From: Buxus sempervirens
Taxonomy: Eukaryota > Streptophyta > Magnoliopsida > Buxales > Buxaceae
Length of the DNA stretch: 64,000 bases
Assembly (NCBI GenBank): GCA_947561395.2
Contig: OX387191.1
Location: forward strand, 34,427,439 to 34,491,438
Direction of reading: 5' to 3'
Of this stretch, positions 1 to 64,000 are shown in pieces. The notes below the pieces were generated by a model. That model had not been told where the DNA came from, did no database searches, and saw only the letters and a list, made by a program, of their open reading frames with translations. The stretch's first letter is position 1; each line of letters begins with the position of its first letter. The position numbers and the translations under genes are program-made.

Positions 1-127
1 AAGAGAGGTTTGAGGCTTACCTGGATTCTGGAAACACTCCCGCAGCGATTTCCTTCTTCTCTTGGAGTTCTTCTTTGCGAGAATTCAAAACAAGAGTTGG
101 TTCCCATTTGCTTGAGGAGGAGCCTCC

Positions 128-135
128 TATTTATA
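128..135 (-). promoter_or_regulatory. LTR-A TATA box
   Basis: The minus strand reads CCTATAAATAGG. The same motif occurs at the equivalent place in the LTR of element 2 (22149-22156), about 170 bp downstream of the palindrome cluster. Confidence 0.6.
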
Positions 136-302
136 GGCAAAGGCTAGGGTTAGGGTTGGTGAGAATGGTAGACACAACATAATGTCTATAGCCCACCAAC
201 CTTAACCCTAAGGCTATTTCCGAGATTTCCCCTCATTTAATGAGGGATATGATGGTAAAAGTTAAAAGCTCTCGGAAAACCCTAATTTTGAGCAAAACTG
301 GT

Positions 303-444
303 GTATCCGGTATATCAGGCCGGATACACAAGGCACTTAAGGTATCCGGTATATAATATCGGATACACTAAGCACTGCCTGTATCCGGTATTGATCACCG
401 GATACGAAGAGGACCACTTGTATCCGGCCTCAGTTGCCGGATAC
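303..444. repeat. Palindrome cluster, CCGG dialect (4 units)
   Basis: Four 25-bp inverted repeats of the form GTATCCGGY-N7-RCCGGATAC are spaced 13-20 bp apart. All four keep CCG-N11-CGG. The arms are conserved while the seven central bases vary. Confidence 0.9.
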
Positions 445-534
445 AGGTAAAAATTCATTTTCTTCAATTTTTGTGCTAGCTTTCAAGGAGATAATGATTT
501 TTTATGATTGTTTGTGCAATTTGGGGTGTCTACA

Positions 535-2102
535 CCTAGCGCCAACCTTCCTAACTCAGCGCATACCCCAATTTTTGATAAACAGTGCGACTTTTTATAG
601 ATTTGATCATAGTTCCAGTTTTAGCTTCTAAAATATGTTGGAATGAGTTGATTAAAGTTGGCTTAGCACTCCAGAACAAATTTTGGTGAATTAAATTAGG
701 GTGCATTGGAAGAATAAATCAGAATGGGGATATTCTTTGGAGTTAATAGTAGTAAAGGAAATTTTATTCTTTGGGGATTGTCAGTAGTGAACTCTCAAAC
801 TGTTTCTTCTTCTATTGTCAAACAACTGACTACTTGTTAAGATTTGATGAGTATCGGATTCTGATTTTTGTAAACAACTGGTTATCAAACTTAGATTAAG
901 GAAGTGCGATAATTAAAATTAGTGAATGTAAGTTGAAAATTTCTGAAATGTGGAATTGTCCATTTGGAGCAGATTTATCATGTGCTAGCTTATGGTATTA
1001 CTACATCTGTTTTATTCAAAGGTTATTCAGAACTGATGAGATGGTCATTTGGAAGCTATGAAATTGTTTTATCCTCGCAATTGAATTACTGAATTTACAT
1101 TATGATCGGAAATATATTTGATTTTGTTTCTCCGGGTGTTTATTGGTTGTCGTATGGATTAACATATAAGTGTTTCACTTAATGAGCAAATTGCTGCAAA
1201 TTTTATTGTTGGATGGTTTTTAGTGATTATTTGGAACTGAATTTGGTATTAATAAATTATAGATGATTTTGTTTTCATTGAGCATGACTTTAAGCTGAAC
1301 GAGTAAATAATTTGATAAGTTTGACAAAGTAATAAGGGCGAGACTTAGTGTGAATCCATAGTCTAGTTGTAAGTGAACTTTGTACTTTTTGTTTGGATTA
1401 AGTCTAGGGTTCCTTAGTGCATTTCCTCCATGATGGAGAGGCCTTTCATGAGGGAAGTGCTGCAGCAACTCCCTTTCCACCATAAGGGTGAAGTCACACG
1501 AGTATTTCCGCCATGATGGCGAAGAATTGGATTCCTTGAGCTGTTGCAGTATTTTAATTGGATTGTTTGGAACACTAGTGCTTAGCCACACAAAATAGAC
1601 AAACTTCACGAGTCCCAATATATATAAAGTTTTCCGAATCTGAATGACGATGTTTTCCGAGATTAGATGGATTAACCGAGGTTAACCGTATACTTTACCG
1701 TTTATAACCTATGCATGTTTTGGAACTGTTATAACTGTGTTTTGTGCATGCATTGCTACTTGCTGAGATAGTCGTATCTCACTGCTTTTTTTTTGTTTTC
1801 AGATCTCGGCGAGGACGATATCATGGGGTGGATATTTTGGCAGACTATCTGGAGTATCGTGAGGAGGACTATTTTATTGAGTAGATTATAGTAGTTGGTT
1901 TTTCTTGTTATAGTGAGTTTTATTATGAACCTTGTATTACTTTTGGATGGTGATTGGGAAACTAGTGAACCTTGATATTATGTAATTGAATCTTTATGTC
2001 TTTTATTTCAGGTGTTCCCCTACTCTGTTGATCCTGTGAAATTTTAGTTAACCTTCGGGTACGAGTTATGGTTATTTTACGTAACCCGGATTTGGGGCGG
2101 TA
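535..2102. mobile_element. Chromovirus-like LTR fragment (tentative)
   Basis: This 1.6-kb non-coding stretch ends with a string resembling plant Ty3/gypsy LTR termini (GGATTTGGGGCGGTACA, ending at 2102). It joins LTR-A at 534 and the start of antisense gene 2 at 2103. A T-rich stretch followed by TTTTCAGATCTCGGCGAG at 1783-1813 also resembles Tekay/Del-type LTRs. I could not fix its left end or find a target-site duplication, so family and orientation are uncertain. Confidence 0.4.
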
Positions 2103-2146
2103 CAAGGGATTTCATCAACAGGGGATGACGGTGCAAGAGATGCCAT
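2103..2146 (-). pseudogene. Antisense gene 2 of element 1, 5' coding remnant
   Basis: Only the first 44 coding bases survive, from an ATG at 2146 read on the minus strand to the LTR junction at 2103. The translation begins MASLAPSS and matches the region around MASPAPFSS near the N-terminus of the complete copy at 61231-61968. The rest of the gene and the pol region of element 1 are missing from the window, replaced by the LTR fragments to the left. The non-coding sequence upstream (2147-2240) also aligns with the leader of the complete copy, including a CACAATGACGTTCC block. Confidence 0.6.
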
Positions 2147-2294
2147 GGAATCACCAAAGGAGGCACTAGAAGCAAGGGACGGAGCGCCTAGGGTGTTTTG
2201 GAGCTAAGAAAAACGTCACAATGACGTTCCTCGGGGTTTTAAATAAAAAATTCGAAAAGGAATCAAAAACCGAATTTGATATACAGACAAGCAA

Positions 2295-2402
2295 TGTCCG
2301 TAGAGTAAATGCGGACACGCTGTGTCCACAGATCAAATGTGAACAAAGCATGACCGCATAGTAAATGCGGTCACACCTTGTCCGCATATGAAATGCGGTT
2401 TC
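2295..2402. repeat. Palindrome cluster, CCGCA dialect (4 units), upstream of antisense gene 2
   Basis: Four 23-bp units have 8-bp arms and a 7-bp spacer, for example TGACCGCA-N7-TGCGGTCA at 2350-2372. Three of four keep CCG-N11-CGG. The cluster lies 150-260 bp upstream of the antisense gene 2 start codon, with an A/T-rich TATA-like stretch at 2237-2248 between them. Confidence 0.9.
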
Positions 2403-2414
2403 GGCAAAAAAAAG

Positions 2415-2417
<3 letters not shown>

Positions 2418-2486
<69 letters not shown>
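2418..2486. repeat. (TA)n microsatellite
   Basis: A run of about 34 TA dinucleotides lies between the two antisense genes of element 1. The equivalent region of element 3 (62185-62340) has no such run. Confidence 0.97.
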
Positions 2487-2487
<1 letters not shown>

Positions 2488-3592
2488 CAATAATTGAGAT
2501 GCTGTTTTGAGCTTCACTTGTCCCTGTTTAAACAAGAATCATTCAATGAAGTGCAGAATTTAAATAAAGAAGAGGATAAATGAATGAAATTTCTGTTTTC
2601 ATATATGAATGAGAGTATACATCAATTTGTCAAAATACAAATATACATATGATGTCCTAATCTACTGTTCCTTTGCAGGTCCACCTCCACGGCCTCTGCC
2701 TCGAGATCGACGGTGCCCAAAGACAAGCGACACTATGCGGTAAGCAGTACTACGCTCCATCCTGCCCAAAACAAACTGAACGTCATACATGATGCTCAGA
2801 GGCACAAGGGAAGAGGTCGGGGACTCAGGAGTAACATACCTCAAATCATCTGAAGCAACAGGGGCAGACTTTGGGACATCCATATCTCCGGCAGGCTCAG
2901 AGGCAGAATCAGCAGGAACAGACTTAGCAGCAGGCTCAGCACTCCCACTGGCAGCAGGCTCGGCCGCAGGATTAGACACATTAGGAACATCAACAGCAGG
3001 TATCGGGTCTACCACAGGCTCGACAGTAGCAGGTGTAAGCACCTCATTTTTGCGCTCCCGAAAGAGCCGGAAATGCAAACCCTAAATAGAAAGTCAAACC
3101 ATAAGGGATAAAAATTTGACCTTTTGATCAAGTGGTGATTGGCCACCCTGCTTTATCCCATTGGATAGAGCATCCCGACACGAGTCCAACGCAACTAAGT
3201 TCGCTGGAATCGGAGTCCGGATGAAGGTTCTGTGGGCCAGTCAAACTTGAGGGGGAGCTGAAAGTTGACTTTTCCTCGAAACCCGTGCCAAGTGTTTAGC
3301 TCTATGTCATTGAATAGAGGGCTCCGATACGAGTCTAACGCAATTGAATTTGCTCAAATCAGAGTTCGGGTGAAGGAGATGAGCTGTCGAAGTTTCCGCG
3401 CAGCAAAACCGGAAACTGCACACGTGGCGCAGCAACTGCCCACGTGGCAGCCAACGCAGCAAAATATCTCAGGGACTAAATCTTAAATATCAAAAATTCG
3501 TACGGGGCGATCCGTAGATATCCAAAAGTGTCAAATCGGTCAAATCGGTCGAATCGGTCAAGTCGAAGGGCAAATCCGTAATTTTTTGATTT

Positions 3593-3827
3593 GTATCCGG
3601 TCAAATATACCGGATACACGTACCCTTGTGTATATCCGGATTTGAAGGCCGGATACGGAGATTTTCTCGCGCAAGATCGCCCGACAGATTCGCGACGGCA
3701 TTAAATTTTGAAATGATTATGTTTGTATTCGGCATTAAGTGCCGGATATAAAGAAATCTCTGTGTATCCGGTCATGAAGACCGGATATGAATAAGCCTCA
3801 GTGTATCCGGCCTGAGTTGCCGGATAC
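3593..3827. repeat. Palindrome cluster, CCGG dialect (5 units), LTR-B1 promoter
   Basis: Five units of GTATCCGGY-N7-RCCGGATAY end 12 bp before the TATA box at 3839. Four keep CCG-N11-CGG exactly; the fifth has a single change to TCG. Confidence 0.9.
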
Positions 3828-3838
3828 ATTAATGTGTC

Positions 3839-3846
3839 TATAAATA
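3839..3846 (+). promoter_or_regulatory. LTR-B1 TATA box
   Basis: TATAAATA lies directly downstream of the palindrome cluster, and a pyrimidine-rich transcribed leader follows. Confidence 0.65.
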
Positions 3847-4873
3847 GCAAACCAGCAGCTCATATCCGGGGTTGGCTTCTTTTTGGCTGTTCTCCCCTTT
3901 CTTCCCCCACTGTGTCAGCTCCGAAAACTCCTCCTTCCTACCCCCCTTTGGTCCTATAACCCCCCAAGCATCATCTTAACGCTCCCCCTTCCTCCTTTTC
4001 TTCTCCTTCTCCATCTTCATCCCACCAAGAAGGAGAGTACCTGTTGTTGGTGTGTAAAGGGAGGGCTCCAGCACCTGTTCTTGCTCCAAGGAGAAGGCTA
4101 CACACTTCAAAGGGGTTTCAAACCCCAAGGTATTGTTCCTTGACATGATTTATTCAACATATATTAAAATGAGCATCTCTTGAGCATGATATAATTTTTG
4201 TTGTCTAAGCATGTCTCACCTGGCTGATCTTGGTTATCTTGTTTGCATGGGGGAGCATGTTCCCCCATTTTGGTCATCCATCTAATGTACCCCATATTTA
4301 AACCCCCCTTCTCATCCTTTCTTTGCTGTTTTGTGTTGGTTATTAGCAATCTTGTTTACAGCCATGATGCATGCTTAGGTAACATGATAGATTTTCGGTA
4401 TGTCACTGCCATATAACCTCGTCCCCCACTTTAGTTTGCTGTTTTGGTGCGTTTACCATAATTCCCAAGCCCACTTTAGGTAGCAATGGTAGGTGCACTC
4501 TCACACACACTTTGATAGGTAGTTTGTGCTGTAAATTCCATAATGAGTCCAATTTATGTGGGTGTTTGGGTCATTGGCTCTCGTGGTATGGAAGGAACCA
4601 GAGCAAGGGCTCTATTTGGTCCTTGTTCTGCCATTGAGTTGAGCCATTAGCGGTCCCTGTTAACCCCCTGTGGTAGCTTGCTGTCTAGCTAGCTCATTTG
4701 CTATCCCAGCCCCATCTTTTCCCTTTGGTCCTCACAACCCTTTGAGAGAGCCAAGTGGCTCTCACCTGAACTAATGTGGGCTCACACAGGAGCCCACGCA
4801 ATCATTAGAACATCCCAAGAAGCATAAAAAACCCAACCCCACTGCCAAAAATCCGAAAACAGGCTTCTGTGCA

Positions 4874-5016
4874 TTGATCCGGCAACTCAGGCCGGATCAA
4901 CATAAGCCTGTGTGTAGCCGGCAATAGATGCCGGATACACAGAGACCAGTGTATAGCCGGCAACAGATGCCGGATACACAGTGACTTGTGTGTAACCGGC
5001 ATCTCAGGCCGGCTAC
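4874..5016. repeat. Second palindrome cluster in LTR-B1, CCGG dialect (4 units)
   Basis: Four units about 1 kb downstream of the TATA box, for example GATCCGGC-N7-GCCGGATC and GTAACCGGC-N7-GCCGGCTAC. All keep CCG-N11-CGG and the same dialect as the promoter cluster of this LTR. Confidence 0.88.
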
Positions 5017-8000
5017 ACTGCCAGACTTCATTTTGAGCCATTTTTCTGATCTTACGTGATTTCTTGGTTTGTTTGATCAAATCCGAATGAACCAGAAGGG
5101 TTTCCGGGTCACCCAGAAACCCAAAATGGGCCATGGACCGACCCGGTCCAAATTGATTTCCGGTGGGCCTTCCAACGGGGCCCACCAAGCCCGACCAACC
5201 CACTTGTGCCTAAATAAGATAAACAAGAGATTTGAGTGGGCCAGACCAATTGAGGCCCACCCAAGCCCTAATTGGGCCATGCATGATTAAAGTAGGATGT
5301 GGTTTGGCCGAGACCACGGGTAGGGCCTATCGGGCCCACTAAGCCCATGAACCCAACCAACTTAGGGTTTCAAAACCCTAACTTAGGAAGTCTTGGGCTT
5401 TCAAACCCAAGCCCAGGTAAAAGGCCCCAAGCCCAACACTTGGCCATTTTGGCACAGATAAGCAAGATAATCAAAACCCCTTGGCAACCAACTGCGGGGC
5501 CCACCCAAGGGCCCGCAAGGCAATCCCGGCCCACTTTTGACATGAAATCCACTTAACTAATCCAACCGGAACTTCAAAATAAAATCAATTCAAAATTGAA
5601 CCAAAGTCCAAAGGGCCACACTTGGCCCACCAAGGGACATGTGGGCTCAACCAAGCCCACCAAGGAATCCGCGGGCCTTCCAACGAGGCCCGCCCAATCA
5701 GACTCACACCACTTTAAGCTAAGAAAGATAAAACCAAGTAAAGGGACCCATACCACTTTGGCGGTACCGCCAGACTTAATCAAATCACATGCTGGAATAG
5801 GAATCGGGTGAGTGAGAGACCAGATTTGACTCAAACCAGGGAAACCTATGGGACCCGTCACTTGACGGGGTGGACTGGGGTGTCTACGGACTTCCCCAGA
5901 CCGCAACCGAGAACCTACTTAGAATCTCAAGCCGTAGACCAAGCCTTAATAGAAAAACTTAGGCACCCAGGTGTCTGCCTGCACCCCATCAGGCAGTGGC
6001 GACTCCAAACAAATCCCGAGCCACGCATCGTTTTGCGTGCGCCTCGTCGTGCGACCGAAATCGGGTGTGCACAGTAGGATCTGCCTCAGGCACCTCCTCT
6101 GTTACATTGGCCTCCTCGCCAGGCTCCATCTCAACATCTACCTCAACAGTCATATCTGGAGCGGTCCCTGGTGCTGGGGCAAACTCTGGAACGTCCATTG
6201 CAGCGTGAGCAGCAGCAGATGTGGTATCAACCTCTATCTCCGGCAGTACTGCGAGCACCTCTACCGACCGAGAAGGAGTCACGAACTCCACTCGTGCCAC
6301 TGAAAATACCTCACCACTGAAGCACGTGGGACGAGGTGGAGTATGTGAACTGGAAAAGGGTTGGCTGTGTCATCCTGAAAATAAGAAAAGAATTCTAATC
6401 AAAACAGAATGAACAGATATAAGAAGCAAAAATTGAAAGAGGTGAATAATCTACCTGTGTGTGAGATGGACCCACCTGGTCCTGAGCATGAGACGGACCT
6501 GCCTGGTCCTGTGCCATAGCTAACTGTGCCCTGAGATCTGCAATAAGAACTCCCGCTTTGCCAACTAACGCTCTAAATCAGCATAATGAGCCCGAATCTC
6601 CGCTAACTGAGCGTCATCAAATAAAAGAGAAGATGTCAGAAATTCCTAGTCAAATTGAAGATAGGAAATGAAGTCAAAAGAGGGAAAGGCATACCGTGGT
6701 GTTGTAGGCTCGGACCATCACCCCTCCTATCTCTGTAACTCCGCCTCGGACAAGCATGGGTGGCATGAGGCACCCAATCGAGGCCTGCCTAAACTAGGCA
6801 TCATAGTCACCCTCTATTATCAGAGTCTCTGCCTTCGTCCAATCTAGGAACTGAGCAGGCTCGACAGGCCTGGGAGGAAAGGAAGAAGTAGTATCGAGAG
6901 GGATAACAAGAATCCGAGGCTCTCCGGTGTGCTGATAGAAGAAACGGTCGCCAAAATACCAAATGCTACCCATCTAACCAATGAAGAACTGGTATCGCTG
7001 ATGCCTCTGGTCAGGGGCAAATGCATCATCAACAATAGCCTGCAGAGCGATCGCCTCCGGAATGTCCTCGAACCGGGGAACAAACAACTGAGAAGCAAAA
7101 AAGGGATGTTAGGCATGTGATTCAAGGAAGAAAAAAACTACTCACATCCGTCCTACAAAGCCGGTCCAGATGAGCCTGAGCATACCTAAGTCGACTCTTC
7201 TCAGAGTCGTGCTCTACGTAGCTCCATTTACGAGCCATCGGGAACATGCCCTCTGGCATTGTAGAGGTCGAGCGGAAGTAGCGAATATACACCCTGGCAA
7301 AGAACTGCAGAAAAAGAAAAGAAGGTCAGAAGAATAAAAAGGAGAAAAAGAAAAAGAAAAAAAGAAATGTGTATTTCACCTGCAAGAAGGACCAGAAAAA
7401 TCTGCACCCAACTTCGGCACCTCGGGAGGTGGAAAGACCGCTAACGGCTCGGCGCAGGCCAGCCAAAATAGTGCCGAAGATGAGCAGGCCCCATGCGTAC
7501 CTCCTTGCCCACGGCAGGTCCCTCAACAAGCTCAAAAAAGGAGGACTGACGAAAGTCGTATCCTTCGGGCAAAAGCAAGAGCCCATCATATGAAAGAAGA
7601 TGAAGTGAAAGGCGAAGGGAAAATCCGCATGGTTGACAGCAATCTGACTGAATCCTCTCTCTCGGAAGGCCTCTCTCAACCAAGTCAAGGATAACTTAGG
7701 CCTCCCTCCATCCCAAGCCTCTGGGGGCATCGCACCATATCCAAGAAGGGCAGCAATCTCAAGATCATCCGGCCTCACCAGCTCTGGGATGATATCTCCA
7801 GACATCCTAATCCCGGTGATGAGCGTGAAGTCGGACGGCCGAATCCCAATCTCTATGTCTGGAAAGTAAAAGCTCAGGGTCTCTGGGAAAAATCTCTCGA
7901 GCATCGCTGTAATAAGAGCCTGATCCAAACGTACGCCAGGGTTGGTGATGAAATGTCCAAATCCAAACAAGCCTAGCTCCTGACAAAATGCTGAACCACA

Positions 8001-8542
8001 ACCCCCGAGGAATCTGGTGAAGCTGGCCCAACTCCCTCGATAGTGGGATAGAGGATACTCCAAAGGGATATCTACCCTAATACAAGATAAGGGATGAGTC
8101 CTCAAGCCATGTAGAAGGTCTATATCCCTAATCTACGTTGCAATCGCCTTAGGGATATCAACTCGAGTCTGAGACTCCTCCCCACCTCGGCCTCTGCCAC
8201 GGCCCCTGCCTAGGCCTCCGCCACGGCCTCCATCATGGCCCATACCTTGGTGCCCGCCAAGGCCCCTGCCTCGGCCAGGAGCCTCAGCAACTGGCTAAGG
8301 AAAAAAATTGAAAGTAGAAATGATCAGGGTGAAGGATTTTGAGAAAGAAGCTGAATTTCAAAAGGGTTAGGGTATACCTCTGGGGTCGCCTCATGCGAAC
8401 CCTCAGAAGGAAGATCGGGGACATCCGAGTCAGAGTCTCTCCCCGCTCTCAAAGATGAGGCCACATCAGCATGATCCCTCCGAACCCTAGAAGAAGAGGG
8501 CTCATCTTCAGGATCTCTAGGAGCTGAACGGATACGGGCCAT

Positions 8543-9706
8543 CTGCGAGTTAAAATCAGGGAGATGATTCATTATATTTTTCCCTAAAAATTTTTATCTG
8601 TTGGGCATTAATTTTTACCGCTTTTATTGGTTAATTCTGAATGGGTTTGTTTGGTTGCAGGAAATAGGAAGTGGAAATTAAAAGGAATCATCTGAGGAGT
8701 TCCCAACTCCAGGACCTAAAGATCATTTCCATGCTTTTACACATAAGAATCGTATATAGGAGGCAAAACCCCTTATATATGATATAAAAAAAAAGAAAAA
8801 AAAAAGAGAAATGAATTTCCTAAATGCCTAAGAGTTCTTGGTTTATCTCTAACCTCTAATTTGTTCATAGAATGCCTAAATTCCCTAATTGCTAAATTTT
8901 GTGTTGTTTCAGGAAGTCAACAAAAGGATCTTGAACATTGCAAATAGAGGACATCAATGTGTCAAAAAGCATAAAAAACCATGAAGAAGCATGAGACATA
9001 CAGCAATTTGGGGATTTATTCAAAGCATGGTGTATTCAAAATCAGAGAATCCTTCAGTGTTGAACAATGCAGAAAAAGTAAAATTTGAGGAATCAAGGAT
9101 TCATTAACAGATAGAGCATTGGCAGAAAAATTAGAGCAATACAAGCCATGGACAGATACAGAAATTTGGGGATTATCAGTATTTGTGTTCAAAGTGCTCA
9201 CAGATTGCCAATGGCAAAAGGAATCAGAAAAGATTAATGCGCCCAACCCAAAAGCATTCTATTCCAGATCACTGTCTCAAGGTGATCAAACAAATAGAAT
9301 GAGAAGCAAGGATAGTTGTCCAAATGCAAACAATGTGTCTATAGCCTTGAATTTCAAAGAAGAACGAGTGTTGGAACATGTTACAAGTGCACGCAGTAAT
9401 GCTCAAATGATTAGAAAATGAGAATTTTAATCATGGTATATTGGCAAGGAAATTGCAGCATGGCATCTGAGAGCAACTAAAAGGCAAAGCGGATACATCC
9501 ACAAGCTATCCGGGGTCCATCCAAAAATTGGTCCATGGTTCATGAATCACAAAATACACAAATTCATCATGAGTATGAGCAAGCTTAAAATTGGGGATTC
9601 TTTCCAATCAAGAACAAGGGATCAAATTCGTTCAGGGAATCAAGTTCATTCAGTCATGGAAGCAATATGATTTGCTAGCAAGAAGAAGCAGTGATCGGCC
9701 ACTTAC
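8543..9706 (-). other. 5' intron of antisense gene 1 (element 1)
   Basis: On the minus strand a donor ACAG/GTAAGT (junction 9707/9706) and an acceptor CTCGCAG/ATG (8543/8542) would join a 5' exon directly to the start codon of antisense gene 1. I see no credible coding sequence inside. Splicing is inferred from the consensus sites only. Confidence 0.5.
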
Positions 9707-10035
9707 CTGTTTATCTAAAATGAGGTTTTTGCAAAGAAAAAATTGAAGCTTGGTCTCACCCAAGCTTCCAAAGCAAGAGATTTGCTAGTCTTTCGAGTGA
9801 GGTCTTAAGTGGCGAAGAGGAGCAATGTTGCGGCAATCAAAGGGATTAATCGCCAAAGGCAGCGTCACTGATGCATTCCAACAGAGATTGAAGTTGCCGG
9901 AGAAGAAGCCATTGCCGGAGGAGATGAGTCACCGGAGAAGAAGAGGGCAAAAAACCGTAAGAAGGGTTGCGGTCGCAGAGGTCTTGGGGATGAAATGCGA
10001 GTAGAAGAAATGAACCAGGCTAGTTGAGTTAGCTA
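9707..10035 (-). other. Predicted 5' untranslated exon of antisense gene 1
   Basis: This minus-strand exon would start near an A/T-rich TATA-like stretch (CCCTTTTATTAG at 10032-10043) and end at the donor 9707. It contains a short upstream reading frame beginning MASSPATSIS that stops after about 15 codons. The palindrome cluster 10052-10158 lies immediately upstream, the arrangement also seen at LTR-B promoters. The transcription start is inferred. Confidence 0.45.
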
Positions 10036-10051
10036 ATAAAAGGGCCCTAGA

Positions 10052-10158
10052 AAACCGCAGAAGAAACACGGACAGTTCAAGACCGCAAAGATAATGCGGT
10101 CATGGCGTTTCCACATTCAAAATGCGGACGAAGCCAAACCACATTATAAATGTGGGCA
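10052..10158. repeat. Palindrome cluster, CCGCA dialect (4 units), upstream of antisense gene 1
   Basis: Four 7-bp-spacer units include AAACCGCA-N7-CACGGACA and GACCGCA-N7-TGCGGTC. Two keep CCG-N11-CGG; the other two differ by CCG-to-CCA changes. The dialect matches the other two clusters of element 1 (2295-2402 and 10598-10704). Confidence 0.85.
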
Positions 10159-10480
10159 TCACAAGAAAAAAAGAATTTTCGTCATTTTCTCCATACTTTT
10201 TAGGAGATTAATGTCCATTTTAATAGTAAATTGCAAGGATTACCACTTCACCCATTTTTATTTGCTCAAATCTCACTTCATAGCCATGAGTGCTTAATGA
10301 GATTGGAGAGGAGGATTTGCCCCTTAAAGTTAGGGACTTTTTGGCAAATCCTCTACACAAATACTTTTTCCAAAATTACCCTTTTAATCCTTGCAAGTTG
10401 CAATTAGCTGGACAAATCTAAAAAAAGGTGCAATTTGTGGGTCTTTTGGCTCTCTGCTGATAATTGGTTCCAATTCCAGC
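10159..10480 (+). other. 3' untranslated region of element 1
   Basis: Non-coding sequence between the antisense gene 1 promoter and the polypurine tract. Parts of it (10200-10480) are related, in reverse complement, to 22580-22930 of element 2, including a segment about lower-case-like CCTAACTTTAAGG homologues, which marks both as the same 3' region. Confidence 0.5.
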
Positions 10481-10494
10481 AAAGAGGGGGTAGT
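10481..10494 (+). other. Polypurine tract of element 1
   Basis: AAAGAGGGGGTAGT immediately precedes the LTR start TGTAGACACC. This plus-strand priming site shows that 10495-12633 is a 3' LTR and that element 1 lies on the plus strand. Confidence 0.75.
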
Positions 10495-10597
10495 TGTAGA
10501 CACCCCAAATTGCATTACAAGATGAGAAAATAAAGGAAAATATTTAATTGGGGTTTGAAACAGGTCAAAAAAGGTGAAAATTTGGTCAAACCTGTGC

Positions 10598-10704
10598 TGC
10601 CCACATTTGGTATGCGGATGTACCTTGACCGCATTTGATCTGCAGTCATTACGTGACCGCATTGAAGATTCGGTCAAGGCATGACCGCAATCAATATGCG
10701 GTCA
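10598..10704. repeat. Palindrome cluster, CCGCA dialect (4 units), LTR of element 1
   Basis: Four units of the type TGACCGCA-N7-TGCGGTCA (best copy 10682-10704). Two keep CCG-N11-CGG; the others carry single C-to-T or G-to-A type changes. Confidence 0.88.
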
Positions 10705-10776
10705 CGGATAGTTTTGTGCATTTTCTCAATTGTTAGATTTCTGAGCCTTATTTACACTCCTACCTCTCTCTAGGAG

Positions 10777-10910
10777 GAGTGGGCATCGTCTACAGCCCCC
10801 GCTGTAAACAGCCCCTCACATGTATGGTGTGGGGCCCCCCAAATGAATGGTGGGGCCCACACGGAATGTGAGGGGCTGTTTACAGCCCCCGCTGTAGAGG
10901 ATGAACGCTC
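10777..10910. mobile_element. Mutator-type MITE, 134 bp, in LTR-A
   Basis: The ends GAGTGGGCATC and GATGAACGCTC are imperfect terminal inverted repeats, and the inverted homology continues inward (CTACAGC, TGTAAACAGCCCCTCACAT). The flanks carry an exact 9-bp duplication, ctctaggag, at 10768-10776 and 10911-10919. A 9-bp target duplication is typical of Mutator-like elements. The centre is non-coding. Confidence 0.85.
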
Positions 10911-11049
10911 CTCTAGGAGGTGTGATCTTCTATTTTTACCCTCCGTGGTTTGTTAAATTTACTACAACCCATGTTTTAAAATTGAGTTGGAACATTCTAG
11001 AACCTTATTTTGGCATACCCTTGGGACCAACCATGTCCTTAGGTTTGCC

Positions 11050-11057
11050 TATAGATA
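11050..11057 (+). promoter_or_regulatory. LTR-A TATA-like box, element 1
   Basis: GCCTATAGATAG stands where the other LTR-A copies have GCCTATAAATAG, so this copy has a one-base change in its TATA box. Confidence 0.5.
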
Positions 11058-11615
11058 GAGGGTCTCACCTCACGCAAAGGGCTGAGAATTGAAAGCTAGA
11101 AGAGCTCCAAGTGAAGAAGGGAACCCCTGCCTTTCTGCTTTCTCAAATCTAGGTAAGGCTCAACTCCTCTTTTCTTTTTTGTTCTTAAATTCTAGGATTA
11201 CTCTGTCTTCTACTTTTTCTGTAGAATAAGGCCTATGTATGGTTGTAACCCAAACCTATCTCCAAGTACCTCAAGACTACTTTCTAGCCGTAAAACGTGA
11301 GAGAGAGCTAGGGGAAAGGAGAACAGGTGGATCCGTAGGATAGACCCTTATGTGTTGTAATCCTTGATATATGTCTTTTAATACCTTGGTTGTATTATGC
11401 GATTGTTTATTTCTGAAATATGGATAATACCATGGATCTATACTGGTCATAGCATTAGATCTCATTTTCCTCCTAGAGTTTTGATTTTTCACACAACTAC
11501 ACCCACCACATTGTTTTCTTTCTTTTGGTTATTCTTAGGCTAGGGTTTTGGATCTACCATGATCAATATGGTTGATCTAAAATCAGAAGCCTTAAAGTAA
11601 CCTCTAGGGTTTCAT

Positions 11616-12130
11616 GAGGTGATTTTTAAGTTGTTTTTAATTCTTGAGAGATGATCCTATGGTCTAAACTCTCCATTTTTGATGTTTTTCATCAACATGG
11701 ATGTATCTGGTTTAGATCTCTCAACTAATGAGAAATCTGGACCAAATCTGTACCCTAGAATTGTTCAGATTTATTCTTCAATATTATGAGGTAATTTTTG
11801 AGTTGTTTTAATTCTTGAGAGAGAGGATCCTATGGTCTAAACTCTCCCTTTTTGATGTTTTTCATCAACATGGGTGTATCTGGTTTAGATCTCTCAACTA
11901 ATGAGAAATCTAGACCAGATTTGTACCCTACAATTGTTCAGATTTATTCTTCAATATTATGAAGTGATTTTTGAGTTGTTTTAATTTTTGAGAGAAGATC
12001 CTATGGTCTAAACTCTCACTTTTTGATGTTTTTCATTAACACGGGTGTATTTGGTTTAGATCCCTCAACTAATGAGAGATTTGGACCAGATCTATACCCT
12101 AGATTGTTCAGGTATAATTCCTCAATATTT
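11616..12130 (+). repeat. Tandem repeat inside LTR-A, about 170 bp x 3
   Basis: Three consecutive copies share TATGGTCTAAACTCTC, TTTTTCATCAACATGG and TTTAGATCTCTCAACTAATG. The LTR of element 3 has only one related copy (49070-49200), so the expansion is specific to element 1. Confidence 0.9.
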
Positions 12131-12671
12131 TAATTTTAATTTTTATTATGTAGTTCTAAGAATTCAAGGATTTAACTTAAAGCTAGTTTTTCAAGTTTTT
12201 ACTTTAGGTTTGTTTTCTTTATCTTGATTTTACTCAATCATGAAACCCTAGAGATAGGATATTCATATGAAGGGTCTAGAATTAATTGGGTCGTTCATAC
12301 AGAAAAAGCCATACATTTTTTATTTATTCTTTTTCTCTATTTTTAATTTGGTTTTTAGCAAGCCTTTCTCAAAGCATGAACAACACTTGGCAACCACCTT
12401 GTGTGGATGAATAGGGGTGCCTAGCACCTTCCCCTATTCATAACCTAATCTCCTTACCCATCTCTGGTTCTTTATTTTAAAGTAGAGTTATTTTTACTCT
12501 AATTTTCCCTTTTGTATTTTTATTTGATTATTTTGGTGTCCATTCACACCTAAAAGGAATGGTGGTGACTCCTCTTTTTTATGAATCCCGTGTGATGATA
12601 GGAAGTCATTGAATTGATTTTCCATGTCTCACAATAGCGAGGATATCATTTGGATTTTTAAGTAGGGAAAT

Positions 12672-12994
12672 TGGTTTTTAAATGATGCTTTTTAAAAATA
12701 ATCTTGATTCAATCACCAAATTCTTGGTAATTTAAAATTAGTGAATCAGTGTTGTTCTACTCTTCATGGACTTTTCCAAAAATGCCCCTAACAAACTTGT
12801 AAAAAAACTGTTTGTTGTGATGTTTTAATGAGGTTAAGGAGTGTTTTGAGGGTATTTTTGGAAGAAGTCTTATGTAACTAGTAAAATGACACACTCAGTC
12901 TCAATTATTTTAAGAAAGTATTACTAATTCCCAATTACAAAGAATTTGGTGATTGAATGAGGGTTATTTTAGAAAAAAAGAACACTAAAAACTT
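12672..12994. mobile_element. TIR element (MITE-like), about 320 bp
   Basis: Long imperfect terminal inverted repeats face each other. The best-matched core is ATTCAATCACCAAATTCTT at 12707-12725, with its reverse complement ending at 12958, and looser homology extends outward to GGTTTTTA and TAAAAACT. No coding sequence is present. LTR-B2 starts two bases beyond, so the right duplication is not readable and the superfamily is unassigned. Confidence 0.65.
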
Positions 12995-13360
12995 ACTGTT
13001 AGAACCTCATTTTTGCACCCCTCTAAAAAGCCCAAAGGCAAAACCCTAGAAGACAGGTCAAAACCCTAAGGAGCAAAAGGTGACTTTCCCCCTGAGCCCA
13101 AATTCATTGCTATACCCTATCCCAATGGGTAGAGCATCTTGACATGGTTCCAACGCAATTAAGTTTGCAGGAATCAGAGCCCGGATGGAGAAGATATGAG
13201 CAAAACAATCCCAGGGGCAAATCCGTCAAAGTTAAAATATCTTAATTAAACTAATTAAGACAAATGGGAAATAATAAAAATTGGGGAAGTCTAATTTGTC
13301 CAAGTAAGCGGCTGAGTTACCTCAGCCATCAACTCAACCAAAAAAGGGGGAGAAAAAGCG

Positions 13361-13612
13361 CGACCGCATATGAAGTGCGGTCGATTTTTCGGCCACCGCT
13401 CGCGCGAGCCAATCAGCGCAAGCGGCGCGCGAAAAATAACCGCACTAACAGTGCAGTTGCATGGCGCGCCAGACTGCGCTGACCAATTTGTTCCCCTATT
13501 AAATGCTGAAAAGACAAGGCCAAAACCGCACATACCCTGCGGTTTTGACCAAACCGCACGGTATGTGCGGTTACTGTTCATTTTCGGCAAAACCGCACCG
13601 AGTATGCGGTTT
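13361..13612. repeat. Palindrome cluster, CCGCA dialect (5 units), LTR-B2 promoter
   Basis: Units such as CGACCGCA-N7-TGCGGTCG and AAACCGCA-N7-TGCGGTTT end 13 bp before the TATA box. Four of five keep CCG-N11-CGG. Confidence 0.9.
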
Positions 13613-13625
13613 TGTCCAAGTGTTC

Positions 13626-13632
13626 TATAAAA
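13626..13632 (+). promoter_or_regulatory. LTR-B2 TATA box
   Basis: TCTATAAAAGG directly follows the palindrome cluster, and a CT-rich leader follows. Confidence 0.6.
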
Positions 13633-15960
13633 GGCAAATTCGGACATGGGACAGAGGAGGTTGGTTTTTCCACTGTTCCTTCTCCTTATCCCCGGCTCAC
13701 TGAACCTCCGAACCCCTTCTCTTCTACCTCTCTTGACCCACACACCCCCCACTCCACCTTAAAGCCTTTCAAGTCCTTTTTCCCTCTTCCCTCTCACTCT
13801 CACTCAAACAAGTGAAGGAAGAACCTGCTGTTGGAGCTTGGAGAGGTGTATCCAGCTGCTGTTCTGCCTCAAGGAAGTGTCTACACACCCCAAAACAATC
13901 TTGTAAGCCCAAGGTGAGCATTCTTGTATGATTTTACTTAACATATGTAAATATGAGATTGTTTGGAGCATGTTGGTGCTCAAGCATGCTGTAATGTGAT
14001 GTTTGTACACCCTGCATATCTTCTCTCATTTCTTTATCATCCTCCCACGATCATTTGATGGATTATTACCCTTCTACGATAAGAGAAGAGGTATTGGTAG
14101 TATAAAGAAGGGATGGAAGGTAGTTTTGGATCGAATTTAAGGGGCCATGCAACCACCCTACAACCACTGCTTTGTCCCTTTTTTTGTTCCTTTGTTTCTT
14201 TCCATCAAAAAGAGGAGCATGTTCCTCTTATGAAAGTCCAATGTATCCCCCAAGTAACCCCCCTTCTATTCCCTTCTTTGGGTAGTTTCTTCTAGGTTGA
14301 GAAAGTGGTTCAGATCGACATCATCATATTGAAAACCAGGTGTGATACATGCTGGAGTTTGTTCCCTAGGCCTGTTTATGTGTGGTTTAGTTGTCCCCTC
14401 ATATGAGCATAGACTTGTCACTACTTGAAGCATGCGTATGGTTAGGGGAGGATCATGCAAACACCTTATTTTTCTTGTTATATGTGTGCGTTTTATCATG
14501 ATTTTCACCTCACCTAAGCTACTGTTTTCGACCACTTGAGGTCACCTTCAGTGGATGTTTGCATATGCTCCATGAGTGTACTTATACCATCACTTATTAG
14601 AAGCTTACCTAGGTGCTTTAAGAAATTTGATGTTTGTATGCTCCCCATTTTGCATGCTGCTATTTTGATGTTTAATGCTCTCCATTTTGCATGATTCAAA
14701 GCATACTAACATGAGCATGTGTGAGTATCTTCATATTAACATATGTGTATCTAAATGCCCCATTGTCATGCTCCCCATCCCCTTTGGATGTTGTGTTACT
14801 GTTTTGAGTAAATAAGCATGTTCCTTCTCCCCCTTAACTTGCTGTTTTGATGTCCCCAAAAGCATACTCCCTTACCCCAATGATTCCCTGCTATGGCATA
14901 CGCAAGGTTCTGCTGGAGACAGCAGCAAACTCTGTGGTTTGTTGCTGCTCCACACCCCCAGCAGACCTACCCAAGCTCCTGCTGCTCCACCCAACCCATA
15001 TGCCATTGTTATGTGTATAGGCATACTCTCCAACCCCTTTACCACTTGCTAGAATGCCTCAAATCCCCCAGGGCAGCTGCTGTTCCGAGCAGATCTGTCC
15101 ACCTGTTAGCACTCTCAGCCCAGCCCCTTAGTACCATCATGAAGGCTATCTCTTCCCCCAAATCTCTCTGCATTTTCCACCCCCTGTAGCATGTCCAAAT
15201 CCCCCTCTGTAGCTGCTGATTCCCCCTTATACAGCTTGTCTTTTCTCTATTTTGTGTAAGTTTATGTTGTGATCGGCCTTCTTATTTGCACACACACCAC
15301 TTGCTCCCCACCAAGCCCCCAGGTTCAGGGCATAGGAAACCCCCTTCTCCAAGATGTTTCCAGCCCAATTAGCACAACCAACTCTTCCTTATTAGCTGCT
15401 GGTCCATGTGCTGGTAGCATGTATTTTTTGATGAAAATTTGCTTGGTTGGCTTATTTCCACACCCATTGGATGCATGCATGAGCCCACCCCCCACTCTAG
15501 TGGTATGCTAGGTCACCCACACACAGGTTACCAACACCTCTTGGATGAATTCGAGCCTGAACATCTGCTGTCCTTATGCATGGTATGTGGAAGTATGCAT
15601 GTTAAGTTCTTGAGTTCAAGCATGCTTTAATTTCTTTCTTGGTTGTGTCTAGGTGAAACTTGCTGGTTTGATAAATTGACAAACCCAAGACAGGGACTCC
15701 ATGGTCCTTGTTAAGTGTTATGCATGTGGCTCAAATAGAAATGCAACCCCATGCCTTCTTCCCCCCCTTTTTCATTGTTGAGAAAACCCAAAAAGAGACC
15801 AAAGAGGGATCTTCCCCCCTCCACTGAACCACTGTGGGCCCACACAAGGGCCCCCACAACTACTGGAACATCACAAAAGGTCCAGGAAGTCAAAGTCACT
15901 AAGAAAAATTGCTTTTTGGGCTTTTTGGGCCGGAACTGCACACACAGAGCTGTTTGACCC

Positions 15961-16010
15961 TAACCGCACTGTATGTGCGGTTGAAACCAAACCGCACCTG
16001 TTCTGCGGTT
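15961..16010. repeat. Second palindrome pair in LTR-B2, CCGCA dialect
   Basis: TAACCGCA-N7-TGCGGTTG and AACCGCA-N7-TGCGGTT lie 2.3 kb downstream of the TATA box. Both keep CCG-N11-CGG and the promoter-cluster dialect. Confidence 0.88.
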
Positions 16011-16552
16011 AGGCCCAATAAACCCATCAATCTTGTACATTCCATTAACCCTTAAACCACATAACCAAATCCAATAAACGGGTTATCCAACATAACCCCA
16101 AATGGGAATTGGGCTTAGCCTAAGCCCTACTTGGCATTCCATGGGCCTTCCAATGGGGTCCACATCAGACTGACATCACCTGGACAAAGAAAGATAAAAT
16201 TAATTAAAATAAAAGGGACCCACACCTTTGAAGGTCCCATTCAGACATAATAAAGTGAGCATGCTGGTTTAGAACATAAGGGTGAGTTGAACCAAGATTG
16301 ACTCGAACTAGGGAAACACATGGGACCCGTCAACCGACGGGGTGGACCGGGGTGTCTACAGACTTCCCCGGACCGTAATCGAGACCTTAGCCGGAATCTC
16401 AAGCCGCAGACCAAAGTACATATCCTTAGGGCACTCAGGTGTCTGCCTGCGCCCCATCAGGAAGTGGCGACTCCTAAACCCCCGGTTCCCTCGCATTTTC
16501 ATTGAGTGCGCCCTCGCATCGCATCCCACGATGTGCGCACACCTTCCCCGTT

Positions 16553-16883
16553 TGTGACATCCTGGCTGTCCGAGTGGGTGGGTAAATGGGTAATCTTACT
16601 GGGCGAGCTACCAAGCGAGGATGTGCATATGGTTGGGATCCTACAACGCTCGGGGATGCTATAAGTAGTCTTGAGACCCCTACTAAGCAAGAGGCCTTTT
16701 AAGGTATAACACATGACTAAATCCCCTTGGAACTCTGAAGTTAAGCATGATCAGGTGAGAGCAGTGCTAGGATGGGTGACCACTGGGAAGTTTTCTCGTG
16801 TTATCCCTTGAGAACAAATCCGTGAGGGCCCATTGGGCCCAGAGCGGACAATATCTTGCTGGGTATGGATCTGGGGCATTACA
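16553..16883 (+). mobile_element. Cassandra-type TRIM solo LTR with 5S rRNA sequence
   Basis: A 331-bp unit runs from TGTGACATCC to GGGGCATTACA and is flanked by an exact 5-bp duplication, ccgtt (16548-16552 and 16884-16888). Its middle is derived from 5S rRNA, and a downstream block containing GAGCGGACAATATCTTGC is familiar from plant Cassandra LTRs. Cassandra elements are small non-autonomous LTR retrotransposons whose LTRs carry a 5S-like RNA polymerase III promoter. Only one LTR is present, so it is a solo LTR. Confidence 0.9.
16702..16808 (+). other. 5S rRNA-derived segment within the Cassandra LTR
   Basis: GAACTCTGAAGTTAAGC and GTGCTAGGATGGGTGACC match the A-box and C-box regions of plant 5S rRNA closely, while the 5' third is strongly diverged. 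It is not a functional 5S gene, but the internal promoter boxes look largely preserved. Confidence 0.88.
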
Positions 16884-17164
16884 CCGTTTAAGTACTTTGT
16901 CTGAGTGGGGTCTTTGTTTGTAAGAACTAAATTAAAAAAATGTAAGAACAGAAGACAATAAAATTTCTATTTGAAATTGATGTGAAATTGTGCTGAAAGG
17001 GACTTTGCAATTAAAAAAAACAGGAACACGACGACTTTTCAAGCATCACTTCCTTTGATCCCCTCATTTGAACCAAAACTCCATGCCACCAATCCATCCA
17101 TCTCTAGTTTTTTGCTTCCTCCATCTCCCAATTGCTTGTTTCCTCTTCCTTTCTCAAAGAAAAA
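16884..17164 (+). other. Upstream region of the R-gene pseudogene
   Basis: A/T-rich and then pyrimidine-rich sequence leads to the ATG at 17165, consistent with an old 5' untranslated region. I see no clear TATA box and nothing else recognisable. Confidence 0.4.
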
Positions 17165-20066
17165 ATGTCTATGTTCATAGATCTACTTCTCAAACCATCT
17201 ATTCAGCTGACTTTGGATCGGTTGTACCCTAAAGAAGCCTTAAAAGAATTTGCAATCCTTGTGAACCTTGATGGCAATCTGGCAACATTGACGACGATGA
17301 TATCGCTGATTCGGGGCGTGCTCCATGATGTAGAACAGAAGCAGATAACGAGTCAAGCAGTGAGAGAGTGGCTTCACCGACTCACACATCTCGCCTACGA
17401 CATTGACGACCTATTCGATGAGCTCCATACTGATGCTCGACAACTAAAACTGGCAAAGGAATCCCTTCCCCATGCAAATCAAGTGCAAGACCTTCTTTAT
17501 TATCTTCGGCAATTTTGGTCGAAAGAAACACAAATTAATAAGATAAAGGCGCTTACTGAGAGACTATATCAAGTTGCAAAACAAAGACACGATCTTGGGC
17601 TGAGCTAGGGTGTCACAGAGAGTTCCCTTCGTATCAGCGAAAGACGACCGACGGGCTCTTTGGTACAACCCTCCCATGTGTATGGTAGGGAGCATGATCT
17701 GAAACAAGTACTTGAATTTTTGTCATCAGACGTAACTGCGAATAGCAACTTCAAAGTCACTTCCATCGTTGGATTGGGAGGGGTTGGGAAGACAACTCTT
17801 GCTCAACTTCTCTACAATCATGAGAATTTGAAGGATCTGAATCCAAAAGGACGGGTTTGTGTTTCTAATAGATTTGACCTGACACAGATTACCAAGGCAA
17901 TTCTTGAGTCGACCACCGGAACACCATATGGTCTTCCCGAGTTGCAACCACTTCAAATTAAATTGAAAGAGGTACTAAATGGAAAGAAATTTTTAATTGT
18001 TTTAGATGATATATGGACAGAAAACAGCAGTGATTGGAATGCGCTATGAGCTCCTTTTGAAGTTGGTTGCAGGGGTAGTAAGATTGTTGTCACTACCAGA
18101 AGCACGCAAGTTGCATCAATAATGGGAAGCGTTCACACTTATCATCTAAACAAGTTATCAGAAGAAGAATGTCGATTTTGTTTAATCAGCATACCTTTGA
18201 AAATGGAAGTCCTGATGCACATCCACAACTGAAATCCATTGGAGAGAAAATCATAGAAAAGTGTGACGGGTTGCCCCTGGCAGCAAAGGCACTCGGAGGC
18301 CTCTTATGTGGTAAACTAGAGATTGCCGAATGGGAGCTCATCTTGAACAATGAAATATGGGATCTGGCAAAAGACAAGAGTGTTGATATTCTTTTGTCTC
18401 TTAAAGTGAGCTATCATTATCTCCCTGCTCACTTGAAGCAATGCTTTTCTTATTGTGCCATATTCCCTCAAGACCATGTCTTTGACAAGGAAGAGCTAAT
18501 CCTGTTGTAGATGGCAGAAGGCTTTTTGCAGCCAAAAGGGCACAGGAGAATGGAAGATGTAGATGATGAGTATTTTCTGGAGCTGTTATCAAGATCATTC
18601 TTTCAACCTACGGCGATGACCTATCAAGCGGATTTGTAATGCATGATCTCATTCTTGATGTAGCTCGGTTCGTCTCCAGAGGAATATGCTTCCATTTTAG
18701 GGATGGAGTGGAGGGTGATAATTCAACAGAGGTTGATGTGCCATTGGTTCGCTATGCACCTGTGCCTATAAAAGAGTATCAGATGATGTCTAAATTTGAG
18801 GTATTTCAAGAAGCTAGAACCTTTCGTACCTTTCTGTTGAAGCCACCAGAAACTTCTTTTTCCTATGTACCTAAGCGGCTCCCATTTTATTTGTTTCCAC
18901 GACTACAATGCTTACGTGCAAGGTTTACAGTTTTGGTGCCGATGGGCGTGCCGCCCATTGGCCAAAACGAAGGAAAAAATTAAAAAGGCAAAAAAAAAAA
19001 AGAATACAAATGGGTAAAATTTGGTTTTTTCGGATTTTGGGGAAATTTCGCCGGCACGCCGCCCCATTTCATTGAAAAATCGCCAAAATCACCAGCAATG
19101 CACTCCTGGCAATTTCCCCCAGCGAAATGCAACATTGGGGGCAAAAAAACGAAATTTCGAAACTGTAAACCTAGCTTACGTGTACTTGACTTGAGTCATT
19201 GTACAATTTCAGAGTTGCCAGAATCAATTAGTGATTTGATGCATCTTAGACACCTCGATCTCTCCGGTACTTTTATTAAAAAGTTGCTAGTCTCGTTGAG
19301 CACACTCTGGAACTTGAAACATTATTACTAAGATATTGTAAATGTCTAGTTGATTTGATTAGTGATATGGGCAACTTAACTGAACTCCGACATCTCGATA
19401 TTCAGGGTTGTGTGAGGTTAACAAGGATGCCACTAGGAATGAGTAAATTGAAAAATATTCAGACGCTGACTCGTTTTGCAGTGGGGGCAAGTAGTGGTTC
19501 AAGCATCAAGGGACTAAAGGACATGAAGCAACTTCGTGGAAAACTCGATATTGTTGCACTGAAGAATGTTGTGGACTGCTATGGTGCTATTTTAGGGAAT
19601 AAAGAGCATATCGATGATTTGGGTTTGAATTGGGAACTCACAGAGACAAATTTTGAAGAGGACATTGAATCCGCATATGCTGTGATTAAGGAGCTACAAC
19701 CTCACACCAACCTCAAAGAGCTCACTGTGAAATGGTACTGTGCTACGAGATTCCCAAGCTGGTTAGGGTATTCATCCTACTCTAACTTAACGGACTTAAA
19801 ACTCGTTGATTGCAGAAAATTCCAACTACTCACCCCTTGGGTATCTACCCTCACTAAAATTTGTTTTGATCCATGGAATGTGGAATGTTAAAAAGGTGGG
19901 CTTTGAGTTCTATGGAGGTGTTCATCATGCATCCAACCCACCATTTCAGTCATTGGAGTTATTGATGTTCCGAGATATGCAGAGTTGGAAAGACCGGTCT
20001 GGGATTGAAGAAGATCGTGAAGAACTATTTCCTTGCCTTCGTGAGCTTGTGATATATGATTGTCCT
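17165..20066 (+). pseudogene. CC-NBS-LRR disease-resistance gene, degraded and truncated
   Basis: The predicted protein has an N-terminal coiled-coil (Rx-N) domain with VREWLHRL and an EDVID-like YDIDDLFDE. The NB-ARC domain follows, with P-loop GLGGVGKTTLAQ, kinase-2 KKFLIVLDDIW, RNBS-B GSKIVVTTRS, GLPLA motif CDGLPLAAKALGG, RNBS-D LKQCFSYCAIFP and MHD-type FVMHDLILD. Leucine-rich repeats such as LRVLDLSHC then begin. Breaks: TAG at 17606-17608, TGA at 18047-18049, a frameshift near 18170, W-to-stop TAG at 18508-18510, a frameshift near 18630, a MITE at 18919-19173, and frameshifts near 19317 and 19830. At 20066 the 3' LTR of element 2 begins; the remaining LRRs should lie beyond the right edge. 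Intact relatives act as intracellular immune receptors; this copy cannot make one. Confidence 0.93.
18919..19173. mobile_element. Mutator-type MITE, 255 bp, in the R-gene LRR region
   Basis: An exact 9-bp duplication gcttacgtg (18910-18918 and 19174-19182) flanks a non-coding insert with near-terminal inverted repeats AGGTTTACAGTTT and AAACTGTAAACCT. Removing insert and one duplicate restores the expected LRR reading LQCLRVLDLS, so the boundaries are well supported. The 9-bp duplication points to the Mutator superfamily. Confidence 0.9.
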
Positions 20067-22148
20067 TGTGAGACATGGAAAAATCACCGGGATGATTCCC
20101 CTCCGTCAACACACGGGCTCAACGAAAATAAGGGGAGTCGCCACCATTCAAATTTTTTGAGGTGAGAATGGACACCAAAAGATTCAAAAATAAGCAAAAA
20201 GAGCTAAAAGGCAAATACTAGAGTAAAAATAACTCTACTTGAAAATAAAATCCAGAGATGGGTAAGGGGATTAGATTATGAACGGGGGAAGGTGTTAGGC
20301 ACCCCCATTCATCCACACAAGGTGGTTGCCAAGTGTTGTTCATGCTAAAAAATGAGAAAGCTTGCTAAAATCATCAAAAACCTTGGAAAAGGATTAAACA
20401 AATATGTGATATTTCCACATGAGAAATCCAAATGAATTCCAGATCCTCTTTTATATCAATATCACTTCTGGAATATCACCAATAAATGGAAATCAAAGCA
20501 AAAATTGCACAAAACCAAGTTGAGTCAAATCCGAAAAATTCAGTAAAAAATAGAGCCATTTGTCTTGAAATCATTCAAATCTAGTTTAGATTGAATTAAA
20601 CCAAATCCATTTGAAAGATTATGATAAATAGAAGACTCATGCAAATTTGCAATTAAATCCAGTTAAAAACATAAGAGTTATCCTCCTTTAAAAGTGTTGT
20701 TGGAGATAGTTAAAAGTGACAAGTGGGCAAGTTTGGAAAATTATTTAGAAATATTGGCTCCATATAAATCCATGAAATTTGGTGTGAATGAAGTCTGTAT
20801 GGCCATCTTTCAAATGAAACTAGCCTCATACAAAAATTCATTCGGATGTGCCTTGGGTGATCTCCTGAACAGGCCCCGAGGATCACAGGTTTGCCCAGAA
20901 AAGTGCTGTTGAGCAGTTCTAAGTAAATCTGCTACCCACGACACAAATGGAGTCAAAAAATTATGAATCCAACTAGATTTGAAACTAGACGCCCAAAGGA
21001 AAACACAGAAACAATAATCACTTGAATCGGACTTAAAACGAACACATGGCGCTCAGTCGATGTGACAGGTTCCGTAATCAGACCTGAACTGACCTATCAA
21101 CTTCGACAGAGAGGTGTCAAAAATCCGCTGGATAGAAATTAATGAAATTTTACAAAAATAAACTAGACAGCCTCACCTTTCCCATGGCTCTGAAATCACT
21201 CCAAAATTCATCCGGACGATGAAGTTACGAGTGTCCGAAGTTGGGGTACAGATGCTGTCCCGTTTTGCCACTTTTGAGTAAAATCAATTTAAAACAGTGA
21301 TCAAGTGTGTGTGTTCCGTACAAGATGAATCAAAATCACTTGAAAAAGTGTTGAAGAACCTCTAGGAAACATAGGGCACAAGCTTGGCTCACCATTCTCT
21401 CCGATTGGAGAGAATATGCCAAAAAACCCCAAAAGTGAGCAAAAATGCCCAAAACCGTGAGGTTGGGCCTAGAGGCCTTCAATAATCAGCAAAACTTGCT
21501 TGAAATCATGTTTAAAACCAATAATAAATATCCCAGAATTGTTTGGGGGCTACTTATTCCAGATCTATCACAATGAATGCCATAAATCCGAAATATAAGC
21601 CGAATCCGACAAAAAAGTGCTATGTGTGCATGTGTAAAAAATCCATTCTTCAACAATATAACAACATATAGCATGCATTTATATCAATCAAATGGGGTTC
21701 TAAAACAACCTAGGGTTCCGTTCCATTATCGTTCTCTCTCCCCGTATAACGGTTCTTCAAGATAATCTTGGGGTACTTTGAATATGAAACGGTTTTCATA
21801 CGATCAAAAGGCTTATTCCAACAAGGTTCTAACACTAGGATCAATCCCCAGTCTCGTTTCCCCTAGATCCCGCCTTCACGTTTTACGGCTAGGGGGAGTC
21901 TCGAGGTACTTTGAGTAGAGGAAGGGTTTTCACACACATAGAAGAGGCCTTATTCTACAAAAAGGTAGAAGAAGAGATCTAGATCTAGAATGTAAGAACA
22001 GAAAATTAAAGGGAGGTTTGAGGCTTACCTGGGCTTCTGGAAGCAAAACTGCAGTGGTTCCCCTCTTCACTCGGAGCTCTTTGATCTCCCACTTATGGCA
22101 AAAGTTCTTTGCAAAAGTTGTTGGCCATTTGCTTAGGGAGGAGCCTCC

Positions 22149-22156
22149 TATTTATA
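22149..22156 (-). promoter_or_regulatory. LTR-A TATA box, element 2
   Basis: The minus strand reads GCCTATAAATAGG, 167 bp downstream of the palindrome cluster in the direction of transcription. Confidence 0.6.
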
Positions 22157-22322
22157 GGCAAAGGCTAGGGTTAGGGTTTGCATGATGGTAGACACAAAAT
22201 AATGTCTAGAGCCCACCAACCTTAACCCTAAGGCTATTTCCAAGATTTCCACTCCTGTAATGAAGGATATGATGGTAAAAAGTGAAAACTCTCGGAAAAC
22301 CCTAATTTTGAGCAAAAAGCTT

Positions 22323-22464
22323 GTATCCGACATGTCAGGTCGGATACAAAAGCACCTATACGTATCCGGCATATGTCGCCGGATACATTAAGGCCTGCTT
22401 GTATCCGACAACTTATGTCGGATATAAAGGGATGTGTTTGTATCCGACCTGAGTTGTCGGATAC
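22323..22464. repeat. Palindrome cluster, CCGA dialect (4 units), LTR of element 2
   Basis: Three units are of the form GTATCCGAC-N7-GTCGGATAY and one is GTATCCGGC-N7-GCCGGATAC. All four keep CCG-N11-CGG. The dialect matches the leader cluster of the same element at 43864-44006. Confidence 0.9.
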
Positions 22465-22566
22465 AAGAAGAAATGCACATTTCTCAAATTTTGTGCTGGT
22501 TTTAAAGGAAAGAATTATTTTTGCCAATTATTCATCATTTTTACTGTGCAATTTGGGGTGTCTACA

Positions 22567-22579
22567 ACTGCCCCTTTTT
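22567..22579 (-). other. Polypurine tract of element 2
   Basis: The minus strand reads AAAAAGGGGCAGT immediately before the LTR start, as expected for the plus-strand primer site. Confidence 0.75.
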
Positions 22580-23161
22580 GCGGGAGTTGCAAAACAATGA
22601 GCTGCAAAGATTAGACAAGCCCAAATTGCACTCCTTTAACCATGATTTGCTTGGTTCAATTCAATTTTGCAAAATAATTTTTAGGTGAAGATTTACCAAA
22701 AAGCCCTAACTTTAAGGGGGCATCTCTCCAAGAGGTCTTAAATTCCACTGAGCTCTCGTGGCTATGAAGTGGATTTTATGCCCAAAATAAGATTTTTGAA
22801 AACTGATTTTTTTTATCAAACCAAGTTAAAAATTGAGTGAATATTTTCCTTTTGACCAGCACAATTCCCCAAGTTGTCCTAAATTCCACTGAGCTCTTAT
22901 GGCTATAACGTGGATTTTAAGACAAAAATATGGTTTTTTGTGAAAATAGTAGACTTTGTAGCACCTTTTTTTCTCTCTTTTCTTTTTTTTTCTTGCTCTT
23001 TGCATTTTTTTCTCTTTTTCTTTTTTTTTTCTTTTTCTCCTTTTCTTTTTTTTTCTTCTTCTTTTTCTCTTTCTTTTCTTTTCTTTTCTTTTTTTTCTTT
23101 TTCTTTTTCTCCTTTTTTCTTTTGCTTTAAAATATACTGAAATACCCCTCCTTCTTTGCAG
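22580..23161 (+). other. Residual 3' region and intron of antisense gene 2, element 2
   Basis: Antisense gene 1 and exon 1 of antisense gene 2 are absent here, although both exist in element 3. The sequence passes from a block related to the 3' untranslated region of element 1 (to about 22960, with a near-duplicate ATTCCACTGAGCTCT at about 22740 and 22886) into a polypyrimidine intron tail (22966-23160) ending in the acceptor TTTGCAG. A deletion is the simplest explanation. Confidence 0.6.
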
Positions 23162-23519
23162 CTTTGGTTACTCGACCACCTGAGTCAGATTGAGGAGATC
23201 AATCGACACTTCTTCCCCAGCTTGAAGGTTCCTATTTTGATGAGCAACCGAGGGTGTCCTGACATTCTAGGAGGTAAACAGGGCTGGTTTACTTTCTTGG
23301 CTACACTCCAGGATGATCAGGTGAGGTGGCCTGGTACTTATCAGCCCAATGTAGAGACAGTGATCAGCTTTCGAGACCGCAACTTTTTGGTCCTGGCTGG
23401 CTTGGTACATGCTGTGCTTTACCTCCCTTTGCGGGTTCTTCGTCGGTTCAGAGCGACTCAGGGGATTATAATCCCAAGTGGATACGATGACCATATTGGG
23501 CCACTTTCACCAACCACCA
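23162..23519 (+). pseudogene. Antisense gene 2 of element 2, exon 2, first part
   Basis: The exon opens after CTTCTTTGCAG with LWLLDHLSQIEEI and is closely similar to exon 2 at 60169-61062 in element 3. It is interrupted at 23519 by LTR-B3 and continues at 29461. Without the insert the two parts total 894 bp, the same length as the exon in element 3, and I see no other lesion. The insertion is the disabling event, together with loss of exon 1. Confidence 0.8.
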
Positions 23520-24694
23520 TGTGCGCGCGTCGGAAATGCGGCACGGGGAAAATTCGGAGTCGCCACTGCCTGATGGGGTGCAGGCGGATACTTGGGTGCC
23601 TAATCTTGTCTATTAGTTTGGTCTGCGGCTTGAGATTCTAAGTCGGGTCTCGGTTGTGGTCTGGGCAAGTCCGTAGACACCCCAGTCCACCCCGTCGGTT
23701 GACGGGTCCCATGGGTTCCTTGGTGTGAGTTAGCTTACCTTGGTCTCACCCGATTCCTAATCCGATATGCAGTTTGGTTAAGTCTGGCGGGACCACCTGA
23801 GTGGTGTGGGTCCCTTTAATTGCTTTTATCTTGATTAGTTAGGTAATCTGAGTCTGGTTGGGTGGGCCCCGTTGGAAGGCCCACGGTGTCCTTGGTGGGT
23901 TTAGTCAAGCCCGTGTGCCCTTGTGGGCCTCGGTCTATCCTAGGAGGCCCTTTGGGCTTTGGTTAAGTGCATTGATTTTACTTTAGGTTCAGATTTGATG
24001 ATTAAGTGTTTTCCATGCAGAGGTGGGCCGGATTGGTTTGTGGGCCCTTTAGGTGGGCCCACATGGTGGCCAAGTAATTTTATTAGATTTATCTTTTTTA
24101 ATTTGCCAAAGTGAGCTGGGCATTGGGCTTGGGGCTCGTAGCCCTGATTAGGGCTTGAAAGCCCAAGTTACGGGAAGTTAGGGTTTTCACCCTTCCTTGG
24201 TTCGGTTGGTGGGCCCGACAGGCCCTTGCCCTTGGTCTCGGCCAAACCACGCATTTCATGCATCAATTCACTAATAAGTTCGGGTGGGCCGCATTTAGGT
24301 TTGGCCCGCCCGGTTTAATCAGTTAATTTTACTTATCTTGATTAAGTTGCATGCATACATTTCATTGTGTTTATTGGGCTTGGTGGGCCCCGTTGGAAGG
24401 CCCACTAATGTACCAAATTGGATCGATGGCCCACGTCCCAAGTTGGGTTTCGGGGTCACGGGGGAACCCTGTTGGTTTATTTGGTTCGGAAATGACACCC
24501 ATATGCAGCAATAATCATAGAACATATACAAAGTTGACACTTATCAAGCGGAGACTGGCTCATTATGTTAGGTCCAAGAAACGAGTTGGACGCGCAGTGA
24601 ACAACGAGGTTGGGGGGTGAAGCCCCCCGCGGTACGGTAAAGGGCATTTCTGGGTTTTTTCAAAAATATAGCAATTTGGCATTTTTAGGAGTAT

Positions 24695-24960
24695 GCGCCG
24701 ACCTCAGACGCTATCGCGAGGTCGGCGCGGGCTGGGCGGACCGAAAACCCCCAAAAAGCATCCGCGGGCGAGGTGGGCGCGAGCTCAGCGCACCCAAAAA
24801 ACAAGTGGGCACGAGCTCGGCACACCCAAAAAACAAGTGGGCGCGAGCTCAGCGCACCCAAAAAAAGTAGGCGCGAGCTTCGCGCGAGCTGAGCGGATGC
24901 AAAGAGAGCTCCGCGTGAGCTCAGCGCAAGCTAGGCGCGAGCTCGGCGGATACCCACTGC
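24695..24960. repeat. GC-rich palindrome array, GAGCTC dialect
   Basis: The array starts with a 34-bp perfect-armed inverted repeat (arm GCGCCGACCTC, 24695-24728). Several units centred on GAGCTC follow, such as GTGGGCGC-GAGCTCA-GCGCACCC. Arms are changed from the other dialects but the 8-7-8 layout is recognisable. It lies in the transcribed part of LTR-B3, the place of the second clusters of B1, B2, B4 and B5. Confidence 0.8.
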
Positions 24961-25900
24961 GAAACCCGAGCTTCTGGTTTTTGCTCAAACTCCATTTCTG
25001 ACTGGTTTTTTAACCTCTGAAACACCTCCCAGGTGCTTCTAGCATCCCCGGAGACACTTAAACATGCATTCGAATTAATCTAAACTACTACAAGACACAA
25101 CTCCATATCAAGAAAGCTCGATTATCATGTGAAAAAACAATGCACTAACAGCTGCACGGGAGTGGGGGTAATGGGAGCATGATCAAGGTGCACAAGCAGA
25201 GACAGCAGGTGGCAAGGGGTTACGGGAACATGTTGGCAAGCCTAGCAAGCAATAAAACAACAAAAAAACAATAACAAACAGAGATCGCCTACGTGAGATG
25301 GAAACCTAATTTTTGCACCTACGCATGTACCTAAACTCTATGCATGCATGTAGACATTCGGAGAAGGGAATGAGAAGGGGGGTTTACAGGGATACAAAAG
25401 ACTCACTTAACCGGGAACACACTCCCTTTTACTACAAATCCGATATTCCCCAAAACCGTAGCCTGGGAGATCCTGTGTGGAAGCAACTTGAAAAGTGGTG
25501 GATAACATACTTACATAAATATCATGCAAGTGAACCAGTTTTCATATATATGACATAGAAGCTAGCGGGGAACAATACCTGAAAGTTCTTAGCTCCTTTG
25601 TGGAAGCGTGCGACCTCCTCGAAACAAGCACACCAGCTATGAACTTCTTCTCCAACAGCTGTAGCAAGTAGCCCCTTCGCTCTTTGGTAGAAGGATGAAG
25701 AAGAAGGAGAGAAGAGGTGGTAGGAAGGCAAGGTCGGGTGCTTGGGGAGCTAGGGAGGGAAGTCAGGCCACGGGAGAGGAGGTTCCCGAAAACCCGAACC
25801 TAACCAGAGAAAAAAAAAAGCCTTCACCGAAAAATTCCCCAATCCGAAAATCTTCCAACCTAAATTTTTTCGAACCCTTTTCAAAGGAGTCTCGCGCGAC

Positions 25901-25907
25901 TTATATA
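25901..25907 (-). promoter_or_regulatory. LTR-B3 TATA box
   Basis: The minus strand reads GCCTATATAAG, just downstream of the large inverted repeat at 25921-25965. Confidence 0.55.
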
Positions 25908-25920
25908 GGCAAGGAAAAAG

Positions 25921-25965
25921 GGGTATCCGCTAAGCTTGCGCTCAGTGCCAGCTTAGCGCATACCC
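25921..25965. repeat. Long inverted repeat at the LTR-B3 promoter
   Basis: GGGTATCCGCTAAGC faces GCTTAGCGCATACCC across a 15-bp spacer, with one mismatch between the 15-bp arms. It occupies the position held by palindrome clusters in the other LTR-B copies but has longer arms and spacer. Confidence 0.8.
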
Positions 25966-26337
25966 GCCTGCCACGTCCGCGCAAGTGGCAATATGATGAA
26001 AAAGCATTTAATGCGGCCGCTCGTCGGTCGGAAAATCCGAATTTTTCGGATTTAGTCCCTGGGTATTTTCAATTTAATCCGATATTCTTGGATTTTTACA
26101 GATTTAATCCCTGGGATATTTCGTACATTTGGATATTTACGGATTTGATCCCCGAGATATTTTCCTGTGCAACTCGCCACGTGTGCAGCTTTTTGCCACG
26201 TGCGCAGTTTGCCGGTTTTGCTGCTCGGGAACTTCGTCAGCTCATATTTTCTCCATCCGGACTCCGATCTGGGCAAACTCAATTGCGTTAGAATTGTATC
26301 GGAGCCCTATATCCCATGACCTAGGGGTATGCCTCTG

Positions 26338-26930
26338 GATCGGATTTTAGCAGAAGGCAATTTTTGGCTCCGTTCAAGTTTGACCGCCCGCAGAACCTTC
26401 ATCCGAACTCCAATTCCTGCAAACTCAATTGCATTGGAACCGTGTCGAGATTCTCTATCCAATGGTATAGGGTAAGCATCTGGATCGGATTTTAGCAGAA
26501 AGTCAACTTTTGGCTCTGCTCAAGTTTGACCGCCCGCAGAACCCTCATCCGGACTCCGATTCCTGCAAACTTAGTTGCATTGGAACCGTGTCGGGATTCT
26601 CTATCCAATGATATAGAGGTAAGCATCTGGATCGGATTTTAGCAGAAAGTCAACTTTTGGCTCCGCTCAAGTTTGACCGCCCGCAGAACCCTCATCCGGA
26701 CTCCGATTCCTGCAAACTCAGTTGCGTTGGAACCGTGTCGGGATTCTCTATCCAATGATATAGAGGTAAGAATCTGGATCAGATTTTAGCAGAAAGTCAA
26801 CTTTTGGCTCCGCTCAAGTTTGATCGCCCGCAGAACCCTCATCCGGACTACGATTCCTGCAAACTCAGTTGCGTTGGAACCGTGTCGAGATTCTCTATCC
26901 AATGGCATAAAGCAAGGTGGCCAATTTTCA
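26338..26930 (-). repeat. Tandem promoter repeat in LTR-B3, about 145 bp x 4
   Basis: Four copies share TTTGACCGCCCGCAGAACC, CTCATCCGGACTCCGATTCC and GATTCTCTATCCAATG. Related units occur once or twice in LTR-B1 (3150-3380) and about three times in LTR-B5 (37450-37860), so copy number differs between LTRs. Confidence 0.9.
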
Positions 26931-27511
26931 CTTGACCAAAAAGTCAACTTTTCACCCTGTTAGCACCTGATTTTTGCACCCCCCAAAATAAAGAAAAATG
27001 AAAAGTCAAAAGTCAAACCCTGAGGGGGTCAAAAATTGACTTTTTGATTCAAGTAAATTTAGCCATCAAACTTCATCTCATTGAAAAGAGCATTTCGACA
27101 CGATTCCAACGCAACTGAATTTGCTGGAATCGGAGTCCAGATGAGAAAGATATGAGCTGGTCAAACTTTTGGGGAGCAAAAAGTTGACTTTTTGCTCGAC
27201 CCCAATTCAGCTGCCAAACTTGACCCCCAGTGGACAGGTGGTTCCGAGCCGGTTCCAACAACACTAAGTTTGCTGAAATCGGACACCGGATGAAGAAGTT
27301 ATGAGCAGTTGAAGTTTCAGAAAAACTGCCCATGTGGCAAAAAAGGCAGCAAAAATGGAATAAACCAATAAAATAAATAAGATAAATGTGTTTAATAATA
27401 TTTTAATAAATAGATTCTCGCTTTTTAAAATAATCGGAAAAATAGAATAAGAATCTTGCAAAAAACCAAATTGAATAAAGGTTTGAAATCCAAACATTTT
27501 AAAAACGTGCT

Positions 27512-27726
27512 GGACCGTATTTGAATTACGGGCAGGGCATGCCCGTATTTGAAATACGGGCAAGATTCTGGTAGAAGACACCCGTCGCTGTACGGCGGGA
27601 CACGCGTCCCGTACGGCCGATTCGCGAGATTCGCACATGTGCGTTTTTCGCCCATACTTGAATTACAGGCAAGGCACGCCCGTACTTGAAGTACAGGCAA
27701 GGCATGCCCGTATTTCAAATACGGGC
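27512..27726. repeat. Palindrome cluster, CCGTA dialect (about 6 units), LTR-B4 promoter
   Basis: Units such as TGCCCGTA-N7-TACGGGCA end 14 bp before the TATA box. A variant, CCCGTC-N7-GGCGGG, has changed inner bases on both arms but keeps CCG-N11-CGG. Confidence 0.9.
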
Positions 27727-27740
27727 ACGGAAATTTTGCC

Positions 27741-27748
27741 TATAAATA
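27741..27748 (+). promoter_or_regulatory. LTR-B4 TATA box
   Basis: GCCTATAAATAGAG follows the palindrome cluster directly. Confidence 0.65.
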
Positions 27749-28537
27749 GAGAGGCCACCCCCCTTCATTTGAACAAGCTTTCTCTTCGGCCTCTCCCCTC
27801 TTTGTCTGAGTATTAACCACGGCAAACCTCTGCCCAACTTCCATCCTACCCCAATACCTACACTTAATGCCCAAAATACCCTCACCATCCTAAAACCATG
27901 CTTAAACCTCCACATACCCCCTTTTAAACCCAACCTTCTACCACACCTTTTTCGAAACCAATCTAGAAAATCCAAGGAGGACGCGGAAGCGCTGTCAAAA
28001 TTCCCGGAGCACCATTACATATAATCAAGAACAAGGTAATAGTAAAGAGATGCTTATGGTAATGTATTATTCATTATATTTGGGATTTAATTTTACTTAA
28101 ATATGCTTTTATCTTGCTATTTATATCCCACCCGTTTCTTTTGTTTTGCATGGTGATGGACTCTCCATAATATGGAGGAATTTCCTCTTAAGAAAAGAAA
28201 AATGCTTTAAGTTAAGAAGTGGCATTTTAATTAATATTAAAGTAGCTTTATTACCTCCTTTTGCTCATTGACAAGGAGAGATGTGGCTTCTTTTCAAAGA
28301 CCTCTTGTATCCCCATAAATTCTCCTTTCCCCTCTCTTGACTTTGGCTATATGGAACTACAAGATAAATGAACTTTTGGGAAGCATGGGAAGACAAAGAA
28401 AAATGGCTTTTTAAGCCAAATGAGACAAATGAAGCATCTGGAGGATCTGAAGAAACCAACAGAAGTTACCAGAATATCTTAGAAGGTCACGGAACTGATT
28501 CCAGGAAGAGCCAGCACCAAATATGCAAAACTGGAGG

Positions 28538-28644
28538 CGCCCGTAAACTCAGAACGGTCCAGTCTGGACCGTGTTTGCTTCACGGGCAAGCCCAAACAGG
28601 ATTCCATTCACGGGCGAAGGTGGACCGTATAGAAAATACGGGCA
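28538..28644. repeat. Second palindrome cluster in LTR-B4, CCGTA dialect (3 units)
   Basis: CGCCCGTA-N7-AACGGTCC, GGACCGTG-N7-CACGGGCA and GGACCGTA-N7-TACGGGCA all keep CCG-N11-CGG, about 0.8 kb downstream of the TATA box. Confidence 0.88.
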
Positions 28645-29460
28645 AATGTAAAGTAACATAAAAATGTAATTTTTCAGCCCGATTGGATCTATTCCGGCCT
28701 GAACCGGCCCCTTTAACAATTTGGGCTATCTTAAGCCCATTTTTGGACCGTGGGCCCAAATGGGCCCACCAAGACCTCCTTTTGGCCCACATGAGTGGTC
28801 TACCTTAGACTGGCCTATACCAGGCCTGTTTTCAATAAATAGGCCCAGGCCCTTTGACCCTTGGCTAATGGGCCAAATCCAAGCCCACTAAGCCCATGGC
28901 ATGTGTAAATAGTTTAAATAAATAACCAAAACGGGTTACCCAATAACCCAACTGGGCCCAAGGCCCAACCATGGCAACCCACGGGTCTTCCAACGAGACC
29001 TGGGTCCGACCCACTTCACTTAAAATAAATAAAAAGATAAAATCAAATAAAAAGGGACCCACACCTCCAGAGGGCCCCGCCAGACCTAACAAGGTAGCAT
29101 GCTGGTCAAAGAAAATGGTGAAATTGACTCAAAAACCAGGGAGACCCGAGGGACCCGTCAAACCGACAGGGCGGACCGGGGTGTCTTTAGGACTTCCCCG
29201 GATCGTAACCGAGGACTTAGCTAGAACTCTGAAAAGCCGCAGACCAGACTTAGACCCGATTAGGGCAAAACCGTGTCTGCCTGCACTCTCAGGCAGTGGC
29301 AACTCCGAATGTCCCGAGGCACGCACGAAAAGTGCGCCCGGTGTGCGGTCTAGGATCTAGGATTTTTAGGTGCGCACACACCCCTTAGGGTTTGATTTTC
29401 TGTCCAGGGTTTGCATTTCTGGTTTTTCTGGGAGCGCAAAAATGAGGTGCTTACACACCA

Positions 29461-29996
29461 TGAAGCTGAATGCTTGGTTGATGAGAGAGTGGTCCTATGT
29501 TCGTTTCATGCGGAGCCCGGTCTTCTCAGAGTCTCATGTGAAGGACTATCTCTTCTGGATCAGGGAGCAGATACAGAGTCAGGCTCCAGTACCCGAAGAT
29601 CCTCTTGCAGTTTTGGCTCCTACTTATGAAGACCTCCTGGAGTCTAAGAGAGCTTCTCACAAGCGACTTCAGCAGATATGGGTACGAGAGGCCCAGGAGC
29701 TTAGGATACGAGGCCTTGACATGGAGAGGCAACTTGCAGAGCAGGTATCCCGCCGTCTTGCTGTGGAAAAGCAACTTGAGGAGCAGAGGCAGGCTCGTCG
29801 CTTTGATGTCCGAGCACTGCGGCAGAAGCACCAGGATGCTTTAACCAGCCTTAGGAGCATGAGGATCAGGCAGACTCTTTCAGATGAGGTCATTTCCTTC
29901 TTGAGTGATCCCGCTGCAGATGGGGCTTCTGGAGTTATTGCAGCTCAGGCAGCTCGGATTCGGGAGCTTGAGGAGCGGCTAGGAGACAGAGACTAG
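29461..29996 (+). pseudogene. Antisense gene 2 of element 2, exon 2, second part
   Basis: Continuing from 23519, this part opens near LNAWLMREWSYVRF and ends at a TAG stop (29994-29996). It has a long coiled-coil-like, Gln/Glu/Arg-rich stretch (around LQQIWVREAQEL and AVEKQLEEQRQARRF) and a C-terminal segment around LSDEVISFLSD. The match to the element 3 protein is close throughout. The coding strand is opposite to the gag-pol strand of its host element. Confidence 0.8.
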
Positions 29997-30995
29997 CCTT
30001 ATTTCCTGCACATTTTTCTTCTTTTTTTTTTCATACCTTTGTACGAAAGCAAACTCCAATAGTGGAAAGACAAAGGATTTAATAAATTTTTTATATTATT
30101 GGCCTCAGAATACTCAGATGCTTGTAAAAACAAAGGTTTTATGAAAAGTATTTGATTTATCATCACTGGCCAAAGTATAGTTTTTCTTTTATATATATAT
30201 TTTTTTATTTTTTTGAAATTTGGTCCATGCACTTAATCACCCATAATTAAAGGAATTAAAACCAAGTTAAATAATGAAAAGGGTAATCCAAAAAATAATG
30301 AGGGATCAAAACCGTCCATCTTAGGGCCTTTAGAGTTATCCCCAAATGGCTTTTCCTTCATGTTCGACCCCGTTATTCTCAATCTGCTCAGTCCCCGTAT
30401 TCATGTTGATTTTACTTCAAGCTTAGATCTCCTTGATCAACTCAACCACTGATTTTTTCTTCTTTTTTTTTTTATTCTTCTGTTTTTTTTTCTTCTTCTT
30501 TTCTTCTTGCCGATATTGCCCCTAGTGCCAGTTACGGTTTTCACTAGGGCCGGCTTCTGCATTCCGTCATCACCAATCTAACTCTGAAATTTGAATGAAC
30601 ATACTAAGATCAGCGAGGGCTTAGAAATAAGACGAAACAAAGGCTAGGCTCGGTTTATGAAAGAAAAGGTATTAAAGGCTCAAAATTTTTCAAATGTGAA
30701 AATAGGTCGACCGGTCTTACAGTCATGATGATTCTAACCCTTTTTTCCCAAATTGCATTCTTTGCATCTCATTTCACACTTGGCTTTCATTTGCCATTTT
30801 TCTTTGCTTTTTCGCTTTTTCTTTTTCTTTTTGCCTCAATTGGCGTTGCCCCAATTTGTTTTGCCCCAATATAAGACTATAAGTCCGGTTTAGGTTCATC
30901 AAAGAAACGAACCGGCTCAACTTGGCTAGACTAGGGATTAAAATTTGAGGGAAATAAAGAAAGGTGGCCTCAGATAATTTCCTAGAAATGTTCAA
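29997..30995. other. Intergenic region between antisense gene 2 and pol, element 2
   Basis: No coding sequence is visible. It contains poly(T) runs and a block with GGCTTCTGCATTCCGTCATC that is conserved in reverse complement in element 3 (59655-59700). Transcripts from pol and antisense gene 2 converge here, so it should hold 3' ends for both. Confidence 0.55.
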
Positions 30996-33264
30996 TCAAG
31001 GAAAATACCTTTTTACTGCATTAGAGTTAATTGGCTCAGGAAAGTTTGTCCCATCCATTTCTGTCAAGATGAGTGCACCTCCTAACAGGACCTTCTTGAC
31101 AACATAAGGCCCTTCCGAATTGGGCTTGAACTTACCACGAGGATCTTCCAAAAATGGTAAAATTTTCTTTAGCACCAAGTTTCCTTCCTGGAAAGTTCTG
31201 GGCTTCACTTTCTTATTGTAGGCCCGAGCCATTCTCCTCTGGTACAATTGGCCATGATATAGTGCTTTCAATCGCTTCTCTTCTATCAGGTTGAGTTGAT
31301 CATGTCTTGACTATATCCATTCAGCTTCTTATAATTCAGCCTCCATGAACACTCTGAGTGATGGGATTTCTACTTCCACTGGCAGAACCGCTTCCATCCC
31401 ATAGACCAGGGAATACGGGGTTGCCCCAGTTGAAGTCCGGATTGAGGTTCTATAGGCATGTAGAGCAAGTGGTAGCATTTCGTGCCAATCCTTGTAACTC
31501 ACTACCATTTTCTGAATGATTTTCTTTATATTCTTGTTTGCTACTTCTACTGCCCTATTCATCTTTGGCTTGTGTGGAGCTGACTTGTGGTGGGTGATCT
31601 GAAACTGCTCACACATCTTCTTCATGTCCTTGTTCTTAATATTTGAAGCGTTGTCTGGTACTATGGCATTTGGCAGTCCATAGCGACAAATGATATTGTG
31701 CTTAAAAAATTTAATAACATGGTTGCTTGTGATATTCGCATATGAGGCTGCTTCTACCCACTTAGTGAAATAATCAATTGCCACCAAGATGAATCTGTGT
31801 CTGTTCGATGCCTTAGGGGAAATCATGCCAATGACATCTATGCCCCACATAGAGAAGGGCCACGGTGATGTCATGTTGTGCAACTCACTTGGGGGTGCAT
31901 GCTTGTTATCTGCATATATCTGACATTGGTGACACCTCCTGACATGTATACAACAATCATGCTCCATGGTCGACCAGTAGTATCCCAACCGTAGGATCTT
32001 CTTTGCCAGCATGTGCCCGTTCATATGGGGTCTACAAACTCCTCCATGTACAGTCTCAATCAGCCTTTCCGACTCAGCCTTAACAACACATCTGAGCAGA
32101 ATATCGTTATGTGACCTCTTGTACAAATGTCCACCATTTAGCAGGAATTGACCAGCCAATCTCTGTATTGTCCTCTTCTCAGTAGAAGTGGCTTTTTCTG
32201 GCAAACTTCTATCGTTCAAGAAATTTTTGATATCTTGAAACCATGGTGTTTCCTCTTCTGGTGCTCCCTCTAGAACAAGACAATAAGTTGGTTCATCTCT
32301 GACCTCAATTTCCAGTGGTTTGATGTCTACCCCTTTTGGCATGCTGACCATTGAAGCCAATGTTGCTAAAGCATCCGCAAACTGATTCTTGGCCCTTGGC
32401 ATATAGTTGAAGGAAATTCGAGTAAATTTTGTGCTTATTTCTTCCAAATACTGGTGATAGGGGATCAATTTGTATCCTTGGTTTTCTATTCACCAGTTGT
32501 TTGGAAGATGATAAGACTAGAATCTCTGTATACGTCAAGTTCCTCTATTTCATGATATATGGCGGCCTGCAACCCAATTATACATGCTTCATATTTTGCA
32601 ATATTATTGGTGCACTGGAATCTCAGCTTCACTGCAATCGGGATGTGTGAATCATCTGGTTTGACCAAGACTGCCCCTATTCCATTTCCATTCATGTTGG
32701 CGGCCCCATCGAAGAACATTTGCCAAGAACTTTCACTTTCCTCTTCTTCAGTAAACAAAATTGCCTCATCAGGAAAGTTGGTCTTCAAAGGTTGGTATTC
32801 TGGCAAAGGATGTGCAGCCAGGTGATCAGCAATGGCTTGACCCTTAATCGCTTTCTGAGTGACGTATGTGAGGTCAAACTCGGATAGTAACAGTTGCCAT
32901 TTCCCTGTCCTGCCAGTTAGTGCCGGTTTCTCAAATAAATACTTCAAAGGGTCCATCCGAGATATCAATAATGTGGAGTGACTAAGGAAGTAATGCCTTA
33001 GCCTCTAAGTTGCCCACACTAGAGCACAACAGGTCTTTTCCAACGGAGAGTACTTGGCTTCATATTCTGTGAATTTTTTACTGAGATAGTAAATTGCCCT
33101 TTCTTTTCTATTAGTCTCATCATGCTGTCCCAAGACACATCCTATCAATGTTTCCAACACTGACAAGTACAGGATCAGTGGTCTTCCTGGAGTTGGTGGC
33201 ACTAGCACAGGTGGGTTCAGAAAATACTTCTTTATTGTATCAAAGGCCTGCTGGCAATCGTCAT
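30996..33264 (-). pseudogene. pol of element 2: RNase H, second RNase H and integrase
   Basis: Read on the minus strand after LTR-B5: the end of the RT domain, the gypsy RNase H, a second archaeal-type RNase H (around WQMFFDGAANMNG and NQFADALATLASM), then integrase with an HHCC zinc region (VHGGVCRPHMNGH, CHQCQ), catalytic blocks around WGIDVIG, PDNASN and AVEVAN, and a C-terminal GPY-type segment (EGPYVVKKV) ending at 30996. Breaks: a stop near 33006, a W-to-stop and a one-base deletion near 32475-32490, a TAA stop at 31329-31331 and a TAG stop at 31311-31313. The last two are also present in element 3. Confidence 0.85.
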
Positions 33265-34315
33265 TGTGCGCGCGTGGGAAATGCAGCACGGGGAAGTTCG
33301 GAGTCGCCACCGCCTAATGGGGTGCAGGCAGACATCTGGGTGCCTAATCTTGTCTATTTTGGGCTTTGGTCTGCGGCTTAAGATTCTAAGTCGGGGTCTC
33401 GGTTGTGGTCTGGGGAAGTCCGTAGACACCCCAGTCCACCCCGTCGGATGACGGGTCCCGTGGGTTCCCTGGTTTGAGTCAGCTTTCTAGTTGGTTTTCA
33501 CCCGATTCCTAATCCAATATGCAATTTGGTTAAGTCTGTTGGGACCACCTAAGTGGTGTGGGTCCCTTTAATGGATTTTATCTTATTTACTTTGGGTTAT
33601 CTGAGTCTGGCTGGGTGGGCCCCGTTGGAAGGCCCACGGTGCCCTTGGTGGGCTTGGGTAAGCCCATGTGCCTCTGGTGGGTTTCCGTCTAATCCTAGGA
33701 GGCCCTTTGGGCTTAGGTGTAGTGGATTGATTTTACTTAATTTATTCAAGTTGGAGGCTTGGGTGATTTTCATGCAAGGGGTGGGTCTGCCTTCGTTTGC
33801 GGGCCCTTGGTGGGCCCCCATGATGGTTGCCAAAGTGTCTTCAATTTATCTTGGTTTAGTTTTCCAAAGTGTTCTGAACATTGGGCTTGAGGCCCCATGA
33901 TCCAACTTTGGGCTTTGAAAGCCCACATTCCATGAAGTTTGGGTTAAACCCTCACTTGGTTTAGTTGGTGGGCCTTGGTGGGCCCAATTAGGCCCTTGCC
34001 CTTGGTCTCGGCCAAACCACGCAATTTAAACATCAATCCACAAAGACAAGGTCGGGTGGGCCGCATTGGGTTTGGCCCATCCGATTTGGTTAGTTAGTTC
34101 CACTTAATCTTGCTTAGTTGCATGCTTTCGGGTTTATCGGGCTTTGGTGGGCCCCGTTGGAAGGCCCACATATGTTTCCAATTGGACCGGTGGTCCAGGT
34201 CCCAAGTGGGGTTTCCGAGTAACCCGGAAACCATGTTGGTTTATTTGGTTTTGCTAAAAACGACATGAAAATTCGGCAAGGAACACAAAAATCATACAAA
34301 CTGTATTTTTATCAT

Positions 34316-34380
34316 GTATCCGGCCTTAGTTGCCGGATACACACAACCCCTAGGTGATCCGGCCTGAGTTGCCGGATCAC
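34316..34380. repeat. Palindrome pair in the transcribed part of LTR-B5, CCGG dialect
   Basis: GTATCCGGC-N7-GCCGGATAC and GTGATCCGGC-N7-GCCGGATCAC both keep CCG-N11-CGG. The central heptamers are nearly identical to one used in LTR-B1 (CTGAGTT). Confidence 0.9.
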
Positions 34381-36979
34381 CCCAAAAATGGCCTTTTTCG
34401 GGCTTTGGCCATTGGGGTGGTTTCCAGGGGCTTCCTAGGGCCTTCTATAAGTCATGTGGGCCCCTGGGAAGGCCCACATTGGTTCAGATTTGGGGAGAGG
34501 CCTCATTTGGCCTACTTTTGGGGTTTCCTAACTAAAGCAAGGAGATGAGCAAGAGTGCATGGGACTGCTGCTCCTTTCCTTTTTCTTTTTGGTAATGGCA
34601 GCAACAAGGTAGGGGCCTTGACACCCCTACCTGGGTATTTCCAGGCTATTGACCAATGGGCACTCAAAGCTAATGGGTTAGGCTCTCTCCTGCTATGAAA
34701 AATTTATAACAAAGCCAGCTTGCTGTAAGGTGTGGGGCAGCAACCGAAGGAAGAGGTTTAGGCATGCTACTAAGGCTTGCCATGGTGGAGTAGGTGTAGG
34801 GAAGCATACTCATACATGCGGAAAACAGCAAGTAAAAGGGGTGAAGGAATCATGCTTTCTTGGGTTCGCAAATAGCAAGTTGCTGGAGAAAGGAAGCATG
34901 CATTCCTATTAAAGAAAATGGAAAGCTAACATAAAAATGAACGTGGCTGTGGGTTAACACCGAGGTGTGTGCAAACCTGCTGGGAAGAGCAACTTGCATG
35001 GTGTAGCACAAGGAGGTTGCGGGAAGTTGTGGGGGCATGCTTGCATGGACCATGGCAGCAGGTAAGTGGGGTGAGGGATCATGCATTGCTAGCACAAGCC
35101 TGCTGGGAACAGCAGTGGCCCAAGGGCCTACTGCTGCTCCCAACAGCAACATGTATGCATCATTGCCAAGGGGGTTGGGGGGTGAAGGAAACATGCTTGC
35201 ATGAGCTTGGGGGTTAACCTATGGATGCAAAGTTGGTAATAACCCTTGCTGGGACAGCAGTTGTCTCAAGTGGTTTTGGGTATGCAAGAAATCATCACCG
35301 ATGGAAGAAGGGGGGATTATGCATCCTTGGGTGGTTGGGCTGAGCTTGGTTTTTAACTTAAGGTTGCTGGGACAGCAGCAAATAATGAAGGTTTGCTGCT
35401 GTCCCCAGCAGCAACTTACTTTAGTCATGGTGAAGGGGATATGGCAACAAGGACTCATGCTCATGGTACATGAGTTTAGGCATGACATGCTACCCAACCC
35501 CACTAAGGTGGGAGAAAGAGATGCTGCTGCTGCTGCCAGCAGCAGCTCTAAAGTCCAATGCACAATGGATGAGAGGAACATGCTTAAACATCCAAAGGAA
35601 ACAGTAGTTTTGAGGTTAGGGAGTGGGCTGCCGTTAAAGCCATGGACAGAAAAAAACATGCCACCAAGAGGGGTTATGGCCATCAAAACCTGGAGCAATG
35701 GGGCCTGCTGCTGCTGCCAATAGCAGCCCCAAAAGTGTCTTGCATGCTCATCAAGGTGTTATAAAAAAGGACAATTAAAAGGGGCATGTTGCATGCTCAT
35801 GGGAAGTAAACAAAACCCACTATAAACAGGGGGACAGCAACCAGTATGTTAAGTTTAGGACATGCTTGGTGTGCTACCAAGGATGAAAGGTGCTGACACC
35901 ACCTCCGGCAGCAGCTTGCTTAAGCCATGGCAGCAGATTAGGGGGTTGGGAGCATGCTGATATACTTATGCACGAGAAGAAAAAACAGCAAAACAAAGAC
36001 AAGATTGGTGCACCTAATTAGTAGCATGCGTGGTTTAATAAAAACAACCATGCGTGGGGTAGGGGAGCATGGTCATGGGGGTTGGGTAGGAGTTAAAAAA
36101 TCTGCTGGGGAACCGCAGTGGCCCAAGGCTCTGCTACTGTTCCCTACAGCCACTCAGGTGGATCAGTGTAAAGAGTGGTAGTTGCATGCATCAGTAGAAA
36201 AACAAGTAGCAAGTTCAAGAAGAGGAGCACTGACACACAAGGACTATGATCACCCAGTACTCGAGACCAAGAACATCTAACATCGTCAAGACACAACCAG
36301 CAGAGAAATATAAAACAAAGCAACAAGATAACCATAACAAAAAAAGTGACAAGAGAGAAGAACTAGGAAGGGAAGCGGGGGGGGGGGGGGGGGGGGTAAT
36401 TATGGGGGTACATTAGAAGAAGTGAAAGAGGAACAAGCTCCTCTTGGGAATTCCTGGAAGAAGGCAAGACAGCAGCATGATGAGCACCTAACATGTGTAA
36501 GAAAAACTGCTCTCTAGTACTCCCAAGAACATCCTACGTGGACTTCTCACTTTTGGAGGTTTTCATGTGGTGAAATGAAAGGCATGCACATGCCATTGAA
36601 ACCTTAGAATAGGCTCATAACAGGGGAGGTAACCATACACAATAACATGCTTAGAAAGACACCATTTTCACATATATAAAGTAAAACAAGGTGAGGATCA
36701 ATACCTGGGGCTGGTGGGGTTCTTGGGTGGTGTGTAGAATTCCTTGGGAGCTGGAATAGGTGCTGGAAGCTCCTTCTCCAGCAGCAGCAGCAAGACCACC
36801 TTCACTTGATGGGGAGTAATTGAAGAGGAAAAAGGTGGATAGGGGATGGAGTAGCTTTTGGGGTGAAGTGGGGAGGTGGTGGTGGCAAGAGAGCTGAAAA
36901 GGGAGTGGTTCGGATGAGGAAGGAAAGGGGGAGAAAGGGGGTGAAGGCCAGCAACCATTGGAAAGGGGGCTGCTGCCCC

Positions 36980-36987
36980 TTTTTATA
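36980..36987 (-). promoter_or_regulatory. LTR-B5 TATA box
   Basis: The minus strand reads TGTTATAAAAAGG, 12 bp downstream of the palindrome cluster. Confidence 0.6.
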
Positions 36988-36998
36988 ACAATCTTAAT

Positions 36999-37245
36999 GT
37001 ATCCGGCCTTGAAGGCCGGATACACTATATACCATGTGTATCCGGCCTCCAAGGCCGGATACACTAAGCTTCATTTGTATCCAGCCTTGAAGGCCGGATA
37101 CAAAACATAATGATTTGCAAAAATTAATTCCGCCACGAATTTGTCGGAGAATCGGCGCGAATCTCGCCGAGCAAATCTTTGTATCCGGCCTTGGAGTCCG
37201 GATATGAAGAGGGGCAAGTGTATCCGGCCTTAAATGCCAGATTCA
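36999..37245. repeat. Palindrome cluster, CCGG dialect (5 units), LTR-B5 promoter
   Basis: Five units of GTATCCGGC-N7-GCCGGATAC type, three of them exact for CCG-N11-CGG. The cluster has the same dialect as LTR-B1, and the two LTRs also share flanking sequence. Confidence 0.9.
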
Positions 37246-37979
37246 AATCAAAAAATTACGGATTTGCCCCTCGACTTGACCGATTCGATCGATTTGACAC
37301 TTTTGAGCAATTACGGATTGGTCCCTGCGAATTTTGGTTTAGTCCCTGAGATTTTTAGAAAATTTTGGATAATTAAGATTTAGTCCCCGAGATATTTTGC
37401 TGCGTTGGCTGCCACGTGTGCAGTTTCTGCGCCACGTGTGCAGTTTCTGGTTTTGCTGCTCGGAAACTTCGACAACTCATATCTTACTCATCTGAACTCC
37501 GATTTGAGCAAACTCAATTGCGTTGAACTTGTATCGGAGCCCTCTATTTAATGACATAGGGCTAAGCACTTGGCACGGGCTTTGAGGAAAAGTCAACTTT
37601 TGGCCTTCCCTTAAGTTTGACTGCCCGCAGAACCTTCATCCGGACTCCGATTCCTACAAACCCAATTGCGTTGGAACCGTGTCGAGATTCTCCATCCAAT
37701 GGTATAGAGCAAGGTACTTGGCACGGAGTTCGAGGAAAAGTCAACTCTCGGCTCTTCCTTAAGTTTGACCGCCCGTAGAACCTTCATTCGGACTCCGATT
37801 CCTGCAAACCCGGTTGCGTTGGACTCGTGTCGGGATGCTCTATCCATTGAGCTAAAGCAAGGTAGCCGATTTTCACTGGATTAAAAGGTCAACTTTTGAC
37901 CCCTCAGGGTTTGACTTTTTAGCCGGGTTTTGCATTTCTGGCTTTTCTGGGAGCGCAAAAATGAGGTGCTTACAGTCAT

Positions 37980-39415
37980 TCTAGACCGTCGGGTTATCTT
38001 TCCTTAGAAGCTTGAAAATAGGTTCACAGATAGCTGTGAGCTGTGCTATGAACCGGCTTATGTATTGAATTCTTCCAAGAAAACCCCTAACCTCCTTCTC
38101 TGTTCTTGGTGATGGCATTTCAATTATGGCCTTGGCTTTAGCCGGGTCAATTTCAATTCCTCTTCTGCTCACTATAAATCCCAACAACTTTCCTGATGTA
38201 GCCCCAAAGACGCATTTAGCCGGATTAAGCCGTAGACTGTACTTCCTGAGACGATCAAACACCTTCTTCAGATTGATCAAGTGGTCCTCTTATTTGCATG
38301 ATTTGGCAATCATATCGTCCACATAGACCTCCATCTCCTTGTGGATCATGTCATGGAATAGTGCTGTCATGGCCCGCTGGTATGTTGCCCCAGCGTTCTT
38401 AAGCCCAAATGGCATGACTGTATAGTGGAAGGTGCCCCAAGGCGTGATGAACGCTGTTTTCTCTTGATCTTCCTTAGCCATCTTGATCTAATTGTATCCA
38501 GAGAAACCATCCATGAGTGAGAATAGGCTATGGATCGCAGTATTATCGACCAGAATGTCGATATGTGGGAGTGGAAAATCATCCTTTGGGCTTGCCTTGT
38601 TCAGATCTCTATAGTCCACACACATTCTGACTTTTCCGTCCTTCTTTGGTACCGGCACTATGTTTGCAAGTCACTCAGGGTACGTGGAGACTGCCAGAAA
38701 TCCTGCTTGGAATTGCTTGACCACTTCGTCCTTGACATTCAGAGTCCATTTAGGTTTCAATCTTCTCAGCTTCTGCTTGATTGGCTTAACCCCTGGCAAA
38801 ATTGGCAACTTGTGCACCACCATGTCAGTGTCCAACCCTGGCATGTCCTGATATGACCAAGCAAACACATCCTTATAGTCTGCCAAGAACTGTGTCATTT
38901 CACCACGCTGCACATTAGATAGACATGCCCCGATTTTCACTATTTTTGGGTCATCTTCGGTCCCAAGATTTATTGAAATGGTTTCCTTAATATTAGGTTG
39001 GACCCCCTTTTCATGATGTTCCAATTGATATTCAATTTCTTTTGGAACGTCTTCTTCTTCAACCTCGGTCTCTTCTTCGATCCCCATGAGATCAAAGTCG
39101 ATCTCAAAATCGAAGTCATATTCAACCTGGTCCAATTTGGTTTGCTTATATGGTTCATAAGTGGTTTGGACCTTTTTGAAAAATTTAAATTTTCTAGAAA
39201 AAATAGAAAAATCTTTTTGGTTTTTTTGTGAGCCTTCTAAACATAATTCCCCTGAAGACGAAGGCTCATTAGGACCTTCAGGGAAATTGCATTCCACTAT
39301 TGGAGTTTTTTTTGGAAGCCGCGTCAGTTTGCCCAACAAACGCTGCTTCAAAGGTAAGGGGAGTTTCCTCCCAATTGTTCAATATAAAATTTTCGGGAGC
39401 AGGGAAAATTGTGCA
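37980..39415 (-). pseudogene. pol of element 2: reverse transcriptase, first part
   Basis: Read on the minus strand this covers an acidic linker (around EEETEVEEEDVPKEIEYQ) and the RT palm and fingers with VPVPKKDGKVRMC, FMDGFSGYN and the catalytic YVDDM. At least four nonsense codons are present (PE-stop-LAN, GYN-stop-IKM, SCK-stop-ED, PTV-stop-ND), mostly explained by single C-to-T or G-to-A changes in Trp or Gln codons. LTR-B5 interrupts it at 37975. A run of eight A at the entrance puts it out of frame with the protease part. Confidence 0.88.
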
Positions 39416-39418
39416 AAC

Positions 39419-40972
39419 CTACTCCTCGAGCCCAGAATCCGATGCCATCATCACCGGGTGGATACTGCCCTTTTCTGCTACGGGGCCCAGTCCAGATATG
39501 ACCTCATCTGGAATCTTTACTGCTGCCCAGTCAATGAACGGTAGGTCCATGTTTGCTTCAGTCTTATCGCCTTCAGTCATAACGAAGAAAGCCCCAACAT
39601 CTTCAGAGAAGTCTGTCTGCTGCTCTTGTTGTGGCCTAGGCTCGTCCACTGTTTCAAGCATAGGAGATGGGTTATAGGGTTGCAGGGTTGAAACAGAAGG
39701 CTTTTGAAATGGGTTGATGTTGCGGTAGGGTGGTTTGGATTGGTCCATAGGAGGAGACAGTTGGATTATACATAAGGGTTTTGGAAAATTTTCCCTTAGA
39801 TGGGGGAATTTTCCTTTACTTCTTTTCTCTCCTTCTTCATGCTTCATCCTCCTCCAACCTCGGGGTTTAAATCCCAACCCTACTTTAGGAACCAGTTTCT
39901 TGGCCCTGATTGGCTCCACCATTCCCTGTAAATTTATTCCCAGGCCTTTCCCCGGGTGAAAGTGGTATTTCTCCATCACTTTTCTCACCATCTTCTCTGC
40001 AGAAGTCCCTTTTCTTTCTCTTTTCTCACACCCCCCAGGTATGAAATTGACCGTCTCAAACTGAAACGAGTGGAACACAATCTTGTCAACAGTCAAATCC
40101 ACATTTATCAAGGGTACGTCAGGTGATACAATGGGAGGCACCAAGTTCTCAGCTAGGACTATTATCACCCTTTGCCCTCTTATGTATTTCACCCTTTGGT
40201 GGAGCGTGGATGGTATTGCCCTAGTTGAGTGTATCCACGGCCTCCCTAGGAGCAGATTGAAGGCTGCTAGAATATCCATCACTTCAAATGTGATGTTGAA
40301 AATATTCGGTCCAATTGTGACCGGCAGTTCAATCTCCCCTAGGGAGTGTGTTTTAGAGCTGTCAAAAGCCCTTACTATCCTCCCATTCTGCTTGATCTTC
40401 GACTGATCCAGACCAAGCTTGACAAAAGTGATTAACGGGTAGACATTTAACGCCGACCCGTTGTCAATTAAAACCCGTGCGATCATACTGCCCTTACAAA
40501 GCACTATGATGTGCAAATGGTCAACATGATAACACCCACCTGGGTTGATCTTACCTTCGGAGAAACTTATCACGTTGTGTGACAAAATTTGACCAACCAT
40601 TTTGCCTATTTGGTCTGGATCGATGGTCTGGAATACATGTGCACTCTGTAGCACCCTTAACAATGCGTCCCTGTGCTTTTCAGAATTCAGCAAAAAGCCT
40701 AGTATTGAAATCTGGGCTGGGACTTTGTTCAGCTATTCAACAAGATTAAATTCACTTTTCTTAATTATTTTTATGAGGTCTGCTGCCTCATTTTCTGCAC
40801 CCTGAGGGGTGTCTTCTCCTACCTTTGTTTTTCCTTTCAACTTTCTTTTTTCTTCTGTTTCTTTTCTTTCTCTCTCCACCTCTGTTTCTTTTACTTTCTC
40901 TTCTTCTTCTGCACATCTTCTCGACCTCATCATGAGGTTCACCTCCTCCTGGTTCTGGTTCCTGACCACTGG
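39419..40972 (-). pseudogene. gag C-terminus and protease region of element 2
   Basis: The aspartic protease core is VLIDNGSALNV, with the DNG variant of the usual DTG/DSG triad, and is followed by FEVMDILAAFNLLLGRPW and a G-patch-like GKGLGINLQG stretch. A stop near 40733 separates it from gag and a Q-to-stop at 39419-39421 ends it. The G-patch-like segment after the protease is also seen in element 3. Confidence 0.8.
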
Positions 40973-41002
40973 AACCGTAGCCGTGACCCCCTCGCTATAA
41001 TT

Positions 41003-43017
41003 CTATGGTACAGCTGCCTCAGAATAGGCTAGTTTGGGGACATTAACCATTAGCGGCTGGAGTTTGGATCGGGATGTATGGGTCGGTCTAGGGACACTGT
41101 AGGAAGCAGGAATGTTTACAACCATGGGTTGGAGTTTGGACCCAGATGTGGCTGATAGAACTGAAGAGGTGGTGGATGCAGTAGTGGGGTCGAGGTTGAT
41201 AACCAAGGGAGATTTTGGTGGCTTGGCTGGTGAGCAGGTGGGTGGACTGCAATTGAAGACCAAGGGAGGCCTTGTAATATTTATTTGGGCTATAAGAGAG
41301 GAGACCCGGTTCAGAGAGGAGCTAATGTCCTCAGCAGCATGATTATTTTTCTGGGAGACCACATTGACCTCATTTTCTTCTTTTTCTTGGAAAAAATGGA
41401 CCTTGACCGAGGTCCCTATGGGAGCTATAAGTTGAGATGGGTCAAAGGCCCTTCTCATGGTGGATATGGCAGTGATGGAGTTGGACGGGTCTGCCCCATT
41501 GTGGTAAGGCAGAGGGTTCTGCCCGATGTCATTTCCCGACGGGGCGGGCGCAGCTGTGTTAAAAACTAGGGCCTTCTGATTAGGCAAATCCTGGACTGCA
41601 TGCTTCAACATCCAACAAGTGTTAGTAGAGTGCCCCGGTGCACCCATGTGATAGTCACAAGTGACTGCTGGATCAAAATTCCTCCCCTTTGAGGAATTTG
41701 GGTTGGGCTCCTTCAGGGTCACATACTCCCCTTTCAGTAGGGTCGGCAACAGTTGGGAGAGAGACACGGGAAGAGGAGTAAAAACTCTGCTCCTTCTTGC
41801 TGCCATCCAGGCATCCTTCTCTTCCTTGGTAAAGGCCCTCCTCTGATTTGCAGGTACTGAGGGGGAGAAATTGACATTAAGTGGGGTCTGGTACAACTGC
41901 GGGGCCGGCTGGGCCTGCTGGGCTTGTTGAGGTGCAGATATGTTGACATGGAGTGGTTTCTTGGAGGGAGGAGCTTGTACCAGGTTCACTTCCCCTTCTT
42001 TCCTAGCTCCGTTCTTCTTGAACCCAGTTCCCTTCTTTTGTGCCAGGGAAGCGGAGGAATCAGATTGCCCCGTCAAAGTAGAGTAGTCTATAAGCCTTCC
42101 TGACCTGACCCCTTCCTCGATCCGGTCTGCCACCTGTACCAGGGCTGCAAAATTGGTAGTGATCTGCCCCACCAGATGGTTGTAGAAGGACTGCCCCAGT
42201 GTACCCACGAATGTTGATATCATTTCAGGTTCCAGCATAGGCGGCCTGACCTGGGAGGCTGCCTCTCTCCATCTCTTAGCATACTGCCTTACGGACTCCT
42301 CCTTTCCCTTGCTCATTTTCATCATGTCGTACCGGTCTGGCATGATCTCCGGGTTGAACCTGTACTGGTCTAGAAAAGCGTCGGCTAGGTCCTTCCATCT
42401 TCTGATCCTTCCGTGGTCCACCGTGGCAAACCACCTCAAGGCTGACCCTGTCAAACTCCTCTGAAAGAGTTGGATCAGTATGCCATCATCCCAGCCAAAC
42501 TGGCATAAAGCCCCGCAGTACAGTTTCAAATGGCTCATTGGGAAGCCCGTGCCATCGTATTTATCAAAGTCCGGGCACTTGAACTTGGCCGGTAGGCATA
42601 CATCTGGGTACATGCACAGGTCGTCGAAGGTGGTGCCTCCGTAGTTGTTTCCCCCCTTTACCTCCTTCAGTTCTTCCTGGATCCTCTCTATCTTGTGTAG
42701 CATTTTTCTTTCCATCTCCTCTCTAGCTTTTTCTTTTTCCATTTCTTTCTCGTACTCCACAGTATTTTCCCTGATCAGAATAGGCTCAGGGACCGGCTCA
42801 GAAATGGGTTCAGGCATGGGTTGAGCAGGAGGTGGAATGTAGGCTTGAGGTGGCGATGCTTGTGGGAAGTTGATGCTTGATTTTGGGCCTGGGCCTGTTG
42901 GGCCTAAGCCGCCAGTAGGTCTCCTAGCATTTTGGCCAATCCGGCCACTTGCTCTTGTAGTTGAGCAAAGTCCTAAGCAGGTACGGTGGCTTGAGCTTGA
43001 TTCTCTTCAGTATTCAT
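41003..43017 (-). pseudogene. gag of element 2
   Basis: The likely start is the ATG at 43017 on the minus strand. Stops near 42975 and 42910 interrupt the N-terminal region; an open stretch then runs from 42817 to 41003, ending in a W-to-stop. The capsid-like retrotransposon gag domain shows HLKLYCGALCQFGWDDG, LTGSALRWFATV and RWKDLADAFLDQYRF. A zinc-knuckle-like C-x2-H-x5-H-x4-C appears around CDYHMGAPGHSTNTC. It is highly similar to the gag of element 3. Confidence 0.88.
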
Positions 43018-43863
43018 GGTGCGGGCTTTCGATCTGGTCACAGGAGCAATGATTGCAAGTAAATGTACCTGGAGAAGAAAAAGCATAGAAACATGTCAGA
43101 TTCCATATAACTTGAGTCACACCCCTATAAATGTAGACAAGTAGGCTAGGTGAACACCAGTCTGGGTTTATTTGCCTTTTTTATTTATTTTTATTTTTTA
43201 TTTTTATTTATTTTTATTTTGATTGGTTCTCGTGACCAAACAAAGGCATTTTGGAATAGTCTGGGGCTTCCAAATGTCCCATAATTGTTTTTGATTTTGA
43301 TTGGTTCTCGTGACCAAACAAAGGTATTTTGGAATATTCTGGGACTTCCAAATGTCCCATAAATTTTTGATTTTGATTGGTTCTCGTGACCAAACAAAGG
43401 TTTTTTTGGAATAATCTGGGGCTTCCAAATGTCCCACAAATTTTTTTTTTTTTGGTTTTGATTGGTTCTCGTGACCAAATAAAGGTTTTTTTGGAATATT
43501 CTGGGGCTTCCAAATGTCCCACAAATTTTTTTGGTTTTGATTGGTTCTCGTGACCAAACAAAGGTTTCTTTTTTTTTTTTTTGTTGCTGAATTTTCTCAG
43601 TTTTCAATTTCAAAAGCTTGATTGAAACATGTTTGAATTGAATTGGTATAAAAAAAAATGACACCTTCGTTCCCTCTTTGATTAGGTTAAATCCTAAAAG
43701 AATATTTTTTGTTTTTGTCCTTTTTTTTTGTATTTTTTATTTTTATTTTTACCTTTTGAAACATTTTTATATTCTCTTTGGGGTGCCTAAGGATTATCCA
43801 CAGTGTTTTAGGCATTTTATTCTAAACATTTGGGCTGAAAAACCAATTTGCACATTTTCTGCA
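43018..43863 (-). other. Leader of element 2 next to gag
   Basis: On the minus strand a candidate 3' splice site, TTCTCCAG/GTACATTTACTTGC (junction near 43067), precedes the gag ATG by about 50 bp, as in element 3. A TATA-like GAATATAAAAATG lies at 43763-43775, between the palindrome cluster and gag. No coding sequence is visible. Confidence 0.5.
43215..43575 (-). repeat. Tandem repeat in the leader of element 2, about 75-80 bp x 4.5
   Basis: Each unit contains TTGGTTCTCGTGACCAAAC, GGAATATTCTGGGGCTTCC and AAATGTCCCA. Within a unit, GGTTCTCGTGACC is close to a palindrome. Element 3 has an unrelated array in the same position. Confidence 0.93.
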
Positions 43864-44006
43864 TGTATCCGACATAACATGTCGGCTAAGGCTATGTCTT
43901 ATTGTATCCGATACAAATAATCGGATACATGCATAAGGCTTTGTAACCGATGAACTATGTCGGATATGAATAAAACTCTATTTAACCGACCTGAGTTGTC
44001 GGTTAA
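43864..44006. repeat. Palindrome cluster, CCGA dialect (4 units), leader of element 2
   Basis: Units include GTATCCGAT-N7-ATCGGATAC and TTAACCGAC-N7-GTCGGTTAA. All four keep CCG-N11-CGG. The CCGA dialect matches the LTR of the same element, 21 kb away. Confidence 0.9.
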
Positions 44007-45876
44007 TGCCGAAATGGCCATTTTTGACTCATTTTTTCACCCGATCATGTTATTTTTATTCCCACTTGATGTTCACCTTGACTTGGCCTTCAAAAATGGT
44101 CCCCAATTGGACTTTGACACTATACTTGCACAATATGCACATTCATGAGGGTACTTGCCCCTTTGACAGCTAGACACCAATTCATTGATCTTTGGACACT
44201 TGGTTGCCTCCTACATAGACTTTGGGCAGGATGACCTTTAAATTGAGTTGGAAACTCATCCTACGGGTTACACCAACCTTAGGCTATAGACATTTTTGGG
44301 AAGAATTTCCTCCCAACCATATGGACACCATGGTTTTTTTTTAATTTACATGAAGATAAAAGAATACTTGGCTTTACCTTGCCTCCTTGTGTTACCTTCA
44401 ATATGGTATTCTTATTATACCTTGTCCTGTGAACATGCAAACGGCATTCCCACATTTACACCCAATTCCCCAAACGCAATTGTGTACTTTTAGCTGAAAA
44501 CGTGTTTCTCCACCTTCAAGCGTATGGTTTTTGGGTTTTGGCTTAATTGGCAACTTAGAACTCAAGTCTAGTGATGCCCAGAATCGAATCACAGATCCCA
44601 TTGTCATCACATCATTGACTCAAATTCTAAGGTAAATGTTTTCACTTTTGCTTTCTAAAGTATCGACCTCGGTACGCCAAGCTACACACATTTGGGTTCA
44701 ACTTCCTATAGGTAATGGGTAGGCTGTGCAAAGTGTTTAAAGTGCTCAAGTGCATTTAAAATTGAGGTACATTCACAACGTCCCAGCCCCTTGCCACTCT
44801 TTTTCGTAGCCATGCATACAATTTCAAGCCAAGGCATATATGAAATGAAAGCAAAACACAAGCAAGCAAGCTAACCCAAGCAATCTAGATATGTACACAA
44901 TTGTTACATACCCAAAAGGTAGCATACACACATGTTATCATATTGTGCAAACAACAATTAAACCATGGAAGCATGCTTGAACCTCAAAACATCACTTAAA
45001 TTTCCAGATTTCATGCTCTTTTTTCATGCTCAAGGTGCATTCTTTCTACCCAAATTGAAGCCTAAAAATTCAGCAACTAGGCATTTTGTACAAAGGATGT
45101 TTTGTTGGGGAAGCATGCTTGAAAATAAACTCAAAACCTCTACTGAATTCTGGGTTTCCGGGCTCTCAATTTTATGCTTAAAGTGTATTTTTTTATACCT
45201 CAAATCAAGGCCTAAAACCCAACAACTACTTGACATGGTACAAGAAAGGTTTTGTTGGTGAAAACATGCTTGAAAACCCTTAAAATGGCTACTGAATTCC
45301 CAGATTTTTTTTCTTGCTTTCATGCTCAAAGTGTATCATTAATGCCCCAAACTAAAGGCCTAAAAATATAACACCTACTTGACATGGTATAAGAAGAGTT
45401 TTGTTGGGGGGAACATGCTCGAAAACCCCCAAAATAGCTACTGAATTTGCAGAATTTCTGCTCATTGTTTTCATGCTCAAATCATGTCCTCCTATACCCC
45501 AAATCAAAGGCATGGCATAAAAAACATTAAGCACAAGAAAGCATTGTTCATGGGAATCATGTTTGAATACCCCAAAAATCCTAAACTCCTAGATTTCATG
45601 CTCATAATTTTTATGTTCAAACCATGGCATTAAAAATTCAAATTAGAGCATGTTATCACCAAATGCATCAAAATCATGCTTCAAGATAGGCTTCTCTTAA
45701 ATCAATCTCTAGGCAACATCAAGCAACACATACATGTCTTTATCCATATAAATTTCAAAGCATCTCAATCAGATTTGAAATACAACAATATGCACAAATA
45801 ACATAGGTAAAGTAGCAAGCATTCAAAACAAAAGAAAAAGGCATGAACAAATACACAAAATGGCTTAAATCCATAA
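44007..45876 (-). other. Leader of element 2 between PBS and palindrome cluster
   Basis: Non-coding. A segment at about 44320-44800 is conserved with 50150-50600 of element 3 (shared GGTCGATACTTCGGAAAGC-like block). Imperfect tandem units of about 145 bp occupy 44965-45620, each with CATGCTTGAAAACCC, GCTACTGAATT and ACTTGACATGGTA. Confidence 0.7.
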
Positions 45877-45894
45877 TCCCCAGTGGAGTCGCCA
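45877..45894 (-). other. Primer-binding site of element 2
   Basis: The minus strand reads TGGCGACTCCACTGGGGA two bases after the LTR end. It begins with TGG, complementary to a tRNA CCA end. Ogre-type elements usually prime with tRNA-Arg; I infer the same here. Confidence 0.75.
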
Positions 45895-45896
45895 GT

Positions 45897-47933
45897 TGTG
45901 AGACATGGAAAAATCACTGGGATGATTCCCCTCCGTCAACGCACGGGCTCAACGAAAATAGGGGGAGTCGCCACCATTCAAATTTTTTGAGGTGAGAATG
46001 GACACCAAAAGATTCAAAAATAAGCAAAAAGAGCTAAAAGGCAAATACTAGAGTAAAAATAACTCTACTTGAAAATAAAATCCAGAGATGGGTAAGGGGA
46101 TTAGATTATGAACGGGGGAAGGTGTTAGGCACCCCCATTCATCCACACAAGGTGGTTGCCAAGTGTTGTTCATGCTAAAAAATGAGAAAGCTTGCTAAAA
46201 TCATCAAAAACCTTGGAAAAGGATTAAACAAATATGTGATATTTCCACATGAGAAATCCAAATGAATTCCAGATCCTCTTTTATATCAATATCACTTCTG
46301 GAATATCACCAATAAATGGAAATCAAAGCAAAAATTGCACAAAACCAAGTTGAGTCAAATCCGAAAAATTCAGTAAAAAATAGAGCCATTTGTCTTGAAA
46401 TCATTCAAATCTAGTTTAGATTGAATTAAACCAAATCCATTTGAAAGATTATGATAAATAGAAGACTCATGCAAATTTGCAATTAAATCCAGTTAAAAAC
46501 ATAAGAGTTATCCTCCTTTAAAAGTGTTGTTGGAGATAGTTAAAAGTGACAAGTGGGCAAGTTTGGAAAATTATTTAGAAATATTGGCTCCATATAAATC
46601 CATGAAATTTGGTGTGAATGAAGTCTGTATGGCCATCTTTCAAATGAAACTAGCCTCATAACAAAATTCATTCGGATGTGCCTTGGGTGATCTCCTGAAC
46701 AGGCCCCGAGGATCACAGGTTTGCCCAGAAAAGTGCTGTTGAGCAGTTCTGAGTAAATCTGCTACCCACGACACAAATGGAGTCAAAAAATTATGAATCC
46801 AACTGGATTTGAAACTAGACGCCCAAAGGAAAACACAAAAACAATAATCACTTGAATCGGACTTAAAACGAACACATGGCGCTCAGTCGATGTGACAGGT
46901 TCCGTAATCAGACCTGAACTAACCTATCAACTTCGACAGAGAGGTGTCAAAAATCAGCTGGATAGAAATTAATGAAATTTTACAGAAATAAACAAGACAG
47001 CGTCACCTTTCCCATGGCTCTAGAATCACTCCAAAATTCATCCGGACGATGAAGTTACGAGTGTCCGAAGTTGGGGTACAGATGCTGTCCCGTTTTGCCA
47101 CTTTTGAGTAAAATCAATTTAAAACAGTGATCAAGTGTGTGTGTTCCGTACAAGATGAATCAAAATCATTTGAAAAAGTGTTGAAGAACCTCTAGAAAAA
47201 ATAGGGCACAAGCTTGGCTCACCATTCTCTCCGATTGGAGAGAATATGCCAAAAAACCCCAAAAGTGAGCAAAAATGCCCAAAACCGTGAGGTTGGGCCT
47301 AGAGGCCTTCAATAATCAGCAAAACTTGCTTGAAATCATGTTTAAAACCAATAATAAATATCCCAGAATTGTTTGGGGGCTACTTATTCCAGATCTATCA
47401 CAATGAATGCCATAAATCCGAAATATAAGCCGAATCCGACAAAAAAGTGCTATGTGTGCATGTGTAAAAAATCCATTCTTCAACAATATAACAACATATA
47501 GCATGCATTCATATCAATCAAATGGGGTTCTAAAACAACCTAGGGTTCCGTTCCATTATCGTTTCCCTTAGTTCTCTCTCCCCGTATAACGGTTCTTCAA
47601 GATAATCTTGGGGTACTTTGAATATGAAACGGTTTTCATAGAATCAAAAGGCTTATTCCAACAGGGTTCTAACACTAGGATCAATCCCCAGTCTCGTTTC
47701 CCCTAGATCCCGCCTTCATGTTTTACGGCTAGGGGGAGTCTCGAGGTACTTTGAGTAGAGGAAGGGTTTTCACACACATAGAAGAGGCCTTATTCTACAG
47801 AAAGGTAGAAGAAGAGATCTAGATCTAGAATATAAGAACAGAAAATTAAAGGGAGGTTTGAGGCTTACCTGGGCTTCTGGAAGCAAGACTGCAGTGGTTC
47901 CCCTCTTCACTCGAAGCTCTTTGATCTCCCACT
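45897..47933 (-). mobile_element. 5' LTR of element 2, truncated by element 3
   Basis: It matches 20067-22092 with about 1.3 percent differences and a 10-bp insertion near 47568. The promoter-bearing end (equivalent of 22093-22566) is missing here because element 3 starts at 47934; it should reappear to the right of the window. Confidence 0.92.
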
Positions 47934-48035
47934 TGTAGACACCCCAAATTGCACTACAGAATGAGAAAATAGTAAAAACATGTAATTAGAGCTTAAAACA
48001 GGTCAAAAATGCATAAAAACTGACAAAGCATGCTT

Positions 48036-48113
48036 TGCCCGTATTTTATTCACGGGCCGGTCGTACCCGAAATGTCTCTACGGTCAGGCGCACCCGTATT
48101 GGAAATACGGGCA
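48036..48113. repeat. Palindrome cluster, CCGTA dialect (3 units), LTR of element 3
   Basis: TGCCCGTA-N7-CACGGGCC, GTACCCGA-N7-CTACGGTC and CACCCGTA-N7-TACGGGCA all keep CCG-N11-CGG. The dialect matches the leader and antisense-promoter clusters of this element. Confidence 0.9.
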
Positions 48114-48341
48114 CCATTAGATCATAAATCATTTACGGTCACTAAAGACTCGTGCGAGTTTTATTCTTCTTTCGATTTCCGAGCTTTATCTTTAGTCCAA
48201 TATCCCTTTAAAGGAGCGAATTATGTCTTTTATTCGCTGAAGCCATCTTGGTTGGCTATGGATGGGCATTATCTCCGTTTTTCACTCTATCCTGAGGATC
48301 AGGATATATCCTTCTGGACCAGCCTAGCCCCTGTGCTTGCC

Positions 48342-48349
48342 TATAAATT
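48342..48349 (+). promoter_or_regulatory. LTR-A TATA box, element 3
   Basis: GCCTATAAATTGAGG lies about 230 bp downstream of the palindrome cluster. Confidence 0.6.
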
Positions 48350-49717
48350 GAGGGCCTTTCCTCAAACAAAAGGCCACGAAAATTTGAAGTTCAAGGAGCT
48401 CCAAGAGAAGAGAGGAACCCCTGCTGCTCTGCCTGCTCAATCCAGGTAAGTCCCTTTTTCCCTTTTATTTTCTGTCTTCAATTCTAGAAGTAATAGGATC
48501 ATCTCTATTGCTGTAGAATAAGGCCATCTTTTGTATCTTGTATTCCTATACCTGCCTCTAAGTACCTTAAGAGTCTCTCTAGCCGTAAAACGTGAAGAGA
48601 GAGCTAGGGGAAAAGAGAACAGGTGGATCCCTAGAATAGAACCCCATATCAGTTTTTCTCCTTTTTTTCTAGAATAAAGCCTGTGATTGTGTTTGTATAG
48701 CCAAACCTATCTTCAAGTACCTCAAGAATACTCTCTAGCCGTAAAACGTGAAGAGAGAGCTAGGGGAAAAGAGAACAGGTGGATCCGTAGGGTAGACCCC
48801 CATGTGCTCTAATCTGTGAGATGTGGCTGCTTTAAATATCTTGATCATGTTTTAATGCTTTTTATGATGAATCTGAATGAATGCATGAATCCATGATGTT
48901 TATAGCATGAGATCCCCACTTTTTGATAAAATTTGGATTTTCACCACTTTTGCACCTACAGCACTGTTTTCGTGATTTTTGTGATTTTAGGCTAAGATCC
49001 TGGATTTATCATGATCAATATGATAGATCTGGATCTAGAATCCTGAAAATAAATTCTAGGGTTTCATGATGTGGTTTTTAAATCGTTTTTCATTATTGAG
49101 AGAAGACCCTACGGTCTAAGTTCTCCCCTTTTGATGTTTTTCATCAACATGGGTATTTTGGGTTTTGATTTTCAGATTTAATGTGAAATTTGGGCTTTAC
49201 CTATGTCCTGGACCATTCAAGTTCAATTTTGAAATATTTTTCTAGATTTCTAGAATTTAACTTGAAGCCAGATTTTTGGATTTTTCACTTTAAATTGATT
49301 TTATTTCAATTTTATTTTGATCATGAAACCCTAGGAATGGTATGATCATATTTGAAAGTTCTGGATCAATCAGACTGTTCGTATGAAAAAACCATATATT
49401 TTTGTCTTTTTTGTGATTTTTCATGATTTTTATAGCAAGCCTTTTTTCTTTGAAAAACATGAACAATACCTGGCAACCACCTTGTGTGGATGAATAGGGG
49501 TGCCTAACACCTTCTCCTATTCATAACTTAATTCCCTTACCCATCTCTGGTTTTTTTTAGGAGGGTTATTTTTACGCTAAAAATTGCCTTTTGTGCTTAT
49601 TTAATATTTTGGTGTCCATTCACACCTAAATTGAATGGTGGCAACTCTTTGTTTTATTCAATCCCGTGTGATGATTGAGGAAGTCATTGGATTTGATTTT
49701 TTCCCATGTCTCACAAC

Positions 49718-49735
49718 TGGTGACTCTGCTGGGGA
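49718..49735 (+). other. Primer-binding site of element 3
   Basis: TGGTGACTCTGCTGGGGA follows the LTR end after two bases. It differs from the PBS of element 2 at three positions. Pairing with a tRNA-Arg 3' end is inferred from the Ogre lineage. Confidence 0.75.
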
Positions 49736-50943
49736 CTTGAGGATTTGAGCTTTTTGGTGTTTGTTCATGTTTTTGATTTTTTTGATTTGCTTGCTATTTT
49801 GTGTTCTTAAGCATGTTGAGTATGTTTTAAATCTGAATGATTGCTTAAGAATTCATGGGGGTAGAAACATGCTTAATTTTGATTTATAGGATTGTTTCTA
49901 CAAACATGCGTAGGGGAGGTTCGTTTTGCTGAACCATGTTTATTTCTGGCTATATTTTTATGATAACATGTTTTAATTTTCAGCATGATCTCCATGATCA
50001 TTTTTTGGTGTATAACATGATCATATGTTTGCATGATTAGATGATTTTTTTTTATGAGCATGTTTTAGGTGCTATAGGATTGCTGTATTTACTTGTTTAT
50101 TTTAAATATGCTTTCCTATTATGCCTTGGTTTATTTATGCATGGCTACGAAAAGAGTGGCAAGGGTTTTGGACGTTGTGAATGCACCCTATTTTTTACAA
50201 TGCACTGTGCACATTTATTTTTTTACACAGCCTACCCTTAACCTATAGGAAGTTGAACCCGAATGTGTGTAGCTTGGCGCAACGAGGTCGATACTTCGGA
50301 AAGCGAAAGTGAAAACATTCACCTTAGAACTTTGAGCTAATGATGTGATGATAACGTGGATCTGGGATTCTAATCATCACTAGGCTTGAGTGCTAAGTTG
50401 CCATTAAGCCAAAACCCAAAACCCCTACGCTTGAAGGTGGAGTTACACGTTTTTGGCTAAAGTACACAATTACGTGGGGATATGGGTTTGTATGATTGTG
50501 GGAAGGCCGTGTGCATGGCTTACAAACCAGGGCATAATGCGGATGCCATATTGAAGGTAAACAAGGTAACAAGGTAATCCTATTGTTTTGCATTATTTTC
50601 ATGACATAGGGGTGTCATGGTGCCCATTGGTTCGGGATAAAATTGGTCCCAAAATATGCATGTTTTTTAAAATTGGTGCAGCCCATAGGAAGAGTTTCTA
50701 ACTCATTTTAGAATCAATCCTACCCAATGTTCATACAAGAGACAACAAAAGGGTAACAAATTCTTGAGTATGGTGTCAATTTGGAGGGTACATGTGCCTT
50801 CCTAAACATGTGTTTTAGCAAAAAGGTCAAAGTCCACTTTGGGATAGTTTAGAAGCCCTGCACTGGGTGAACCGTATGTTTGGATGAGCAATTAAAGTGA
50901 TCAAACTGTGAAAAAACTGAGAAAACATAAAAGAGCTCCGTAA
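49736..50943 (+). other. Leader of element 3, first part
   Basis: Non-coding. The segment 50150-50600 is conserved with the leader of element 2, including a block around AACGAGGTCGATACTTCGG, which may be part of a packaging or splicing signal. No open reading frame is supported. Confidence 0.5.
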
Positions 50944-51077
50944 AACCGTATTTGATACACGGGTTAGGCTCATCCGTATTAGTTATACGGGCGGGGTTCG
51001 CCCGTGGATTTCATACGGTCGTGGCTCGCTCGTAATTTGAATACGGGCAGGGCTGGACCGTACTGTGTATACGGGTT
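50944..51077. repeat. Palindrome cluster, CCGTA dialect (5 units), leader of element 3
   Basis: Units such as CATCCGTA-N7-TACGGGCG and GGACCGTA-N7-TACGGGTT. Four of five keep CCG-N11-CGG. Confidence 0.9.
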
Positions 51078-51226
51078 TCGCGGAAAATTCAATTTTAATC
51101 AATTTTTCCCACTAAATCTTATTCCTTTAACCTTTAAATAATGATAGGGGGAAATGAGTTTAAATAAAATGTTTTAAAAAAAATAATAAATAAATGAATA
51201 AAAACAAATGTGGGAGAAAATCCTTT

Positions 51227-51840
51227 GGGCCTCTGAAAGCCTTTGAACTTCAGACTTTTTCTCAAAAACTCCTTGGGCCTCTGAAAGCCTTTGAATTTCA
51301 GACTTTTTCTCAAAAAACCCCGGGCCTCTGAAAGCCTTTGAATTTCAGACCTTTTCTCAAAATATCCTTGGGCCTCTGAAAGCCTTTGAATTTCAGACCT
51401 TTTCTCAAAATATCCTTGGGCCTCTGAAAGCCTTTGAATTTCAGATCTTTTGGGCCTCTGAAAGCCTTTGAATTTCAGACCTTTTTCTTTTGGGCCTCTG
51501 AAAGCCTTTGAATTTCAGACCTTTTTCTTTTGGGCCTCTGAAAGCCTTTGAATTTCAGATCTTTGGGCCTCTGAAAGCCTTTGAATTTCAGACTTTTTCT
51601 CAAAAACTCCTTGGGCCTCTGAAAGCCTTTGAATTTCAGACTTTTTCTCAAAAAATCCTCGGGCCTCTGCAAGCCTTTGAATTTCAGACCTTTTCCAAAA
51701 AATATCCCTGGGCCTCTGAAAGCCTTTGAATTTCAGACCTTTTCCAAAAATATCCTTGGGCCTCTGAAAGCCTTTGAATTTCAGACCTTTTTCAAAACCC
51801 CCCCGGGCCTCTGAAAGCCTTTGAATTTCAAATCATTTTC
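51227..51840 (+). repeat. Tandem repeat in the leader of element 3, 34-49 bp x 14
   Basis: Fourteen copies share GGGCCTCTGAAAGCCTTTGA; unit length varies because the tail after TTTCAGA differs (short CTTTT or longer TCTCAAAATATCC). Each unit contains TCTGAAA and TTTCAGA as 7-bp inverted arms around nine bases, so the transcript could form a row of small hairpins. Confidence 0.95.
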
Positions 51841-52071
51841 TCTTTATTGCTGGACCTGTTGGAAGCCGTAGAATATTCCAACAATTCTAAAAATAAAAAA
51901 AAGAAGCAAATAAAGAAAAAATCCAAACTCGTGTTCACCCAGCTTGCACATAGGCATTCCTAGGCATGTGAATGAGATTAATTGGGCACTGATATTTTTT
52001 CCTTTATTTTGTTATCAGGTACTAATATACTTGCAATCATAGCTCCTGTAACCAAATCAAGAGCTCGCGCC

Positions 52072-54441
52072 ATGAATCCCATTGAGGTTGAAACTGATGC
52101 TCCTCACCCAGATATTCTCTTGCTTCAAGAGCAAGTGGCAGGACTAGCCCGTATGCTAGAAAACATCCTGTCAGTGCAGGCCCAACAAGTGCAAGCCCAG
52201 AACCAAGCATCCACTTCCAACCCAGCACCTCCACCACAAATCAACATTCCACCTCCGGTTCAACCTATTCCTAAACCCATCTATGAACCCACCCCTGAAC
52301 CTATACTAATCAGGGATGAGGCAGTGGAGTCGGACAAAGCTAAGGAAAAGGAAAGGATGAGGGAAGAAGTTGAGAGGAAGTTCATGCATAGACTGGAAAT
52401 GATCCAAGATGAACTGAGGGAGGTTAAAGGTGTGAACAACTTTAGGGGCACCAACTTTGAGGACATATGCCTGTACCCTAATGTTAACCTGCCGGTTAAG
52501 TTCAAGTGCCCAGACCTAGATAAATATGATGGCACTGGCTGCCCCATGAGCCATCTGAAGTTATACTGTGGTGCCTTATGCCAGTTCGGTCGAGATGAGG
52601 GTGTTCTGATCCAGCTCTTCCAAAGGAGCTTAACTGGAACCGCCTTGAGGTGGTTCGCTACTCTAGACCATGGAAAGATTAGAAGATGGAAGGACCTGGC
52701 AGATGCCTTCCTAGCTCAATACCGGTTCGATTCAGAGATCGTACCAGACAGATACGATGTAATGAGAATGAGCAAGGGAAGGGACGAATCTGTGAGACAG
52801 TATGCCAAGAGATGGAGGGAGACTGCCTCTCAGGTCAGACCACCTATGCTAGAACAGGAGATGATTTCCACCTTCATCAGCACATTGGGTCAACCATTCT
52901 ACAGCCACCTGGTGGGTCAGACCACCACTAATTTTGCTGCCTTAGTTCAAGTGGCTGACCGAATTGAGGACGGGATCAGGTTAGGAAAAATAATTGACCA
53001 CTCTGCTATGGTCAATCAGCAGGACCCTAATCTGAAGAAAGGAAGCGGGATTAAGAAGAATGGGAATAAGAAAGAAGGGGAGGTGAACATGATACAACCA
53101 CCATCTGGCCCTAACAAGCCCATACAAATCAACAGACCTGCTCATTTTCCTACTCCATCTCCATCTACCCAGGCCCCTATAAGGGTTAATGTTCCAGCAG
53201 CACCTTCAGACCAAAAAAGGGTTTTTACTAAGGAGGAAAAGGATGCCTATTTCGCAGCAAGGAGAAATAGGGTTTTCACTCCTATTCCAATGACTCCTTC
53301 TCAGTTGCTTCCCACTTTATTGCAAGCAGGGTATATCACTTTAAGAGAGCCCAATCCGAATGCATCCAAGGGGAGAAATTTTGACCCCTCCACCACTTGC
53401 GATTACCACGTGGGTGCACCTGGGCACCCTACTGACAAGTGCTGGCCTTTGAAACATGCCATTCAGGATTTACTGGACCAGAATACCCTGTCTTTCAATA
53501 CGGGAGCTCCCAATCCTCCCAGAGCTGACATTGGCCAAAACCCGTTGCTTCAGCATCATGGGGCAGGCCCCTCTAATGTCATAGGGGTAATTTCCTCTGA
53601 TAAAATAACCTTTGACCCATCCCAGTTAATTGCTCCAATAGGGACAACGGTCAAAGTGTATTTTGACAGAAGAAATAAGGACAAAGAAATAAATGTAATT
53701 TCAAAAGGGAATGATAGTACTGCAAAGAACATTAGCTCATCTCTGGACCGGGTCTCGTCCTTCATGGCCCAAATGAACATTGCAAAACCACCGTTGGTCA
53801 TCAATTGCAGCCCATCCACCCATTTTTCACCCATTCAGCCAAAACCACCATTGATCATAAATTGTGACCCTCTTAGTGCATCAGTCACTTCTGCAACCCC
53901 CCAACCAAAACAACTTCCACCATTGGTTATTAATATTCCCATTGCTCAAACTTCACCATCCAAGTCCAAACTTTCTCCCTTGGTGATAAATGTCCCCAAG
54001 CCTTCCTACTCTGAATCGGCTGTACCATGGAACTACAGTGAAGCTTTTACCACTACATGCCCTGCAGCTGAAAGCAAGGAAGAAGTGAACCTCATGATGA
54101 GGTCAGGAAAATGTGTAGCGGTGGAAGAAAAACAAAAGGAGAGAGAGAAGGAAAAGGAAGAAGAAAAAACTAAAGGAAAGACCAAGGTAGGGGAAGATGC
54201 CCCTCAGGTAACTAACAGTGAGGCTGCTGACCTCATGAAGATAATAAAAAAGAGTGAGTTCAATGTTGTCGAACAGTCGAACAAAGTCCCTGCCCAGATC
54301 TCAATACTGGGCCTATTGTTAAATTCTGAAAAACATAGGGACTCCTTGTTAAGGATACTCCAGGGGGCCCATGTGCCTAAAAACATTGAACCAGACCAAC
54401 TAGGCCGGATGGTTGGGCAAATTTATCCCACAATGTCATAA
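52072..54441 (+). CDS. gag: gag polyprotein of element 3
   Basis: An open frame of about 789 codons from the ATG at 52072. A possible splice acceptor, TTGTTATCAG, ends at about 52018, just upstream. Residues 10-45 form a Leu/Gln-rich helix, a Pro-rich linker follows, and residues about 140-285 form the retrotransposon gag domain (LKLYCGALCQFGRDEG, RWKDLADAFLAQYRF). A zinc-knuckle-like C-x2-H-x5-H-x4-C lies around CDYHVGAPGHPTDKC. The C-terminal part is Pro/Ser-rich and lysine/glutamate-rich. The frame ends with QIYPTMS and a stop; element 2 reads through here into protease, so a one-base deletion near 54425 has broken gag from pro. The protein would assemble virus-like particles and bind element RNA. 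Confidence 0.88.
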   Translation: MNPIEVETDAPHPDILLLQEQVAGLARMLENILSVQAQQVQAQNQASTSNPAPPPQINIPPPVQPIPKPIYEPTPEPILIRDEAVESDKAKEKERMREEVERKFMHRLEMIQDELREVKGVNNFRGTNFEDICLYPNVNLPVKFKCPDLDKYDGTGCPMSHLKLYCGALCQFGRDEGVLIQLFQRSLTGTALRWFATLDHGKIRRWKDLADAFLAQYRFDSEIVPDRYDVMRMSKGRDESVRQYAKRWRETASQVRPPMLEQEMISTFISTLGQPFYSHLVGQTTTNFAALVQVADRIEDGIRLGKIIDHSAMVNQQDPNLKKGSGIKKNGNKKEGEVNMIQPPSGPNKPIQINRPAHFPTPSPSTQAPIRVNVPAAPSDQKRVFTKEEKDAYFAARRNRVFTPIPMTPSQLLPTLLQAGYITLREPNPNASKGRNFDPSTTCDYHVGAPGHPTDKCWPLKHAIQDLLDQNTLSFNTGAPNPPRADIGQNPLLQHHGAGPSNVIGVISSDKITFDPSQLIAPIGTTVKVYFDRRNKDKEINVISKGNDSTAKNISSSLDRVSSFMAQMNIAKPPLVINCSPSTHFSPIQPKPPLIINCDPLSASVTSATPQPKQLPPLVINIPIAQTSPSKSKLSPLVINVPKPSYSESAVPWNYSEAFTTTCPAAESKEEVNLMMRSGKCVAVEEKQKEREKEKEEEKTKGKTKVGEDAPQVTNSEAADLMKIIKKSEFNVVEQSNKVPAQISILGLLLNSEKHRDSLLRILQGAHVPKNIEPDQLGRMVGQIYPTMS

Positions 54442-55688
54442 CTTTTTCAGAGACTGAGATCAGCCCAGCAGGGTACCATCATGTTGACCCATTGCACATA
54501 GCTGTACTCAGTAAGGGTTGCATGATAGCCCGGGTCTTAATTGATAATGGGTCGGCTCTCAATGTCTGCCCGTTAATAACCTTTGTTAAGCTCGGTCTGA
54601 AGCAAAACAAAATCAAATAGAATGGAAGAATCATAAGAGCATTTGACAGCTCTAAAACACACTCCCTAGGGGAGGTTGAACTGCCGGTCACAATTGGACC
54701 GTATATTTTCAACATCACATTTGAAGTGATGGATATACCTGCAGCCTTCAACCTACTCCTAGGAAGGCCGTGGATTCATACAGCTAGGGCTATACCATCT
54801 ACCCTCCACCAAAGAGTCAAATATATTAGAGGGCAAAAGGTGATTACTGTCCTAGCTGAAAATTTGGTTCCTCCCATGTGGTCCCCTAATGTACCCTACA
54901 TAAACATGGAAATGACTGCTGACAAGATGGCCTTTCACTCTTTCCAGTTTGAAACTGTTAATTTTATACCTGGGGGGTATCAGGAAAAAGAAGGAAAATT
55001 GACCTGTGCTGAGAAAATGGTCAAGAATGTGCTGGAAAAGTACAACTTTCACCCTGGAAAAGGTCTGGGGGTTAACCTGCAAGGAAGGATAGAACCGATA
55101 AAGGTTAAGAAGATGGTCCACAGAGCAGGATTCGGGTCCAAGCCAAGGAAGTGGAGAAGTCAGAAGGAAATGGAAGACATGAAATTCCCTCACATCAGGG
55201 AATCTTTTCCTAAGCTTTCTCACATGATTCAGCTGTCTCCTCCTGAGGATCAGTCCAAACCCCCATACTATAACATCAATCCATTCCAAAAACCCAAATC
55301 CTCAACCGTGCAACCATATGTTCCACCTCCACCCCCACAAGCATTGAGTGGGCCTAGGCCACAGGCAGAACAGGAGCGTGATGTCTCTGAGGACATTGGA
55401 GCATTTTTTGCCATGACAGAAGGCAACAAAGAAGAAAGAGCAGAGGAGCTGCCTTTTATTGATTGGGCTGCAGTAGAAGTTCCATCTGTAACTAGCCCTA
55501 CAGAAGAAGCAGGCGATGCAACTCACCCAATATTGGTGATTTCAGATGCAGACCCTGAGCTTGAGGAGCAGGCTTGTATCACTGCCCCAGATTCTTTTAT
55601 TTTGAACAATTGGGAGGAAACTCCCCTTACTTTTGAAGCCGCGTTTGTTTGGCAAACAGACATGGCTTCCAAAAAAAAACTCCATTAG
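54424..55688 (+). pseudogene. Protease region of element 3
   Basis: After the frame break the sequence encodes an aspartic protease core (VLIDNGSALNV near 54535-54567) and FEVMDIPAAFNLLLGRPW. A Q-to-stop TAG at 54617-54619 interrupts the domain. The frame stays open from there to 55688, with a G-patch-like GKGLGVNLQGRIEP and an acidic stretch. It ends out of frame with RT at a run of nine A (55671-55679). Confidence 0.8.
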
Positions 55689-57144
55689 TGGAATGCCCTT
55701 TCCCTGAAGGTTTTAATGAGCCTTAGTCTTCAGGGAAAGATTTTGTAGAAGGCTCTCGAAAAACACAAAAAGATTTTCCAATTTTTATAGAAAAGATAAA
55801 TTTTTCAAAAGGGTCCAAACCGCTTATGAACCATATAAGCAAACGGAATTAGATCAGGATGAGTATGACTTCGACCTCGAGCTCGACTTTGACCTAATGG
55901 GGGTTGAAGAAGAGACCGAGGACGAAGAAGACGACCCTCCAAAAGAAATCACATATCAATTGGAGCGTCATGAAAAGGGGGTCCAACCCAATATTGAAGA
56001 GACCATATCAATAAACCTAGGGACCGAAGATGACCCAAAAATAGTAAAGATTGGGATATGCCTATCTGAGGTACAGCGAGATGAAATGATACGGTTCTTA
56101 GCCGACTATGAAGATGTATTTGCATGGTCGTATCAGGATATGCCAGGGTTAGACACGGACATGATTGTGCACAGGCTACCCATTCTACCAGATGCTAAGC
56201 CAGTTAAACAGAAACTGAGAAGGTTGAAACCTGAATGGACATTGAAGGTTAAAGATGAAGTGGTTAAGCAATTCCAAGCTGTATTCTTGGCGGTCTCCAC
56301 GTACCCTGAATGGCTTGCAAATATAGTGCCAGTACCAAAGAAGGATGGAAAGGTCCGAATGTGTGTAAACTACAGAGACTTGATTAAGGCAAGCCCAAAG
56401 GACGATTTTCCACTTCCACACATCGACATATTGGTGGACAACACTGCTGTACATAGCCTGTTCTCATTCATGGACGGGTTTTCTGGGTACAATCAAATTA
56501 AGATGGCTAAAGAGGATCAAGAAAAAACAGCCTTCATTACACCTTGGGGTACCTTCCACTACACTGTCATGCCATTTGGGCTTAAAAATGTCGGGGCAAC
56601 CTACCAATGGGCCATGACAGCCTTATTCCATGATATGATCCATAAGGAGATGGAGGTTTATGTGGATGATGTGATAGCCAAATCATGTGAAGAAGAAGAC
56701 CACTTGATCAACTTGAAGAAGGTGTTTGACCAGCCCAGGAAATATAGTCTAAGGCTTAACCCTGCAAAATGTGTCTTTAGGGCTACATCAGGAAAATTAT
56801 TGGGCTTTATAGTAAGCAGGAAGGGAATTGAGATTGACCCAGCTAAAGCTAAAGCAATCATTGAAATGCCATCACCTAGAACGGAGAAGGAAGTTCATGG
56901 TTTTCTTGGGAGGATTCAGTACATAAGCCGGTTCATAGCACAGCTCACCGCTATTTGTGAACCAATTTTCAAGCTTCTAAGAAAGAATAACCCGACAGTC
57001 TGGAATGACGATTGCCAAAAAGCCTTTGACACAATAAAGGAATATTTGTTGAACCCACCTGTGCTAGTACCACCAACTCCAGGGAGACCATTGATTTTAT
57101 ACTTGTCAGTTTTGGAGACGTCAATGGGGTGTGTCTTGGGATAG
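55689..57144 (+). pseudogene. Reverse transcriptase region of element 3
   Basis: The first part (to about 55890) holds a stop in the linker and a frame change. From 55897 a 415-codon open frame covers the RT domain with VPVPKKDGKVRMC, FMDGFSGYNQIKM, FGLKNVGATYQ and catalytic YVDDV (56659-56673). The conserved VDYRDLNKA motif reads VNYRDLIKA, so even the open part may be impaired. A Q-to-stop TAG at 57142-57144 ends it just before RNase H. Confidence 0.88.
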
Positions 57145-58941
57145 CATGACGATACAGGCAGAAAGGAAAGGGTGATTTACTACCTAAGCAAGAAATTTAC
57201 AGAATATGAAGCAAAGTATTCCCCTTTGGAAAAGACTTGTTGTGCCTTAGTGTGGGCAACTCAGAGACTGAGGCATTATTTCCTTAGTCATTCCACCTTA
57301 TTGATATCCCGAATGGATCCTTTGAAGTATTTATTTGAGAAACCAGCTTTAACTGGAAGAACAACAAAGTGGCAGTTATTACTCTCTGAATTTGACCTCA
57401 CCTATATCACACAGAAAGCCATTAAAGGTCAAGCCATAGCTGATCACTTAGCTGTACACCCTTTACCAGAATACCAACCTTTGAAGACTAACTTCCCGGA
57501 TGAGGCAATCCTATTTACTGAAGAAGAAGAAGGTGAAAGCTCTTGGCAAATGTTTTTTGATGGGGCCGCCAATATGAATGGAAATGGAATAGGGGCAGTT
57601 TTGATCAAGCCAGATGGGGCACACATCCCAATTGCAGTGAAGTTAAGGTTCCAATGCACAAACAATATTGCAGAGTATGAAGCATGCATAATTGGGTTGC
57701 AAGCTGCCTTAGACCATGAAGTAGAGGAACTTGACGTATATGGGGATTCGAGTTTTATCATCTTCCAAACAACTGGTGAATGGAAAACCAAGGATCACAA
57801 ACTGATCCCCTATCACCAGTATTTGGAAGAAATAAGCACCAAATTCACTCGAATTTCCTTCAATTATATGCCGAGGGCCAAAAATCAGTTTGCAGATGCT
57901 CTAGCAACATTGGCTTCAATGGTCAGTATGCCAGAAGGTGTTGATATTAGGCCGCTGGAAATTGAAGTCAGAGGTGAACCAGCTTATTGCCTTGTTCTAG
58001 AAGAAACCCCAGAAGAAGAAGTACCGTGGTTTCAAGATATTAAGAACTTCCTAAATGATCGAAGTTTGCCAGAAAATGTCACCTCTACAGAGAAAAGAAC
58101 AATACAGAGGTTGGCAGGACAGTTCTTACTAAGTGGTGGTCAGTTGTACAAAAGATCACACAATGATATACTACTTAGATGTGTTGCAAAGACCGAGTCA
58201 GAAAGGTTAGTTGAAACGATACATGGAGGAGTGTGTGGACCCCATATGAACGGGCATATGCTTGCCAAGAAGATTCTGCGATTGGGATATTACTGGTCAA
58301 CAATGGAGCACGATTGCTATATACATGTCAAAAGGTGTCATTTATGCCAAGTGTACGCGGATAACAAGAATGCACCCCCAAGTGAATTACACAACATGAC
58401 ATCCCCGTGGCCCTTCTCCATGTGGGGTATAGACGTCATTGGGATGATCTCTCCAAAGGCATCAAATGGGCACAGGTTTATACTTGTAGCAATTGATTAC
58501 TTCACCAAGTGGGTAGAGGCAGCTTCATATGCAAACATTACAAGTAACCACGTTTTGAAATTCTTGAAGCATAATATCATTTGTCGCTACGGTCTGCCAA
58601 GTGCCATAGTATCAGACAATGCTTCAAACCTAAAGAACAAGGACATGAGAAAGATGTGTGAACAATTTCACATCACCCACCACAAGTCAGCTCCGTATAG
58701 ACCAAAGATGAATGGGGCAGTAGAAGCAGCAAATAAGAATATAAAGAAGATCATTCAGAAGATGGTAGTGAGTTTCAAAGATTGGCATGAAATGCTGCCA
58801 CTTGCTCTACATGCTTACAGAACCTCGATTCGAACTTCTACAGGGGCAACCCCGTATTCCTTAGTATATGGAATGGAAGCAGTTTTACCAGTGGAAGTGG
58901 AAATACCTTCACTAAGAGTGCTGATGGAAGCTGAACTATAA
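57145..58941 (+). CDS. RNase H, archaeal-type RNase H and integrase of element 3
   Basis: An open frame of nearly 600 codons carries three domains. The gypsy RNase H comes first (IYYLSKKFTEYEAKYSPLEK). A second RNase H follows, with WQMFFDGAANMNG, NIAEYEACIIGL and FADALATLASM, the hallmark of the Tat/Ogre lineage. Integrase is last, with the zinc region HGGVCGPHMNGH and CHLCQ, and catalytic blocks around WGIDVIG, VSDNASN and GAVEAAN. It ends at TAA 58939-58941 after the catalytic core; the GPY-type C-terminus lies beyond this stop. The upstream stop separates it from RT, so it could only be made as part of a polyprotein if that stop were suppressed. Confidence 0.88.
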   Translation, partial: HDDTGRKERVIYYLSKKFTEYEAKYSPLEKTCCALVWATQRLRHYFLSHSTLLISRMDPLKYLFEKPALTGRTTKWQLLLSEFDLTYITQKAIKGQAIADHLAVHPLPEYQPLKTNFPDEAILFTEEEEGESSWQMFFDGAANMNGNGIGAVLIKPDGAHIPIAVKLRFQCTNNIAEYEACIIGLQAALDHEVEELDVYGDSSFIIFQTTGEWKTKDHKLIPYHQYLEEISTKFTRISFNYMPRAKNQFADALATLASMVSMPEGVDIRPLEIEVRGEPAYCLVLEETPEEEVPWFQDIKNFLNDRSLPENVTSTEKRTIQRLAGQFLLSGGQLYKRSHNDILLRCVAKTESERLVETIHGGVCGPHMNGHMLAKKILRLGYYWSTMEHDCYIHVKRCHLCQVYADNKNAPPSELHNMTSPWPFSMWGIDVIGMISPKASNGHRFILVAIDYFTKWVEAASYANITSNHVLKFLKHNIICRYGLPSAIVSDNASNLKNKDMRKMCEQFHITHHKSAPYRPKMNGAVEAANKNIKKIIQKMVVSFKDWHEMLPLALHAYRTSIRTSTGATPYSLVYGMEAVLPVEVEIPSLRVLMEAEL

Positions 58942-59274
58942 GAAGCTGAATGGATATAGTTAAGACATGATCAACTCAACCTAATAGAGGAAAAGCGTTT
59001 GAAGGCGCTTTGTCATGGCCAATTGTATCAAAAGAGAATGGCCAGGGCTTACAATAAGAAGGTAAAGCCCAGAGCTTTCCAAGAAGGAAATTTAGTATTG
59101 AAGAAAATTTTACCCTTTTAGGAAGACCCTCGTGGAAAATTCAAACCAAATTGGGAAGGACCTTACGTTGTCAAGAAGGTCCTATCAGGGGGTGCTCTCA
59201 TCTTAACAGAAATGGATGGGAAAGATTTTCCTGAGCCAATTAACTCTGATGCAGTAAAGAGATATTTTCCTTGA
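58942..59274 (+). pseudogene. Integrase C-terminal region of element 3
   Basis: In frame after the TAA at 58939, the sequence continues EAEWI, a second stop TAG at 58957-58959, then about 100 codons with RMARAYNKKVKPR and WEGPYVVKKVL, interrupted by TAG near 59120, and a terminal TGA at 59272-59274. The first two stops are at exactly the same codons in element 2. Confidence 0.8.
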
Positions 59275-60168
59275 ATGAATATTACTAGGAAATGATCTGA
59301 GGCCATTTTTCTATATTTCCAAAATTTTCATCCCTAGTCAAGCCAATTTGAGCCTGTTCGTCTTCTTTGTTAAACCTAAACTGGACTTACAGTCTTATAC
59401 TGGGGCAAGGCCAATAAGGGCAAAGCCAATAAGGGCAGAAAAAAAAATAGGGGACAAATGAAAGCCAAATACAAGAGAAGGGGAATGGGATTGAATTCAT
59501 CATGACTATAAGTCCGGTTGACCCATTTTCACACTTAGAAAATTTTGAGCCTTTAATACCTTTTATTTCATAAACCGAGCTTAGCCTTTGCTTCGTCCTA
59601 TTATTAAGCCCTCGGTGATCTTAGTATATTCATTCAACTTTCAGAGTAAGATTGGTGATGACGGAATGCAGAAGCCGGCCTTAGTGAAAACCATAATTGG
59701 CGCTAGGGGCAATAGGGGTAAAAAAAAAAAAAAGAAAAAAAAATTCAAAGGTTGAGTTGATCCTGTGGCCCAAGTTTGAAGTCAGCATGAGTACTGAAAA
59801 TTGAGCAGAATAGCAGGGTCAGTCATGAAGAAAAAGCCATTAGGGGATGATTCTAAAGGTCACGGGGTAGACACACTTCGTCTCTCCCTATTGCTTGGAC
59901 TACCCTTTTCATTATTCAACCTGATTTTAATTCCTTTAATTATATGTGATTAAGTGTTTTGGATCAGCTTTCAAAAAAAAAAAAACTATACTTTGGCCAG
60001 TGATGAGAAATCAAATACTTTTTCATAAAACTTCTGTTTTTACAAGCATCTGAGAATTCTGAGGCCAATAATATAAAACCTATTTTTGAATTAAATCTAT
60101 TATCTTTCCACTAATGGAATTTGCTTTTGTATAAAAGTATGAAAAAAAAAGAAAAAAGATAAAAGAAT
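59275..60168. other. Region between pol and antisense gene 2, element 3
   Basis: Non-coding, related in reverse complement to 29997-30995. It contains poly(A) runs at 59720-59740 and 59975-59985 and the conserved block with GATGACGGAATGCAGAAGCC. Convergent transcripts would end here. Confidence 0.55.
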
Positions 60169-61968
60169 CTAAGCCCTACTTCCTAACTGCTCCTTAAGCT
60201 CCCTAATCCTAGCTGCTTGAGTTGAAATGATTACAGAAGCGCCCTCTGCATCAAGATCACTCAAAAAGGAGATGATCTCATCTGAAAGAGAATGCTTGAT
60301 CTTCAACGCCCTAAGGTCGGCCAAGGAATCCTGATATTTCTTCTGCATCACTCGGACTTCAAAGCGACGAGCTTGCCTTTGTTCTTCAAGTTTCTTCTCC
60401 ATGGCAATGTGGCCAGACTTCTGCTCTTCAAGTTTCCTCTCTAGATCAATGACTTTTATCCTAAGCTCTTGTGCTTCTCGTACCCATATTTGTTGAAGCC
60501 GCTTATGGGTTGCCCTTTCAGACTCCAGAATGTCCTCATAGGTAGGAGGAAGAACTGCAGGAGGATCCTCTGGTACTGGGACATGACTCTGCACCTGCTC
60601 TTTGATGGAGAAGTGATAGTCCTTCACATGGGACTCAGAAAAGATTGGACCCCGCAGAAAGCGAACATAGGACCACTCATTCATTAATTGAGCATTTAGC
60701 CCCATGTTGGCTGATGTAAGTGGCCCTACAAGGCTCTCATAGCCAGTTGGGATCATGATTCCCTGGGTCGCTCCAAACTGCCGAAGAACCCTCAAAGGAA
60801 GATAGAGAACAGCAGATTTCAAGCCTGCCAGGACCAGAAAGTTCCTATCTTTGAAGCTGATCACTGTCTCGGGATTGGGCTGATAAGTGCCAGGCCATCT
60901 CACTTGATCGTCCTGGAGAGTACCCAAGAAAGTGAACCATCCCTGCTTGCCGCCTTGGATATTAGGACAACCCCTGTGGCTCATCAGAACAGGAACTTTC
61001 AACTTTGGAAAGAAGCGGCGAGTTATCTCTTCAACTTGGCTCAGGTGGTCAAGCAACCAAAGCTGCAAAAAAGGGGAGAATTTCAATTTATTTCAAAAAG
61101 AAAAAAAAGAGAGAAAAAAAAGAAAGAAAAAAGAAAGAAAAAAAAGAGAAAAAAAAAGAAGAAAAGAAGAAAGAAAAAAAAAGAAGAAAGAAAAAAAGAA
61201 GAAAAAAAAATATAATATTTATTTTCTTACCTGTAGGATAGGGGCGCAGGCAAGGAAGCGTTTCTTCTTTCTGAAATAGCAGTCAGTAAGGGCCTGGTAT
61301 ATCTCCGCTAAGATCATAGGGGCCAACCTCTCACATTCCCTAACTTGGCAGATGACTGAGATGAGAGCCAAGTCAACCTGGTCATCACACCGTGGAAATA
61401 ATAACTGGTTGACCACTACCAAAGTCAAAGCATTAAACCTGGCATCCTTGTCCCCACTCCTTAGAAGTTTTTCAGTCAAAAAGGTCTTGGACAAGGTCAA
61501 TAGGGTATCAGAATTCCCTAAGTCTTTCTTCCCTGTACCCAAGAATGTAGAGGCCTCCTTTTTGTAACTAGGCTTTAGGGGCGGGTTCACAACTTTTTCA
61601 GAAAATTTTAAGCCAAGGATGGTCTCAATTTCTTCTATGGTAGGAGTCATCTCTTTGTCATCAAAACGGAAGAGATTCAGTTCAGGAACCCAATGTCCAA
61701 TCAAAGCTTCAATGATTTCCCACTTAAAGGGAATTTTAGGGATGTGTAGGATATGCCCTAGGTGGATGGAATCCCAACGAATCTCCTCATCAAGGGTCAT
61801 GGAGTTAACCCATCTGTCATAGAAAGAGTCCACAATGTTATACCTGGTGAGATTAGGAGGTTTTGATCTAACAGGTTGTCTTGCAGGAGGAGATTCAACG
61901 GCAGAAGAGAACGGTGCAGGGGAAGCCATGGAAGGGCCAAAGAAGCCAAGGAAAGCGAGAAAAGACAT
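60169..61968 (-). CDS. Antisense gene 2 of element 3: PMD/DUF7745-like protein, two exons
   Basis: Read on the minus strand: exon 1 61968-61231 (246 codons from ATG), an intron of 168 bp with donor CTACAG/GTAAGA and acceptor TTTTTGCAG/CTTTGG, and exon 2 61062-60169 (298 codons with stop). Both exons are in phase 0, giving about 543 residues. Residues around 80-115 (EALIGHWVPELNLFRF, EMTPTIEEIETILGL) resemble the helix-rich start of plant PMD/DUF7745 proteins. The C-terminal 150 residues are coiled-coil-like (LQQIWVREAQEL, AMEKKLEEQRQARRF). No nonsense codon or frameshift is visible, unlike the gag-pol of the same element. A TATA box at 62021 and a CCGTA cluster lie just upstream. The family name is by motif impression; function is unknown. 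Confidence 0.78.
61063..61230 (-). other. Intron of antisense gene 2, polypyrimidine-rich
   Basis: The coding strand is almost wholly C/T with long T runs between a consensus donor and acceptor. The equivalent intron end in element 2 (22966-23161) is likewise an expanded polypyrimidine run. Confidence 0.75.
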
Positions 61969-62020
61969 GCTCAGGGAGTTTTCAAACTATTAAAAGTGTC
62001 ACAATGACGTTCCCCATGAG

Positions 62021-62028
62021 TTTATATA
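62021..62028 (-). promoter_or_regulatory. TATA box of antisense gene 2
   Basis: The minus strand reads CTATATAAAC, 53 bp upstream of the ATG at 61968 and 23 bp downstream of the palindrome cluster, as in the LTR-B promoters. Confidence 0.65.
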
Positions 62029-62050
62029 GAAAAAATCGTTAAGGAAGTAA

Positions 62051-62184
62051 AATCCGTAATTATAATACAGGCATAGCGCACCCGTATAAAGAATACGGAC
62101 ACACTTGACTGTGGAAAATTCACGGGCAGAGTGTGCCCGTATTAATATTACGGGCATGGCGTGCTTGTAGTCTAAGTACGGTTC
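62051..62184. repeat. Palindrome cluster, CCGTA dialect (5 units), antisense gene 2 promoter
   Basis: The best unit is TGCCCGTA-N7-TACGGGCA (62134-62156), with CACCCGTA-N7-TACGGACA at 62079-62101. Two of five keep CCG-N11-CGG; the others keep the 8-7-8 layout with single changes. Confidence 0.88.
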
Positions 62185-62396
62185 CTTCAGAAAAATGCAA
62201 AAAAATGGGAAATTTTAATTTCCTTGTTTCCCTAAGCTTCACCTGTCCCTGCTTTAACATTCATCATGTAATAAAAACTGAAAAGAAAGAAGGAATGAGC
62301 ACAAATGAATGAAAATCAAACTTCTTTTATACATATGAATGTGTACATCATTTTTGTCAAAAATACAAGGTACATAAAGGAATCCTAATCTACTGT
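62185..62396. other. Spacer between the two antisense genes of element 3
   Basis: Non-coding; it should contain the 3' end of antisense gene 1. It aligns with 2487-2661 of element 1, which also carries the (TA)n run. Confidence 0.5.
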
Positions 62397-64000
62397 CTAT
62401 GCAGGTCCACCCCTACGGCCACGGCCTCGTCCTCTGCCTCGACCACGGCCTGAAGATCGCCTGCGCTCAAAGACATGCCGCACAATATTGCGGGCTGTGC
62501 TACGGGTCATCCTGCTCAAAACAGACTGAATATCATGCCACATATATAAAGGCACAAGGCCAGCAGTGGGATGATCAGGAGGAACGTACCCCAAAGTATC
62601 TACATATCCCGTAGACTCGGTGTCAGAATCAGTACGGGAAGACTCCGTCACAGGATCAGCGGCAGCAGGCGTCTCCTCGGTAGGCTCCATGGCAGGACCA
62701 GCAGGAGTGGATGTCCCAGGCACATCAGCAGGCTCCACCTCAGGCTTTACAGGGTCAGCTGAAGCCTCCTCTATCACCATAGCCGCCACGGTAGGCTCCA
62801 CCACCGCAGTATCTCTAGCCGACTCCATATCCACATCAGCAGACGCAGCAGGAGCAGTCTCAGGTACTGGGGCAGACTCTGGCACATCCTCAGCAACAGG
62901 TACAATATCAGCCTCGATCTCAGGCTCTGCTGCAGCTGCCTCTACTGGACTGGGAGAAGTCACGAACTCCACCCGTGCCACAGAAAAAACCTCGCCAAGA
63001 AGATGCATGGGCACAGGTGAGGCAGGTGAAGAAGGGCCGGCTGTGTCCTCCTGAAAATAAGAGAAGAAATTTCAGTCAGAACCAGATAAACAGTTATAAG
63101 AGCAGGAATGGAAATAAAAGAAGAAATTAACCTGAGTATGAGAAGGACCCGCCTGGTCCTGTGCATCAGAAGGGCCCGCCTGGCCCTGTGCTCTGGCTAG
63201 CTGCCCCCAGAGGTCTGAAATCGTAATGTAGAGGGCGTTCCGCTCGGCGATAGCAGCATCTCGCTGGCGCTCTATATCAGCAAACCTGGACCGGATCTCT
63301 GCCAACTGAGCCTCCTGAAACAGAAAAGAAGGAGTCAGAAAATGCCAAATTCAAAGGATATGAAAATAGAAGATCACAAAGAGAGAAGGCGTACCGTAGT
63401 ATCGTAAGCCCTGATCACTACACCTCCTATCTCCGTGACTCCACCACGGACAGGCATGGGTGGCATGAGGCACCCGACTGAAGCTCGCCTGAACCAGGCA
63501 TCATAGTCACCCTCCTCTAATAACGTCTCTGCCTCAGTCCAATCTAGGAACTGGGCAGGATCAACAAGCATAGGAGGAAAGGAGGGGGTAGTATCTGGAG
63601 GAATGGCAGGAATCCGCGGCTCCCCCACATGCTGATAGAAGAAGCGCTCGCCGCAGTACCAGATGCTGCCCATCTGACCAATGAAAAACTTATATCTCTG
63701 ACGTCTCTGGTCAGGGACGAAAGCATCATCTCTGGCTGCATGCAGGGCCAGCACCTCATGAATGTCCTCCATCCTGGGGACGAACAGCTGGAAAATAGAA
63801 AAGAATATTAGACATGTGATTCAGGAAGAAAAGAAAGAAAAAAGAAGAGGAATCAAAGTAGATTACCTCAGACCGGTATAGTCTGTCCAGGTGGGCACGG
63901 GCGGACCTAGGACGACTCTTTTCAGAGTCGTGCTCCACATGACACCATCTACGCGCCATAGGATATGTATCCTCAGGCATCGTAGAGGTAGGGCGGAAAT
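62397..64000 (-). CDS. Antisense gene 1 of element 3 (PMD-like), 3' exons only
   Basis: Four exons are visible on the minus strand: 64000-63867 (partial), 63787-63395 (131 codons), 63314-63132 (61 codons) and 63050-62397 (218 codons with stop). Donors GTAATC, GTACGC and GTTAAT and acceptors TTCCAG, TTTCAG and TTTTCAG are in order and keep one open frame. The visible protein has a globular part (RYKFFIGQMGSIWYCGERFF), a short charged helix, GPSDAQDQAGPSHTQ repeats, then an Ala/Glu/Pro-rich acidic tail and a terminal arginine-glycine run (SSGRGRGRGRG). The PMD-like exon of the homologue (7380-8294 in element 1) should lie right of the window. No lesion is visible. An RG tail often binds nucleic acid; that is inference here. 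Confidence 0.75.

Follow-up and report, generated by a model that had tools for sequence, protein, structure and literature searches.

The nearest precedents for the arrays described here are the CGG-CCG boxes of Sireviruses and the motif arrays of the VANC/VANDAL system. In the portions of the published accounts available to us, Sirevirus LTRs contain repeated palindromes (RM boxes), with a CGG-CCG signature in 12 of 13 motifs, that lie upstream of the promoter region, have further copies upstream of an additional (envelope) gene, differ in sequence between elements and form CpG islands (Bousios et al. 2010, PMC2829016). In the non-coding DNA of VANDAL elements, short motifs form dense arrays, and from family to family these diverge along with the protein that the element itself encodes (Hosaka et al. 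2017, PMC5735166). Two further systems resemble the elements studied here in gene content: Retand, in which antisense TRP28 genes between pol and the 3' LTR have been suggested to bind DNA and regulate, and in which about half of the elements contain tandem arrays (PMC11963269); and Ogre, whose second RNase H is placed after the RNase H and ahead of integrase, with a plant mobile domain reported in 57% of elements (Neumann et al. 2019, PMC6317226).

The window, by which we mean the whole 64,000-nucleotide stretch of DNA analysed, shares features with each of these systems. As with the RM boxes, CGG-CCG palindromes are clustered in LTRs upstream of a TATA box; however, Sireviruses are Ty1/copia whereas the window elements show Ty3/gypsy gene order, the Sirevirus CGG/CCG triplets stand closer together (e.g. 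CCGGACTGTCCGG) without a constant N11 in the examples available, and the available text of PMC2829016 describes neither antisense genes, nor TATA distances, nor a same-arm analysis. As in VANDALs, the arrays occupy non-coding transposon DNA and differ between families, but VANDALs are Arabidopsis DNA transposons whose motifs share one orientation, in contrast to the inverted half-sites found here, and their binding was demonstrated by ChIP and EMSA where ours is a guess (available text of PMC5735166). Antisense genes and arrays are common to Retand and the window elements, with TRP28 as the antisense domain in the former and DUF7745/PMD in the latter. The position of the second RNase H and the plant mobile domain are likewise common to Ogre and the window elements, although palindrome arrays do not appear in the description of Ogre available in PMC6317226. 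Among the literature titles and abstract openings listed, none describes this system.

Elements and arrays in the window

The array carriers are giant Ty3/gypsy elements of the Ogre type. The segment 57145-58938 matches RT_RNaseH (3-83), RVT_3 (138-256) and rve (423-520), the order of RNase H, second RNase H and integrase that Ogre and Retand share (as given in the available part of PMC6317226), and the extra plant mobile domain ORF of Ogre is present among the antisense ORFs, in which PF10536 and PF24924 were matched. The arrays lie in LTR U3 regions, in leaders or distal LTRs, and upstream of two antisense genes (DUF7745/PMD and PMD); the first-pass annotation had linked them to the LTR-A and LTR-B retroelements, and a code confined to LTRs is not supported, given the leader and antisense-promoter arrays. 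The features are as follows.

301..445, - strand: U3 array of an LTR-D-type LTR; four exact TATCCGG units in 39-bp steps, TATA about 180 bp downstream on the - strand
2265..2400, - strand: left element, GACCGCA/GTCCGCA array upstream of the start of its antisense DUF7745-type gene; read by eye, TATTTAAAA stands about 33 bp away from the degenerate final centre
3034..6057, + strand: LTR-A copy nested within the left element's antisense PMD gene; end approximate
3590..3830, + strand: array 1 of LTR-A, TATCCGG; TATAAATA at 3839, 24 bp from the last centre (3815)
4873..5018, + strand: LTR-A array 2, about 1 kb ahead of the LTR end
10045..10130, - strand: GACCGCA array, presumed promoter of the antisense PMD gene, left element
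10623..10707, + strand: GACCGCA U3 array of an LTR-D-type LTR that starts at about 10522, by eye
13360..13615, + strand: array 1 in the LTR that begins at 12997; arms AACCGCA apart from a single GACCGCA unit (13372); TATAAAAG at 13626, 25 bp from the last centre (13601)
15958..16014, + strand: array 2 in the LTR that begins at 12997; arms AACCGCA
20066..22567, - strand: 3' LTR of element 2, LTR-D type, with its start placed by eye; a partner segment at 45896-47934 is 98% identical
22321..22466, - strand: U3 array of element 2; arms mostly TATCCGAC
26958..29367, + strand: LTR-B solo LTR, TSD CACCC read from the sequence; nested in an LTR-A copy at 23514-29455 (-)
27509..27730, + strand: array 1 of LTR-B, CCCGTA class; TATAAATA at 27741, 25 bp from the last centre (27716)
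28535..28647, + strand: LTR-B array 2, CCGTA arms
33262..37974, - strand: LTR-A solo LTR, TSD GTCAT read from the sequence
34314..34381, - strand: LTR-A array 2 of the solo LTR
36997..37246, - strand: LTR-A array 1 of the solo LTR; last centre 37011, TATAAAAA at 36987 (24 bp)
43863..44008, - strand: leader array of element 2; CCGA-type arms, as in its 3' LTR
48033..48116, + strand: U3 array, CCCGTA class; its LTR, of LTR-D type and starting at about 47935, is assigned to the + element on the basis of position and orientation
50940..51080, + strand: array in the leader of the + element; arms CCGTA, units in steps of 28 bp
51982..58938, + strand: gag, G-patch ORF, RT, RNase H, second RNase H (RVT_3) and integrase of the + element, in separate ORF pieces
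60172..61986, - strand: antisense DUF7745/PMD gene, two exons
62050..62160, - strand: CCCGTA array, antisense DUF7745 promoter; TATATAAA at 62028, 34 bp away from the degenerate final centre (62062)
62397..64000, - strand: tail of a second antisense gene, PMD type, with a glycine-arginine-rich end, running off the window; homologous to the PMD gene region 6076-8132; no match in a Pfam search

Geometry and abundance of the palindromes

The window contains 61 CCG-N11-CGG sites, compared with only 1-11 at each other gap between 0 and 20; 54 of them lie inside 17 defined arrays and seven outside. An earlier hand count had likewise given 54; the palindrome pattern is confirmed. Counts are also raised at gaps of 24, 37 and 39 (16, 28 and 23 sites, respectively), as predicted by the array steps, which are regular at 28 bp and 39 bp (90 positions, excluding C1:1388984 and minus-strand repeat rows). 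When units were defined loosely, by at least 5/6 core bases and at least 6/8 arm pairs, 58 were observed in the window against a mean of 2.35 and a maximum of 6 in 20 first-order Markov shuffles. Loci L001-L003 and L005-L008, being overlapping or single, were excluded from most unit counts.

The constancy of the spacer proposed in the first-pass annotation was borne out genome-wide: TATCCG-N11-CGGATA occurs 41,458 times versus 23 for the reversed control, and N11 accounts for 95.7% of all TATCCG/CGGATA pairs at gaps 0-30 (41,458/43,324). The bare CCG-N11-CGG pattern gives only 163,369 against 126,325. Among the matches listed, the CCCGTA-N7-TACGGG geometry was found in 49 of 50 distinct places and GACCGC-N9-GCGGTC in 37 of 50, the latter being a weak class (1,204 versus 775 in the control genome-wide). 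The ACCGAA arms of L038 (260-377) were tried as an extra genome-wide N11 class and not supported: few of the listed places had N11 and most were other repeats. The half-site centres are 14 bp apart, or about 1.3 turns, rather than the single helical turn originally supposed.

Arms, heptamers and mismatches

TATCCG-class units (34 in total) were selected by ATCCG in the left arm, so that the right arm alone is a fair measure of identity; pairwise identity there, at offsets 6-11, is 0.88-1.0, compared with 0.24-0.53 within the heptamer and 0.32-0.69 for offsets 4-5. Heptamers were described initially as free sequence, which fits most units, whereas one edge unit of many arrays carries a conserved CTGAGTT (survey excluding loci under 2 kb). 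Percentages of paired arm positions are inflated because the units had been selected for pairing; the same arm position is, however, occupied by several different complementary pairs. Together, the near-exclusive TATCCG spacer, the variable heptamers and the several complementary pairs support selection on two half-sites at constant spacing, rather than plain duplication, as the first reading had it. Regular 28- and 39-bp steps would also be expected of passive tandem duplications in which the palindrome is an ancestral accident, but 50 heptamers are distinct among 54 units in the window, the heptamers drift while the arms stay, the arms are common to arrays in different flanks of one element, and the distance to TATA is near constant in several LTRs; we consider this origin very improbable.

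The sizes of the arms and loop (8-9-bp stem, 7-nt loop) would suit RNA hairpins with a role in packaging, in dimerisation or in making small RNAs; the regions that hold the leader and distal-LTR arrays are expected to be transcribed, and palindromes of Sireviruses have been associated with small RNAs. When the mismatches of 98 units were oriented to the sense strand of the element, however, G.U (22) was not preferred over A.C (35; other, 64), which favours DNA sites over RNA hairpins. Counts on unoriented units were discarded for this purpose because strand reversal converts G.T to A.C. The core bases are, moreover, nearly invariant, more so than pairing alone requires, and several arrays precede a TATA box by a near-fixed distance. 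RNA hairpins were set aside as the main reading after the oriented count, and we hold them to be improbable.

Distance to TATA boxes

Arrays in several LTR U3 regions end 24-25 bp ahead of a TATA box. In a scan of 208 units in 217 kb, 8 loci had TATAWAW 24-26 bp away from the centre of a palindrome, where about 1.7 are expected by chance as estimated from the rate in that scan. Among 100 listed places matching CGGATA-N{0,30}-TATAAA, counted by hand and covering the first 13 Mb of one contig, the gap was 13 in 34 and 12 in 20, which puts TATA 24-25 bp from the would-be centre, with CGGATA taken regardless of palindrome membership; the pattern as a whole shows a modest excess (7,404 versus 4,674 in the reversed control). 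In U3 regions of LTR-D type the TATA box lies about 170-240 bp from the array, and no TATA in the expected sense is near the leader and distal-LTR arrays. At the antisense DUF7745 promoters, at least three CCGTA-type units in 27-28-bp steps lie upstream of TATATA in 14 of the 14 copies sampled from the 149 listed. The last recognised centre is 33-34 bp from TATATA in 12 of these, and in the other two (L025 and L036) a further-decayed unit could be seen by eye at 33-34 bp.

A dimeric DNA-binding protein, already suggested in the first-pass annotation, is the best explanation of the palindromes, backed by the TATA distances and by the lack of an RNA wobble signature; the binder itself is something we infer. 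Sites for integration or other DNA transactions, as opposed to transcription, would accord with two apparent insertions of one LTR-D-type element into another near a U3 array or TATA (window 47934/47935 and L022 at about 2230, both by eye); these are only two cases, three other nested LTRs of the window lie in coding regions and one in an LTR, and the TATA distances are left unexplained, making such a role extremely improbable.

Arm classes within and between elements

In the limited sample read, comprising four elements and six test elements, the arrays of one element agree in arm class and the classes differ between elements. The three arrays of the + element are all of the CCCGTA class, the two of element 2 have CCGA in 7/8 units, the three of the left element have CCGCA, and the five of an element at C1 3.41-3.43 Mb have TATCCGG. 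The prediction of matching arms was then tested on 6 of the 14 DUF7745 copies and CCGTA-type arms were found at the PMD-promoter and LTR sides in 6/6; these copies are close relatives, an LTR start motif was found in five, and L042 and L043 have a single unit on one side. The boundaries between classes are soft, with a mixed stretch: L009 has units that combine a CCGCA left arm with a TACGGGC right arm, and CCGTA arrays mix GCCCGTA with GACCGTA. For L012, with a GTCCGCA promoter array, the 3' LTR was predicted to have matching arms; an LTR-A-like array and another array type lie there. The tendency of each element to keep its own arm version suggests a private on-switch that would be read by a matching putative protein.

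Such soft edges, the promoter-proximal position and the CCG core common to all arm classes might also be expected if the operators were bound by a host transcription factor family recognising CCG half-sites, with flanks diversified to use other members or to escape repression; the Sirevirus boxes were likened by their authors to host regulatory sites, mainly stress-related (available text of PMC2829016). Against host factors, the concerted replacement of flanks in up to five arrays per element would need many parallel changes unless the binder changes too. We also know of no plant factor with CCG-N11-CGG specificity, and regard this alternative as unlikely. Concerted arm change over 5-20 kb implies that a partner protein co-evolves with the arms, and the simplest candidate would be a protein that the element itself encodes.

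Antisense genes and a candidate operator system

The antisense gene at 60172..61986 has a GTAAG donor, a pyrimidine-rich intron and, by eye, a coiled-coil-like C-terminal part, and the same splice donor is present in three antisense DUF7745 copies. Comparison of the window gene with L023 gave dN/dS of 0.07 in exon 1 and 0.12 in exon 2, with dS above 1 and saturated; between lineages the ratio is about 0.07-0.18, and the gene looks to be under purifying selection. An AlphaFold single-sequence model of DUF7745 exon 1 was uninformative (pLDDT 37.8). Searches of solved structures with PMD and DUF7745 pieces found no relative, and a protein-database search for relatives found none at threshold; model and searches thus lend no structural support to DNA binding by the DUF7745 product. 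A LOB-domain literature search gave no useful match among the entries listed.

With a probability of roughly 60%, we propose that the arrays are DNA operators for a dimeric protein that co-evolves with the element and acts as activator or anti-silencer, the antisense DUF7745/PMD product being the leading candidate. The palindromes would be double-stranded operator sites for a putative dimeric, sequence-specific DNA-binding protein, set in short arrays at the LTR U3, at the leader or distal LTR, and at the promoters of the two antisense genes. The CCG...CGG core at 14-bp centre spacing may represent the common footprint and the flanking arm bases a specificity code, changed jointly across the arrays of one element. 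The candidate binder, a coiled-coil DUF7745/PMD protein, would activate or anti-silence the LTR and regulate its own gene.

If this is true, a major class of plant retrotransposons possesses its own cis-trans regulatory system, readable from sequence; this one genome has 41,458 exact sites of a single arm class. The factor to which each element responds could then be read from its arm class, a function could be assigned to the antisense PMD/DUF7745 genes, and retrotransposons would have an equivalent of VANC that a binding assay could test directly. A fuller version is more tentative and, on the sequence evidence, rather doubtful as a whole: the spliced antisense DUF7745/PMD factor would bind the operators of its own element (LTR, leader and antisense promoters), activate or de-silence it and regulate itself, co-evolving with them into mutually blind families, while gag-only relatives would ride in trans. 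Weighing against the main proposal, gag was the sole known domain in the 7 kb read of one element with paired CCCGTA arrays.

Geometry and abundance of the palindromes

The window contains 61 CCG-N11-CGG sites, against 1 to 11 for every other gap from 0 to 20; 54 of the 61 lie inside 17 arrays and 7 outside. By a looser definition of the unit (a palindrome with arms around a 7-bp heptamer), 58 units were counted, whereas 20 shuffles averaged 2.35. The constant spacing proposed in the first-pass annotation was borne out both locally and genome-wide. For 8-bp arms of any sequence in the window, spacer 7 is the most frequent (29, vs 0.7 in shuffles), and the elevated counts for spacers 9, 11 and 5 (20, 18 and 13) are expected if the arm window slides in or out on the same palindromes. 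Across 676.5 Mb, TATCCG-N11-CGGATA occurs at 41,458 sites, compared with 23 for the reversed control, out of 43,324 TATCCG...CGGATA pairs with gaps of 0-30. CCCGTA arms number 12,806 (control 1,703), with the same geometry in 49 of 50 distinct places among the matches listed, and GACCGC arms 1,204 (control 775), with 37 of 50 places among the matches listed fitting; the bare CCG-N11-CGG pattern is just 1.3 times its control genome-wide. When 13 grid stretches of 10 kb were scanned, seven held at least three units, one held a single unit and five held zero.

Units per grid stretch, for the seven with at least three
L009, 8; L010, 5; L011, 4; L012, 4; L015, 5; L020, 3; L021, 9

Units within arrays are stepped by 28 or 39 bp. 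Among 57 spacings below 200 bp, from 90 TATCCG positions in the genome listing, 39 bp occurred 45 times, 38 bp twice, 77-78 bp nine times and 103 bp once. The 28-bp array places a half-site each 14 bp in alternating orientation, and the 39-bp array alternates half-site distances of 14 and 25, the latter being 14 and roughly one further turn. A GAGCTC array at window 24773-24948, close to where array 2 would lie in an LTR-A copy, has arms resembling GTGGGCGC and GCGCACCC around a 7-bp centre and lacks the CCG core.

Carrier elements and their arm classes

The + element encodes, in order, gag, a G-patch ORF, RT, RNase H, a second RNase H and integrase. Going by PMC6317226, the additional RNase H ahead of integrase, combined with a plant mobile domain (PMD), fits the Ogre lineage. 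Two antisense genes sit between integrase and the 3' LTR.

Antisense genes of the + element
60172-61986, minus strand: DUF7745/PMD gene, C-terminal half coiled-coil-like (by eye)
Second antisense gene: PMD-type, glycine-arginine-rich tail

In the elements read, arm sequence tends to be shared within an element. The three arrays of the + element all have CCGTA arms and the three of the left element CCGCA arms, these arrays being assigned by position and orientation, with the + element 3' LTR beyond the window; the two arrays of element 2 have CCGA in 7 of 8 units. The L022/L023 element on contig C1, taken as one region and covered by two stretches 3 kb apart, has five TATCCGG arrays, with U3 arrays that match each other at the two ends; the CCCGTA/GACCGTA array immediately beyond is part of the LTR in which it is nested.

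For the strongest comparison, 6 of the 14 copies whose DUF7745 promoter is of the CCCGTA class were picked, and only then was sequence 3-6 kb away retrieved. All six, which are close relatives and thus one lineage seen six times, have arrays with CCGTA-type arms on the PMD-promoter side and again on the LTR side, and none of the units recorded in them is TATCCG or CCGCA. The LTR start motif was located in five, and two (L042, L043) have one side with a single unit. For a seventh case (L012/L038), the examined stretch stops short of the expected LTR. Units at L009 2095-2151, which pair CCGCA on the left with TACGGGC on the right and so look intermediate between two classes, count against clean arm classes.

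Position of the arrays relative to the TATA box

In four window LTRs (3034+, 12997+, 26958+, 37974-), 24 or 25 bp separate the last centre (palindrome midpoint) of the first array from the TATA box downstream, counted to its first T. A scan of 208 units in 217 kb gave 8 loci, of which three lie in grid stretches, with TATAWAW at 24-26 bp from a centre. Counts were obtained for other distances as well, many of them due to an AT microsatellite, and units of the same array are not independent of one another. Among 100 listed places matching CGGATA-N{0,30}-TATAAA, the gap was 13 in 34 and 12 in 20 (hand count), which corresponds to the same TATA distance; the whole pattern is just 1.6 times its control (7,404 vs 4,674).

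The DUF7745 promoter array was present in all 14 copies fetched from the 149 scored. The last recognised centre lies 33-34 bp before TATATA in 12 of the 14, and a decayed unit was seen by eye at that position in the other two; in L023 the distance is 25 bp. The TATA distance is therefore either 24-25 bp or roughly one turn longer. The array of LTR-D-type U3 regions stands about 170-240 bp upstream of the TATA box; neither leader arrays nor second arrays in LTR-A/B have a TATA box nearby in the element sense.

These distances bear on whether the palindromes act as DNA or as RNA hairpins. Arm positions are filled by several different complementary pairs; at offset 9, for instance, T-A, A-T and C-G pairs were found in 53, 24 and 15 of 114 units. 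Picking units for pairing inflates the paired share and leaves the variety of pairs unaffected. In 98 units read along the element sense strand, mismatches comprised 22 G.U, 35 A.C and 64 others, so wobble pairs are not preferred. Taken with the TATA distances, these pairing data favour sites in double-stranded DNA.

The antisense DUF7745 gene as candidate binder

The arrays are proposed to be operators for a dimer, their flanks being specific to the element and probably read by a protein that co-evolves with it. The leading candidate is the putative DUF7745/PMD product, because its own promoter carries an array, it looks like a selected gene and its coiled-coil-like part would offer a dimer.

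As to selection, dN/dS between the window and L023 was 0.07 in exon 1 and 0.12 in exon 2, between the window and L012 0.16 and 0.18, respectively, and between L023 and L012 0.07 in exon 1, dS exceeding 1 in most between-lineage pairs so that these ratios are only rough. Against 11 close copies the window gave 0.08-0.27, 3 of 14 copies that could not be placed in frame lying outside this set. RNase H-integrase, for comparison, gave 0.03. A genome search with the exon found 5,907 candidates, of which 149 were scored; all but 16 of these best-scoring copies, biased towards young ones, are stop-free within the match (hand count). A GTAAG or GTAAA splice donor occupies the same place in three copies, and a pyrimidine-rich intron follows in two of these three and is also present in element 2. 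The antisense gene keeps this intron-like interruption inside a retrotransposon (window 60172-61986, minus strand; L023 3129-4833), as expected if the genomic RNA is the opposite strand. Between its TATA box and start is a conserved GGAACGTCATTGTGAC-like block (window about 61990-62015; left element about 2210-2240).

The main rival is that a host factor family binds the arrays. DUF7745 exon 2 identity is 87.5% and 78.4% between two TATCCG elements vs 79.0% and 68.5% to a CCCGTA element, with a smaller difference for integrase (91.4% vs 89.6%); in this handful of elements, the pattern is in line with co-evolution of gene and arms. A 7-kb element interior (L045, G000:C1:7897300-7904300), judged LTR-B-like by array position, is flanked on both sides by CCCGTA arrays, in clusters 9.9 kb apart. 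It matched gag, and searches of the 7 kb for pol, DUF7745 and PMD domains gave no match. This apparently non-autonomous element fits either a factor used in trans or a host factor.

Among known cis-elements the Sirevirus RM boxes (PMC2829016) come closest, and among known systems the VANC/VANDAL arrays (PMC5735166); what sets the present arrays apart is the superfamily, the constant N11, the presence of antisense genes and the TATA distance.

A recurrent heptamer at array edges

The spacer had also been described as free in sequence, which holds for most units and fails for one edge unit in many arrays. In 47 arrays, with 94 edges, CTGAGTT (1 mismatch allowed) reads outward at 17 edges and inward at 3, and it occurs in 1 of 45 internal units; it is common to different arm classes.

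Edge units with CTGAGTT
Window: 432, 3815, 4887, 22452, 34367, 43994
Other stretches: L011, L021, L022, L023, L038, L039, L043, L044

In arrays whose direction could be read by eye, this unit points towards the TATA box if the array is promoter-proximal; in leader, distal-LTR and LTR-D-type U3 arrays it points upstream. It may be a second protein's site or a polarity mark.

Other features

Window 47934/47935 and L022 about 2230: apparent nesting of LTR-D-type elements in one another, both times close to a U3 array or TATA box
Window 51217-51842: + element leader, with a tandem repeat (GGGCCTCTGAAAGCCTTTGAATTTCAGA...) of about 48 bp
Window 26254-26904 and 37568-37864: 147-148 bp tandem repeats near LTR-A copy starts
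Window 19280-19888: leucine-rich-repeat gene fragment (R13L1/DRL21 type) amid retroelements
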